Origin: Edaphochlamys debaryana
Lineage: Eukaryota; Chlorophyta; Chlorophyceae; Chlamydomonadales
Direction: 5' to 3'
DNA length: 64,000 bases
NCBI GenBank assembly: GCA_016858145.1
Contig: JAEHOE010000102.1
Span: 1-64,000, forward strand
In this document: piece after piece, positions 1 through 64,000 of the stretch
Layout of the letters: each line of letters opens with the position of its first letter
How positions within the stretch are numbered: position 1 is the stretch's first letter
Translations under genes and position numbers: made by a program
Notes under the pieces: generated by a model
What the model saw: only the letters and a program-made list of their open reading frames with translations
What the model was told of the DNA's origin: nothing
The model's database searches: none

Positions 1-579
1 TTCTCTGTGGTGCGTGGTGGGGTGGTTGTGCACCCAAACCCAACCGGCGAAAGTCCGGCATTGCGGGGTTGCGAAGGCCCCTGACGAGGGAGTTCGTGCT
101 TCAGTGCGCTTACTCCGGATGGCTGGTGACCCCAGGTGGTTGGATGGTGGCACCACTGGTTGGTCCCAGGAGGGGCTCAGCCCTTTTCCTGCCGCGCGAG
201 GCAGCCACCTACTCTTGTCTCAAGGGGCTCGATGCGTAACGAAGGATCATACCAGATGGTACGTCAGTCATCAAGTGTTGAACGCTAGCAAAAGCGTAGT
301 TATCAGGGGATGACACAGGGGCCGCTCTGATCCACCTCTGGTGGTGATCCACTGCGAAGCCGCCCTACCCGAGAGTACTTCTGCCTCCCATCGCATCTGA
401 CCAAGTCCGTTCAACAGCAGGACGAGTACAGGACCTTCAGCATGTTGCCGGAAGGCTGGGCGAGGCGATGGCCAGGTACTGACGCCGTGGGGGGTACGTG
501 TGCAGGGGTGGCCAGAGAGGAGACCCCCTCAAGGGAACCCCGCCATCAGAGCAGCTCCTGCATTGCACTCCGAACCACA

Positions 580-1190
580 TCCGGTCGAGTCCTGCGTGGG
601 CCCCCGACTGTTACCTTGCATGGGGGCAGAAGCCTGGGAGAGGTTGAAGTAAGGTTGAAGAGTGGTTGGTTCGAGTATGTGCCCGGGATGGGGTGCGCTC
701 CCTGCCATGCCAACAAGTTCCCCACAAGAATCCTTCTGGCAGCCAAGCTCGGTGCCAAGCAGACCTTTGAAGGGACTCCGTCCTTAGAGTGGAGGCGCTG
801 AGAAACACCGGGTATCGTCATGGCTGCGAGGGAAAGGCGCAACCCGGGTACCCCCGTCGGCTGGCATCGATTCACTGGAGGCAGCGCAGGGCGAGACGGT
901 CCCCAAAGCACGAGTGAACTGGCATGCCAGCATTGCAGCAGCTGCTGCCTGCGCCGCTGCTTTTGCTTACGCCACCCCAGCTGGCAGGCCCAGGTAGGCC
1001 CGGGGTGAGAGCGCTCGGGTGCGACGCCTTGCCCTCGAGCCCTCCTCTCTGGGCCCCGGCGCCAGCCAGAAGCCGAGCGGTGCTGGCTGGTGCCCACCCC
1101 AGGACGGGTCCCGAGCTGGACGGATACCAATCCAGGGGAGGGTTCTGCGCGCTGTGCAAAGGGGACACAGCGAGAAAGGGGCGGGTTCGG
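580..1190 (-). repeat. Left copy of a diverged inverted dispersed repeat
   Basis: The reverse complement of this segment aligns by eye with 6583-7012. Shared blocks, in the same order, include CTCGCTGTGTCCCC, GCCTACCTGG followed by CCTGCCAGCT, ACTCGTGCTTT, CCCTGCGCTGCCTCC, GGTCTGCTTGG, CATCCCGGGC and CTCCCAG. Identity looks like roughly two thirds with small indels. The two copies point in opposite directions and bracket about 5.4 kb containing the peptidase gene. This may be two insertions of one dispersed family or the ends of an old large element. No coding capacity was recognised. Confidence 0.7.
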
Positions 1191-2494
1191 CGCGTGCGGT
1201 AGCGCCGGGGGCAGCGGGAACAAGTGGGGCCCCAGGCCCCACACGGCACGGCCCGCGCCACTGGCCCGTAGAAGCTATGTACTTTTGGTAATGACCCTTG
1301 AGCAGCGACGCGCTGTGCGCTTGCGTACGCGCGCAGAGCTCACGATGCATGCCGATCCGCCGCGCGTCGCCAAACCGACGTTCCCCGCTCTGCTAATGGT
1401 AGCATCTGAAAGTGCACCTCGTCAGTGCTACTGCGTCCCGTGCTCGCGGCTCCCCGGCGGGGTGGATGGCGCACAGGTCTACACCGCGCTTAAGCACTGT
1501 CGCTAAGGGCACCGCTTGACAGCCAGTAAGGGCACTATGGGTTTCGAGGTCGGCATACTGAGTTGGGGCGGTTCGGTGGTTGCCAGCAGGGTCTCGCGAT
1601 GGAAACGGAAGCTGCCGCGGTCGGGCTCGGGAAAGCACGCGGCTAATGAGCGATGGCTCCTACGTGCTTAGGGCCCGGAGTCAACGGTGGACCGTACGGC
1701 ACTTCCCAGCCTCTGTGGAAGAGGGTCTGTGGAGGGAAAGTGTACGGCATAGCTCGACGCGCCGGATGGCAGCCGATTGTACGGCTGCGGCCGCGCTCCA
1801 GGGCTGGTGCCAGGCGGTACAGGATCGGATCGAGGGAAGCAGGACCAATGCGCCTTAATGCCTCCTGTCAACCAGCCGTTCAAGAGGAACCGGCAACACG
1901 CAGAACCCCTTAAACTTGGCCCTCTGAGCCCTCACATAGATTTTGGTCGATCATTGGAAGCTGCGGCTTCGTTGGAGGAAACTTGACTGGCAAAGCGGGC
2001 TGATCTCCGCTGAAGCCTTTAGCAGTGCCATTGTAACGTGCGCGTGTTCCTCGGCCCACTCTAGCGCAGGCGCCGGGCCCGGCCGTGAGGCCGGCCGGTT
2101 CTTGAAGCTCCCGCACAAGCAGCGCCTACGCCCGTGCTAGATACCTGCACATACCGCCAGCTCTCTATCTCTATCTCCCTCTTCCAAGCAGGTGCCCCCT
2201 CGCTGGTGCTTGGCACCCACCAGCCAGCCCCGCGTCCGCCACGCGCACGCGTAACGCACCGGTTCCCCCTGACCCCCGCGGTACAGTTGTGCATTCCGTA
2301 TCGGCAAGCCCACAGGCCTAGCCTACCCTGCTCCTGCACATATAGCCGAGCGCCGCTATAACTAGCACTGCCGGTCTTGCTTGCTCCGTGCTCCTTGCAC
2401 GTCTGACGCGCAGCCGAAGCTCCCCCACCCACGCGAAGCGTAGCTGAGCGTGCCCAGTAGCTCGGGCCTCCGCTCCCTGAGGATCAGGCAAAAG

Positions 2495-2960
2495 ACCTGA
2501 CCCAGGCACAGGTGACAGGGCGGCTGAATCCACCTGCACCTTTCCGGCGCGCAGCCCCACTAGGCCCGGGGTGCACATCTAGGGGCGGCAGAATCCACCC
2601 TACTTGAGCCGAAGTGCGTAATCCCAAGGTGTTATCCTAGCGCGCGGTACAGGAGCATCCCTCGCCCTCTCTAGGGTTGGGCACACGCAGGTCCGGAGGC
2701 TGAATCCCGAGGACCACCCGTTAGTGACTAGGGAACGCAGGTGAACCACAAGGTGGGGAAAACCCACCGCCTGTGTTGCTTGTTCCGACTGTGACCCCCT
2801 TGGCCCGGGGCACAGGTACAGCGGCGGCAGAATCCACGCTGTGCTGTCGAAGTACGTGTCGTAATCCCTAGAGCGAACAAAATAAGCTTCAGGCGGTTAG
2901 GCGTTCGTCTGACACGTAGCTGCGGAGGCAGAATCCCGAGCAGCAGAACCCTCTTTCATA
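2495..2960. repeat. Degenerate tandem repeat, period about 245 bp
   Basis: Two diverged units can be aligned. The block GGCGGCAGAATCCAC occurs near 2585 and again near 2825, each followed by a GCCGAAGT or TCGAAGTA block and then CGTAATCCC. A second block, GGAGGCTGAATCCCGAG near 2696, recurs as GGAGGCAGAATCCCGAG near 2925. A partial third start (GGCGGCTGAATCCACC) lies near 2520. The AATCC core recurs five times. No coding role is seen. Confidence 0.6.
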
Positions 2961-3486
2961 GGGCCGGACGCGGACCCTCAATACAGCCTAATATAGTGGG
3001 ACTTCACTGTCCCCACACGTGCCCCCTCACCAGGGCCGGGCCCCTTTCACTAGGATGCGATGGTTACAGCAGTAGCCGCCTCCAGAAGGGGAGGGGTTGA
3101 GCGAGAGCGCCACCTACTGGGTGTGCCACCTGCACACCGACACCCACGCTACGTGCCTGACTTTCGGTCGTCACGCCACGTCGCTAGGGCCGTGCGCAGA
3201 GCGCACCAATACTAAACCGCAAGTCTTCCGCTGCGTAATCTCTATCAGCTCAGGCTGAACTAGCTCGCTCTCACCCAGCGTAGCTCCTCCGCCCCCCACC
3301 GGGCGCGTAATCTTACCAACCGGTGCCGGAGGGTGTCATCACACACCCCCGCACAGGCAGCAGACCAGCCAGGTGATCCTAGGGCGCGCCCCCGTAACAC
3401 CGCGTAGGTCACACCACTTGCAAGGAGATAGGCCAGGGCTGACGCGTTTGCGCGAGCAAACAGGAAAAGATTTGGGTGTTGACACG

Positions 3487-3975
3487 TTCCGTGTGGTGCT
3501 AGATAGCCTCGCTGCTAGTGTGCCATTGGGGGGCTATGCCCACCTCACACCGCTTCACGTAGCTCCTAGACGCACGGGCGGGGTATCGGGATTCGGGAAC
3601 AGCATCTTCCTGGTGGCTCAGCTCCCACATGCACACACCGCACTTTCCGCTCGACTAGCTCTGCCGCTGACTCGTCGTCTTCGTCCCCGCCGTGTGCAGG
3701 TGAGCGCTCGCGCATGATGACCATAGCCGACTGGCACGCTTCACAGCTGGGCTCAGAAAAGTGCTATTCGCGCCTGCATCCCATAGGACCTGTGTCAGCC
3801 TGCTAGACGTAGCCGGCACAGCTCTACGTCAACGACAGCAACAGCAAAAGCATGCCGGTTACTCTAGCGTAGCCATTCTCAGCCGCATCACCGACTACAT
3901 CTGCTGCGCATACCGCTCCGTGTAGCGCTAGATAGCCCTATTGCTAGTGCACTGCATGGAGGCTATGCCCTCCGA
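3487..3975. repeat. Duplicated ~60-bp segment, copies about 427 bp apart
   Basis: The stretch around 3490-3545 (CGTGTGGTGCTAGATAGCC, then TGCTAGTG and GGCTATGCCC) is repeated around 3917-3972 (CGTGTAGCGCTAGATAGCC, then TGCTAGTG and GGCTATGCCC). The copies are in direct orientation with a few substitutions and a small indel. They are probably remnants of a dispersed or tandem element. There is no open reading frame support. Confidence 0.55.
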
Positions 3976-4566
3976 CCCCCCGACACACGGTCACACGCTT
4001 CAGAGGTCCGGTATCCTCCGCTCTCCTCTGTCGCTCCGGAAGGTCCCCTAACCGGCCCGCCCTTGCCGCTATCGCTCCGTTGAGCTACGGTGACAGTGCT
4101 GAGTGCCCCATACAAAAGCGATACATCAGCAATACAAACATCACGTTCGGCCTCACCACAACGTACCGTACCCCATTAAACCCCTACCCCCTCGCCAACA
4201 AAGCATGCGGCACCCTGCCTGAGGCTGCTGCGGCCGGACACAGCCGCCGACCTCAGCGCCTAACCGCCCCACCCCCCTACCTGCCTCCGCTAGCGCATCC
4301 ACCGCCTGCCCGCCGCCTCCCAAGCAACCCTCGTCGCCATCCCCTGACACCCCCGCTCCTGCCCTCGCACGGCCTAGCCTGCTACGCATGCCGCCCCCAC
4401 CATCCGTTGGGCCTCGCAGTAAAGCCCACCAGCCGCCTAAGCGTACCCTCTTCAGACCACACCAGCCTACGCTACCTCTGCATGCCGTCAGCACACCAGC
4501 CCTACCTCGCAGGATGGCAGCACATGCTCGCTCAGCCGTACACCCGCTGTACGTCAGGTTGCATGT

Positions 4567-6167
4567 TCAGGCTGCTGCTCCCGGAGCCTTTTGCGCTGAC
4601 AGACCCGCCAGGATGCTGGAAATGGTTGCGATGGGCACCAGGATGACCTTGTTCGTCTTGTGGTCAGACCCAACCACCATGGCAATGAGCTTGCCTGTGG
4701 CCACCGAGAAGCAGCCGCCCCCAGAGTCGCCGGCCCCCGCAACTATGTCACCGCGGATGTGGCCATACGCGTCCAGCTCGGTTGCCGCCACCATGCCGTG
4801 GCTGATGGACGTGGCATCCGCTTGCGCCTGTGTGGACTGGCCGTGGATGTAGTACTTGTCGCCGGCCGAGGCCGCGCTGTCCAGCACCGGGGCGGGCAGC
4901 TCGCGCTGCACCTACAGGTCAGACGAGGAACACCACAGCAGTTAGATAGCCAACTATGGTTCCTGTCACCCTCAACGGAGTTGCATGGACCTGGCCACGT
5001 GCAACCAGGGCACCGAGGCGGCATACAGAGGGCTTGGGAGGAAACGCGTGGGACGAAAATTGCACGGCAGTAAACTCAGCTGCCGCTACTGGCTCAGCTG
5101 ACCCGCACACTAGCGCACCTCGAGGATGGCGATGTCGGTGGTGGTGTTGTGGTACACCACCTCTGCGTCCACGGGCACCCTGCGGTCCTCGTGGGGGCAG
5201 TGCACGAAAACCTGCAAGCGGAGCATGCACGAGGCACAAAGGCTGACCAGCGCGGCCCTGGCCCAGCAGCTGGGCCGCCTCCCGGGCTTAACGCATGGCA
5301 TCCGCAGGCACGCCGCCGGGCCAGAGGGCCAGAGAGCTAAGAACATGCTTCACGTCATTCCTTATTAACATAGGGTCATCCAGCACACACACGGGCACCA
5401 CCGCACAAAATCGGCTGCCCCCAGCGCACCTCCCATGTTGCCATACCTGCACCTTGTGCTTCTCCGTCCATCCCGAATGCCCCTCGTGCGCATACGTTGC
5501 CACGTGGTGTGGCCCAACTACCGTGGCTGCCTCCTTGTGCGGTGGTAGCGACGGCTTGGTGGGCACCAGCAGGTGGGCGGCATATTTGGATGAGCACGGC
5601 AGGCGTGCCTTGATGTCCGCCAGCACGCCTCCCTCGCCTGCATTAACAGCATTGAGTGCGTTGGCTGGAACGTCAAAAGTCGTTCTACTGCAGGTGTGTA
5701 AGCACCGTCCCCTGCCCTTCCCACGTCTTCGACTCTGCAGCAGAACCGCTCACCATGCCCGCCCCACGGCAGACCCCCAAGCCCAACGGGTCTACAGCTC
5801 TTGCGGTGCCCCAAACTCACTGGCCCCTGCAGGCCCCGCGCCCAGGCCAGCCGCCACGGCCGCTGTGCCTTCAAACGCAACCAGGGCGAGCGGATTTATC
5901 GCAACCAGTCCTAGCAGTTACCGATCGCCTGTGCTCTACAGAGTCCCGGAACCAGAGTGCACCTTGGATGGCAGCCTTGAGCGCTAACTGCTGCCGACCA
6001 TTGAGGCCGTGTACTTTATCCGCTTCTAGCAGCCTGAACGCGCCGCCGGCCTGGTCATCCACGTCCACGTTGAAGCCTAGATCTGAAAGAGCGCCAACAA
6101 TGGGCTGGATGGAGGTAGCGTCTTCCCCCGAGACCGAAAGAAGGGCTGCGCGAATGGCCGGTGCCAT
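4567..6167 (-). CDS. Trypsin-fold serine peptidase, intracellular, four exons
   Basis: Exons read 6167-5963, 5637-5447, 5211-5119 and 4911-4567. All junctions keep frame and use GT-AG, giving about 277 residues. The catalytic triad of a chymotrypsin-fold peptidase is spread over three exons. The His is in exon 2 (motif GPHHVATYAH), the Asp in exon 3 (NTTTDIAILE, the usual T-D-x-A-hydrophobic form), and the Ser in exon 4 (GAGDSGGGCF, matching GDSGG). The first 68 residues have no signal peptide and resemble no domain I recognise. No PDZ domain follows, so this is a bare protease domain rather than a DegP/HtrA. The substrate cannot be inferred. The ATG at 6167 is the first in frame and precedes the conserved region; an additional upstream exon is not excluded. 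The gene is divergent from the 7.8-kb gene. Confidence 0.75.
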
Positions 6168-6288
6168 GGTATGCGGGTGTGGTGTCAGCGTGTGCGTGAT
6201 GGCTCAATCGTGCATGACCGGAATTGTGCTCCTAGGCGTCCTAGCGCGTGCCCGCGGTGAACAGCAGCGCGAACGATGGGCGCGAGAT

Positions 6289-6331
6289 ATCGCTATGGCT
6301 ATGGCTATGGCTATGCTATGGCTATGGCTAT
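6289..6331. repeat. Hexanucleotide microsatellite (GGCTAT)n
   Basis: About seven copies of GCTATG, one of them shortened, lie just upstream of the peptidase start, in the region between two divergent genes. It is simple sequence with no other function visible. Confidence 0.9.
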
Positions 6332-6426
6332 GGTGCCTGGAGCCACAGCGTGCTTACCCGAGCCTGAACGCGGCTGCCAGTTCCCCCGCGAAACCTGCGC
6401 CCTAGTGCCGGGGGCCCTCCTGCCCT

Positions 6427-6475
6427 TCCCTCCCGCGCCATTCCCTCCCGCGCCATTCCCTCCCGCGCCATTCCC
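6427..6475. repeat. 15-bp minisatellite, three perfect copies
   Basis: The unit CCCTCCCGCGCCATT is repeated three times without a mismatch, between the divergent peptidase and membrane-protein genes. A frame can be read through it on either strand, but no splice or domain support makes it coding. Confidence 0.85.
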
Positions 6476-6582
6476 TTGGTTGTGGAGCCGCAAGCAACGC
6501 TCCACACTGGCGAGCAGTATTGCAGATGCTACCAGCTAGCAGAGCGACAGAGCTGGCGACGGGTCACACATTACCGCTCACA

Positions 6583-7012
6583 CACACCCTTCTCGCTGTG
6601 TCCCCCTTTGTGCAGGGCACCGGCACGCGTCAAGCCGTCCTCTGTATCAGAACAAGATACGGCCGGGGGTCACACCGTAGCGCTCTTCCCTCAGGCCTAC
6701 CTGGACCTGCCAGCTTTGAGATGGCGGAACCAGATGCAGCGGCATAGGCAACGGCTTCTGCACTGCTGGGGGCCCAGTCTACTCGTGCTTTACTCGTGGG
6801 GGACTTGTTACCCTGCGCTGCCTCCGGTGTTTTTCAACGCCTCAACGCAAAGGACCAAGTCCCGTCGGGCTTCAAGGGTCTGCTTGGGCAGGAGAGCTGG
6901 ACTCCACTCCCACCTCATCCCGGGCTCATAACAACCCAGCCACGCTACCACCTTGCCGTACTAAAACCCCTCCCAGCCTTCCGCCCCCGCGCAAGGGCAC
7001 ATCTAGGGTCCT
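6583..7012 (+). repeat. Right copy of the diverged inverted dispersed repeat
   Basis: This is the partner of the copy at about 580-1190 in the opposite orientation. The shared blocks run from CTCGCTGTGTCCCC near 6590 to CGCAAGG near 6995. Both copies end near the same block (ATGCAAGG or GCGCAAGG), which suggests a real element boundary. No terminal inverted repeat or target duplication could be fixed by eye. Confidence 0.7.
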
Positions 7013-7249
7013 CGCACCAGTAGGTCTTCATGTGGCGATGAAGGAGCTGCTCTGTTGGTGGGGGTCTCCTCGGGGTCAGGGAGAGAACGGGGAGAGAAGA
7101 GGCAGGCGAGGAGGACTTGGACATGGAGGTGGTACTGGCTCGCGTGAGGCGTGTGCTGGGGCCGCGAACCGGGCCTGCCGCCGGGGGCTTGTAAGGATGA
7201 CGGCTGGGGTCCCCGCTTTGCTTCACCGTGTGTAACGGGCGTGTCCTAA

Positions 7250-7660
7250 TCTCCTCCCTCCCCCCTCACCCCTCCTCCCCCTCCTCCCCCTCCCCTCCCC
7301 CTCCCCCTCCCCCCTCCCCCCCTCCCCCCTCCCCCCTCCCCCCTCCCCCCTCCCCCTCCCCCCTCCCCCCTCCCCCTCCCCCCTCCCCCCTCCCCCCTCC
7401 CCCCTCCCCCCTCCCCCCTCCCCCCCTCCCCCCTCCCCCCCCTCCCCCCTCCCCCCTCCCCCCTCCCCCCTCCCCCCTCCCCCCTCCCCCCTCCCCCCTC
7501 CCCCCTCCCCCCTCCCCCCTCCCCCCTCCCCCCTCCCCCTCCCCCTCCCCCCTCCCCCTCCCCCCTCCCCCCTCCCCCCTCCCCCCTCCCCCCTCCCCCT
7601 CCCCCCTCCCCCCTCCCCCCCCTCCCCCGTCCCCCCTCCCCCCTCCCCCCTCCCCCCCCC
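7250..7660. repeat. 410-bp polypyrimidine tract, (CCCCCCT)n
   Basis: A nearly pure C/T run is made of CCCCCCT and shorter variants, with one CCCCCGT interruption. It ends directly in CCCAG and a copy of an exon start, so on the + strand it acts as an oversized polypyrimidine tract ahead of a 3' splice site. Long Pro/Ser/Leu and Gly/Arg/Glu frames through it are composition artefacts. Such purine-pyrimidine tracts can form triplex DNA and are prone to length change and misassembly. Confidence 0.95.
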
Positions 7661-7735
7661 AGCTGGGCCACCGCCCTCTTCTGCACCATCCTGGACTTTA
7701 ACCTGCTGGGCCTGGTCCCCACCCCCGTGCCTCCG
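7661..7735 (+). repeat. Duplicate of the following exon start with its 3' splice site
   Basis: The first ~65 bp match the exon beginning at 7776 almost exactly: CAG, then the codons for WATALFCTIL with one A-to-D change and FNLLGLVPT. The sequence then diverges into CCCCGTGCC. It lies 115 bp upstream of the intact copy and keeps its own acceptor AG. It is probably a tandem duplication of the intron-exon junction. Splicing to it would truncate the protein. See the splice-junction echo finding. Confidence 0.85.
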
Positions 7736-7775
7736 AAACACACACACGCCCCCGCACCCCCCTCCCTCCTCCCAG

Positions 7776-8804
7776 CTGGGCCACCGCCCTCTTCTGCACC
7801 ATCCTGGCCTTCAACCTGCTGGGCCTGGTCCCCACCAACGAGGCGCCCACCACGGCCCTGGGCTTCTACAAGATGGGCTTCACATCCCCCGGCACGGTTT
7901 CGCGGGGTTGGGGATGGGGGCTGATGCAAGATGGACATAGCGTGCAGCGGTCGGAAAACGTCCGCACTGTTAGCATCCCGCTGTACTCCGACGCTCGCTC
8001 GCGGCGCACCCTCGGCCAGCCGAGGCCGTGGCGGGCCCTTCTCCACCGCTCATGTGCAACGGGGCCCCTCCCGCTTCCGTCCCCTGATCCTCTCTGCCCC
8101 CTTCCTGACCTCTCCCCCTCCTCTCTCCCCCCTCCCCAAGGCCTTCGAGGCGTCCAAGGCGGAGGCCTCGGCTGTGGCCCAGGTCAAGGGCGCCGTGGTC
8201 ATGCCCCTGGTCAAGAGCGCCCCGGCGCTGGAGACCGTCAAGGTGGGGGAGGGTGGGCGGGTACACGTGGGGGGGCAGTCGTTAGTGGGAGGCGTAGGAG
8301 CTGGGTAGTTGCTGCAGGCTGTGGTAGCAGGGGCGGTGGTGCGGACACTGGGGCTGGGGACGTGGTGCCACGGGCGGCCCTCCGCATGGGTCTGGGCTTC
8401 ACGCTCTGGCAACGTTGTCTAAGCACATCCGCGCAGTGGAATAATCGTGGTCGTGGTCTGTCCCTCCTCCCGCCCCCAGGTCACCGCGGAGATGAAGGCC
8501 ACCGCGGGCAAGGCGCTCAACGAGATCAAGGCCACCGCCTACGGCAAGCTGCGCACGGAGCGCATGAACGTGCGCCAGGTAAGACAGAGGCACAGCAGCA
8601 GATGCCGCGCGGCTGGGATGGGCGCGTGCACGTATTAGTGGGCTTCAATCTTACAGCAGCACTGCAGCTGGCGCTTGTAAGAAATGCTTGTAACCGCGCG
8701 TATCACCATTACATAAACTGACGCCACTCGTCCATCCATCCCCCCCGCAGGTGGGCCCCCGCGCCAAGAAGGCCAAGGAGGCCGCCAAGGAGGAGGCCGC
8801 CTAA
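7776..8804 (+). CDS. Unrecognised small membrane protein, 3' exons only
   Basis: Four exons join in frame: 7776-7896, 8141-8242, 8480-8578 and 8751-8804 (TAA). The first exon encodes one hydrophobic segment (ATALFCTILAFNLLGL) followed by VPTNEAPTTALGFYK. The remaining exons encode an Ala/Lys-rich, probably helical tail ending KAKEAAKEEAA. Donors are GT (8243, 8579), with a weaker GTTTCG at 7897. The first exon begins in phase 2, so at least one upstream exon is missing. I could not find it; the (CCCCCCT)n tract lies where it might start. The P-x-T-T motif after a membrane helix is loosely like TMEM205/DUF4149 proteins, but this is only a guess. The reading frame itself is well supported by consistent phases. 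Confidence 0.6.
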
Positions 8805-10029
8805 GCAGCCACCTCTGGATCCTCTGGATCTCGCGGATCTGGGTTTGGGATCGGATCTGGATCCGGAGCCACTGGAGCCGGGGCTCGGGGCGGAGCTGCT
8901 CGGGCGCGGGGCGGAGCGATCGGCGAAGCCTTGCCCCGGGCGGGCTCCGCCGCCGTCCCGGGCGGATGGGCTGTCGGCGAAGGCGGGGCGGCGTGCGCTA
9001 TTGCCGGAGCCGGAGCCGGGGTGTGAGGTTGCGTCGGGGGCTTGGGAGCCGCCGTTGGGAGAGGAGGAAGGCTGCGGCCTGGGCGCGGGCGCTTCTGCCG
9101 CGTGCGGCCGCTCGGCCGCTGCCCCTGGAGCCCCCCAGGGGCCCCCGGCGACGGGGCGCGGTGGAGGGGGGTCCCGTGTAAGGCTGGCCACCGTGATTGG
9201 CAGATGTCCATGTGCCCCGCCGCCCCTCTTGCACGTGAATTATGTTGGGTTTTACGTCAGCAAGTGCGCAGAGTGCGGGCGCCGTCCAGTTCGTCCTGAA
9301 CGGTAGCATGTTAGACAGCTTGTGGGGTCAGCAGTGCCGTCCAGCCACGACAGCCTAAGATGAGTAGCGCACGGCCCCGGCCAACAGCAGAGGGGGCCGG
9401 CTAGCAAGGGGGCGGCCACTGGTAGTGCTCCGGCGTGCAGCGTGATCAGTCATGCAGCCAGCAGCCAGCAGCGCCCATCGGGACAGAGGGAGCTGTAAGG
9501 CGCAAGGCGGAGGCCGGCGAGCGCAGCGTGGTCCAATCAGGCACTGTCGGGGCGTGTTTGGGGACGGGTCTGGCGCGGGTCAGAGAGTTGGTGAATGCAA
9601 CGTGCAGCTGTTGAAGGTGTTGAGGGGCCGAGGGGGTCAATGTCACGAGACGAGAACAGCTTGGCGTCAAGCTGCCGGAGGCCGGCCCTGCAGCGGCGGC
9701 GCGGGGTACCCCTAACTTGAAGGGTCAATGTTGCGCCCCAGTACGGGCCGGCGAGCTGCATTTCAGCTCGCGCTTCAAGGGCATCCCGGTGCACCTTGCA
9801 TCCCCTGCCTCCCCTTCACCCCTTGCCTGCCTGCCGCCCCAACGCCCACATAAGTGCCCATACGAGTGCCCACACTCGTCCATCACCTCCAAACTCCATC
9901 ATTACTTATGCACTTGTGTGCCTGCCTGACTGTCTCACGTGAGGTCGATGATCTAGACGAGCCACACAAAGCCAGCCTGCTCTCTAACAAGGCCTCAACA
10001 CGTCAACGGTCATGTATTTGTCCGAATTG
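8805..10029. other. Intergenic region between convergent genes
   Basis: The region separates the + strand membrane-protein gene from the end of the - strand HYR/CUB gene. Just after the stop are several GGATCT/GGATCC words (8815-8870). The frames at 8845-9306 on both strands lack splice partners and domains. A TGTAA at 9494 may be the polyadenylation signal of the + strand gene. Nothing else is recognised. Confidence 0.5.
9494..9498 (+). terminator. Candidate TGTAA polyadenylation signal
   Basis: TGTAA is the usual poly(A) signal in volvocine algae. This is the first one I see on the + strand after the stop at 8804, implying a ~690-nt 3' UTR. It is a short word, so chance occurrence is possible. 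Confidence 0.35.
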
Positions 10030-13000
10030 CTAGGGCGCAGCGCAGTCGTGCACCCAGATAGCCTGCTGGAACAGCGGTGGCTGAGTGAACAGGGTCTGAG
10101 AGCAGTTGCCGGCGCTGAAGCCGCTCATGCCGTACGCATCATTCCTGTACGACAGGAAGGCCCCGCGGTGCGCCTGGTAGGCCCCCGGGTCCACGGTCGT
10201 CTTGTACTCGATCCAAAACCCAGGCCCAGGCCCAGAAAGATCAGACCTAAAGTACAGCACGAACGTGCCGTACACGGTGATGTCCGGAAGACCGTCTTGC
10301 CGTACGGAGCCGGACAGCGCGGCATACGGCGCGGCGGGGTTGGCGAGGGTGACAGAGGCCGCGGCGCTGGGAGCGCTACTGGTGTTTCCCGCCAGGTGTG
10401 CGAGGACGTCGGAGAGCTGTGCCTCCTCTGTGATGGGCTCTGCCGTGGGCCACAGCTCCAAGCGGTCGAAGAACGACTCCGTGGACAGATACCTGAGGGG
10501 GGGGGAAACGGGGGAAGAGGGGGGAAAGGTGTGTGTGTTTTGACACAGGGAGGGGTGCGTGTGCGGTGGGCCACAGCTCGAGGCGGTCGAAGAAGGACTC
10601 TGTTTACAGGTACCTGGGGTGCGCGGTGCAGCAGGGCGCAGGAGGGGGGGACAGGGACGGGTCCGCGCAGCGTGCTCCATGACACTTGCAGACGGTGGCC
10701 ACTGCCCCCTCTGCCGCTGCGTCCGACGCCCACACACTGGCCGCTGCTTTCCATCCCATGACCACGCACCTGATACGTATCGAGGTGACAGAGCCGTCAG
10801 GCGGGTTGAAGACCCAGGCGCAGCGCGTGCCGGGGCCGTAGGGCTCCATCCAAGAGCTTGGGTCGCCGGCGGGGGGCTCGGGCTGGGGCGGCAGCAGCTG
10901 CTGCAGGGGGCTGGCGGCGTCGTAACCCCAGTCCGAGGTCACGTGGCCCCAGAAGGGCCCCCCCTCGGCCATGACCAGGGCAGCCGGGGAGCAGACGTTG
11001 GCTGCGGTCGGGGGGGGGGTCGCATCAAGGCAAGGGGGGGGAGGTTACGGGTGTTGTGCGTAGGGGGGGTGGTACTGCCCCAGTCGTAAATACCCAGTTA
11101 GACAGGTGACAGCAACACGCACGTGCTACCACACAAGCTCACTTGTGGTGGCGTTGGAGCTGCCATCGATGACTGTGACGGAGAAGGACACCTGAGCCAC
11201 GTTCGACATGTTGTCCGTGACCGCACAGGTAACGAGGGTGGAGCCGACGGGGAACGTGTCCCCGGATCTGTACGGCACGCACGACAGTCTCGGATTCGCA
11301 TCTTGTTCGTCCGAGTACGTCACGGAGAAGTACACGGCAGTGCCGTTTGAGTCGGCTGCCGTACGGACCATGTCCCCCGGGTTGACCAGCAGAGCGGGAG
11401 CGGTGTCGACTGCGGGTGGCGAAGCGGTAGGGGGTTTTGGAGACACCAACGAAGCAAAGGTCGGGGCCCGCCCGCGCGGGGCGGAGAGCACCCATCAGTC
11501 CAAGTCAACCGCATACGGCGCAACGGACAGACGAGGAGACCCGATTCACCCGAAGGACATGCCCACAATGGCCACCGTCCCAAAAAAGTCAGCCTGGGTG
11601 TAACCCTGCCCCTCCTGAGGCCCCTCACCGACTGTCACTGTGAGTCGCCATCCTGCCGTGTGGCCGGCGGCATCGTTTGCCGTACACACCACTTGCGTGG
11701 ACCCCAAGGGGAAGACGGTCCCCGAGGATGGGGTGCACGACACGGGCAGCGTTCCCTCGCAAATGTCGTACGCATAGATCGGGATCTCCACAATGGCCCC
11801 TCCCTGGACGTTCGCCTCGCGATGCAGCTCGGAGGGCCCGTTAAGCATTGGAGGCCACGGATCCACGACCGTGACTGTGAACGACTCCGTTACAACCTCA
11901 TCAGAGTTGCCCACGGCCGTACAGTTAACAATTGTTTGACCGAGCGGGAAGAAGCTATTCGACGCGGGAAGGCAGGACAGGCTTACAACCCCGTCCGACG
12001 GGATGTAGTACCCCACGCTGGCGCCCACTACGCCGTTGCGCACGTGCATGCAGCCCCACGTGAGGTTGGACACCGTGATGCTTGGCGGGCGGTTAGCGTC
12101 GTACACAGTAACGTTAAACGTTACCGAGTCGGAGTTGCCAAAGGTGTCGGTGGCGCTGCAGTTGACGGTGGTGTCACCGATGGGGAAGAGGCTGCCAGAA
12201 GGAGGATCGCACGTGGCTTCTAGGCCAACTGCCACCTCATCCATGGCGATGACGGGGTCCCATGTCACCACGGCGCCGTCGCTGGTGCTGGCCGGGACGT
12301 TGATGTGGGGCGGAAGGGGCAGAACCGGGGCCTGGGTGTCATCTGTGAGGGGGGACAAGGCGCGAGGAGGGAGGGGGCACAGCCGGGGTCGTCCCCTCCA
12401 ACTAGAGCGCATCTCAGGGTTCTTTTGGGCAACGGGCATCTCGCGGTGCCATCCCGGTTAGGGGGGCAGAGCTGGGGGAACCGGCCAGCACCCGCACGCC
12501 ATGAAGTCTTATCAGGGCGCATCTCAGGGTGCCATCCCAGGGCACAGACCACGCCCCATGGCTGGCTAGCTAGGGAACCCCGGACAGCGCTCAAACTGTT
12601 CCTCACTCACCCACAAACACCTCGAACATCGCCCACGCCGTGTTGCCGTAGTCGTCGGTTGCCGTGCAGTTGACCGTGGTGGTGACGTTGAGGGGGAACA
12701 GCGACCCCGAAGCGGGGCTGCACACCACGAACGGGTGGGGGTCCACGTCATCGACGGCGGCGGGGAGCGTGTACGTGAAAATGGTGCCCATGGGCCCGTC
12801 AGCCTCCACGTAGTTCCACCCGTCAGACGAAATGTTGGCGGGCAGGGTGATGATGATCGGCGGGGTGGTGTCCACGACAGGGGCGGCCACTGAGGAGGGG
12901 GGGGAGGGGTGAGCGGGGTCAGGGCAGAGCGCAGGGAGGGCACGGGGAAAGAGGTAGGGGTAGATGGGAGGGAAAGTCCGGGGCGGGCAGGCGGGGATGC

Positions 13001-15859
13001 TTCTCGCAAAGCTCACCGTACAGCACCCCGAATGAGTAGTACTGGTTCGAGTTGTCAAGGTAACAGCTCACGACCAGGCCCATGGCGAGGCCAAGAACCC
13101 CTTGCTCCAGGCCTGGGTCCACTCGGTACAGACCGCTTTGCAACTCTTCCACCCGGGAGCCATAAACACCATAAAGCATTGGGTTGCAGCTCAAGCCAGG
13201 AGCGCCCGTAAACGAGTACGTTAGGCTTGGGGAGCCGGCCGGGGCCGTGATGGTGACCATCCTGTTGCCGGGGTCCCAGGACGAGCCGGGCGAGTACGCG
13301 CTCCACTCGTGGGTGCCGTCGAAGTTGGGGTCGATGTTCACTGACGGCGGCACCGGGCACCAAGGAACGGGCACATGCAGATTAACAGAGGGGTTAGTGG
13401 TTAGAGCAGCAGGCGCGTCGGCTGCATGCAGGAAAGCTGTGACTAGCTCGAGGGCAGGGCGGGCACCGAAGGCATGATCGAGGGTTTCAACTCGTACGGC
13501 CATGACTCGCCATACGAAGCTGAGAACGTGTAGCCGTTACAGGTAACGGGCACGGCTTCTCCGTTGGTGGGAAGCCCGGAGCTGAGCGCGAAGAGGCCGG
13601 TCCCGGGCCCAGTCTCAGCGACGGACTGAGCCGCGCCCCCCGTGACGACGCAGGAGGTGCCGGAAGTTGCCGAGAAGGTGTACGGAAAGGGCTGGGTGGA
13701 CCACACAGAAGCGATAACCCGCAGTGTGTTGGTCTTGACGCTCCAACGGCTGCCGAGCGAGTGGTCGCTCCACCTGCTGACACCGTCGTAGTTTGGGTTG
13801 ACGGACACTGGGTGCGTGAGGGAGGAAGGGAGCGAGGGAGGGAGGGTGGAGCGCCGTATGATTGACATGACTGCTGTTTCCTGGGCAGATCCCGTTCCCC
13901 CCGGCCCGGCCTAAACAGCGTCACGCACGCGCCATACAAGCAACCAGCCCCCGCTCCATCCCCAGATTAATGCCAGGTGGGCCCAGCCTTCAATCAACGC
14001 GGTGCAAGCAACTCACGGTACGCCACGGTGAAGCTGTACGAGCCGCACGTAATGGTGACCGTACTGCCCAGATCGAACTTGTTACTGCTGGCACTCTCCA
14101 CGTGGTACACCGCCGTACCAAAGTACTGCATGTCGCCATTCTGCCGCGTCACCGTGTACGGCCCGGAGGCCGAGGACGCCGTGCAGCTGAGCCCCGGTGC
14201 GCCGGTGAACTCGAACCACACGGGGGTCGCCGAGGAGCTGTCCCGTGCAATGTGGAGTTCCCTGGTGACGGGGTTCCATGAGGATCCGGGGGAGTGGGAG
14301 GCCCAGCTGTAGGTTCCGTTGAAGCTGGGATTGACGGACACTGGGGGCGAGGGCGGGGGAGCAGAGGTCAAGGGAAGAGGCAGGCCGGCGGAGGGTTGCG
14401 CATCAGAACAAGTGCTGTGCGCTGCGTCCGTACTCGGGCGCGAGCCCACCCCCAAGGGTTTTTGAGGAGGAGGAGGAGAGGGGTACGGAAGCGTAAAGCC
14501 TGTCTGCCATGCTGGGGGCTTGGGCCCTAGCTCAGGACCGAACCCCCAGCAGGGGAGCCCATCCGGCATGCCTTCAAATCGGCCGTCTTCCTCTGGGTTT
14601 CCCTACTCAGCCCGTGGCTCACCATAGTTGATGCGGACCTCGTACGGCGACAGCAGGGGTACGGCGCACAAGAGCGTCGTGCTCGTATCCAGCGGCAACT
14701 CGATGTCACAGTACGTTGCCGTACAGGCGAGTGCTGTACCGCTATCGTCCGTGCAGGTCCAGTTCATTGTGCCCAGGCCCGTGGTGGCGTAGAGCCTGTA
14801 CGGCAGGGGGTTGGTGTCGGTTGCCAGGATGGTGAACTCGTCCATGGGGCCCGCTTGGGTCCAGATCCAATCCGATGTCGTACTGGTCCAGACGGAAACG
14901 GGATTTATGGTCTCCCACGAGGCGGATCCGTTCCATCTGGGGTCCAGCACGGCTGCGGGCACGGGGGCAGGCAAGACCAGGGGGGGCCCAGCGGAGGACT
15001 TTCCGGCTTTCTGGCACGTGGCAGAGATTCCGTCATCATCCCGGAACCTCTCCAGCACTGAATCTAGATTTGTCACAAACCACGCACCACACTCACTACG
15101 CCGCGCTGCTGCCCTCGTTAGTAGCTCTCGGCCCCTGTATCAGGGGGCTGCTGGTGGCTCTAGGGGCTCCCAGTTCTTCTTCCCACAGCTCACCGTATGT
15201 CACCGTAAACTCGTACAGATTTGATGCCGTATCCGTACAGGTGATGGTGCTGTGGGTCCCGGCCGCCAGAGCGTCGAGTGCAAAGCGGCCCGATCCGACA
15301 TTGGTGACGGCGCCGGAGCTTGCCGTACACGTCACGTTACCTGCCGTACTCGAGGCAACGAAGGTGTAGTACGTGATTGGCGTTGCGGCGTGGTCAGTGG
15401 TGAAGAAGGCCATGGTGTCGCCGTACGACGGATCTCCGCCCATGGCATCGCCAAAGTTGGCAACATGGCGCACGCTCCAGTGGTTTGGTTCGCTGCCGTC
15501 TGTCCCCGGGTCAACCGTCAGGCTTCCGATGGTCTGGGGAACTGTGGTGCCGGGGCGTACAAAGGGCATGTTGGGGCGTCTGCTCAGCAGGGCGTTTGCA
15601 GGAGACAGCAGAGCGGTGCGGAGACGCTCGAGCAGCACCCTCGCTCGCTCCATCCCTGCGCTCCCTCACTGACCCCCTGATCAATCCTGCCCGTAAGCGA
15701 GCCACCCTTCAGCTCTAGGAGTCTGAGCCCTTTTTTCTCACACGAGGTAACGCGGGCCGCCTGCTGCGCCCAGACCAGCAGGCTCAGCAGCGCTGCGGCG
15801 GCGGCGGCGCCGGCACCGCCTGCTGCTCGCAGCAGGGGCCGCCTCTGGCGAGGCGTCAT
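10030..15859 (-). CDS. Secreted modular protein: five unnamed repeats, HYR modules, CUB-like end
   Basis: The start at 15859 opens a signal peptide: basic start MTPRQRRPLLR, then an Ala/Leu-rich core ending WAQQAARVTS. Exons: 15859 to about 15690 (donor uncertain), 15579-15194, 14952-14623, 14340-14017, 13807-13511, 13340-13017, 12889-12611, 12342-11629, 11409-11143, 11001-10770, 10492-10030 (TAG). Exons 2-6 each encode one ~100-residue repeat with a D/N-P-x-(F/Y)-(D/N)-G start, a W-S-x-x-S-P-G-S-x-W core, a single Cys after a G-L/T-S, and a Y/F-x-F-x-V-x-Y end. Exons 7-9 encode HYR (hyalin) modules, three of them in exon 8, with the typical F-P-x-G-x-T-x-V-x-C-x-A-x-D core. Exons 10-11 resemble a CUB domain (FDRLELWP, then VLYFRSD). 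Total is about 1250 residues. Module exons 3-9 all have phase 1-1 borders. Exon 5 ends at a GC donor (GCGAGT). It is probably a cell-surface or extracellular-matrix protein. Confidence 0.82.
10566..10618 (-). repeat. Decayed copy of the last exon start inside the preceding intron
   Basis: Read on the - strand, this repeats the acceptor and first ~45 bp of the exon starting at 10492 (CAG, GTA, CTG, then the FFDRLELWP codons). It carries a TAA two codons in, so it cannot replace the real exon. It lies about 75-125 bp upstream of the intact junction in transcript order. Confidence 0.8.
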
Positions 15860-18797
15860 CTTCTTGTGTCCCTTATGTTGGGAATGGATAAGTGGCTTTG
15901 TGGATGTGTGACTTGGCCTGAATGGCTTGGTGAGGGAGGAGGCACATGGTGAGCGTGGCGGGGGTGGGGGGTGAGGGCGTGGCGTGGCGGGGGTGGGGGG
16001 GCGGAGGCAGGGCGAGGGAAGGCACGGAGCGAGTTCGGGGGCATGAACAGACGCAGGGCACACCCTATTAGCTTCTGCCAACGAACTTTTGGTCTCCTGA
16101 TTGCAATTCAATGCCAAGGCAAGGCTCAGCCTGTCTCCGTGCAGTGCCCATGTTGCGGGCGAGGCATGAACCGAGCCACTGTACTCCCGCGGACAGCGTG
16201 AGCGCCGGAATTGCCAGGTTTAGGTCACATCCTTGTAATTGCACCTTGATTGCCAGGGGCTTGATGAAGGCGGTGCGCCGAGGGGTCAAGCGGAACGACG
16301 GACTTATGTCGAAGTCGCCACGTCTCGCCTGTGAGCCCTCCCTACCTCCTGTTTCCAGGCTTGGCTCGCGATATCTATTCGTGCTGTAATCTTGTTAATC
16401 TACTTGTACTTCCCCGAGTTGTCAGCGATAATACGCAGTTCGCAACCCCGGTGGGCAACGTTCAGGCCAATCAAGCGTCGTAGGCGCTGTGCTATGGGAG
16501 TTTGTAGCGTTGAGATCCCGGTAGCAAGCCTGTGAGCTGCGTCTCGAAAGGCCGCCGTCATCTGACGGTGCCTGTCTTGGCAACCCTCCGAAACGGTCGA
16601 ACGGCGCAGGCCTGGCACGCCTGGCACCCTTGGCGCTGCCCTCCGACCCCTCAGCGCCGCTGTGCATATGACTAAAAACGCTTGACTCGACGTGATACAC
16701 CTCTTTAGGTATATTGCACAGGACGGCCTTGGTCGGGAACGGTCGGGAAACGATCCTGGCTGGGCTGGAGCGGCTCCAACGGGCGGGGAACCCTGGGCGC
16801 CCTGGGGCCGTGGCGGAACCTCGCTTGAACGGGGTCGCGATGTGAAAGCCGGGTCTGCGTGCAATACCACAGCCGGTACACCTCCTAGGCCGGACTCCTC
16901 ACGCGCACTCCTCATTAGCTACGGACAGGGCCGGCCCCAACCTAACCCCTACTGCTCTCAAGCATGCATGGCCCGCCTCTAATTGTAAGGCCCCCAAGAC
17001 CCTAAACACGTACCAAGCAAGCCATGAATCCTACTGCAATTGTCCCAGCGTCGCTCGCATGGCGAGCCTCCGAAGCCCGGTCCCTTCTCACGAGGGAGGC
17101 CAGTGCCCCAGCGCTGCCCAATGCCTAGTCCACAAGCCCTCTGCCGCCCAAACCCCCGATGCCAGTGTTATCGCACGCGTTGCTCGCTCCCGAGCGCGAC
17201 CAGGGGTGGTCTGAAACACCTCTTGAGACAGACCACCCAACAGCAAACCCAGCGCGCTCAGAACACACCTGAACATGACTCCCCGGCGCACGCCTGCACT
17301 GCTCGCTCGGCGCGCATGCCTGCCCTACCGACCTGCGCGCTTCTAACCCACGCAGCCACATCCTACACCACCTCCTACAAGCTTGCAAACCGTTGCTCCA
17401 CGTTCCTCGCATGCTTGCTGTCGTTCATGTGCGGCGCAACTCCGCATGCTCACCCGTCGGATTCGAGCAGGCCCTACCGCCCATCAGCCCCCGTCCTATG
17501 TTCCCTGCTATGCCTTCCCTTCCCGTACCATCCTCCTGCCTTGCCTAGATATCCTATGTTTACGCTGCAGGCTCTCACGTATGCTTGCAGGCCCATGCGT
17601 ACCCATCCCCGCCTGCTCCCAAGGCGGAGCAAGCAGGCGCACGCTCCCGCTCGCGTTTCTCAATATCGCCTCCTGCGCGCAGCTCTGTACAAGCGAGGGC
17701 CCTCGGCCTCCGTCCACGACCCTAAACCCTCGGCACTACACCGCGCCACGCCACACCGGTCGACGCACCGCTAGCCTCTTGCACTGAAGTAAACCCCCAC
17801 TCGCCCGCTTGCCCGCCACCGCCCTGCCGTGTCGTTCCCTGCGGCATACCGTACGGTTCCTCACCCACCGCCATGCTGAGTGTGCAGCAGTGGAGACTGC
17901 GGCCAGCCGAACGGTCCGCGACGGGGCTCAGCGCCGTGCCGCGGGGTAGCACCCACAGCGGACACCAGGGCACCGCCCCGTGCGGGGTAGCAGCGGCCAG
18001 CCGAGCGCGCCTCCGAAGCGGCTCTTGGACGCAGAGGGCCCGGGCGCCCCCGTAGCCGAAACACAGGCGACGACCCGTGCGGGTGCGGCCAGCGCGCTGC
18101 CCCGGATTGGCGCCCGCAGCTGACATCCTAGGCACCGCCACGCAGGGCCGGCGGGAGGGAGGGGGTGCAGGCTCCACCCCCGGACCCGGACCGCCTCCCC
18201 CGCCTCCTCTCGGACCACCGGCGGGGGCTGGGGTGGTTACGGGACGGCCGCTAAGCTCGCCCACGTGCACTCCGCCGCGGCCGTCAACCGCCCGCTCGCA
18301 CGAGCGCGGCCCGCGAGCCGCAGGACCGACGCCACACGAGCTGCGGTCCGCGCTCCGGCCTCTTCGGGCCGACCAACGACAGCGCTCCGGGGAGCAGCCC
18401 ACCGCCGCCCGCCTGAGCGCCGAACGGATCCCGGATGCGTAACGACCCCGCCTACGGGCAGCCGTCCGCGCCCCGGCCTCTTTGGACAGCTCGCCGCCGT
18501 CCGGAGTATGCCCCAGCCGCACCCAAGCGCGGCGGTCCGAGACCCGGCGGCTGCATGCCCCCGGCACCGCGGCCGCGTCCTCGTGCTCTGACACCCTGAC
18601 GCCAAGAGCAGCCGCCCACGCCCCAAGCTGCCGGAGCGGGGGAGGCAGGCGGCGGCGCTCGCACACGCCACACGCCACACGCCACGCTAGCGGCGGCGTT
18701 CGGCCCCCGTGCCCCGGCCACCGCCAGACCGCTGCCGCCGCCGCCTCACGAGCGGGGGCTCCCGTGCCCCGGCCGCCGGCTAGAATGGGGCTGCTGC
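15860..18797. other. Intergenic, GC-rich and partly degenerate-tandem
   Basis: The region lies between the 5' end of the HYR/CUB gene and the 3' end of the kinase gene, both on the - strand. 15860-16060 is the likely 5' leader/promoter of the former, with CACC/CGCC-rich low complexity. 16.1-17.8 kb shows nothing coding. 17.85-18.75 kb is very GC-rich and internally repetitive: CCGTGCGGG with CAGCGGCCAG or GCGGCCAG near 17975 and 18075, and GTCCGCGCTCCGGCCTCTT near 18345 versus GTCCGCGCCCCGGCCTCTT near 18464. The long - strand open frame through it is a composition artefact downstream of the kinase stop. Confidence 0.5.
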
Positions 18798-21700
18798 TCA
18801 GAAGCGGCCCGGCCCCGCGCCGCTGCCCGGCGGCCCCGCCGCGCTGCCTCCGCCCCCCGCCGCCGCCCCCTCCTGCAGCGTCATCTTGGCCAGCAGGGCG
18901 TCCAGGCGGTCGGCGATATCGGTAAAGGAGGGCCGGACGCGGGGGGAGCCGTGCCAGCAGGCCTGGTGGGTGCAGGGTGGTGCAGGGTGGGGCAAGGGGG
19001 GGAGGGTTGAGGTGAGCCATCAATGGTCTCAATACACCACCCGGCGGCCACCATCTGTGCATACGGAGCTGCCCGAATCTGCGCGGGACCCCCGCACGCC
19101 TGGTGAGAGCCCCCGCTCCCCTCCGTCCCTCGACCCTGCTCGACCCTCCCTTCCCCTCACTGCTCTCCTTTTCCGATGCTTGATAGCCTCCCTCCTCTCC
19201 TCCCCCCACAGCCCCCACCCCCACCTGCATCCGCGCCGCCCAGTCCCAGACCGGGTCGCACCAGCCCCCACCCACCCACCCGCGTCCCTCCTTTCCCCTC
19301 CCTCCCAGTCCAAGTCAGAGGGACAATACCCCTGCCATGAACCCCCCGTCCCCCCCCTTCCCCACCCCCACCTGCATGAGGGCCGCCCAGTCCGGGTCGC
19401 AGTCGGGCGGCACCCCCGGCCGCAGCGTGCCCGTCATGACGCCCGCAAAGATGTCAGCCAGCGAGATCGAGTTGTACGGCTGCTCGCCCAGGCACCAGAT
19501 CTCCCACAGCACGATGCCGAAGCTGAAGACGTCCACCTGGGGGCGGGGTGGGGGAGAGGAATGGGACGGGGGTGGGTGAGGGAGAGAGATGGGGTGATGG
19601 GGTGATGAGGGGTAATGAGGGGTTATTCGCTGCCCGCATCTTCCGCCGCCTGCTTAGCCCAGCCCTGCGGCCCCTCAGTCCGTGCCCCTAGCCCCGAGCC
19701 CATGACCCTAGTCCTTCCCACGGCCCCCGCCCTTCTCCCTCCCAGCCCGTCCTCTTCCCCTAGCTTCCCCCGCCTCCCCCTAGCTTCTTCTCCGCTTCCG
19801 ACAGCTCCCCCACCTTCTCGTTGACCCGGTCGTCTGCCAGCTCCGTGGTGTGCCCGTTGGCCTCCGCTGTGGGGGTCCAAGGGGGGGGGGCAAGGGGCAG
19901 TGAGCTAAGCGAAGCGCGGCGCTCTCCGCAGGCGAACTAGCGCGGGGCTAAGGGTCCGGGACGGACTCAGCCCCCCTCCTCGGTCGGACGGATGGTCCCC
20001 ACAGGAAGGATGCCGCCCACACCAGCGAAAGCCCTCTCCCTCCCCCGACCCGTCCCTACACAACCGGACCGGACCGGGCAAGACCGGACCGCCCCGGACC
20101 CAGGCCCACGGCCCCGGCCGGAAACAACCCCCACTTTCGTGCCTTCCCCCCCCCGCCTCACCCTGCTGCTTGCGCTCCCGCTCCCGCACCCCCGGGAACA
20201 GCTCCGGCGCCATCCAGGGCAGCGTGCCGCGCATGTTGCCCGACACGAAGCTGTCCTTCTTCTTCTGCAGGGGGGGCGGGGGGGAGAGGGGGGGGGAGAG
20301 TTCAAAGGATGCGGCGAGACGCAGGGCGAGGGGTTGCATGAGCGGGAAACAGTTGCCACTTGCCGCAGCAGGCGCCCAACCCTTCCCATCCCATCCCATC
20401 TCATCCCGTCAGCGAACAGCACGCACAGCACCGCCCGGCCCGCACCTTGCTGAGCCCCAAGTCCCCGATCTTGACCACGGGGCGCACTGGGTCTCGCAGG
20501 TCGCACAGCAGGTTGTCGCACTTGAGGTCAAAGTGGACCACGAACTGGCCGTGCAGGTACTCCATGCCGCGGGCGGCCTGGGGGGAGGCGGGGGGCGGAG
20601 GGGGCGGAGGGGGGTGTCAGGGGCGGGAGGTGTGTATGGGCGTGTGCGTGTGCGTGCGCGTGTCGATGTGCACCCTGCCCCTCCCTGACATCCTTGTCCG
20701 GCCTCCGCCCCTCTTCCCTCCTTCCCCCTCGCCCTCTCCTCCCCCGTCCTCCCCTCCCTCATCTCCCCCCCCACACACACACACCTGCAGCGCTATGGCC
20801 ACACGCAGCCGCTTGCTGATGTCAGCACCCTGCGAGTGGTGGTGTTGGGTAGGGCATGGGGGATGGCGGGTGTGCGGCTGGGGCGGGCGTGGTTGCGGTG
20901 CTGGCAAGGGGAGCACTCCCGCAAGTCACCCAACACTCTCGCAACGAAACCCCATGCTCTGATCCCCCCCTCCTCCCCTCTCAACCCCCCACCCCCCTAA
21001 ACCCCCCCACCTGCTTCCTCAGCCTGGTTAGCCCGCTCTTGAGCGAGCCCATGCGCAGGAACTCCACCACGGTGGCGTAGGCCCCCGGGGCCGTAACGAT
21101 GCCGTAGAAGGCGATGACGCAGGGGTGGCGCAGGGAGGCGAGCCGCTCGGCCTCGGAGAAGACCTGGGGGGGGGAGGTGGGGGGTGGGGGGTGGGGGGGA
21201 GGGGGTTTGGGCCGCGGATTCGGTGGGGGCTGCCGGCAGTACCGGTATGGCCCGCAAGCCGCCGCCCGCCCCACGAAGGCACCTGCCCGACCAATCCCAT
21301 CCTCCCGCAAGCCTCGCCACCCAGAGCCCTTGCCCCCTCCCTTGCCTCCCCCGCCCCCCTCCCCTGCCTCCCCCGCTCCCCTCCCCTGCCTCCCCCGCCC
21401 CCCTCCCTTGCTTCCCCCGCCCCCCGCCCCCCTCCCTTGCCTCCCCCGCCCCCTGCCCCCCTCCCTTGCCTCCCTCCCCCCTACCTCGCTCGGGGGTGTG
21501 TCCGTGGCCCCCTGGTTGAGCAGCTCCTTCATGGCCACCTCCACCCCCCGCCACCGCGCCAGCCACACGGAGCCGAAGCAGCCGCGGCCCAGCTCCCGGA
21601 CCTGAGTGGAGTGGGGGGTGGGGTGGGGGTCGGGGTGGGGTGAGAGAGAGGGGGATGAGGGGTGGGATGGGGTGGGGAAAAGGGGGTGTTTGAAGCTGAG

Positions 21701-24700
21701 ATCGGGAGAGCGTCTCGTGGGCGAGTGGGGGATGGGGGGTGGGTTGTTTGATAGGCGGGCAGGAGGCCCTCCAAAAGACGAGCAGCGCGGATGGGGGCGG
21801 CGTGGGTGGGGAGGTTGAGAGAGGGGAAGCGGGGGGGACGGGCGGCCGACCGGGGTAACTTCCGCGAGGGGAGGAGTATGGGTCGGGGAGCGGGGCCGGC
21901 GACGAGGGGCCTGCACCCAGAGCCGGGGGCGGATGAGTGGCGGCGAGAGGGCTCAAGCCCCAGCAGCTGAATGACACGCAGTCATCCACCGTACCGATTC
22001 GCACCCCCCACTCGCCACTCCCCTCCGCGCTCGCCCTTGTGCTCCATGCCCTCTTCCAACGCCGACCCCGCACGCCCACCCCACAACCTGCAACCCCGCA
22101 ACCTCTGCAACCCGCATTCCCTCGCTTTCTGCTCTTGGGGATTCGCTTCACTCGCTACTGTACTAACATATAATTCTTTGCTTGCTACTTCAATAGGGTC
22201 AGCGGCCCACCTTGATGATGTCGTCGGGGCTGATTCGCTGCAGGTGCTGCGGTATGTGCACGTCCAGGGCCGGGTCGGCGGGCCGCCAACCGCCGTCCGA
22301 GTCCCACAGCCCGTGATCCAGGGCCGAACCAACCGCCACCATGGGCAAGCCCCCGAGCAGGCCCGGCAGCCGCCGGGCGGGCGCGGCGGCGGCGGCGGGC
22401 GCGGCGGCGGGCGCGGCGGCGGTGGGCGTGGTGGCGGCGGCGGGGGCCGAGGCACTGGGCGTCGAGGGGGCGGGCGTGGCGGTGGAGGAGGTGACGGAGG
22501 TGGGGGTGGCGGTTGGGGCGGGGGCGGCGTGGGGTGTCGAGGCGGGGGCGGGCGTGCCGACGCCGGCGGCCGAGGCGGCGGCGGCGGCGGCGGCGGTTGC
22601 GGCTGGCATGGCAACGGAGGCGGAGACGCTCGCTTGGGACGCGGCGGAAAGCTGGGCAGTCCGGGGCGAGAGCAGTTGCCCGAGCGGCGGCGGTTGGGGC
22701 GTGTGGGACGACGCCCCGACGGCCAGGATCCGGCCGCTACTCGACGGAGACGGCCCCTGCGCCGACCTGCCGCCGTCAGCCGCCGCCGTCACGGGCGTCC
22801 CCGCCAGCGCCGCCGTCACCGCCGCCACGGCTGACGTGGCGACGGCGTTGGCGTTACTCAACCCCGCGGCCCCGCCGCCGCCACCGCCGCCGCCCAGCCC
22901 TGTCCCCGAAAGCGACCGCGGCGCCAGCGCCGCCGCCGCCGCGGAAAGCGACAACGACGCACCAACGCCGCCGCCCACGCCCACGCCTGGCCCTAGCCCA
23001 ACGCCCCCTCCCCCTCCGCCGCCTCCAATGCCTCCGCCAATCGTCGACGGTCCCACACCGCCCACCCCCGACGACAGGGAGGGGGAGGCGCCGGCGGCGG
23101 AGAGGCGCGGGGAGGGCGCGCGCTGGGGCGACCGGGCCCCGGGGCTGGGTATGGGGCTGGGCAGACCCAGACCGGAGGATGCTGACGTGGAGGGGCCGGG
23201 GGGGTGGTGCACATGCATCTCCGTGTGCCGCTGGAGCAGGACGGTCCGCCCCGGCTGTAGGCCCGTGGGGGTGGGGGCGGAGGCGGGCTGCGGGGAGGCC
23301 TCCGCGTGCGCTGGGGATGGGGCGGGAGCGACCGCAAGGGGGGGGGGAGAGGGGATGGTAACGGGGTGTAGGCCGCGACGCATGCAAGAAGGCCTACGTG
23401 GCTATACTCGGGGTGTGACATGCCCCATGTCCCGACTTGCTGAAGATACGGATCAAGCCCAGCGCAGTCCCGCCCCGCTCAGGCCCGGGCCCCCACTTCT
23501 CCGCAGCCACAAGCACGGGCCCGTTCGCCATTCGCCCACTAGCCCGCACCCACTCCCCAGCCTCGGCCTCCGCCTCACCTCTCCCGCCGCCCGCCGCCAC
23601 CGCCGCCGCCGCCGCCAGGTTCGCCACCGCCGCGTCCCCAGCGTCGCTCTTGCCGCTGCTGGCGGCCGACCCGCCGCCGCCGCCGCCTGCTCCGCCGCCG
23701 CCGCCGCCGCCCGCTGCCCGGGAGGTGCTCCGCACTGAGTCCCTCAGCCGCTCCTTGAAGGTGAGGGACACGTTGAGCGCCGCCTCCAGCTCCGTGTTGA
23801 GGCGCTGTTGGGAAGGAGAGCAAATGGGGGAGGAAACCGCCGCGGTTAGGGAGATGAGGTGGGGGCAAAGGGCGGGGGCAAGGGACGGTTGTAAGCCGTC
23901 CCATGTTGAGTTGTGGAGCGCAGCGGGGCCCCAGCCCCAGCCCCAGCCCCAGCCCCAGCCCCAGCCCCAGCCCCAGCCCCAGCCCCAGCCCCAGCCCCAG
24001 CCCCAGCCCCAGCCCCAGCCCCAGCCCCAGCCCCAGCCCCAGCCCCAGCCCCAGCCCCAGCCCCAGCCCCAGCCCCAGCCCCAGCCCCAGCCCAGCCCCC
24101 AACAGTCCACGGTGACCACAGCGGGCAAGCCTGCCAACATCCCCTTCCCAATGCCCAGCCGCCAAGTCCAGCCTCACGGCCGCAGCCTGCGCCACCCTGC
24201 CCCTCGCAGCTGCCCCTACCGGCCCCCTCCATCCACCACCACCCCGCTCGCCGTCCCCGCCTTGACGTATGGGTCACCCTCCATCCCACTGCCCAGCCTG
24301 CCCCCCGTCCCCTCCAGCACTCAGACCATCACCCCCCTCGGCGCTGCCCCCCGCCCTTTTCCGTCCTCCCTCCAGCCCCCTCCACCCCCCACCTCCGCCT
24401 CCCCCTCCCCACCTTGACGTATGTGTCGTCCACCGAGGGCCGGTCCTCGTCGCACGTGGGCATGGAGGGCCGGAAGTCCGACCCCAGCAGTGCGTCGATC
24501 TCCGACACGGTCTTCCAGGCTTTGACCAGCGAGTCCTCCCGCGTGGCGATCTGGGGGACGGACAGGGCCGGACAGGGGTGGGGACAGGCAGGGGTGGGGA
24601 CAGGGGTGAGGTCAGGGGGGAGGACAGGGATGAGGACAAGACAGGGCCGGCCAGGGACGGGGAGGGGCATGGTCAGCTGGCTGGCGAAGCTCTCGGCACT

Positions 24701-25930
24701 GCCCTCCGCGCTGCATGGCGGTTGACCGGCATGTGCTCGCGAGCCGGCTGGACGATGCCAGGCTGGGCGTCAGAAGGCAAGGGGGGCTGCGCAGGGCCTG
24801 CCCCCTCGCTGGGCCCGATGTGGGTCGGGCAGGAGTAGGTACGAAGAGGGCCCCCCAGCGACGGGAGAGCGTGTGCAGTTTACGGTGCTGCCGGTCGCCC
24901 CGTACAGGCAAGGGCGGCTGACACCCAGTGACGGCCGAAGGTTATCCAGCTGCAAGGCTGAAGGGTGGAGGCCCACGCATGGCGGGTCACGGAGTGCAGC
25001 AGCGCCGCAGTGGACAGAACCAAGGCTCATGAAGCGCTACTCCCGTACTCGGGCCGCGCCTGTTCAGGGCATCGGCGCTTTCCTCCCTTGCCCCCAAGCC
25101 ATACGCAGCGTTGCATGGGCTCAGTGGGCCCGCTGGCCACCGCCCTCCCGTTGCCAGGCCCGTGCAGCTGCCGCTCCGCTTCCCCCCGGCCCGCCCTCCG
25201 CCCACCCCGCCACGCCCCGGCCCCCCTGGGGCCGCGGCCTGCATGGCCCCGGGAGCCTGGCTTGCCGCCCAGGGCCTCGGCCAGACCAGGTGGGATCTCC
25301 GGGTGAGAGAGGGATGCGCACGAAACAAGGCCCCAGTCCTCGACGGGGTGGACGAGCCCTCGGGTGGGCGCGCCCGCAGCCCAGCCCCCGGCTCACATCA
25401 TTCGCACTCGACTCGTTTATCGTGCTATTCCGCTTGTTGTTGAAGAACTGGAAACGGCTCTGCAGGGGGCAGGGGGGCAGGGGGGCAGGGGGCAGGGGGC
25501 AGGGGGCAGGGGCCCGGGGAGGCGTGGTGAGTTGCCATGGGATCGGGTGCCTGAAAGGACCCGAGGCACGCAACCGCCGACCGTTGCCTCATTTCCTTCA
25601 TATCGACGTCGCGCTAAGCGTCATCCGTGAGGCGGATGGTGGATGTAAGGTGGTGCGAAAGGTCGGGCGTCGGGGAAGACGCAGGGCGGAAGAGCGGTCG
25701 CAGGCCAGGTCTCCGAAAGAGGCCCAAGCCATGGACGACAACTGGTCTTGACTCACGTTGTATATGGTGTTGGTGTGCGTCTCCGGCTCCTTGCCCGCTG
25801 TGCTCGCCCTGCCGCTCACGATGCGGTCCAGCGAGCTTTCGAACTGGCGAAAGCCCTCCGCGCCCATCCCCCCCGATAGGCTGGGGAAGGCATTCTCGTA
25901 GGCCCCGGTCGGCGACCGCTGCGCACACAT
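18798..25930 (-). CDS. Raf-like (TKL, plant B-type) MAPKKK protein kinase
   Basis: Exons: 25930-25757, 25459-25397, 24550-24413, 23804 to about 23540 (donor uncertain), about 23310 to 22211 (acceptor uncertain), 21601-21485, 21163-21011, 20829-20785, 20577-20446, 20264-20162, 19866-19814, 19536-19372 and 18962-18798 (TGA). From exon 6 on, all phases agree. The C-terminal half is a complete kinase domain: glycine loop [12 protein letters not shown] lysine, catalytic loop [15 protein letters not shown] in place of [13 protein letters not shown] activation/APE region, [13 protein letters not shown] and a terminal [15 protein letters not shown] and [10 protein letters not shown] are hallmarks of plant Raf-like MAPKKKs. 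The N-terminal half is a Gly/Ala/Ser/Pro-rich linker of several hundred residues with no recognised domain; no PB1 or PAS domain was seen. The juxta-kinase segment is [19 protein letters not shown]. The ATG at 25930 is tentative. It shares a ~0.9-kb divergent upstream region with the next gene. Confidence 0.88.
19222..19262 (-). repeat. Decayed copy of a kinase exon end with its 5' splice site
   Basis: On the - strand this repeats the end of the exon finishing at 19372 (codons for [10 protein letters not shown], here [12 protein letters not shown]) followed by a GTGGGGGTGGGG donor, about 110 bp further into the intron. The copy has a small insertion and substitutions. Confidence 0.8.
23928..24094. 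repeat. Hexanucleotide array (CCCAGC)n
   Basis: About 27 uninterrupted copies of CCCAGC lie inside the kinase intron between 24412 and 23805. Gln-Pro, Ala-Pro, Ser-Pro or Gly-Trp frames read through it are artefacts of the repeat. It is likely length-polymorphic. Confidence 0.95.
25463..25512. repeat. GGGGGCA repeat forming an intron polypyrimidine tract
   Basis: Six or more copies of GGGGGCA/GGGGGGCA abut the kinase exon 25459-25397. On the transcribed strand this gives a CTGCCCCC run ending in the TGCAG acceptor, so the microsatellite doubles as the polypyrimidine tract. Confidence 0.8.
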
Positions 25931-26873
25931 TCTTGCGTGCGACCGCTGCTCCCCAGCTGCCCTGCCCCGTCCGGAGCTGGCGTAAACACCCCTGAAGTGT
26001 CGCTACCTCATCGCAGACCACTGCAGGCAGCCGGGCCTGCAGCGGGCCTTTGCTCGCGCGGCTTTGGGACCAAACTGCGAAGCGGCGTGCCAACGGAGAG
26101 GTAACTAGCAGCTTGTCAGAGCTCGTGTCTTATTTGAGGTAGGTACAGGCTTGGGCTGCGGCAACCTAGACGAGGTAGGACGGGGTGCGCGGGAGAGCCA
26201 AGGCTTGATCACGACTAAAGCTGAGTTGTTTGCAGGCAGCGTCTGCACGCTTTAGAGCTATTGCTTAGGGTCGTAGAGGGGTTGCTGCACGCGGGTGAGC
26301 ACGATTGGCAACACCGGCAAACTCGTATAGCGCCCGCAGACTGCTCACAGCACAGGAGCATACCGTTCAACTGCAAGAGAGTTTGCGCGATCACAACAGC
26401 CAGAATAGCAAGGGCTGGCACCAGCTTGCGCGAAACATCCTTCCTGACGCAGTCCACGGCACCAAGCACAACCAGACCTTCTTGTCGTGTACCTATACAG
26501 GCTATAGGTGTTGCCCATAACTTGACTGGGCGCAGCGCAACACGCAGTGCATTCGCCTGCATCCCCTCGCGGCGCCGCAGCGTGCTGCGATCTTGGATCC
26601 CCGGCGACCATGCTACCGAGCTCGACGTTCTTGGGCTGTAGAGGGCGACCATCGCCTCGAGTCGCCACCGCCCGCTCTGGCCTAGGATGCAGTGCGCAAC
26701 CCACGCCGCTGCTCTTGCCGGCGCGGTTCGGCGCTAGACGACCTGACGACAGGTGATGCTGGCGACCACCCAAATGGGGAAGATGCGCGTTGTGCCGCCA
26801 TCGCGCGTGCGTCCCTCTCCACCCCGCACCCAACCCCCACCTCCCCCGTTGACCCCCTTCCCCTCACACACAG
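25931..26873. promoter_or_regulatory. Shared upstream region of two divergent genes
   Basis: This gap separates the putative start codon of the - strand kinase from the first supported coding sequence of the + strand gene. It must hold both promoters and possibly a small first exon of the + strand gene. I could not fix any core promoter element. Base composition is nearer to average than in the flanking genes. Confidence 0.4.
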
Positions 26874-29474
26874 CCTTCCCGGGCCGGGCCCCTCCTCCGT
26901 GGCAGCCGCGGCCGTAGCAGCAGCAGCAGCAGCCTCCCACGCGGCCTTCGGCTCGCCCCACCTCTCCCGCGCCTCTTCGCACCATGCCGCCCGGCTTCAA
27001 AGGTCCGGAACGACGCGCTCGCCCCTCCTCACCCGCGCCGCAACAGCCGTGGCGGCGGCGGCCCCAGGCCGGCGGCCCGCCGACGCCAGCAGAGGCGCAT
27101 CCCCCGACCCCGCATCGCCCACCCCCACCCGCCGCCAGCCCTCCACCCCCGCCCGCGCCTCCCCGCCCCCCGCCTCCCCCACCCGCTCCATCCTCGACGC
27201 CGCCTCCTCCTCCCGCCGCCCCTCCTCCCCCTCCCCCTCCTCCCCCTCCCCCTCCCCCTCCCCCTCCTCCCCCTCTCCCTCCCCCGTCACCTCCGACCCG
27301 GCTCCCTTCCGCCGCCTGCAAGACGGCCGCCAGCTCGTCTACCTCCTTCCCTCCACCACAGCGGCCCTGGGCGCCGGCGCTCTCTCCCGGGCGCTGGGGC
27401 GCGAGGGGGTGGCGGCGGCGGCCTTTGCGGGCGGCGAGGGCGGGCTCAAGGGGCTGAGGGTGATGACGCTGGCCGGCATATTCATGGCCAGCTTCCACCG
27501 GGCGCCCAGCTTCGTGGTCACGGCCCGGGAGGCGCAGGTGGGGGGCAGGGATGGGGCATGGGGGGGGAGATTGGGGGTGTTTGAAGCTGATAAAGGGGGG
27601 GGAGATTGGGGGGGAGGACACAAGTGGGGAGGGGGGGATGAGGGCAGGGGAGGTCCCCTCAGCGTCGTGGTCACTGGCCGGGGAGGCGCAGGTGTGTTGG
27701 GGGAGGAGAGACAAAGGAGGGAGGGGAGGGATGGGGTAGGGCAGGGCAGGATTAAGGGGGAGGGGGTCGGGCCAAGGGTGGCAAGAGAGGGGAGAGGAGG
27801 GGAGTTGAGGGTGGGGGGACAGGACTGGGGCAGCTGTGCGGTTATGGCCCGGGAGGCTCAGGTGGGGGGGTTATTGGGGGAAGTGGTGTGGGGCGAGAGG
27901 GGAAGGGGATGGGAGAGGGGGGGGACAGCAGGGGGGCAGGGGGGGCGCAGGCGTGGACAGGTCAGTGGAGGCCTTGGGGGGAGGTGGCAGGGGCGGGAGG
28001 GGACGGGAGAGGCGGGGAGGGGTAAACGTTCAACGCTCCACCCGCCTGCCGCTTCCCCCTTCCCCCCACCCCGCTGCAGAATGGCAGTGACTCGTTCGAG
28101 TACCGCGTGTCGGCCCGCGCCCGCGCCCTGGAGCCGCACGAGGCGAAGATGCCGGTGAGGGGCTGGGGAGAGGGAGGAGGGGGAGGGGGGTAGGGGGTGG
28201 GACGTGAGGGGCAGGTGCGGGGTGTGGAGCAGGGGGCTGCATGGCGAGCAAGGGAGGGGGCAGCGCCGTGGAGTGACACCAGGGGGCGGGGCAGCCGGCA
28301 GCCATCCAGGGGGCTGGGCTCAACAACGCACACGTGACCCCTCCGTCTCGAGACGCGGCCCCTCTCTCGGACGCCCTCCTCGCCCTCCCCCTCCCCCTCC
28401 CCCACAGTCCGCCCTCCGCACCGCCCGCTTCCTGCTGGACCTGTCCCTCAGCGTTCGGCAGTCGTGGGACGCCAAGGGGGAGGTGGACGAGGAGCAGGTG
28501 GGGGGAGGGGCGGGGGAAGGGGGGGAGGAAGGGCAGGGCACGGCACGGCACGGGATCGCCACCCTGGCCCCTGGCGCGTCGGCAGCACCTAAAACGCTCC
28601 GTTACACCTCCCTCTCGCCCGCCTCCCTGCGCCCAAGCCCTTGGCCTCGCCGGCACGCTCTACGCCGCCCTCCGACGCGTTGGCGAAACCCACACACATT
28701 CCCCACCCCTCTCAACCCCTTATCCCCCTGCACACACACCCCTTCCACCCACCCCCAGGCCTACGACCTGGCCGACACGCTCTACGCCGCCCTCGCGGCG
28801 CACCAGGCGGACCGGGACGCGCAGTGGCAGCAGCAGCAGCAGCAACTGCAGGCGCGACAACAGCAGGCACAGAAGCAGCAGCAGAAACAGCAAGGCAGGG
28901 GCCAGGGCCAGGGCCGGATGCAGGGCAAGCTGGGGTCCGGCTCCGGCTCCTCGCTGCCCGCCCGGCAGCAGCAGCAGCAGGGGGAGGACGGCTCGGCGCC
29001 GTGCGTGTTTGTGACGGCGGACCTGGCCCAGGGCCTGACCACGCTCACGGCGCTGGGGCTGCTGAGCAAGCGGCTCAAGGACGAGGGCCAGCAGGTGGGT
29101 GGGCGGGGGTGGGCGGGCGGGGGCGGGAGGGGAAGTGGGTGCCGGCCGGGTGTTACGCGGGGCTCGCCTCCCATTAGGTGGTCGCCGATACCGCCATGTG
29201 CTGCTCCTTAGGCGCCCCACTGCCTCCCTCGCCTCTCCCTTTCACATTTCCTGTCTCCCCTCCACCCCAGGCGGTGGCTGAGACCACCATCTACCGCTCC
29301 TCCATTGCCGCCCCCCGCCTGGACGGGCGCGAGGGCTGGGTCTTCACCGTGCGACTGGCGTTCCCCGAGGACTACAAGCCGCCGCCGGCCGTCGCCAGGC
29401 GCGGCATTGGATACAGATCCGGATCTGGAACTGGATCTGGAACTGGATCTGGAACTGGATCTGGCCGGACGTAG
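26874..29474 (+). CDS. Unrecognised protein with two possible Alba/SpoVS-like repeats
   Basis: Supported exons: about 26874-27537 (5' border uncertain), 28080-28154, 28408-28497, 28759-29094 and 29271-29474 (TAG). All junctions from the first donor on are phase 0. The N-terminal part is Ala/Pro/Ser-rich low complexity. Then comes a beta-alpha-alpha-beta-beta-like unit: RQLVYLLPSTT, a helical stretch with ALSRALGREGV and LAGIFMASFHRA, and FVVTAREAQ with FEYRVSARARAL. After a Gln-rich linker a second unit is seen: PCVFVTADL, TALGLLSKRLKDEG, VAETTIYRSS, WVFTVRLAF. The spacing is like Alba/SpoVS small nucleic-acid-binding domains, which some green algae possess, but sequence identity is too low to be sure. 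The tail SGSGTGSGTGSG comes from a GGATCTGGAACT repeat. The start codon was not found; an upstream exon is likely. Confidence 0.55.
27661..27870 (+). repeat. Two decayed copies of an exon end and donor
   Basis: The exon end at 27511-27537 (GTGGTCACGGCCCGGGAGGC, then GCAG and GTGGGG) recurs at 27665-27693 (GTGGTCACTGGCCGGGGAGG, then CGCAG, GTG) and at 27843-27868 (TATGGCCCGGGAGGCTCAG, GTGGGG). The copies lie about 150-180 bp apart in direct orientation inside the intron. Confidence 0.8.
28631..28680 (+). repeat. Decayed copy of an exon start in the preceding intron
   Basis: CCCTTGGCCTCGCCGGCACG, then CTCTACGCCGCCCTC, repeats the beginning of the exon at 28759 (CCTACGACCTGGCCGACACG, then CTCTACGCCGCCCTC). 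The preceding AAG replaces the real CAG acceptor. It lies about 120 bp upstream of the intact copy. Confidence 0.75.
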
Positions 29475-30061
29475 GCCGGTGCGGGCGCGGCGGCCGGAGC
29501 GAGCGGCTGAGCGCGGGGGCGTCGGCGCTGGAGGGACGGGCCGGCTTGCCAGGACCTAAAGCACGGGTCGCCGCCGCCAGCCGCGGCCGCCCCACTAGAT
29601 TCCTTGGATCCAGCGGTGGGCCGTCATGCCTACGCCGTACGGTAGCATGCCTGTGACGGGGCCGCACGCGAGCGCAGTTGCGAGCGGCAGGCCTCGTCCC
29701 GGGCTCCGAAGCGAAGGTCGGTTGGTCGGACGACACGGGGGTGAGGCCAAGGCAGGGCAGGCTGCGGCCTTCCTGGAGGGGCCCCACAGCCTAGAGCTGC
29801 CGCGCCAAGTCGCTTGGAAGGGACCCCACACACACACACCCGAGCCCAGGGGCCCCCAGCCGGTGCGTCATGGCGGTGGCCTTTGGTCACTGGGCACAGT
29901 CCCTTGACGTTGGGCCCGTTGGGCCCGAGAGGATATCCCTACGGGCCCATGGGGCCCGCCATGGGCCCTGAATGGGCCCACTGTCGGTCGAGGCGGCTGC
30001 GGCCCGGGAGCAGGGCGACGATGTTCGCCAGTGGGGGCGGCTCATGGGAGGGCAGGTGTGG

Positions 30062-30126
30062 AGGGGGTGGGGTGGGGTGGGGTGGGGTGGGGTGGGGTGG
30101 GGTGGGGTGGGGTGGGGTGGGGTGGG
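30062..30126. repeat. (GGGGT)n microsatellite
   Basis: About 13 copies of the pentamer GGGGT lie in tandem. G-runs of this density could form G-quadruplexes. No gene is affected. Confidence 0.95.
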
Positions 30127-30668
30127 GGTTCAAGACTGTGTGCGGCAGGGTCTGGCCGGACAGCGGAGTGGGGCGGGGTACCATGAGCGGAACGTGGGAA
30201 GGGACCGTGGGCCTGCCAAGCGTACAGGGCAGTAGGCGCACGTGCAGGCGAAGGCTGGGCAGATTATGGGTGTGGCGTGGTGGTTTACGCCAGGGGCCTG
30301 GCTGCCTTTGGAGGGGCTTTCCTGCCTTCGGGAAGCCACTCTTCTCGTCATCTCGATCACGGTGTCAATTGGCAGGCTGAGCAGCACCTGCTGAGTGGGC
30401 AAGAGCCAGGCAACTTGTAAGTCGCCCCCAAAGCTTCTGTTCTGTTCCATCCGCTGTCGCTCGTCCGCTGACCGCTCCTCTGGGTCCGGGCCTGGCTCGA
30501 GGTATCCTCAGCGGCGAACATCTAAGTTCAGGTGATAGTACACCCAGGAGGGGCACACGGGATAAATCCGGGGCTTGGAGGGAAGAGGGCATATGGCACG
30601 ACCCGAAGCCGTAGCCCGAGTGCCCCCCCTTGAGGGCCGGAGCCGAGGGGCCCCACCGAGGGCCATCA

Positions 30669-30703
30669 CCGCGGCACTACGCCCCGTTGTCCATAACAAC
30701 CCC
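30669..30703 (-). repeat. Short dispersed repeat, partner at 59314-59348
   Basis: CCGCGGCACTACGCCCCGTT followed by GTC is identical over 23 bp to the reverse complement of 59326-59348. The match continues with two transitions over the next dozen bases (ATAACAACCC versus ATAATAATCC). Two intergenic copies 28 kb apart suggest a dispersed family. Confidence 0.7.
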
Positions 30704-31024
30704 TTCGACCCCAGTCCCTTGCGTGCAGGGGTTGCGTGGGCGTTAGGGACGCAGATGCTCTGCAGGGACAGTGCGTAGCCGCCCTCCAGGCCGCATAACA
30801 TCTTGCAAGGTTGCGGGCAAGGTCATCAGCCCTGGAGACCGGCACGGCGCCCGTCAGGGAAAGGGGGCCGTGGGCGTTAGAGCGGCGGAGGAGCGGAAGC
30901 CGGTCAGGGCAGTCGGCATTGAGCTGGGTGGTGCTGCTAGCTTTTAACGGTCGCTCCCTCCCTGCCATGCACCCGGCCTGATCATCAGACCGTTCAACCC
31001 TTCCACGCACCTTCCTGCTCACAC

Positions 31025-31250
31025 CAGTGTTGCTATCTTCCCTGGGATAAGTCGGCTGAGCTGGCGGCTGATCCGCCCGGTCCGGCCCTTTTAGCCGGCT
31101 GGTGGTGGCGGATTAACACGGGTTAGTCGGCTGGCCTAGGGCGCCAGCCCAGTTTAGTCGGCTGGGCCGGCGGCTACTTCCGGATTTCCTTCAGATTAGC
31201 CGGCGCCGGCCGACTGTCCAGCCGACTAACCGACTAAGATAGCAACACTG
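31025..31250. mobile_element. hAT-type MITE with perfect 8-bp target duplication
   Basis: The left end is CAGTGTTGCTATCTT (31025-31039) and the right end AAGATAGCAACACTG (31236-31250), a perfect 15-bp terminal inverted repeat. The element is flanked on both sides by GCTCACAC (31017-31024 and 31251-31258), an exact 8-bp duplication. A CA(G)-starting TIR with an 8-bp duplication is diagnostic of the hAT superfamily. At 226 bp it has no room for a transposase, so it is non-autonomous. The interior is packed with subterminal copies of (T)AGTCGGCTGG and its complement, as expected for hAT transposase binding. The perfect ends and duplication suggest recent insertion. It sits next to the apparent stop codon of a - strand gene. 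Confidence 0.92.
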
Positions 31251-31252
31251 GC

Positions 31253-32901
31253 TCACACGTGCTTGATCAAGAGCTCTCCCTTGGCGAAGACCACCTCGAC
31301 GCGCTGCCCACGGGAACAGCAGGTTGCCGTGCAGGGCCTCGAAGCGCGGGGCGCGGGGCGGAGGCGGAGCCGGGGCGCGTCAGCCAGATTGAGGAGTCAC
31401 ACGCCAGAGTGGATGCCCGGAAGTCAACAGCGCATTCACCATCTCATGAGCGCTGCTTACATCCACGTGTGCAGCTCCTTTCGCCTTACAAGCCTCCCTA
31501 CCCCACCGTCTCCCCCGCACCTGCACCTGGAGCACCGGCTGGTGCTCTTGCTGCTGCTCGAGTAGGCCGAACAGCCGCAGCATCCAGCACTGCCTTCCTA
31601 TCCTCGCAAGTGGGAAATCACTCATTGTTCAGGGGCGTGACGGCCCGGCCGCCAGCGCCAGGGTCCCCTCGCTCACGTCCGACACGAGGGACAGGGAGGT
31701 GCGTGGGCACTGCATGCGCGAGGGAAGCAGCCCAAGCAGGATGTACTGCTAGCTGGCTCCCTCCGCACACACGTTGAGGTAAGCCCCTCGCCCGAGTCGC
31801 CCCGCCCCACAGCTGATCATGCTTCAGGCACGGACCCCTTCGCCCGCCTCCTGGCGAAACTCTGCCTGCTTCGTGGCGGCCCCCAGCCCGCTGACGTGGC
31901 AGGCCAGCCTTGTGGGCCGGGAGGAGCGGCAAGCCGCGGACGGGCGAGGACTCGCGAGGGCAGGGGTAGAGGTACGGGTGGGCGGGGAGGCTTGCCGGTG
32001 TTTGTGCGACTCACCTCCAGTCCCCTTCGCTTCCCAATGCCTGCTTCACTTCGATCAGTTGCTACCATGCCGTGGGCAGCAGGAGACTCGTCCTCCGGGC
32101 CGCGCCCTGGCTCTCGCACTCGCCTGCATTGCACTCCAGCGTCAACCTCCCTGCCCCAAGTCCAAGTAAGCGCTACCGCTATCCGCCGCGGACTGACGGA
32201 CGATGCCCCGCCTTGCCCCCGCGTGCCCCACCACAACCTTATTGTAGCGGCCGGGCCCCAAGCTCAGGCTGGCAGCGCCGAAGGATGCCACAACCGTACA
32301 AAGCAGCTCGGCCGGGGCCATGGAGCGCTACGGTAGTGAGCGGGGAGGCTGAGCCGCTTCAGTTCGCCCTGCGGGGCGACGGACGAGGTGAGGCCCCGGG
32401 CCCGGGTCATGGGGCGTAAGAAAGCTGGCTGTGCCGCTGTGCACCTGTGCGTGTGCCGCCACCTCACCTGCTGGCGGATAGCCTCAGCCAGCAGCGGCGC
32501 CGCCGGTGCTGGTGCGGACGTGGGTGAGAAGGGGCGAGGGGGCAGGTTGTGGTGCTTGGCGTGCTGTGGGCCCCGACCCCATGCGCCTTCCTTTCCCTCG
32601 GGGCCTTGGCGGGTACGCTCTGTGTGCTCGTAATCTCTCAGCCTTAGGGGACTGCAGGCTATCAGCGGACTCACTCTCCTCTACGAAGCGCCTGGGGTCG
32701 GGGGAAGTTGACTCTTTCCCCCTCATTCCTAACAGCACTAAGGCGTGGCAGTGACACAGTGCGCCCAAGCCTGCGCATGCACTTCCTGGCACATCAGGCT
32801 GGCGTTTGCGGGCACTAACCCCCTTACCTGGGCAACTTCGTGGCGACGACCTGCGACGCGCCTGTGCCCCCGGTCAGTACCCGGGCCTCCTCCGACCCCA
32901 T
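31253..32901 (-). CDS. Unresolved - strand gene, candidate exons only
   Basis: Exon-like pieces with splice signals run from an ATG at 32901 (MGSEEARVLTGGTGASQVV..., strong GTAAGG donor). They continue through a tiny piece (RFVEE) near 32691-32675 and PAAPLLAEAIRQQ ending near 32470 to GELKRLSLPAHY near 32370-32334, with consistent phases. The path between 32330 and 32090 is unclear. Further plausible exons are QLIEVKQALGSEGDW (near 32060, GTGAGT donor), LACHVSGLGAATKQAEFR (near 31905, in phase with it), TSLSLVSDVSEGTLALAAG (near 31690) and a last piece QRVEVVFAKGELLIKHV ending in TGA at 31253. There may be two genes, or a decayed one. No family is assigned. Splice-aware homology search would settle it. 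The MITE begins immediately 3' of the stop. Confidence 0.35.
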
Positions 32902-33822
32902 GCGGCCTAGATGCCGCGCCGCAAGTCCAGACTTATACTTTCCTCCGCCGCGCCTGGTGGCTTGACTGCTGGGCTGGGTAAGTGCTGGCCGTTGCTGACT
33001 CCGGTGAGGCTCGCCTGTTCGCATGTCCGGACATGTCGAGGCCCGACCTAAGCGCCACCTCCACCCCGGCCGGCAAGGTCCTCCGCATCAAGCTGCCAAA
33101 ACCCCAGAGTCCCCGACTGAGGGCTGCTTGAGCTGTTGCTGAACGCTGGTCTCAGGGTGGGCGACATGCGAGCGCCACAAGGGCGCAGCGTGCCAGCGGC
33201 AGCTAGACGCCAAGTCCTGATGAATTCTACAAGACCAAATAACGTCATGGGCTCGCGGCAGCGGCTCGCTCGTCACCAAAAGAGCGGCCGCACCAGTCTG
33301 GCCTTCCGCGGCCCGGAGCCCTCAAAACACGAGGAGCGCCCCGCGGCGCAAAGCACAAAGCACCATGCATGCCAGATCCGGCGTGCGTCACCAGTCCCTT
33401 TCTAGGCGTCGGCTCGGGCGCTGAGCATGCCGCCCATGGCTGAGCCCACACCAGCAACCCCACCATACCCTACGAAGGGTCCCTCAGGGTCCTCCCCGAT
33501 GCGTAGACTACCCCTGCAAAGTCATCGGGCACCGAACCCGGCTGCACCCCACCGTGGAGCAAGAATCCTATAGGCCTTGCAGCTCCAGGCCTCGTCGCGC
33601 GCATCCCTACGTCGTCGAGCAAGCTCCACGATCTCCTGAGTCTAACTCCAGCTGCAGCCGCGCTGGCGTCAGGCGGCGCGGGCTGGGCGCGTGTAGATGA
33701 GCTCAATCACCCGGCCGCTAGTATGCACGAGCTCCCATAACGTCCAGTAATGATGTCAGGTCAAGCTGCCTCAGAGGACCGCGGCGCAGGGCGCGGCAGG
33801 GCCGCCGAGAGCCGGCGAGCGC
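32902..33822. other. Intergenic, one short possible exon
   Basis: The region separates the unresolved - strand gene from inhibitor-3. A short + strand frame from the ATG near 33032 (MSRPDLSATSTPAGKVLRIK and a dozen more residues) looks protein-like, but it has no splice partner or domain. No repeats or RNA genes are evident. Confidence 0.35.
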
Positions 33823-34234
33823 TCATGCCACCTCCTTGGGCTGCTCCTCGTCCTCGGGCTTCTGGCAGTCGCATTCCACGTCACTGTCGTCCTCGTCGCT
33901 CCACTCCCCGAACACACGCCGCTTATGGAACTGGCAGCACTCTGCGGGCAGGGCAGGGCAGGGCAGGCGTCAAGTCACGAAGACGGTCCGGGTGGGCTCC
34001 CGCCCCCAAGACTGCGCCACACCTTGAGAGCCTGGGCACCTAACTCTTCGACTTGAATTTCCCGGAGAACTCGTTGATCTCCTGAACGTCCTTAGACCAG
34101 TGGACGCGTTCGTCCTTCTTCTTTCTCCGCGGGACTAGCCGCAATGTAATGGTCTCTGCTACTGGCGCCTTCTGGTCGCTCTCCGCCGCGCCGCCCGCCC
34201 CCTTCAACACTGTCGACGTCTGAGCCGCAGACAT
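33823..34234 (-). CDS. Type-1 protein phosphatase inhibitor-3 (PPP1R11/YPI1 family)
   Basis: Two exons, 34234-34045 and 33941-33823, join through a GTTAGG donor and a GCAG acceptor to give 102 residues, about the usual length for plant inhibitor-3. The product is a small, disordered, heat-stable regulator that binds PP1 catalytic subunits. The family core is clear: TITLRLVPRRKKKDERVHW, in which RVHW matches the PP1-docking RVxF/W type, then NEFSGKFKSKKCCQFHKRR with the Cys pair. The tail is acidic, as in relatives (SDEDDSDVECDC, then PEDEEQPKEVA). The codon at the junction (AAG, Lys) restores the SKKCC motif, which confirms the splice. The start at 34234 is the only upstream ATG in frame. It is divergent from the nucleotide-sugar transporter gene. 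Confidence 0.9.
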
Positions 34235-35035
34235 GGCGTCCCCGTCACGCCATGCCCCGGGGGAGCGGACTGGGTCGTTTGGGACAAGGCTTGCCTAATT
34301 GACGCCGGGGCACTAGTGGTGTGCGCAGTCTCTCTAAAGTGCGTGTGCACGCTGCTTGTAAGGGCAGTGCGACTGTATGCGGCGAAGCGAGACCTGTGTC
34401 TTCCCGGGCAAGAAATGCTGTACCGCATGGGACCCGGCCTCATGGCGCCCGAGTCCCGGACTTCGCTTCGAGCGTGTGTGCTTGGAACGAAGCCAGGAGT
34501 CTCCGATCCGCTCTCAAGCCTTTTTCGCTCCCCACAGCGACCCGTGCAAGTAGTCCATTGCAAGCCCCTTTTGCGCCCGTTCTTGCCTAGCAACCCCGTG
34601 ATCACATCTATTATCTAGGTCAGGCAACGACCCTAAGCTAATCCTGATCGTGAGCTAAGACGAACGGCACGAGTGCTGCATGGCGCCAACCTGACAACAG
34701 CAGCGACACCAGTAGAGGCAGGACCTACAACCCCAGCTTGACGATCAGCTGGTCATGTGGTGGTGCTGAGCCGTGCCCCCGTTGCCTGTTGTGCTGGCGA
34801 TCCGTCGTCGCGACGAGCGACCAGAGGCTGGAGGGCTCGTCTGCATAGCTATCTAGGTATGAGCGTTGCTCGGAGAGGCGTAGGGGTGGGTGGTGCAGGT
34901 CGTCGGCGCGCGCCACACCCCAACGCGCGCTCCCGCCCTCCCGTCCAACCCTGCTTTTGACACGCTTTCCCCCTCCCTTTCCCCGCAAACGCCCACCGCC
35001 CCTCCCCGCCCCCGCAGGCCGGCGGCCCCTTAATC
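34235..35035. promoter_or_regulatory. Divergent intergenic region, inhibitor-3 and transporter
   Basis: The 800 bp between two outward-facing start codons must carry both promoters and leaders. No TATA-like or repeated element stands out. A CCCGCAG acceptor-like site at about 35017 just before the transporter ATG leaves open a 5' UTR intron or an extra first exon for that gene. Confidence 0.4.
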
Positions 35036-38000
35036 ATGACGGGTGATGTGCACAAACCGGGGCAGGCCTTTGAGGCCTACAGCGACCCAAAGCGAGCCAA
35101 AGTGCACGTGTCCTATGGCTTCAAAGTGGCCCTCGTCGCCCTAGACTGCGTCTTCCTAGGTGAGGCCGCAGCGTCCTGCAGGGCAGGGGCAGCCGGCTTA
35201 CGGCTGCTGCCCGGCTTCGTCCGGGACCATTGCTGCACGCACCTGCATACGGCGTCAGGTGTCCGTTGTCAGGTCGTCGCGACTGTCGTTCTTGCCGGCG
35301 AGGACCCTCGCGGGGCTGGTGGGGAAACGCCCCCTGGCCATGTGGGTTGGCAGGTCCCAGCTGATGGGTAGCGCTGGGGGAATAGGAGCTGGTGTGAAGG
35401 GGGCAAGGCGGAGGCACACGACCTCCACTGGGTTCCCCACCCACCCCACGGCCCATCCTGCCGCGCTCAACAAACCTTTCTTTGCGCCCCTGGGCCTGCA
35501 GTCCGTGCTGTTGCTCCTACGCCTACGGAGAAGGACTTCTCCGCCCTTTCCCTGCGAGGCGTCGCGATGATGTCCTCCGCTGCCCTCCAACTCCCGCCCA
35601 CCCACCCCCCTCCTGCCTGCCCCTCCCACCCACCCCCAGGCCTGCAGCCGGTGCTGGTGCACCTGTCCAAGAACAGCAAGGGGACGTACTCGTTCCACCC
35701 CGTGGCGGTGGGTGGGAGAGGGGAGGGGGAGAGGGGTTTGGGGGGAGGGGACACGTGGGTCGGGAGGGCGAGAGGGGGCACATCGTCAATCCATCCCGTC
35801 GCGGCGGTGGGAAGGGACAACTGGGTTGGAAAGGGGGAAGGGGCAAAGGGGCACGTGGGTCGGGAAGGGGCTGAAGCCACAGAGGGGCGGCGGAAGCGTG
35901 GGCAGATGAGGGGGGGGGGGCGAGGCAGGGGGCCAGGGGACCTCAGCGGTCAACTTCGCGGCCAGGACCGAGCTAGCACGGGCCTGGGTGTCTGGGTCGT
36001 TCCACACGGGCCCGTGATGGGGTGTTTCAGGCGACTGGCCCTCAGGGTGCACCAGCGTCGGGAGCAAGCGCGGCACCCAACAGCAGTAGCGGCTCACCGA
36101 GGGGCAGCCTGCGTGGCCGACTGGGCTTGCCGGCCTTGCAGCCGGGGGCCCTAGGGCTGCCCTTGTGCTGGGGGCAGTGTGGGCACTGCGACGGACAGCC
36201 GGCGCCAGCGGGAGCGTCCTGGAACTAGTCCGCCCAGTGCCGCACCCCTGGGTTGAGGACGCTTGGCGGTGGCAGGCGCTGGACTGTGTGAGAGCTGCTC
36301 GTGTATGGGCGCTAGACTGTGTGTGAGGGCTAAGAAGTCACAGCGCAGGGCCTTCGCAAAGACTCCCCTTCAGCCCCCGTTCACCATCCCTCCCCTTCCC
36401 CCCAGGTGAACTTCATGGTGGAGCTGGCCAAGACGCTGTTCGCCATCATAGTGCTGTTCTTCACGGTGGGGGTGCGGGGTGGGGGGTCGTCGGGTTGGAG
36501 GTGGGGGCGGGGGTGCGGCCGGCATGCCAGGCGGGTGGAATGTGGGCGGGGTGCGGGGGGGATGGAGGGACCAAGGCCGAGGGAGGACCTTGCGGATGGG
36601 TGTGATGGGGGCCCCTCGAGGAGCTGGGGCTGGGGGTGCCGGCAGCGGGGTGCCGGTAGGGAGGGCCTGGCCAAGGCATGGGCCAAAGGCGCCGGCGAGG
36701 GTTGGGTATTGTCGGGGTCACGGAGGCCCGAGCGAGGGGCGGGGGAGGGAGGGTTACTAGAGAGAAGGGCTGGGAGGGGGGGCAGATGGACCCTCCATGC
36801 GACCGGGCTCCTAGCCCCTAGCTCCCGCCGGCCAGCCGTCAACCCACGCCCATCTGACTCCAGCCCCCTTCTCCCGCCTCCCCGCCCCCCCCAGGGCACC
36901 GGCCGCACCGGCACGCCCATGTACCGCTCCGTCCGCTCCTTCCTGGTGGACGCGCACCACAACAAGCTGCTGGCGGTGCCGGCGGCGCTGTACGCGGTGA
37001 ACAACAGTCTCAAGTTCAGCATGCAGGTGGGGAAGGGGGAGGGGAGGGAAGGGAGGGGGGGGGAGGGGGGAAAAGGGGGGCAGTAGTAGGTAGGGGAGGT
37101 TGGAGGGGCGCCGGGGTGCGTGCAGGGCAGGTGCGCAGGGGGTAGGTGGGTAGGTGGCCGCTCGTAACAGGGCCGTAGGCGAGCGGGGCAGCGCGCGGGA
37201 TACCGTAGGATGGCGGAGCCCAGGGCCCAGACGTGGGCCTTCACAAGTGCCGCCGGCGCAATCCGGCTCAGCTCGCCCTCCCTCCACCGCCAGTACCCCC
37301 TTCTTTCCTCCTGGCCCTCTCTCCCCAGTGACCCGCTAAGAAACAGGCGTCGCCCTCCCCCTCCCTCTCCTCCCTCCTGCCACGCGACTTCCCCCCCCAG
37401 CTCTTCTTCCGCCCCACCACCACCAAGATGCTGGGCAACCTCAAGATCTTTACCATCGCGCTGCTTATGAAGGCCGTCATGCGCCGCAACTTCAACGTCA
37501 TCCAGTGGGAGGCGCTGTTCCTGCTGGTGGCGGGTGAGGGGGGGGGCTGGGGGGGGGGGGAAGGGGTGCGGGGGGAAGGAGCGGGGAGGGGGGCAGGTGG
37601 AGGGGAGACGGGAGGGGGTAAGGGGGAGGGACGGTGCTGTGGGAGGCGCTTTTCCCGCAGGTGCTGGGTGAGGGGGTTGGGGAGAGGGAAGGGGGGCGAC
37701 GGCAAGGCCAGGAGATAGGCACGGCAAGGCGTCGTGGGACGAGGCGCCCGCCGCACCGCCCTTCCCACCTCCCTCCGCCCCTTTGCAGACCCTCCTGCGT
37801 CTGCTCCGCCCTCCTCCTCCTCCCGCCCCCGCCGCCTCGTCCTCTCGCTTGAGCAAAAATCCCCCCCCTCCCCCCCCAGGCATCACCATTAACCAGCTGC
37901 AGTCCTGCGGCTCCGGGCCCAACCCCGACCTCAACGTGCCCCTCGTCCCCGCCGTGCTGTGCACGCTGGGCACTGTGACCGTGCCCGCCGCCGCCTCGGT

Positions 38001-40301
38001 GTACAACGAGTTCGCGCTCAAGAAGCACATGGACACCAGCGTGCACCTGCAGGTGGGGGTGGGGAGTGGGGGTTGCCTGGGATGTAGCATGTCGCGACGC
38101 ACGATAGACACGGGAAGCGAAATGAAGGCATTTACATGGACACCAGCGTGCACCGCAGACCGGTGTGGGGATGGGAGGATGGAATTTGTGTGTCTGCCGG
38201 GCTAGGAAAGGTCAAGGGACGGTTAAGAGCACATGGATACCAGTGTGCACCTGCAGGTGGGGAGGGTGGGGGGGGGCCGAGGGTGGGGGTGTGTAGGTAT
38301 CATCTTGGCGTCTGTCGGCTAGCCACAGACCTGTGAGAGCACATGGACACTAGCGTGCACCTGCAGGTGGGGGTTGGGGCCGGGGGAGGGGGGGGGGGTG
38401 GAGTGTATGCCATACCTTCAGGGGACTCGGGTACATCTCCACGTGGACACCAGCGTGAACGTGCAGGTGGAGTGGGTTGTTGGGAGGGAGGGGGGGGGGG
38501 TTAGCAGCGTGCACATGCAGGTGTGGTCGGAAGCCGGGGCGACGCGCGGTGAATGCGGGAAGTGAATAGTACGGTACCTGCTGTCGGTTGAGACAGCGTA
38601 GAGAGGACGTCAGCGAGCGCGTACACAGCGTCTGTGGGTTACGGGGCAGGGCGCGGCTCGAGGGAAGCACAGGGACGCCGGAGTTGACGGCAGGAGCAAG
38701 GGCTGAGGGCGGGGCCTGCTTTGCCTGCTTCTGCTTCACACGCCTCCGCGCTCACGCAGCCTGCTCCGCCTGACAGCCCCTCTGCCTCACCTCTCCGGAG
38801 TTCTTCCCACACTTCTGCGGTGAAGTGCAATCCTGCTTCACTCCCCCCCTCCCTCCTAACCTCCCTCGGCCCCTCCTCCCTCGCCCCTCTGCCTGCCACC
38901 TCCCCAGAACTTCTTCCTCTACTTCTACGGCGCTGTGTTCAACTTTGCCTTCCTGACCGTCACCGCCATCCACAACCGGCAGCACCTGGGGGAGATGTTC
39001 CAGGGTGAGCGCGGGGCCCAGGGGGGCGGGACGGCAAGGGGAGGGTGTGGTGGGAGGAGGCGGGAGGCATGGGGGATGGGGGATAGGGGATGGGGTGCCA
39101 CAGGGCTAGAGTGAGGCCCCAGCGTGTGGCTAGGCGGGAGGGCATGTGGGTCGGGCGGGGGGGGGGCCAGATGGGATGAGGGGTCCCGGATGCGGCCTTC
39201 GCCGTAGTGTGCCCTGCCCCCCCTCCCCCTCTCCCCCTGCAGGCCTGTCGCTCATCACGTACCTGCTCATTGCCAACAACGCAGCGCAGGTGGGAGCGGG
39301 GTGGGGTGGAGTGAGGGGTTGCGGGGGAGGCTGTAGGCACGGGCGCTGGTGGGGGCGAGAATGAGGAGGAACTCCCCCCTCTCCCCTCTGTCACAACACC
39401 TTGTCATAAACATCGCTCTTCCGCCTCCCCCCCCAGGGCGTGCTCTCCTCCTTCTGTAACCATCCACCCCCCTCCCTCCCTCTACCCCCTCACCCCCCCC
39501 CCCCAGGGCGTGCTGTCCTCCTTCTTCTACAAGTTCGCCGACACCATCCTCAAGAAGTACTCCTCCACCATCGCCACCATCTGGACCGCGCTGCTGTCCT
39601 TTGCGCTGTTCGGCCACGCGCTCACCATCAACTTCTTCCTGGGCGTGTCCATCGTGTTCGTGTCCATGCACCAGGTGGGGGGCGGGGGGGGCCGGAGGGG
39701 GGTGGGGTGTGTATGGGAGGGCACGCGCTCACCATCAACTTCTTCCTGGGCGTGTCCATCGTGTTCTTGTCCATGCACCAGGTGGGGGGCGGGGGGGCGG
39801 GTGTGTGTGTTTGGGGAGGGGAAGGAGGGGGTGGGGGGCGGATGTGGGCGTTGGGTCTGAGGCTGGGAATGGGGCTTGGGCAGGGGCGGGGTCGGGGGTT
39901 CTGTCCGGGCGGGCAAGAGCTCGCAGGGGGGCTGACATGTCAAGGGCAGCGTGGGGCTTCGTCAGACCAACGAAGACCTGGCCGCTCAGGATGCTCGGTG
40001 TAACCCTGCCCGCGCCCCCGCCCGCCCCTGCTCCTCGGACCCTTTCCTTCCGCGCCCTTCCCTGCCCTTCGAGCCTTCACCCAGAGTAACCCCCCTCCCC
40101 CTCGGCCCCTTCTCCCCCTCCCCCCATCCCCCCCAGTTCTTCACGTACGGCGACAAGCCCAAGGTGGGGGAGCCGCGGCCCAAGATGCTCTACTCGCCCT
40201 CCCTGGACCACATCGCCCTGGCGGCGGCGGGGCAGGCGGGGGCGGTGGGGGCGGGGCCGGGCGAGGGAGCCGACCTGCGGCGGCCGCTGCTACCGCGGTA
40301 G
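35036..40301 (+). CDS. Golgi nucleotide-sugar transporter (SLC35A/CMP-sialic acid transporter-like)
   Basis: Ten exons: 35036-35159, 35640-35707, 36406-36465, 36895-37026, 37401-37533, 37880-38052, 38908-39004, 39243-39289, 39507-39674 and 40137-40301 (TAG). All are GT-AG with consistent phases, giving 388 residues. The product is a polytopic membrane protein of the nucleotide-sugar transporter family, which exchanges a cytosolic nucleotide sugar for the nucleoside monophosphate in the Golgi or ER lumen. Family landmarks: [35 protein letters not shown] (the A/Y-x-x-N-N signature), [24 protein letters not shown] (the E-x-x-x-K near helix 7) and [14 protein letters not shown] with [16 protein letters not shown]. 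The closest human relatives would be SLC35A members; substrate cannot be read from sequence. Several introns carry decayed copies of the neighbouring exon ends. The start could lie in an additional upstream exon. Confidence 0.9.
35484..35520 (+). repeat. Decayed copy of transporter exon 2 start
   Basis: GGGCCTGCAGTCCGTGCTG, then TTGCTCC, echoes AGGCCTGCAGCCGGTGCTG, then GTGCACC at the exon starting 35640. The acceptor AG has become GG. It lies in the preceding intron, 155 bp upstream. Confidence 0.65.
37635..37675 (+). repeat. Decayed copy of transporter exon 5 end and donor
   Basis: GTGGGAGGCGCTTTTCCCGC, then AGGTGCTGGGTGAGGGGG, echoes the exon end at 37505-37533 plus donor (GTGGGAGGCGCTGTTCCTGC, then TGGTGGCGGGTGAGGGGG). 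It lies 130 bp into the intron, and the donor GTGAGG is preserved. Confidence 0.75.
38027..38470 (+). repeat. ~100-bp-period array of an exon end with its 5' splice site
   Basis: The exon 6 end and donor at 38027-38056 (ACATGGACACCAGCGTGCAC, then CTGCAG|GTGGGG) recur at 38134 (truncated), 38231, 38341 and 38441, with a weaker trace near 38508. Spacing is 97-110 bp. The copies at 38231 and 38341 keep CTGCAG|GTGGGG intact, and the 38441 copy keeps GTGCAG|GTGGAG. The first unit is coding; the rest lie in the intron. Each retained GT could act as an alternative donor. Confidence 0.92.
38778..38841 (+). repeat. Decayed copy of transporter exon 7 start
   Basis: CCCTCTGCCTCACCTCTCCG, then GAGTTCTTCCCACACTTCTGCGG, echoes CCCTCTGCCTGCCACCTCCC, then CAGAACTTCTTCCTCTACTTCTACGG at 38886-38931. 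The acceptor AG is GG in the copy. It lies about 108 bp upstream of the real junction. Confidence 0.75.
39426..39459 (+). repeat. Copy of transporter exon 9 start with intact acceptor
   Basis: CCCCCCCCAGGGCGTGCTCT, then CCTCCTTCTGTAAC, repeats the acceptor and start of the exon at 39507 (CAG, GGCGTGCTGTCCTCCTTCTT), 70 bp upstream. The AG is preserved, so it is a potential cryptic 3' splice site. Confidence 0.8.
39719..39797 (+). repeat. Near-perfect copy of transporter exon 9 end and donor
   Basis: About 60 bp of the exon end (codons for [15 protein letters not shown] and SMHQ) plus the donor GTGGGGGGCGGGGG are repeated 107 bp downstream with only two or three changes. This is the least decayed echo in the window and so probably the youngest. 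The duplicate donor is intact. Confidence 0.92.
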
Positions 40302-41078
40302 CGGGGCGGGGTGGGGTCGGGGCCTGGGCGGGTTGGGGGTGGGGTGGGGTGAGGCTGGGCCGGGAAAGGGATGGAGGGGCGTGAGCAGGGCCTGGGGGGA
40401 GGGGGGGAAAGGGGGCGGGGGCAGCGCTCCGGGAGGCGAGCCGTTGATGGGAGAGATGGGTTCATGGGCACTGGCTGTTCTCGCGCTTGGGCGGGGAGGC
40501 GGGGCGAAAGGTGCATGTGGAAGGGGGGCGGGAGGGCGGGAACGGCGCAGCTGGCTGCATTGCACTTGGTGCTGGCTAGAATTGAGTCGCGGGCGTAAGG
40601 CAGGGCCGGCGTGAGAGCGTGCGCGCGCGTGCGCCTGACCCCTGCGGAGGGAGGAGTACAGTTGGGCGCTAGATTGCAGCTTGCAGCAGGTGGGGGGTAG
40701 CCTAGGTAGACGGAGTGGGAGCACGGAGGAGAGGCAGAGGGACAGAGCTTAGTGACCTGGGGGGTCAGCGGGGGTGTGGGCCTGGCCACTGGGGGCCACT
40801 GCGTGTGCGGGCCCTGTGTCATCAGGCGCGCGCCGTGAACCATGTAACAGCAATGTCTGCCTCCTCACTGCGCGGCGTGGTCGGGGCTGCAACATGCGGC
40901 CACTCAACTGTGGTACGTGTGTCGTACATGTCACGAGTGGGACTTGGGGTTTGAGCCCCCGCTGGCCCCTGCCCCGCTTGCCGATCACCACCTGCTGTCG
41001 ACCCTCCCGCCATCATACTGACTGCCCTCGCGCAACATCTAGAGCTATTTAGCCACGCGCTAGCGACTACTTACTCCC
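40302..41078. other. Intergenic, transporter to tubulin cofactor E
   Basis: No coding exon was recognised between these two + strand genes. A GC-rich start gives way to average sequence. It includes the likely 3' UTR of the transporter with a TGTAA at 40843, then the promoter/leader of the next gene. Confidence 0.5.
40843..40847 (+). terminator. Candidate TGTAA polyadenylation signal of the transporter gene
   Basis: This is the first TGTAA seen after the stop at 40301, implying a ~540-nt 3' UTR, a normal size for volvocine genes. The word is short and could be by chance. Confidence 0.4.
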
Positions 41079-44000
41079 ATGGCCACGCCGGCCGTGGGAT
41101 GCCGCGTGCGGATCCTCAAGGACTATGCCACGGTCCGCTACGTAGGGCCCGTCAACGGCCAAGAGGGAACCTGGGTTGGAGTGGAGTGGGACGACCCGAC
41201 GCGTGGAAAGCACGATGGGAGCACCGGCGGGACTCGCTACTTTGATTGCGTGTCCAAGCTGCCGACAGCCGGTTCGTTCGTGCGCATTGAGCGCGTGAGC
41301 TTTGGAGCGTTCCTGCTGGACGCGTTGAAGGCGCGATACTTCAATGAGACAGCCGAGCATGGCGAGAATGTCGCGGAAGACGAGCTGTATGTGCACACTT
41401 CGCGCAAGCGGCGCGTGATGGTGCAAATGGTCGGCGAGGAAAAGATTAGCGCGCGACAACGCCAAATCGACGCTCTGGCGTCCGCCCGTCTCGTGGGGAT
41501 GGACGTGAGCGCCCTGGTGAGTCGGGGATTTCCCCGCCACCCCCCGCCCTTTCCGGGTCCAATACGCCAGGCCGCAGCTCGTAGTAGTAGTCCTTGGCCA
41601 CCCTCCGGCGCATACTCCCGCGTATGGGTCAAGCTTGGGGGCACAGACAACGTTTTGGCGAGGAGGGAGTGGCGAGGTTGAGGTATCGTCAAGCCTCCGC
41701 CCCGTTCCCCCTTCCTAGCCCAGTACTAACCTCCAAACCACTCCCCTACCCCACCACAGGGCAACACCGAGGAGGTCTCTACGGCGCTGCCGTCCCTGAC
41801 CCAGGTGGGGCCGGAGAACGCGGCACCGCAGTCCTCCTGGGGCCCGCCCTTGACAACCCCACCCTAGAACCCTCAACCCTCCACTCCAATCCTAACCTTC
41901 CCCTCGACACACACGCCTCCCCCTTACCCCCCACCCCACCACTTCCGCCAGCTGGACCTCACCTGCAACCTCCTTTCTGAGTGGGCCTTCGCCGAGGGCC
42001 TGGCCGGGGCCCTGCCGGGCCTAACGGTCCTCAACCTGAGCGAAAACCGCATACGGGTGGGCAAGGCACCGCGGACTGCAGGATGGGGGAGACACAGGGG
42101 CATGCAGTGCTGGGGCCCATACCCAGACCATAGCAGCCGAGACCAACTCGGGCCGCTCCCTCTCACCTCTGACCGTACCATACGGCCGGGGCTTGGGCCG
42201 TGCCCTGGGGTTTCCTCCTGCGGTTGCCGGAACACCCTCACCGCCGGACAGCGACGCGATCGAGGCATGAGGCCCTGCTGCCCTCGTGGTCCTTCCTGTC
42301 CGTCGGGCGAGCTGCTGCGGGGCCCTGCTGCTGGGTGGTCACCCAACCCCCTGATCCCCGAGCCCTGACCATGTTCCTTCCGTCACCTCCTGTCCCCCCT
42401 CCTGCCCCCCCCCTCCTGCCCCCCCTCCTGCGCCCAGGTGCCTGCTGCGCCCTCGGCCTCGCTGGCGGGCCTGCGGGTGCTGGTGCTGAACGACTGCGGG
42501 CTGGGCTGGGGGCAGGTGGGGGAGGGGTGGTGTAAGAGGGGGTGGGGGTGGGCTTGACTGCGAGGATGGCGTGGGCTTGGGTGCGAACCGGTTGACGAGT
42601 TGGGCGCGCGCAGGTGAGAGGCGACTGGCTAGGGAGGTATATGCGGGTGGGAGTGTGCTCATGCTGCTCCTCCTCTCATCTCCTCACGTGGCCTCACCTC
42701 CTGCCTTTTCCCCGCTTGCCACCCCAGGTCCTGGTCCTGGCCCCCCGCCTGCCCTCCCTCCGCGAGCTGCACCTCTGCGGCAACCCCCTGCACCGCCTGG
42801 CGGCGCCCGGGGGGCAGGGGGCATGGGGGGAGGGGGAGGCGGCGATGGAGGCGGGGAAAGGGGAGGGGGAGGAGCAAGGGAAGGAGGCGATGGAGGCGGG
42901 GGCGCAGGCGCTCGCGGGGCTGTTCCCTCACCTCGAGGTGCGCGGGGGCTGTGGTGAAGGTGGGGAGGCAGGGCCGAGGTGCCGACGAGGCGCTCACCGG
43001 TACCGGGGCTCACCGGGGCCTCGCGGGGCTGGCCAAAGCGGCCCAACGGTATGGGGGCAGGGGGGCAGGGGGGCAGGTGTGCGGGCTTGGGAGCACGCAG
43101 AGGAGGGTCTTATAGAGACCATGTGGGGCCGGCCGCCAGGGGACGGGCCTAGCCAAGGCCTTCCGCCCACCCTCCGCCGCCAGCCCTTCTTACCTCACGC
43201 CGGCTTCCGGTCCTTCCCCTCCGTGTCAGGTCCTGACCCTGGAGGAGACCTCCCTCGAGGGCTGGGCCTCCCTGGGCCTGCTGTCCCGCCTGCCCGCCCT
43301 CTCCCGCCTCCACGTGGGCGGCAACCCCGGCATCAACAACTTCCACTACCCGGGCCCACCCGGGGCCCAACCGGGCCCACCAGGCCCAAAGCCGGCCGCC
43401 CTTCCAGCTGCTGCCGACGCGGCCTCACCCTCGCCGGCGGCCTCACCCGCTGGCCCCAGCGGCGCGAGTACGGGCCAGGATCAACCGTCGTCGTCGGCTG
43501 CCGTACGTGCGGAGCCGGAGCCGCCGTTCGGGCGGTTGGTGGCGCTGTTCGCTGGCGGCTGCGGAGTGTCGGACTGGGCCGGCGTCAGCGAGCTGGACCG
43601 CTTCCCAGCACTCAGGTACTGCACGGCCACGTGGCTTGGCATCTGAGAGCAAGGGGGAATGGGTGGTGGACTGCATGGGCATGGCAAGGGGGGCATAGCC
43701 CACGGGCGTCACGGCTGACATGGAGACCCCCCTTACTGGACGCGGCAGCAAACTACTTTTCCGCCTGCGTCCCGCAACAGTAATCACATGGCCGGATTCC
43801 TTACGTCAAGCCCTACAATCGTACTAGGTGCAAGCTGCGGGACGCAGGCGGAAACTGCAACCCTTGGGGTTACAAGGTTACACACGGTTTTAGGGCCGGA
43901 CCGGACTGGTCACCAAACTCCACCGACGCACCGGGACGACCATACATGGTGCCAAAAGACCATAGGATAGCAATGGGGGACGTGGATAGGGTGCTCATGC

Positions 44001-47000
44001 CGCGGAATGGCTTAGGAGGGTGCGGGCCAAGCACAGAACGTGCCCAAAACCCGAGCGCCCGGTTGGCGTTCAGCGCCGCTTGCCGCGCCGTGATTGAGGT
44101 GCTGACTGCTTCTTAAGCTATAAAGCACTCGCACAAACTGATCGCCGGCCTCTTCTAATTGTCGACGGCCGCTCATCACTGGTAGTAGCATGCTGAAAGT
44201 AATATAAAACATGTCGCTAGCTTGTGGCGCGCTGTCTATTTGACTCCGACCCCTCCATACTTGGCCCGCTCGCTGCGACTTCGCCTGGCCACAACACGCC
44301 TACAGCCCTATTTTAAGATCAAGTCTGTCCTTTTAGCCGGACCTTTTAGCCGGACCTTTTAAGCGCTTGGGACCGGCAACTTCTGGCTGGTCGACCGACA
44401 TGCTCGGGCCGACATGTCGACCGAACAAGTTTGCTCAAGCCTGATCAAGTTACTTTGCGCGTTGTCGCGGCGAGCAAAAAGTTCTACCCAGTCTTGTGTT
44501 TTGCCCCCCCTTCCGACCGGCGTGACGCCCGTGGGGGGGCATAGCAAGGGGAGCATAGGCCTGTAGGAAGGGAATGCTGCGGGACGCGTTCACTGGATCG
44601 GGCCACGCGCTGCGGTCCTGAGATACGCTGACGTTTCCCCTGGCTTTCACGAGCAACCCTTGACGAATGCATGGGCACGTGGCGTGACACCGGAGAGCAT
44701 GCGTATTGGGTAGTGGGGGGAGGGTATTGGGGGAAGGGCCCTGAATCCGTACACTGAGGTGCGACTTGCAGGGACCTCATTGCTCCCAGCCCCCAGCATG
44801 CCTACATCCCGAACACACACGCCTGCCCCCTTGCCCCTGCACCTCCCCCCAGGAGCTGCGGCTCACGGGCAACCCCGTACTGGCGCAGTCGGCATCGGGC
44901 GGCCGCTTCGAGGTGGGGGGGCGGGTGGAGGGGGGGCGGATGGGAGGGGGAGGGACGACCTCCTTGCCAGTTGTGGCTGTGGGGCTGGACCGTGTGGTAG
45001 GTGTGCTTAATCTGTGACACGTACCCAGGCCCGCCCCACCTAGTTCTCCCCTGCGTCCCATTCTATGTGGGTGTCAGTGGCGATTGTCGGGACCCAAGCC
45101 CCGGCTGCGGCGGCTCGGGCCCGGGGTAGTGTGGCTGCCCGCGTTATTGTGTGTGTGTGTGGCGCAATCTGGGGGAGGGCGGGGTCATGGGCTCCGGCCA
45201 TCATCCATTCCAGTCCGGTGCGGTCTGGCCCAGCCTGATCCAGTCCGGTCCGGTACGGTACAGGCCGATCGAATGTCGCCTTGCCGTTGCCCCCACCCCG
45301 GCAGGTCATTGCGCGCGTGTCTGGCCTCATAACGCTCAATGGCGCCGCGGTGAGGGAGGCGGAGAGGGAGGAAAGGGCGAGATGTATCTTAAATTTGGAT
45401 TCGGATTTGGACTTCGGCCAGAGGGAAGGGGCATCAGTCAGTCGGGGGAGCGGGAGTGGGGGAAGGAAGCGTGGGGGCAGGGGGCCCAGGGGGACGGCTG
45501 TTTGGCGGGGTGTTGGGGAAAGGCAAGGAAGGTGCAGTCGTAATCACAGCTGTTGGGCGTTGCTCGGGCGGCCGCAGGCCCTTCGTCTGCGCCCAGTCCC
45601 TCACCCGTCTGCGGTTCGTGGCCTGTAAGCAGGAGGTCAGCTGCTGATACACGGTCCCCCCCTACACCTTGCCCAACCCCAGATCCGCCCCCGGGAGCGG
45701 AGGGATGCGGAGCTGCGGTACCTCCAACACGTGGCGGCGGAGGTGAGGGGGGGGGGCGGGGCAGGAGCAACTTGGCAGCGAGGGGTCAAGGAGACTGTGT
45801 GCAACCTTCACGGCGAGCGAAGGGCTACATGGACCTTCCCTCTTTCGCCAGCTTGGCGTTCCCTGCCCCCTTCCGTTCTCCCCCTGCCACCTTGATCCCC
45901 CCACCCTTCGCTCCCAGCCCTCTCGGCCCCCCGTCCCTCAGCCCCCGCCTACTTGCCCCCCCCCCCCACACACACACACCCTACCCCCCCCTGCCCGCCC
46001 CCCCCCCAGATGGAGGCGGCGGCTGGCGATGAGACACGGAGGGCCGCTGTGCGCTCGGCGCACCCCCGGCTGAGGGGCCTCATGGAGCTGCACGGGGCCG
46101 TGCTGTGAGGCGGCGGGGGGGGGGGTGAGGGGGACTGAGGGTGGGGGGGCAAGGGCTAGGAGACGGAGGGAGAATGGTCGGGACGAGGACACGCGTGACC
46201 CTTGACTGCCTATACTGCCTTGCTGAGTCAGCCTCTCGCCCGTCCGTCCCCAGCGCGACCGCGGCCCGCGGCGCGGCGGCGGGCGGGGGCTCCCTGGCGG
46301 CGGCCACTGTGGAGCTGCGGCTGACGTGCGTGGCGGCGGCGGCGCACGCCAAGATGGGGACGCAGGTGGGAGACGAGGCCGGGGGGTGATGGGCCTGGGG
46401 TGGGCCTGGGGTGGGCCTGGACACATTGCTCACCATGAAGCCGGCCCCACCCCACCGCACCCCACCCCTTCCCGCCCCCGCCCAGCCTCCACGCTGCTTG
46501 ATCACGCGCCAATCCCCCTCCTCCCGAATCCCCTTCCCCCCCATCCCCTCTCAACCCCCCCCCCAGGTGAAGAAGCTGCCCCGCGGTACCACGGTGGCAG
46601 CGCTTCGGGGGCTGTGCGAGAAGCTGTTCAAGGTGGGGGTTGGGGGGTGGGGTGGGGGGGCGATGGGGAGGATTTGGGGAGGAGACTGGGTGGGGCGGTC
46701 CACGGAGGCGCTTCAGTGAAGCGGAGGAGAACTGGGAGGAAGGGAGGCCAGGGAGGAGGAGGGCGGGGCAACTTGTCTCGTACAACCGGGGGTCAAGCAG
46801 AACCTGGACGCGAGGGCGGCTAGGGGAGGACGGGGGAGGACACGAAGGATATCGGGGGCAGGGCAGCAGGAAGGACGAGGGAGTGTGTGGAGAGCTAGGC
46901 TCTCGGGCGGCTGGACCGCAGAGAGGAAGGACGACTGCAGAACGGGGTGCTGGTGAGAAGGCAGGGAGGCAGGAGCTGGGAGGGAAGGGCAGGGTGTGTT

Positions 47001-48134
47001 TGGCCACTGGAGGGGCCCCGGGCGCGAGCAGTGGGGCGACTCGCATTGCCTGTCACCTGGCAGCTGGCAGATTCCCCCACGCCACCCCTCGTAGCACCCT
47101 GCTCCCACAACCATCCAACCGCCAACGGCTCAACCGCCAACCGCCCAACCAACTAACCGCCCGCAGGTCAAGGCGGACTGCATGGCCCTGTTCCTGCGTG
47201 CCCCGGGCGACCCCCTGCCCGAGGAGCTGGGGGGGGCGGCGGGGGGGGAGGACCGCACGCTGGGGTTCTTCGGGGTGCAGGTGCGTGGGTCGGGGGTTGG
47301 GGCACGGGGTGGTTGAGGGGTGGTTATAACGGTCAACTGCTAACTGCCAACCGTCTGGGCCCTGCGCCGCTCGAGTCCGACCGCGTGCTGGGTCCACCGG
47401 AATGCGGGGAGGGCAGAGGGGGGTCTCCAGCGAGGTCCTGACAGACGTGAGTGGGGCGACGACATCCTTTGCCAACCGCCAACCGCCTAACCGCAATCAA
47501 CCGCCAACCGTCCCCAGGACGGCTACGAGGTGCTGGTGGACGAGGCTGACCCGGAGGCGCTGCGGCGGGCGGACGAGGACGCACGGGCAGCGGCGGCGGC
47601 GGCGCACGAGGCGCGACTGGCGGAGCAGCTGAGGGCAGCGGACAGGCTGCAGGTGGGGGGTTGGGGTGGGGAAGGGGTGGGTGCGGGAGGGCGGTGGCGC
47701 CGCCCTCATGATTGCCCTCAGGATTGCGCCTTCCCACCTCTGCCCCCTGGCTTAGTCCCCAAGCCCCCTCCGGCCTGGGCTTGCCATGCCCTGATTCCCC
47801 GCGCTGCCTTCTTGCCCCGCCTCCTCGCGCGGTCATCGCCTCCTCTGCCCCGTCTCTCCCCCCCCCACACACACACCCCACACCTCACCTTCCGTATCTA
47901 AGGCCGGCCGGCTAACTACCGCGCCTGAGACTCCCAGGCTCATGCGAGCAGCCCTCCACACACGGCACACCCGACGCGATCCCGCTGAGCAACGAGCAGA
48001 CCCCCACACCCCACACCCCACACCCCACTCCCCACCCCCCACCCCCCCAGGCTGAGTTCGCTCGCAACATGGGCCTCGGGGCAGGAGCAGGGGCGGGAGC
48101 GGGTCCGGCGCCGCCGCCTCCCACCGCCTCCTAG
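41079..48134 (+). CDS. TBCE: Tubulin-folding cofactor E (CAP-Gly, leucine-rich repeats, ubiquitin-like)
   Basis: Exons: 41079-41516, 41760-41804, 41952-42056, 42438-42515, 42728-42937, 43230-43615, 44853-44912, 45305-45349, 45683-45742, 46010-46104, 46254-46365, 46567-46632, 47167-47280, 47518-47652 and 48051-48134 (TAG); about 677 residues. The product binds alpha-tubulin and acts with cofactors A-D in heterodimer assembly. Exon 1 holds the CAP-Gly domain (RYVGPVNGQEGTWVGVEWDD, then GKHDGS and RYF). Exons 3-7 carry leucine-rich repeats (LTVLNLSENRIR, LRVLVLNDCGLG, LRELHLCGNPLHRL, LRLTGNPVL). IARVSGLITLN followed by RPRERRDAELRYL is the family LRR cap. Exons 11-14 form the ubiquitin-like end. 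All phases agree except exon 6 (ends phase 2) to exon 7 (begins phase 0), where one base is missing for the expected Leu-Arg-Glu-Leu. That intron also contains the 838-bp candidate element. Confidence 0.9.
43699..44536. mobile_element. Candidate non-autonomous TIR element in a cofactor E intron
   Basis: CCCACGGGCGTCACG (43699-43713) is matched by its exact reverse complement CGTGACGCCCGTGGG (44521-44535). Immediately outside each end lies a 22-bp direct repeat with 20 identities: GGGCATGGCAAGGGG, then GGCATAG (43677-43698), and GGGCATAGCAAGGGG, then AGCATAG (44537-44558). The interior is less GC-rich than the host gene, has no coding potential, and contains CCTTTTAGCCGGA repeats (about 44329-44362) and the hairpin at 43759-43853. 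A 22-bp flanking repeat is longer than usual target duplications, so part of it may belong to the element. The superfamily is unassigned. Confidence 0.6.
43759..43853. repeat. Perfect 18-bp inverted repeat with 59-bp loop
   Basis: TTCCGCCTGCGTCCCGCA at 43759-43776 and TGCGGGACGCAGGCGGAA at 43836-43853 are exact complements. They lie inside the candidate element near its left end. They could be a nested element, a subterminal hairpin, or the ends of a small MITE. Confidence 0.85.
47105..47517. repeat. CAACCGCCAA minisatellite blocks next to two splice acceptors
   Basis: Clusters of (C)AACCGCCAA and AACCGCC(T/C)AA variants occupy 47105-47163 and 47470-47512, each ending right at a splice acceptor (47166 and 47517). 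A smaller trace is near 47335. The same motif appears inverted at 48178-48200 and at 61926-61965. It seems to be a genome-wide intron-associated minisatellite. Confidence 0.75.
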
Positions 48135-48484
48135 GCAAGCAAGGAGGAGCCAGCAAGGGTCTCAGGGGGCCGCTTGGCTGCGGTTGGCGGTTGGCGGTTG
48201 TGGGGCCCGGGGTAGGGGTTCTGAGTGCTGACTGCTGTTCCAGGGGTTCGGGACCCGCGCCAAGAAGTCGATGGCAGATGCGGTGGATTGTGTGGTCCTC
48301 GCGAGCTCCTGACAAGATCTTTGCAAGGAGATGCATGCAGAGGCTGCGCGGCAGTGCTGGAGCAGGATGTGGCCCAGTCAGGGCAAGGGAGGTGGGTTCG
48401 GTCGCGGGCCATGGGGGTTTGCGGCATGTGGCAGGTGGCCGTGACCTCGAAACCGGAACGAGACAGGCGCGCCGGCAACAACTG

Positions 48485-48489
48485 TGTAA
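48485..48489 (+). terminator. Candidate TGTAA polyadenylation signal of cofactor E
   Basis: This TGTAA lies 350 bp after the stop at 48134 and just before the conserved upstream block of the next gene. Its position fits a volvocine 3' UTR. Confidence 0.45.
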
Positions 48490-48507
48490 AGTAGATATGG
48501 ACGCAGA

Positions 48508-48568
48508 GAGCGAGGCACGCTTGCTGAAGTGGCCAGGCCCCCCAACCTCCAGGCGTACTGCGTCAGAC
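48508..48568 (+). promoter_or_regulatory. Conserved upstream words, sulfotransferase copy 1
   Basis: GAGCGAGGCACGC (48508-48520) and TACTGCGTCAGAC (48556-48568) lie 175 and 127 bp before the ATG. Matching words precede copy 2 (52534, 52668) and copy 3 (56178, 56224). They could be promoter or 5' UTR sequence retained since the duplications. Confidence 0.5.
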
Positions 48569-48682
48569 TGGGGTGCGCAGTGAGCTTTCGCAACCAAACT
48601 GGCCTACGCTCCGTTTCCGCACCTAAGCCGCGCTCCACCCAACTTGAGCAACATGTGCCTGTTCGGTCATTCTACTGTAGTT

Positions 48683-51600
48683 ATGGCTCGCTCGACAGCT
48701 CGCCGCTGCGATGGCCTTCCAGCCATGCTTCTCGCCATGGCCACGGTAGCCGCGTGCCTCTGCGCGATGACCCAAGCAGCCTTCATGATGCGGAGGCATG
48801 AAGCCCCGTACGCGCTGGACTTCGCAGTTGTGGGACAGCAAAAGAGGTACGTGGCATTTCGGGCATTAAAGATGGCGAACATGCACCTTGACTTCTGGGT
48901 GGCTTTCATCGCAGCGGCACCAGCACGCTGTGGATGCTCATGAGCTCAAACCCCGCGCTAAAGACGGTGTGGAAATCCAAGGTGCGTCAAGAATTGATGG
49001 CTGACATGCTGGCGACGCGAGCCGACGGTGCACAGCTATGCCCCGCGAATGCGCTCTCGCCAAATCGCCAACTGCTCCAGAGCGCGAAAGCACCTGCCTC
49101 GCGGGAGGCGAACACGTGCCCCGTCCCAAACCCCCGCCGCCGCGCCCGTGCCCTCCACGTCCCCCTCCCCCTCTTGAGTGCCCGCCCCGGCCTTGCCCCT
49201 CGTCCCCTTCTCCTTCCTCGTCCCCGTTCCCCGTCCCCGAACCCCGCCTGGACCGGCCGACTCTCAGGAGTCGTTCTGGTTCAACAATGACCGCTTCGTA
49301 ATGCCCACATGCAGCAAACCCCTTGAGCCCTATTTTGAGGTGAGCTGGCGTGCGGGAGGTCCCAGCTGGGGGCGGCTCGGCCATCAGTCCGTTTCAGTCC
49401 GTGAGGCACGCACGCACACCTTGCACACCACGCACACGTGCGGACGCCAATGACCCTCGGGCCGCACCGCACCGCAGCACTCCGCCGCCGCCCGTCGGCC
49501 ACGCCCACCAAGTGCATGCCGGTTATTGGGCACGTGCCAGCACGGCCCTTCCCCAATACCCATCACCCCCGCGCCCCGCGCCCCGTCCTGCGCCCGCCGC
49601 CCAGGCACCCAGCCCTCGGCGTCTCTGCCCGACTTCCCCATCCATCCCCTCCCCCAGGCCGTTCTCGTTCAGCGAAGGATTGCGAGGCGGCCCGTGCTGG
49701 TCGGTGAGTGGGGTGAGGGTGAGACCAGGGTGTGTCCGTGGACAGTCAGTTTGTCGGACGAAGCCCACCAGCGGGCGTGGCTTGGGGACGTGGGGGGCTG
49801 GCGGAGGGGCCAGTGCGGGGCCGGCACGCAAGGCGGCTCCTGCATACAAAGCCTGACCTACACGTGCGGTTGTCTTATTCGACTCGGTTGCCGTCTTAGA
49901 TTTGTGTTATTCGACACGGCTGCCTCCTACGAAGCATGTTTGTCCTGTTCGTCCGTTCGCAGGCGACTGGAGCGCCACGCACCTGTCCTGCCCCTGCTGC
50001 CCCGAGGCACTCAAGAAGGTCAACCCCGGCCTCAAGGTGCGTACGGCAGCGTACGGCAGCGTGTACGGCGCAAGCTGCTTCACCTCCCTGTGGGCGGTAT
50101 CAATCCCCGCTGGCATGTCGGACTCTGACTGACTGTACTCCACGTTGGCGGTATCAGATCTGGCTCCTGCATGCCGTACTAAGCTAATCTTCTCCGCCTG
50201 TACATCTACCTTCCCCTGCTCACTCGCACACCTGCAGATTGTCGTACTGCTGCGTGACCCAATCGAGCGAGCGCGGAGCCGCTTCCGGGAGCAGATCGGG
50301 CTCAAGCGGCTGGGGCAGGCCATGAAGTGGGCGGCGCAGGTGCGCGTGGGGCGGTGGCAGCCCGGCGCCGGCGGGTGTCCGTTCTCAGAGGCAACATTGC
50401 CAAATGACAGGACCGAAACCCTCGGTCGTATAAGCAGAATTAAATTGCAGCCGATCTGCCATGCTTTGACGCGGCTCAGCCCCGTTTCCACCCCCCCCCC
50501 CCCCAGCCCGACCCTAAGGCCATGGGCTATGACCGCAAGGACCTGGGAGGGGCCCCCCTCCCTCCCCTTCCCCTGGGCCCCAACGCCTCCGCCCCCTCCT
50601 TCGCTGCCTACGTGGCGGCCCGGCTGCCGCTGCTGGAGGCGTGCCTGGGGCGGGCGCAGGGATACGGGGGCGGGGGCGCAAGGGGCGGAGGAGATCTGCT
50701 TGACGAGCTGACAATGCAGTGCCTGATGTGGGACCGTGAGTGGCGGGGATGACTAGAGGGGGTTGGGTGGTGCGGTGCGTTGCGGGGAGGGATGGGATTC
50801 ACACCTTTCCGATGAGACTCCCATGCTTCACTGCCCCAGCAGCCCCACCCACGCGCACTCCACCCCCCTTTCATGCATGCCCCCAGACATCCTGGGTTTC
50901 TCGGTGTACGACACCTTTCTCTCCAACTACTGGCGCAGCTTCAGCCCCAAGCAGGCACGTGGTCCGAAGCGGCTGTCGAGCGTAGGGCCTCGTCGCTAGG
51001 GGGTCCTGGCTCACGGGGGGAGGGAGGGCAAATGAAGCATGGGCGCGATAGATAGGAAGTATAGCTTGCTGCTGCAACGCGCGCACGGGGTAGGTGCGTG
51101 TCGTACTGGCATGGTACAAAGGCCTGTGATTACCACGCAATCTTTCGGGGTGGGTAGCAGAGCGAGCTCGGTTTCAAGCCTTCAATCTCTAACCCCGCAT
51201 CTATCCCACCCCAGGTCCTGGTGTCGTACACGTCGGATCTGGCCCGCGACCCCCTCCGCGTGGTGCGGGCGGTCGAGGCTCACATCGGCACCCCCCGCCA
51301 CGCCTACTCGCGCGGGCAGCTGCGGGTGGCGTACAACAGCCACGAGGGGGGGTACGGATGGGCGTGCCCGGGAGCCGCTCAGTCGGGCACAGAGGCGCTG
51401 CTCAGAGGGGTGAGACGGGGAGGGGTGTGGTACCGGTTATTAAGAACCTGCCCGCAACTTTGTCGTCAGATCGTGATGGTTGGGCGGGCCTGAGCATGGA
51501 ATCCGTTTCCATGTGACCGGTGAGAGCTCTCTCCGTATCCAGCCTGAAGGAATGCAACTCAGCAGGGCTTGATTGCGTCTGGCCCACACACCCTCTACCG

Positions 51601-51937
51601 ACCTTGCCCCTGCCCCCAGGTGACGTCGAGGCACCTGCTCGCCCAGGATGCCGGTACCCCCGCGGGCGGGGCAGCCACCAAGCAGACCAAGCCGGGGTGT
51701 GTGCGCCAGGGCTCCTCTGCCACTCAGGCCAGCGGGGCACCATCTGCAGCGGGGAGAGGAGGAGCGGGGGAAGGGGATGCCAGGGGGGCGGGCCGCGCGG
51801 AGGACGAGGCGGCGGAGGAGCGGGCGGTGGCGCGGCTGCGTGCGTTCTACGGCCCCTCGGTGCGGCGGCTGGTGGCGTGGGCGGAGGAGGGGCGCATCCC
51901 GCCAGTGCCGGGGGCGTGGCGGAGGGACTACGCGTAG
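48683..51937 (+). CDS. Carbohydrate-type sulfotransferase, tandem copy 1
   Basis: Ten exons: 48683-48846, 48915-48981, 49268-49339, 49658-49703, 49963-50036, 50238-50339, 50507-50735, 50887-50954, 51215-51409 and 51620-51937. Phases are fully consistent, giving 444 residues. The family transfers sulfate from PAPS to a glycan or other acceptor, usually in the Golgi lumen. A hydrophobic N-terminal segment (LLAMATVAACLCAMTQAA) would be the signal peptide or anchor. The 5'-phosphosulfate loop is split between exons 1 and 2 (FAVVGQQKR then SGTSTLWML). The 3'-phosphate site is VVLLRDPIERARSRF in exon 6. Other landmarks are ESFWFNNDRF, a CPCC motif (THLSCPCC), DILGFSVYDTFLSNYW after the 229-nt exon, and VSYTSDLARDPLRVVRAVE. 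The intron after 50954 starts with GC (CAG|GCACGT). The C-terminal exon has a variable Gly/Ala linker then a conserved end, AEEGRIPPVPGAWRRDYA. Acceptor unknown. Confidence 0.87.
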
Positions 51938-52692
51938 GGGGGGGGCAGGGGGGGAGAGTGAGGGTGCGTGGAAAGGGGACGGGGGCAGGCGGCGGGGGGG
52001 AGGGGCATTTCGAGGTAGGGGGCGGAGTGCATGCGTTGGGAGCATTGAGGAGCCCGTGGTGTCATCGAGTGAATGCATGCGCGCACAGAGCGCGCTGACC
52101 ATGTATGGGACTCTCCTCGTGCGCGGAAATCAGGCTATGGGGGTGGTGGATGACCTTCATCATTCAGTCCGTGCTGAGGGCCGTTGGTGGCCCCAGGCAG
52201 CCTTGGCGAGGGGCCACACGCGGCGGGCAAGGGCCGATGTATGAGCACAGGCTAGCTGCTGGTGAAGGCCGCACGCGCCGCGGGGCACGAGGCGCCTAGG
52301 GCATGGATCTCGACGGCCTGCTCTGTCGCTGGCGCTCCACAGCAGCAGACGTTGCTTCGAAGGCACGAGTCCGTAGCGGGCGTCGGGGACACGCGGTTGC
52401 CCTAGCTGGCTAGCTGTTGCGAATGGCACTGGGAGGGCGGTGAGGGGCCCCGGGCACGTGTTTGCCGTGATCCGTGCGTGCACGGTGCAGACTATCTGAC
52501 GCAAGGGGTGACACAATATGTCATCGGGGAAGGGAGCGAGGCGCGCAAGCTCGAGGCGCGAGGTCGGCTCGTCCATGCGCGTGTCAGACTGCGGCGGGTA
52601 CATCCACCCACGCACCGGGGGGCCGGCTCTTTCGGCCGCGCTAGCGCTCGCTCTCCCAAATCACCAGTACTGCGTCTCATTTGTTATGCAAC
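51938..52692. other. Spacer between sulfotransferase copies 1 and 2
   Basis: The first ~65 bp after the stop are nearly identical to the sequence after copy 2 (G-rich run, then GAGAGTGAGGGTGCGTGGAA), showing that the duplicated unit includes the 3' flank. The remainder is unique; no coding exon was seen. Confidence 0.55.
52534..52676 (+). promoter_or_regulatory. Conserved upstream words, sulfotransferase copy 2
   Basis: GAGCGAGGCGCGC (52534-52546) lies 159 bp before the ATG, and TACTGCGTC (52668-52676) 25 bp before it. The second word is much closer to the start than in copies 1 and 3, implying a deletion in the leader. Confidence 0.45.
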
Positions 52693-55573
52693 ATGCACAC
52701 CTTCATAGCTCGCCGCTCCGCGGGTCTTTCTGCCGCGACCATCCTTGCCATGGTGGCAATTGCGTGCTGCGGCGCAACGGCCCAAGCGGCCCCAACTGGC
52801 CAGAATTCCAACTCACTCTACGCGCTGGACTTCGCAGTCGTGGGACAGCAGAAGAGGTGCGCGGCAAATTGAGCCATGGTCGGCGAATCCATCCCGCCTG
52901 ATTCTCAACGGGCCGACCCTGCTCGCCCTCGGCCCTCCTCCGTGCAGCGGCACCAGCACGCTGTGGATGCTCTTGAGCGCCAACCTCGCGCTCAGGACCG
53001 TTTGGAATACGAAGGTTCGTCCAAGCCTCGATTGCATCGCACGTCCATGGCTAGGATGCTTGTGCTCGTCCCGCCGGCGTGCCCGCAGACCGCGCAACGC
53101 ACCACCGCAATGAACTGCGGTGCAATAAGTGTACCCTTTGCTTTGACCAATCGACCCCGCCTCCGTACCCAACCCCGCCTCCCCGTGCCCTTCCCCGTCC
53201 CGGTCCCCCATCCCCTTGCCCTGTCTCCATCCCCAACCCTAGCCCGCCCTACGTCCCGTCCCTAATCTATCCCCCCTCTCAACCCTGGCCCGCCCCTTTG
53301 CAGGAGTCGTTCTGGTTCAACAACGATCGCTTCGTAATGCCCACATGCAGCAAGCCCCTCGAGCCGTACCTCAAGGTGAGCTGGCGTGCGGGGCCTTGCG
53401 GGAGGCCTCAGCTGGATGCTCGGCGTCGCTGGCCCACTTCCCCATCCATCCCCTCCCCCAGGCGGTTGCTGAGCAGCGGCAAAACGCAAGCCATCCCGTG
53501 TTGGTTGGTGCGTGGGTCGCAGCAGGCTCAAAGGGGGAGGACCCGGCGCGTCATTCGCTGAGCCTGCTGCCCCCCGTGTCACCGCAGCTGCACGGATCGG
53601 GCCCCCTTTGCGCGATTCGGGTCCACAGCAGCCTCTCCCTTGTTCCCTCAATACGACACGGCTGCCTCCTCAGAAGCATGGTATCCTGTTCGTCCGTGCG
53701 CAGGCGACTGGAGCGCCACGCACCTGTCCTGCCCCTGCTGCCCCCAGGCGCTCAAGCGGGTCAACCCCGGCCTCAAGGTGCGTACGGCAGCGTGTACGGG
53801 GCGTACGGCACACGGAAGACAGTGTACGGCATGCGGGTGTAAGCTGCTACCCCCCTGCAACACCTGGTAGGCACTAAAAATCTAACGCCAGCATGCCTTG
53901 CAAAGCCCCTGCTCACCAAGGACCCCCCCCCCACGGCCTGTTAACTCCCTCCTTTACCCCCAACCCACCCACCAACACGCACGCACTCACACACCCGCAG
54001 GTTGTGGTGCTGCTGCGTGACCCAATCGAGCGCGCACGCAGCCGCTTCCGAGAGCAGATCGTGCTCGGGCGGCTGGGGCAAAGCGTCAAGTGGGCGGCGC
54101 AGGTGGGGGTCCATGCGCCTGACACCACGCACGTGGCCGCCTTGTGCCCGTGCTGGCTTATAACCTTGCATCGTGTGCACCCGAATGTAACAAGCAAAGA
54201 AAACCTATCTATCCCATAATTTGTCCCAGCTCAGCCCCGGACGCCACCCGAACGTTGCCTGTTGCTTCCCAGCCCGACCCCAGGGCCATGGGCTATGAGC
54301 TCCAAGACGTGGCCGCGCCCCCCCTCCCTCCCCTTCCCCTGGGCCCCAACGCCTCCGCCCCCTCCTTCGCTGCCTACGTGGCGGCCCGGCTGCCGCTGCT
54401 GGAGGCGTGCCTGGGGCGGGCGCAGGGGTACGGGGGCGGGGGCGCAAGGGGCGGAGGAGATCTGCTTGACGAGCTGACAATGCAGTGCCTGATGTGGGAC
54501 CGTGAGTACTGGTCGATGGCGGGTTGGGTGGTCGAGTGGCGGGGAAGGTTCAGGGATATTGCAGATGAGCCTCGAGGCATTGCGGGCCTGATCCCCCACC
54601 CCCACCCCCCAACGCTCTACTCCTGCCCCACCCACGCGCACTCCCCCCCCTTTCATGCATGCCCCCAGACATCCTGGGTTTCTCGGTGTACGACACCTTT
54701 CTCTCCAACTATTGGCGCAGCTTCAGCCCCAAGCAGGCACGTGCGAGCGCCCTAGGGTCTTCCGGTATCTGGGGAACCGCAATATGGGGAGGAGCCGCGA
54801 ATGAAGTGCGTGTCTCCCTCCTAAGCCTAATGGCTCCTGCTGCCCCGGCCATGCATCCCGCCAGGTCCTGGTGTTGTACACATCGGATCTCGCTAGTGAC
54901 CCCCTCCGCGTGGTGCGAGCGGTCGAGGCTCACATCGGCGCCCCCCGCCACCCCTACACGCGGGGGCAGCTGCGGGTGGCGTACAACAGCCACGAGGGAG
55001 GGTACGGATGGGCGTGCCCGGGAGCCGCTCAGTCGGGCACAGAGGCGCTGCTCAGAGGGGTGAGACGGGGAGGGGTGTGGGGGGTAGCCTCGGTGCCTCT
55101 TGCCGCGAGGGATCTCAGACGCGTAAGGCTGCCGGCTGCCGGTGGTGAGCGCCGCCGGCGTTGCACTGCACTTCAAGCATCTTCAACACACCGGGGTATC
55201 GCTCATCCAAATCGAGCCGTTTCAAAACACGCCGTCTCGGCCCTCTCCGCGGATGCAGGCCTCAAGGCGCACGCACTCTGGCGCTCCGCCGCCCGCGGCC
55301 CCCGAGCCGGCAAGCCCAGGATGCATCCGGAAGGCCCAGGCCTCATCTCCCGGCGGGGAACCACCAGCGGAGCGAGGAGGAGCGGGGCCTGAGGCGGGGC
55401 GGGCGGAGGGCGGGGTGAGGCTAAAAGCCGAGGCAGAGGACGAGGCGGCGGAGGAGCGGGCGGTGGAGCGTCTGCGTGCGTTCTACGGCCCCTCGGTGCG
55501 GCGGCTGGTGGCGTGGGCGGAGGAGGGTCGCATCCCGCCAGTGCCGGGGGCGTGGCGGAGGGACTACGCGTAG
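52693..55573 (+). CDS. Carbohydrate-type sulfotransferase, tandem copy 2
   Basis: It has the same ten-exon structure as copy 1: 52693-52856, 52948-53014, 53304-53375, 53462-53507, 53704-53777, 54001-54102, 54273-54501, 54669-54736, 54865-55059 and 55259-55573; 443 residues. Exons 1-9 match copy 1 in length exactly. The PAPS-binding segments are intact: GQQKR then SGTSTLWML, and VVLLRDPIERARSRF. The N-terminus differs (MHTFIARRSAGLSAATILAM) but is again a hydrophobic signal/anchor followed by LYALDFAVVGQQKR. Differences from copy 1 cluster in exons 1, 2, 4 and the linker of exon 10; exons 7 and 8 are nearly identical. The GC donor after 54736 is conserved. No stop or frameshift was found. Confidence 0.87.
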
Positions 55574-56340
55574 GGGGGGGGCAGGGGGGGAGAGTGAGGG
55601 TGCGTGGAAAGGGGACGGGGGCAGGCGGCGGGAATGCCTACACTACTTAGTCGGGGGGGGGGGGCGGGGAAGGGGGGGCGGGGAACGAACCCGGTGGGGA
55701 GCGCGGGATGGGCACGAGGCAGGGGACCGTGTGCATGACTCATGCACAAGGTCGGACCTTGTGAGAGCGGCGACCATGGTAGTAGTGTCCTCTTGCTTGT
55801 GACGTCGAGCTCGAGGTTATGCTAGGGTCGCGTTTGCGGACTCGTGACTCCATCCTGGGCCGGAGGGCGCAACGGAGCGAGGGGCAGCATGCAGCGCAGG
55901 GTGGGGAGCCCGGAGGAGCACGGCTAGAGAGACTGGCGGGATACAGTAGGCTCCTGCGGGGAAGGGTAGCCGCGGCCCAGGGCCGATGGAATGGCGGATG
56001 GCACGGACCGGAGGAGTGGAGAAGTCCGAAGGTAAGCGCGCTTTCACCGGCCTGTCTCGAGGCAGCGTCGCCAGCCCGATTGAGATGCCGCACGCGTCGG
56101 CTCAACTTCCAAACCTTGCGAAGCCTGCAGCGCCAACGCGAGACTCAAGACCGAGATGAACCCTTTTGCATAGCGCAGAGCGAGGCGCGCCAGCTGCTCG
56201 GGCGGCCCAAACCTCCGAGCCTGTACTGCGTCAGACCAGGGTGTACCACACCGCCCGAGAACTCTCCAGACCGGGCCCCCGCGGTCGTGGCCGAGCCCTC
56301 TCTACCCACTACACACCCTCACGAAATCAGCTAAATTGTT
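55574..56340. other. Spacer between sulfotransferase copies 2 and 3
   Basis: The spacer begins with the same 3' flank as copy 1, then G-rich sequence (a G run near 55653-55664) and unique sequence. The conserved upstream words of copy 3 lie at its right end. No coding exon was recognised. Confidence 0.55.
56178..56236 (+). promoter_or_regulatory. Conserved upstream words, sulfotransferase copy 3
   Basis: GAGCGAGGCGCGC (56178-56190) and TACTGCGTCAGAC (56224-56236) lie 163 and 117 bp before the ATG. Both match copy 1 in sequence and nearly in spacing. Confidence 0.5.
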
Positions 56341-59070
56341 ATGGCTCGCCCGACACCTCGCCGCTGCTGCACGGGCCTTCTCGCGGCATCGTTCCTGGCC
56401 ATGGCAATGTTGGTCCCTGCAGATTTGACGCGCCGAGAGAGAAGCCCTGATGTCTTGGACTTCGCAGCTGTGGGGCAGCAGAAGAGGTGAGTGGCTTGCG
56501 TTGCGGGCCATGGATGAGCATCCATGGCTCGCCCCAGCTCGCCGCCGACACGCAACTCTTTCCCTCGCAGCGGCACCAGCACGCTATGGATGCTCCTGAC
56601 CTCCAACCCTGTAATCAAGAGCGTCTTCACTACAAAAGTACGCGAGCAGCCCATTCGTTGCCGTGGCACAGCCGGCCGGGGCCCCCATCCGTGCTCGCCA
56701 CGTGCCCCGCCGGCCGTCCTGCCCCGCCCGGGACGGACCCCGGCGGCGGCGCGACCCTGCCGAAGCGCCTCTCGAGCTGTGTCCGTGCCGCCCCGTTGCA
56801 GGAGTCGTTCTGGTTCAACTCCAACCGCTACGTCACGCCCACATGCAGCAAGCCCCTCGAGCCGTACCTGAAGGTTAACTGGCGTGCGGGACCTTGCGGG
56901 AGGTCTCGGCTGGGCGGTGGGCGTCTCTGCCCCACTTCCCCATCCATCCCCTCCCCCAGGCGGTTGCTGAGCAGCGGCAGAATGCAATCCATTCCGTGTT
57001 GGTTGGTGCGTGGGTCGCAGCAGGCTCAAAGGGGGAGGACCCGGCGCGTCATTCGCTGAGCCTGCTGGCCCCCGTGTCACCGCGGCTGAACGGATCGGGC
57101 CCTCCTTGCGCGACTCGGGTCCCCAGCAGCCCCTCCCTTGCTCCCTCAATACGACACGGCTGCCTCCTCAGAAGCATGGTATCCTGTTCGTCCGTGCGCA
57201 GGCGACTGGAGCGCCACGCACCTGTCCTGCCCCTGCTGCCCCCAGGCGCTCAAGCGGGTCAACCCCGGCCTCAAGGTGCGTACGGCAGCGTGTACGGCGT
57301 GTATCAAGTAAATCGTACGGCCTGCCACGGGTGCATCGTACGGCGCCACAGAACCTGTGCTGTTCCGCAGTAGGACCCGAGCGCACCGCAACGCCAGTAG
57401 CCCCGCACCTCCCGCCCCCGGGCCCCTCTCACGACACTGCCCATGATTGACCCTCGAGGCCATAACCTGCACGCTTCACCGCTACCTCCTCGCGCAGATC
57501 GTAATCCTGCTGCGTGACCCGATCGAACGCACACGGAGCCGCTTCCGGGAGCAAGAGGAGCTAGGTCTGTTGGGGCAGCCCCCCTCGTCTCTGGCCCAGG
57601 TGGGAGGGTGGGTGGGCGGGAGGCGGTAGGGTGGGGCCGGCGTCGGTGATGGCTATTCCAGTTCATTGAAGTAAATTTTGCGCCATGTCCCTCGTCCCCC
57701 CCTCCCCTCCCATGTCCCTGTTCCAAACCCCTCCCCACCAACGTCCCTCGTCCCCGCATCCCCTCCCCTCCAGTGTCAGCCCGACCCCAGGGCCATGGGC
57801 TATGAGCTCCAAGACGTGGCCGCGCCCCCCTTCCCTCCCCTTCCCCTGGGCCCCAACGCCTCCGCCCCCTCCTTCGCTGCCTACGTGGCGGCCCGGCTGC
57901 CGCTGCTGGAGGCGTGCCTGGGGCGGGCGCAGGGATACGGGGGTGGGGGCGCAAGGGGCGGAGGAGATCTGCTTGACGAGCTGACAATGCAGTGCCTGAT
58001 GTGGGACCGTGAGTGGCGGGGATGACTAGAGGGCGTTGGGTGGCTAAACAGCAGCGGGAGGCGGGTCCTGCGGCTGATGGCGGCTTGAACGCGTGCCCCA
58101 AGGCACTGCCTTGCTAGTAGGCCTGATTCCCAACGCCCTACCCATGCCTTACGATCAACCCCTGCTATCTCCATGGTACCGACACCCCTCTCCTCTCATA
58201 CCCCCAGACATCCTGGGTTTCTCTGTGTACGACACCTTCCTCTCCAACTACTGGCGCAGCTTCAGCCCCAAGCAGGCACGTGTGGGCGCCCTAGGGTCTT
58301 CCGGTATCTGGGGAACCGCAATATGGGGAGGAGCCGCGAATGATGGAGTGCGTGTCTCCCTCCCAAGCCTAATGGCTCCTGCCGCCCCCGCCATCTCATG
58401 ACAGGTGCTCGTGTCGTACACATCGGATCTGGCTCGCGACCCCCTCCGCGTGGTGCGGGCGGTCGAGGCTCACATCGGCGCCCCCCGCCACCCCTACACG
58501 CGGGGGCAGCTGCGGGTGGCGTACAACAGCCACGAGGGGGGGTACGGATGGGCGTGCCCGGGCGGAGCCACGCGGCTCGAGACTGATGAGGGGCAACCAC
58601 GGAAGGTAGGCAGGTCGGCCTCGGGAGCTTGAGCGGATGTCTGCCCTTTGGCGCCTTCGGTAAACCTTCCCCATCCCCTTCGGCTTGCCGTTGCCCCTGA
58701 ATTGCAGAGGGCCCACGGGGGAAAGCAGGCCCATGCCCCCCCGGCAGCTGCAACCCAGCCGATGCCACCGGGCTGCGCGCGCACCGGCAGCCACCCCGCC
58801 CGCTCCACCGCCGCTACAAGCTTTCGGGGTGAACGGGCAGAGGCTAGACCGGCAACAGCCCGAGGAGCGGGGCCTGAGGCGGGGCGGGCGGAGGGCGGGG
58901 TGAGGCGAGAAGCCGAGGCGGAGGACGAGGCGGAGGACGAGGCGGCGGAGGAGCGGGCGGTGGCGCGGCTGCGTGCGTTCTACGGCCCCTCGGTGCGGCG
59001 GCTGGTGGCGTGGGCGGAGGAGGGGCGCATCCCGCCAGTGCCGGGGGCGTGGCGGAGGGACTACGCGTAG
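56341..59070 (+). CDS. Carbohydrate-type sulfotransferase, tandem copy 3
   Basis: Ten exons again: 56341-56486, 56571-56637, 56802-56873, 56960-57005, 57202-57275, 57498-57599, 57780-58008, 58208-58275, 58405-58605 and 58708-59070; 455 residues. The N-terminal exon is 18 bp shorter than in the other copies but starts like copy 1 (MARPTPRRC versus MARSTARRC). PAPS sites: GQQKR then SGTSTLWML, and VILLRDPIERTRSRF. Exon 6 ends differently (EELGLLGQPPSSLAQ), exon 9 ends GGATRLETDEGQPRK, and the exon 10 linker is longer with an acidic EDEAEDEAAEE run. These are the places where acceptor preference or stability might differ. The GC donor after 58275 is conserved. All splice sites and the frame are intact. 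Confidence 0.87.
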
Positions 59071-59234
59071 CGGTGCGGGGGGCGGGGCGGGTGGTCAAAG
59101 CATGTGCAACTCACGAAGCCCCAAACCCTCCTGGCGAGGCATGGGGCCTATGCGGCTGTGCTTAGGGCTCAAGCTGCTCAAGGACTTGCGTGGGGCCGTG
59201 GGGAATAGCCGGGCCTGATGCTGACAGCACGGTG

Positions 59235-59375
59235 TGCGCGGGGGCCTGCGTGTCGCACTAGTAAGGGAACGTGGATGGGGGGGCCTGCGTGTCGCTCAAG
59301 GATACGTGGATGGGGGATTATTATAGACAACGGGGCGTAGTGCCGCGGAGTCGTGGATGGGGAGGCCTGCGTCAG
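59235..59375. repeat. Degenerate ~40-bp tandem repeat
   Basis: GGGGCCTGCGTGTCGC followed by AAGG and ACGTGGATGGG occurs twice (59238-59278, 59280-59314). A third partial unit (CGTGGATGGGGAGGCCTGCG) lies near 59352. It is intergenic. Confidence 0.7.
59314..59348 (+). repeat. Short dispersed repeat, partner at 30669-30703
   Basis: The 23 bp at 59326-59348 (GACAACGGGGCGTAGTGCCG, then CGG) are the exact complement of 30669-30691. The similarity extends about a dozen bases further with two transitions. Confidence 0.7.
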
Positions 59376-60062
59376 TTGGGCTGAAGAAGAGGTGGGGCTG
59401 TTGGTGCATTGGGGAGGAATGACTTATGGGGAGGATGTGGCGAAAGAGGATTTGAGGGCCGGGCAGGGCCCTGGGCGTCGAGGGGGCCCAAATCGGGGGG
59501 TGGGGTGGGGCAGGAAGCTTGGCCCCCACCGTGTTGCGTAAAGGGGCAACTCTTGATGACAGCGGCGAAGTGTCAGGGGTAGAGAGCGAGGTTGTGGCGC
59601 GCAACCAAGCCCAGTCCTACGACGCCGTAGGCCCAGAGGCCTGGCCAGTCGCCTGCCAGCACACGTCACGGGTCGTGACAGCGTCGTGACCATCCCGTAC
59701 CGTTGTCACAGTCGTCAGCCATACACTGCCCTAACTCCCTCGCCGGGAAGAACGATGCCGGCGATACATAGGTCCATGGCGTGCGGGACGGGCGAGGACG
59801 GGCGGAGGCGAGGCACGGCACGCGATGAGGGCGGTTGCTGAGACTCGGGGCGCTCAACACCCGCGTCATACCATCTACCATATCCGTCTTGTACTATCTA
59901 GTTTGTGTTTGTGGCACTGTAGCCTCGTGATCCCAGTCGCGTGCGTCGCGTGGGCCGCGCTAGGGCTCACTACTGCCGAGCACTCCGCACCCGGGTCCAG
60001 GACCCAGCTTGCCTCGTCGTCATCAGAGCATAGGGTCTTTCGGACACGGCGGGCTTGCAGCG

Positions 60063-63000
60063 ATGAGGCCGCTGCGGGCCACCATCGCGGTGGTGGCGCT
60101 AAGCTTGCTCGCGGCAGCTGTGGAGGCTGGTTACAGCATCGAGTCGGCAGGGGTGAAGATCATTATGCCTCCCGACCAGAAAAAGGTGGTCAAGATGGCG
60201 ATGGCGGATTTCGGAAAGGTGCGTCTCCGCCAGACCTTGCAGCGGTTTGGAAACCCAGTCCATCGACCGGAAATCGAGCCTTGCGCACATGTCTCTCCAA
60301 AGCCGGGCACTCAAGGAGGGTTGGCAATTCACGCGTTGCAGTCGGCAAGCTGGCCAGCGTCACATCCGGCTGATCCAAGCCTATGCAGGTCCACGTAATG
60401 GGAACCGCGTTGGCGTGCAAGCCATTTGCATATTCGTGGGCCCAGAACACCAAGCACCGTAACCCGCGACTCGCGCGTCTGCCTTGGCAAGGTGCCAGCA
60501 TCGCGTCCACACGGACTTAAGTGTTTACGCCCGTTGAAGGCTGGAGCAGGGAACGTCGCGGCCTCTTGGTCCCCATAACACCCTTCCGGCTGGGCACGCC
60601 AGTGCGGCGCCTGGGGCGCTCAAATCCCCCCCCCCTCGCCTTCCAATCCTTGCCTGCAGCCCAAGTATGGTGGCTCCATGATTGGCTCGCTGGTGTACCC
60701 AACCTCGGCCACCGGCTATCCGTCGGCCAACAACAACCTGGGCTTCAAGTGCTACCCAGAGGACTGCCAGTACGGCTGCGAGTTGTTCAATGTACGGCAG
60801 GACGGAGGATGGGTGTTGGGAGCGGTTGTAGTGGTGTTGCGGGGGTTTGATGTGGGTTCCTCGAGGGCGGCGAGGCGGGCTGGCTGCGGCTGTGCAGGGG
60901 GTTCAACCGGAGGTCATAGCCGGGATGCCGGAACTGTAGCGCCGGAAAGGGACACGGCGCGCTAAGGAGCTCCCTTGTCATGAAACGGTACCAGTTTCGA
61001 AGGCGGGGACGACCCACTACGCCTCCCCAGGCATACCACCAGCCCCCCCCCTCCCCCCAACCGGTACTCGCCGCTTCCACCTGCTTCCTCCTCCTTCTGA
61101 GCCAGTCCTCCCTGCGCCCCTCCCCTTTGTCTCCCCTCCTCCTGGCGACCCCCCAGACCTCCATTCCCCCCTTCCGCATCCCGCGAGAGGCGGGCAAGTT
61201 CAACATCATGCTGCTGGACCGCGGCCCACGTGAGGAGGGAGCCCAGCCCTTGAGGGGGGGGCGGGCAAGCTTCTTCTAGGCAGGAGGGCGGCAAGTGTGC
61301 ACAGGGCAAGGGGAGGTCAGCAGCGCTATGGGCGTCTTCCTCGGGCTTCGAAGCACGGGGCGGGGCGGGAGGAGCCCAGCCCGGGTGGGTTTGCGGGGGG
61401 CAGGGGGGCGAGCAGTTCTTCTCCAACTTGCAGTGGTTGCGGGCGGGTTTGGGCGCGTCGTGGGGCAGGGGTGGGGCACAGGCTTCGCAGGGCTGCCGGG
61501 GACGCAGGGGCCGGCCCCCGGAGGCACGGGGTGGCGAGCGGCATGCCCCCGTCAGGCGGGGGCGGGTCCTTAGGGGATCCCGGGAACCCCCCTCCCTACA
61601 CACACACACCGTCTGGGCGCACGTAGCAGTTGGCTGGTATGCACTTGGGCGGACCGCGGGGGCGAGCGGCCGAGGCTGCCCGGCTGGGGCCGGGCCAGCG
61701 GTTGCGGCCTGGCGGCCCCTCCTAGGGACCCCCGCGGCCTCCACGTGTGTGCGGAGCTCCAAGCTGCCTACACCAGGGTTCGCACGCACACGTCCCGCCC
61801 CGGCTCATGCGAGCAGCCCTCCACACACCTCCCCCTCCCCCTTCCTCCAGGCAACCAGCTCGGGCACACCGCCTGCTACTTTTTGGACAAGATCTACCAC
61901 GCGCAGCTGGCGGGCGCGGACGCGGTCAGTTGGCGGTTGGTCGTTGGCGGTTGGGGCGGTTGATGGCAACGACCATCACGCGGGCGATGACTCCCCCGCT
62001 CGTCATGCGCCCACCTCCCGCCCTGTTGGTTTTGGCATTCTCAACCGCCAATGTGTCAATGACCACCCCGGTCGTTGCCCCCTGCCACACCCACCCCCCT
62101 CCCCTCCCCCAAAGACTAACCCGGTCGGTCCCCCCCCCCTCCCGCCCCCTCCACCCCTCCAGGTGCTGGTGGCTAACGATGAGACGGGTGACCTGTCCAC
62201 CGCTGTGGCACCGGAGGACGACGACACAGCCAAGTGGGGCGGGGGCGGGAGGGGGGGACTTGAGGGGGGGGGCTGTTCTCGTACTGCTCAGCGGCAGCGG
62301 GGGTTTGTCAGGGGCCGGGGTCTGTGTGTGCGGAGGACGGCAAGGGGGCCGGAGGCGGTAGTCGCTGTGTTTGATGTGCCCAGGCAGGCGGGGGGAAGGG
62401 GGGGAGCGGGGGTCTGTGGGCCCCGGGGACGACGACACGGCAAAGCGGGGATTGGGGCGGGGGCGGGGGCGGGGGGTGGAGGGGTGTGGTGGTGAGCGGG
62501 GTGGATTCCGCTGCGCTTTGAGGCATGTGGGTCGGGCCCTGCTCAGAGTGTCTGAGATGGACGGAGGGGGCTCAGGGCGGGGGCCAGGGGGCCCATGATG
62601 TCTCTCCGTCCCTCCTCCTGGTCCTCCCCCCGTCCCTCTCCCCCCCCCCTGACCCTCTCCCCCCTCCCCCCCTGACCCCCTCCCCCCCTTGACCCTCCCT
62701 CCCCCCCTGTCAGGACCCTGGCCGCCATCGACATCTCCGCCGCCATGATCTCGCTGGAGGACGCGCTGCTGCTGCGGGAGCTGCTGCGCAACGGCCCCGT
62801 GCAGCTGCAGCTCAACTGGACGGCCGTGGTGCCCAAGCAGGCCGTGGTGGGTCAAGGGGCGGGGGGCTGGGGGTGGGGGGTGGGTGGGTGGGGAAGGGGT
62901 GCCCAAGCAGGCCGTGGTGGGTAAAGGGGCGGGGGGCTCGGGGTGTGGGGGGGTGGGGGGTGGGGGGGAAGGGGTGCCCAAGCAGACCGTGGTGGGTGGG

Positions 63001-64000
63001 GGAAGAGTGGGATGGGGGGGGGTTGATCATTGACGAACTGGAAACCGGAGCGATTTAGGGGTGTGTGGCGGCAGCCAGCGAGCCCAATGCGTACCAAGGT
63101 TTGGAGGGGGCGGTAGGTGGGTGTGGGTGGCGAGTTGGGGGTGTGTGTGGGGCAGCTGGGGCTGGGGGCAGGGCCGCCGAAGCAGGCCATGGTGGGGACA
63201 GGGGGTGGGGAGTGAGGGGGTTGTGGTACAGGGTACAATGCGGGGGGAGGCGGGGGCGTTGCGGCAGGCCGCGGTGCCCTGGCGGGCGGTGGTGGGTACA
63301 GGGGGGGGCTGAGGGCGGCGGGGGGAGTGGCGGCAGAGCGTGTGACCCAGGATCGGGGTCTGGGCCGGGGCCGTGTTGACAGGGAGCAAAGGGATCGGGG
63401 CTTGGGGGCGGGGTCGGGGTGGGGGAGCCCGGGCGGTTGGGCGCTGAAGCGTCGGTCGGGCGTGCGGGCGGGGGGCTGGCATGGGTCCTCGCCGCCGCCT
63501 GAACCCGCCTTTCCCGCCCTCCTTTCAACACCCGTCCCCCTCACGCGCCCCGCTGGGCAACTGGGCGGCTGGCTGGCCGCCCCTTTCCTCCCCTCGATAC
63601 AGCCCCTCCCCACTCCCCCGCTCACCCCCCGCGCACCCCCCGATGGCCACCCCCCCTCACCCCCCAGGTGGAGTGGGAGTTCTGGACCAACTCCAATGAC
63701 GAGTGCGGCGCCGGCTGCCGGTCCCAGATGGACTTCGTGAGGGTGAGGGGAGGGGGGGGAAGCAGGACGGCGGGGCGGACGGGTGGTTCGTGCGGCGGGA
63801 GGGAGGTGACGGGAGGGGGTTGAGGGACATCCCTCGCGATCTTCGTACGCTCAAATTATCTTCCCTCCCCCCCTCCCCCCTCACCGCCCTCTCCCCTCTC
63901 CCCCCCCCCCCCCAGGACATGCGGGACAAGGCCCAGGCCATGGAGGCCCGCGGCCAGGCCCGCTTCACGCCCCACTACCTGCTCTGGAACTGCCCGGCGG
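60063..64000 (+). CDS. Vacuolar sorting receptor, 5' part, cut by the window edge
   Basis: Exons: 60063-60218, 60660-60791, 61157-61229, 61851-61924, 62163-62233, 62714-62846, 63668-63742 and 63916-64000 (continuing). Phases agree throughout. Plant VSR/BP-80 receptors are type I membrane proteins that bind vacuolar cargo in the Golgi/prevacuolar route. The ATG at 60063 opens a signal peptide (LRATIAVVALSLLAAAVEA). A PA-type lumenal domain follows: PKYGGSMIGSLVYP, IMLLDRGP, a Tyr-Phe-x-x-K-like stretch (CYFLDKIYHAQLAGADA), VLVANDE, AMISLEDALLLRELL. The VSR-specific signature comes next: VEWEFWTNSNDECGAGCRSQ and RFTPHYLLWNCP. EFWTNSNDECG is nearly invariant in plant receptors, so the assignment is firm. 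The EGF repeats, transmembrane segment and tail lie beyond the window. Confidence 0.92.
62898..63303 (+). repeat. Decayed copies of a receptor exon end and donor
   Basis: The exon end and donor at 62829-62852 (GTGCCCAAGCAGGCCGTG|GT, then GGGT) recur at 62899 (near-perfect, donor intact), 62972 (one change in the exon part), 63174 (CCGAAGCAGGCCATG|GTGGGG) and more weakly at 63262-63300. All are direct copies within the same 821-bp intron. The first two are about 70 bp apart. Confidence 0.85.

What the first reader, a model, noticed from the sequence alone, without database searches (positions are those of the whole stretch)
7661..63303. Splice-junction echoes: introns carry decayed tandem copies of adjacent exon ends with their splice sites
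At twelve or so junctions in at least six unrelated genes on both strands, an intron contains one to four direct copies of the last or first ~20-75 bp of the neighbouring exon, including the GT donor or AG acceptor. Donor-side copies: 19222 (kinase), 27661 and 27841, 37635, 38134-38470, 39719, 62899-63200. Acceptor-side copies: 7661, 10566, 28631, 35484, 38778, 39426. Offsets are mostly 70-180 bp. Decay ranges from near-identity (39719) to in-frame stops (10570) and lost AG (38795). This implies continuing tandem duplication across exon-intron borders, lengthening introns and creating spare splice sites. It differs from the known AGGT-duplication model of intron birth, because here the duplicated unit includes existing intron sequence. 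I know of no named description of it. The three sulfotransferases, the peptidase and cofactor E show none by eye, so it may depend on the G-rich intron starts.
Basis: seen in the sequence. Interest (0 to 1): 0.88.

Follow-up and report, generated by a model that had tools for sequence, protein, structure and literature searches.

The report
Exon ends tandem-duplicated into algal introns
In this green alga some introns carry an extra, often decayed copy of the neighbouring exon's edge with its splice site, apparently left by small tandem duplications in the G- or C-rich stretches beside splice sites, which would be one way its introns have grown long.

Summary
The echoes are real and not confined to this window. 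The alga is Edaphochlamys debaryana (protein match). A gene finder trained on this genome gave 394 introns in 314 kb. Exon ends matched their own intron better than 200 draws from other genes' introns at 17 of 286 donors and 11 of 290 acceptors; reverse-complement control 2 and 2. Two later blocks: 4 of 78 donors, 0 of 80 acceptors. The copies look like tandem duplications of mostly 70-211 bp spanning the junction, not AGGT intron births: none of 33 lies nearer than 105 bp to the other intron end. Echo introns are longer by about one unit. Uniform duplication with neutral decay predicts 31% of events at junctions; 33 of 54 were seen. Requiring a G- or C-rich tract in the unit predicts 63%. I therefore read splice-flanking tracts as duplication hot spots. 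Against: a tract-rich block had no echo in 57 introns, and the small exon share of units is unexplained. Homologous proteins use the outer splice sites at nine junctions checked. Use of inner sites is untested. New variant of a known kind.

The parts
39612..39690 (+). Exon end, donor site and intron start of the nucleotide-sugar transporter gene (source copy)
39719..39797 (+). Donor echo, offset 107, 97% identical, GT kept
38024..38060 (+). Exon end with donor, same gene (source of a four- to five-copy array)
38134..38539 (+). Array of decayed donor echoes (copies near 38134, 38228, 38338, 38440; a fifth possible near 38506)
37505..37540 (+). Exon end with donor, same gene
37639..37674 (+). 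Donor echo, offset 134, GT kept
39424..39455 (+). Acceptor echo of the exon starting at 39507, offset 70, CAG kept
35487..35518 (+). Acceptor echo of the exon starting at 35640, offset 146, AG lost; weak
38776..38820 (+). Weak acceptor echo of the exon starting at 38908, offset about 107-110, AG lost
27507..27540 (+). Exon end with donor, gene W4
27660..27694 (+). Donor echo, offset 153, GT kept (a weaker copy lies near 27831-27936)
28632..28678 (+). Acceptor echo of the exon starting at 28759, offset 122, AG lost
62203..62239 (+).
62414..62450 (+). Donor echo, offset 211, GT now GC
62828..62850 (+). Exon end with donor, same gene
62898..63022 (+). Two donor echoes (62898 and 62973), GT kept at the first; weak outlying copies near 63167
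10441..10498 (-). Exon start with acceptor, minus-strand gene W2
10562..10619 (-). Acceptor echo, offset 121, CAG kept
19221..19246 (-). Donor echo of the exon end at 19372 (gene W3), offset 147, GT kept; borderline
24247..24282 (-).
7652..7734 (+). Acceptor echo of the exon starting at 7776, offset 113, CAG kept; my gene finder called part of it (7663-7704) an exon

Best explanation
Short tandem duplications, mostly 70-210 bp, arise preferentially where the sequence is G-rich (after donor sites) or C-rich (before acceptor sites). When a unit also takes in some 15-60 bp of exon, the intron gains a copy of the exon edge with its splice site. Splicing keeps using the outer site, so the change is nearly neutral; the inner copy decays while the exon copy is held by selection, which makes the event visible as an echo. 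The intron is left longer by one unit. Shown: the repeats, that they span the junction, the excess at junctions, the association with tract richness, the length difference of about one unit, and use of outer sites at the junctions checked. Inferred: that the tract provokes the duplication (stalled fork, G-quadruplex or R-loop break, microhomology-guided rejoining), near-neutrality, and that inner acceptors are purged more than inner donors.
For: Echo excess over introns of other genes and over reverse complement, replicated at donors in two blocks not used for training. Several copies repeat the intron part as well as the exon part, e.g. C4 20947, C1 37855, C200 38773. Annotation-free scan, offsets 60-220: 22 donor, 10 acceptor (11 with 7652), 10 intron, 8 intergenic, 3 CDS-end, 6 exon-exon. 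Uniform duplication predicts 31% at junctions, observed 33 of 54, p 6e-6; at score 23 or more 30% against 22 of 26. Tract-containing units predict 63% (p 0.89) and 64% (p 0.04). G content of intron +7 to +46: 0.62 with donor echo, 0.51 without, p 0.001; C before acceptors 0.68 and 0.58, p 0.017; quartile trends. Median intron length 383 (donor echo) and 361.5 (acceptor echo) against 216.5; one unit subtracted, 208.5 against 221, p 0.59. Outer sites used at five transporter junctions, one NOA1-like and three dynein junctions.
Against: Block C50 has the highest mean G content at donors (0.55) yet 0 of 57 introns with an echo (chance about 0.007 before allowing for eight blocks). Between genes, windows followed by a tract had 0 hits of 402 (about one expected, so no power). 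At the looser window-level test intron-internal (28 of 825) and intergenic (30 of 1120) windows also exceed the null, close to the acceptor rate (8 of 266; donors 22 of 291). The exon share of units (mean 0.27) is smaller than in the uniform, tract-containing or tract-centred simulation (0.44, 0.37, 0.34; all p below 0.001). Some young copies lack the intron part, e.g. C1 15401, exon part 29 of 29 in the alignment but no GT. In one search block C126 had more far-control hits (36) than local hits (20), so local repeats there are hard to judge. No experiment on cause.
Confidence: 0.62

Rival explanations
1. Plain background: tandem duplications fall anywhere, and those across exon borders are merely easiest to see because one copy is conserved and the change is harmless.
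For: Local repeats also occur within introns, between genes and across CDS ends; one conserved copy does raise visibility.
Against: Simulation with one-sided decay and the same detector gives 31% at junctions against 33 of 54 observed, and 30% against 22 of 26 for the best-matching pairs. Caveat: real intron decay in G-runs may be faster than simulated.
Confidence: 0.17
2. A process tied to splicing or transcription itself (for example R-loops over the G-rich coding strand at intron starts, or RNA-templated repair) copies exon edges specifically at junctions.
For: Donor echoes outnumber acceptor echoes 22 to 11 where the tract model expects 14.2 to 19.6 (p 0.007); best-matching pairs are more junction-bound than the tract model predicts (22 of 26 against 64%, p 0.04); small exon share.
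Against: Most of the junction share is predicted without any reference to splicing; units include intron sequence, so a spliced RNA is not the template; the donor-acceptor difference can also come from selection.
Confidence: 0.15
3. These are intron births from AGGT tandem duplication, or decayed duplicate exons.
For: Exonic sequence does lie inside introns.
Against: None of 33 echoes lies nearer than 105 bp to the opposite intron end; the weaker hits that are not in that set come no nearer than 83 bp. The duplicated unit holds one junction and existing intron, not a whole exon with both sites. One event (C200 17481) may be a whole-exon duplication.
Confidence: 0.04
4. Assembly or gene-model artefact.
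For: G-rich repeats are hard to sequence, and the models come from a home-made gene finder.
Against: Exon-part identity is graded from 70 to 100%; the published assembly is PacBio 40-49x with Illumina correction (PMC8226300, passages); homologous proteins run through nine checked junctions without gaps.
Confidence: 0.02

Closest known systems
Stwintronisation: duplication of the donor of an existing intron (Lipomyces, PMC7138796; passages)
   Same: A functional donor of an extant intron is duplicated within that intron, proposed to follow repair of an asymmetric double-strand break.
   Different: There the proposed duplication is 4-7 nt and the interest is nested introns; here units are 70-211 bp, include exon, occur at both intron ends and in many genes.
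Intron gain by tandem duplication of proto-splice sites (Drosophila, PMC2891723; passages)
   Same: Tandem duplication places exonic sequence and splice motifs in an intron.
   Different: There a new intron is born between two copies of AG/GY; here an existing intron is lengthened and the echo lies well inside it.
Tandem-array origin of alternatively spliced human introns (Zhuo et al. 2007; only its citation seen; paper not held; content recalled)
   Same: Sequence similarity at intron borders explained by tandem duplication.
   Different: As recalled, there the two intron boundaries resemble each other; here the exon edge recurs inside the intron.
Natural tandem duplications in rice attributed to nick-induced breaks (Vaughn and Bennetzen 2014, seen only as described in the review PMC7407515, passages)
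   Same: Insertions of 10-1000 bp, tandem or partly tandem, some with material from within 200 bp.
   Different: Not described there as concentrated at exon-intron borders or G/C tracts.
G-quadruplex breaks and tandem duplications in C. elegans end-joining mutants (PMC8654963, passages)
   Same: G-rich motifs cause breaks repaired by end joining; tandem duplications arise by polymerase-theta joining.
   Different: There the G4 breaks give mainly deletions, and the duplications come from aborted recombination in helq-1 mutants.

Membership tests
Short tandem duplication | Two adjacent direct copies, offset equal to unit length | tested here: met
   Met in the cases whose intron part also repeats (read by eye, e.g. 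C4 20947, C1 37855, C200 38773); not clear where the G-rich part has diverged or is absent (C1 15401)
Short tandem duplication | Microhomology at the breakpoint | tested here: inconclusive
   Several copies begin at a G-run in the exon (by eye); no formal test run, and chance extension into G-rich intron gives the same look
AGGT / proto-splice-site intron gain | Copies bound the intron, one at each end | tested here: not met
   0 of 33 echoes within 100 bp of the other intron end; minimum 105 bp
Stwintron | Duplicated donor inside an existing intron | tested here: met
   GT (or GC where the donor is GC) kept in 19 of 23 donor copies (hand count)
Stwintron | Internal intron excised in a separate splicing step | not testable with these tools
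   No RNA reads
Tandem exon duplication | Whole exon with acceptor and donor duplicated | tested here: not met
   Units hold one junction in the 33 events; one possible whole-exon case outside that set, C200 17481
Introner elements | Near-identical sequences in introns at many loci | tested here: inconclusive
   Own-genome search with 39600-40000 gave itself plus two short partial matches (88% and 79%); only this locus was searched

The most novel reading that the evidence does not exclude
The strand-polar tracts of volvocine introns (G-rich start, C-rich end) are standing duplication hot spots that ratchet intron length upward in units of about 70-200 bp and keep supplying decoy splice sites, with inner acceptors purged more than inner donors. 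This would be a mutational cause of the unusually long introns of the whole clade.
Probability: 0.33. Interest if true: 0.8.

Novelty: new variant of a known kind. Interest (0 to 1): 0.6.

Why it matters
Craig et al. [quoted passage not shown] Echoes offer a countable mutational route: 32 of 382 introns here, about one unit of length each, and 4.1% of intron bases if one copy per event is counted. They also form a natural series of duplicated splice sites, from near-identical to decayed, on which splice-site choice could be tested.

Tried and rejected
Uniform tandem duplication with one-sided decay: rejected by simulation, although the looser window counts had seemed to allow it. AGGT intron birth and whole-exon duplication: see the membership test. 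Clustering of echoes within genes: not significant (p 0.20; 0.31 without the transporter gene). A test of G/C tracts between genes had no power (0 of 402 windows). The ten paper searches (open-licence PMC library only) showed me no description of recurrent exon-edge copies lengthening existing introns; for nearly all papers only the listing and start of abstract were seen. Passages were read in six: PMC2891723, PMC3488318, PMC7407515, PMC7138796, PMC8226300, PMC8654963. No paper was read whole.

Rows dropped or changed by hand: 12 secondary array members were listed for dropping and only offsets 60-220 were counted, leaving 59 of 101 events. W38024 (offset 314) was outside those counts and was added. 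W7652, which the gene finder had made an exon, was moved by hand to acceptor, but is not. The 33 junction events were a hand-typed list taken. In one search the observed exon shares were typed in, with one value (W27507) changed for a gap in the alignment; one search used the computed values (31 of 32 events after a score cut). Splice-site retention was counted by hand. CAG was kept in 4 of 11 acceptor copies, but one of the 11 never had CAG; with 4 of 10 the comparison with donors gives p 0.035, with 4 of 11 p 0.016, and for AG alone (6 of 11) p 0.11. These tests were chosen after seeing the data.

Full report
What is there. The window lies on contig 102 of a 141.9 Mb genome in 502 contigs. 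A protein predicted from its transporter gene is 100% identical to HYH03_014278 of Edaphochlamys debaryana over 96% of the query; the published assembly of that alga is 142.14 Mb in 527 contigs (PMC8226300, passages). Four of its thirteen positions, and the outlying copies of a fifth, are weak; two further donor echoes had been missed.

Gene models. I wrote a small hidden Markov gene finder, self-trained on the window and 200 kb from five other contigs (one search failed and was rerun), then applied to 50 kb from two more: 394 introns in 56 predicted genes. The learned donor is G|GTGRG and the acceptor C-rich with CAG. Pfam's nucleotide-sugar transporter domain covers residues 63-347 of gene W6, hence three of its five echo introns; the PA domain of W12 covers one of its two echo junctions, and the receptor domain starts at the other. 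Homologues run without gaps through all five W6 echo junctions in the E. debaryana, C. schloesseri, V. africanus and Astrephomene proteins (Gonium: four of five), through one NOA1-like acceptor junction in the four relatives compared, and through three dynein junctions (two in five relatives, one in two); a fourth dynein junction was aligned in one relative only, and poorly. The other echo junctions were not checked this way.

Chance. The last 60 bp of an exon match their own intron better than all of 200 random draws from introns of other genes at 17 of 286 donors, and the first 60 bp at 11 of 290 acceptors; about 1.4 each are expected, and the reverse complement gives 2 and 2. A few of these 28 hits are marginal, one point above the null. 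The signal sits within 40 bp of the junction. In the blocks not used for training it was 4 of 78 donors, all in one dynein gene, and 0 of 80 acceptors. By block, echoes occur in six of eight: window 12 of 77, C126 3 of 41, C1 5 of 41, C10 3 of 34, C50 0 of 57, C200 5 of 52, C4 4 of 74, C22 0 of 6.

Anatomy. The scan made 199 local window hits, 27 on the reverse complement and 43 against far sequence (36 of these in block C126, where local hits were only 20). Of 101 merged events, 59 with offsets of 60-220 bp remain after array members are dropped: 22 donor, 10 acceptor (11 with 7652), 10 within introns, 8 between genes, 3 across CDS ends, 6 exon-exon. In the 33 junction events the exon part is 14-63 bp of units of 70-211 bp (one array member 314), with identity 70-100%. 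In several cases the intron part is repeated too, so these are tandem duplications across the junction; in others the G-rich part has diverged or is missing. Echo introns have median lengths of 383 (donor) and 361.5 (acceptor) against 216.5; with the unit subtracted 208.5 against 221.

Mechanism. A forward simulation placed duplications uniformly, let non-coding copies decay, and ran the same detector: 31% at junctions expected, 33 of 54 seen; at the higher score 30% and 22 of 26. Requiring the unit to contain a 40-bp window with at least 60% G or 60% C predicts 63% and 64%. Echo frequency rises with tract content on both sides; over all introns p is 0.002, with the same direction in each third of intron length. 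I therefore favour tract-provoked duplication. In C. elegans, breaks at G-quadruplex motifs are repaired by end joining, though mainly as deletions, and tandem duplications arise by polymerase-theta joining in helq-1 mutants (PMC8654963, passages); a like process here is inference. Against or unexplained: block C50 is tract-rich and has no echo; the exon share of units is smaller than in any of the three simulated models; the best-matching pairs are more junction-bound than the tract model predicts (p 0.04); and at the looser window test intron-internal and intergenic windows also exceed chance.

Donor-acceptor asymmetry. Donor echoes outnumber acceptor echoes 22 to 11, where the tract model expects slightly more acceptors (p 0.007; against an even split p 0.08). 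GT or GC is kept in 19 of 23 donor copies and AG in 6 of 11 acceptor copies (p 0.11); for CAG, 4 of 10 (p 0.035). An upstream AG is met first by a scanning spliceosome (established knowledge, recalled), so acceptor duplications should be more harmful; a transcription-linked cause would also fit. This is suggestive only.

Place among known things. Tandem duplication as a source of new introns is known (PMC2891723), as is the proposal that duplicating the donor of an existing intron starts nested introns (PMC7138796). What I did not find described, within an open-licence library, is recurrent, tract-linked copying of exon edges that lengthens existing introns. I therefore call it a new variant of a known kind.

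Noticed in passing
L022:2051-2209 and L022:4460-4596 (contig 200): Direct repeats across predicted stop codons: the last codons of two predicted genes recur 135 and 109 bp away in flanking non-coding sequence, like echoes without a splice site (scores 18 and 20, near the threshold).
   Followed up: partly
The family name was not tested.
   Followed up: no
block C50 (L016-L019): No echo in 57 introns despite G- and C-rich intron ends; unexplained, possibly chance across eight blocks.
   Followed up: partly
block C126 (L004-L007): More hits against far sequence (36) than against near sequence (20) in the repeat scan, which points to dispersed repeats there.
   Followed up: no
block C200 positions 26542-27079 (L022:6542-7079), minus strand: An intron with a GC donor whose echo, 78 bp inside, keeps the GC.
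   Followed up: no
P0007 in alignment A1: The V. carteri annotation of the transporter has extra segments at two exon junctions and lacks a conserved segment, which looks like gene-model error or intron retention; the insertions are not at echo junctions.
   Followed up: no
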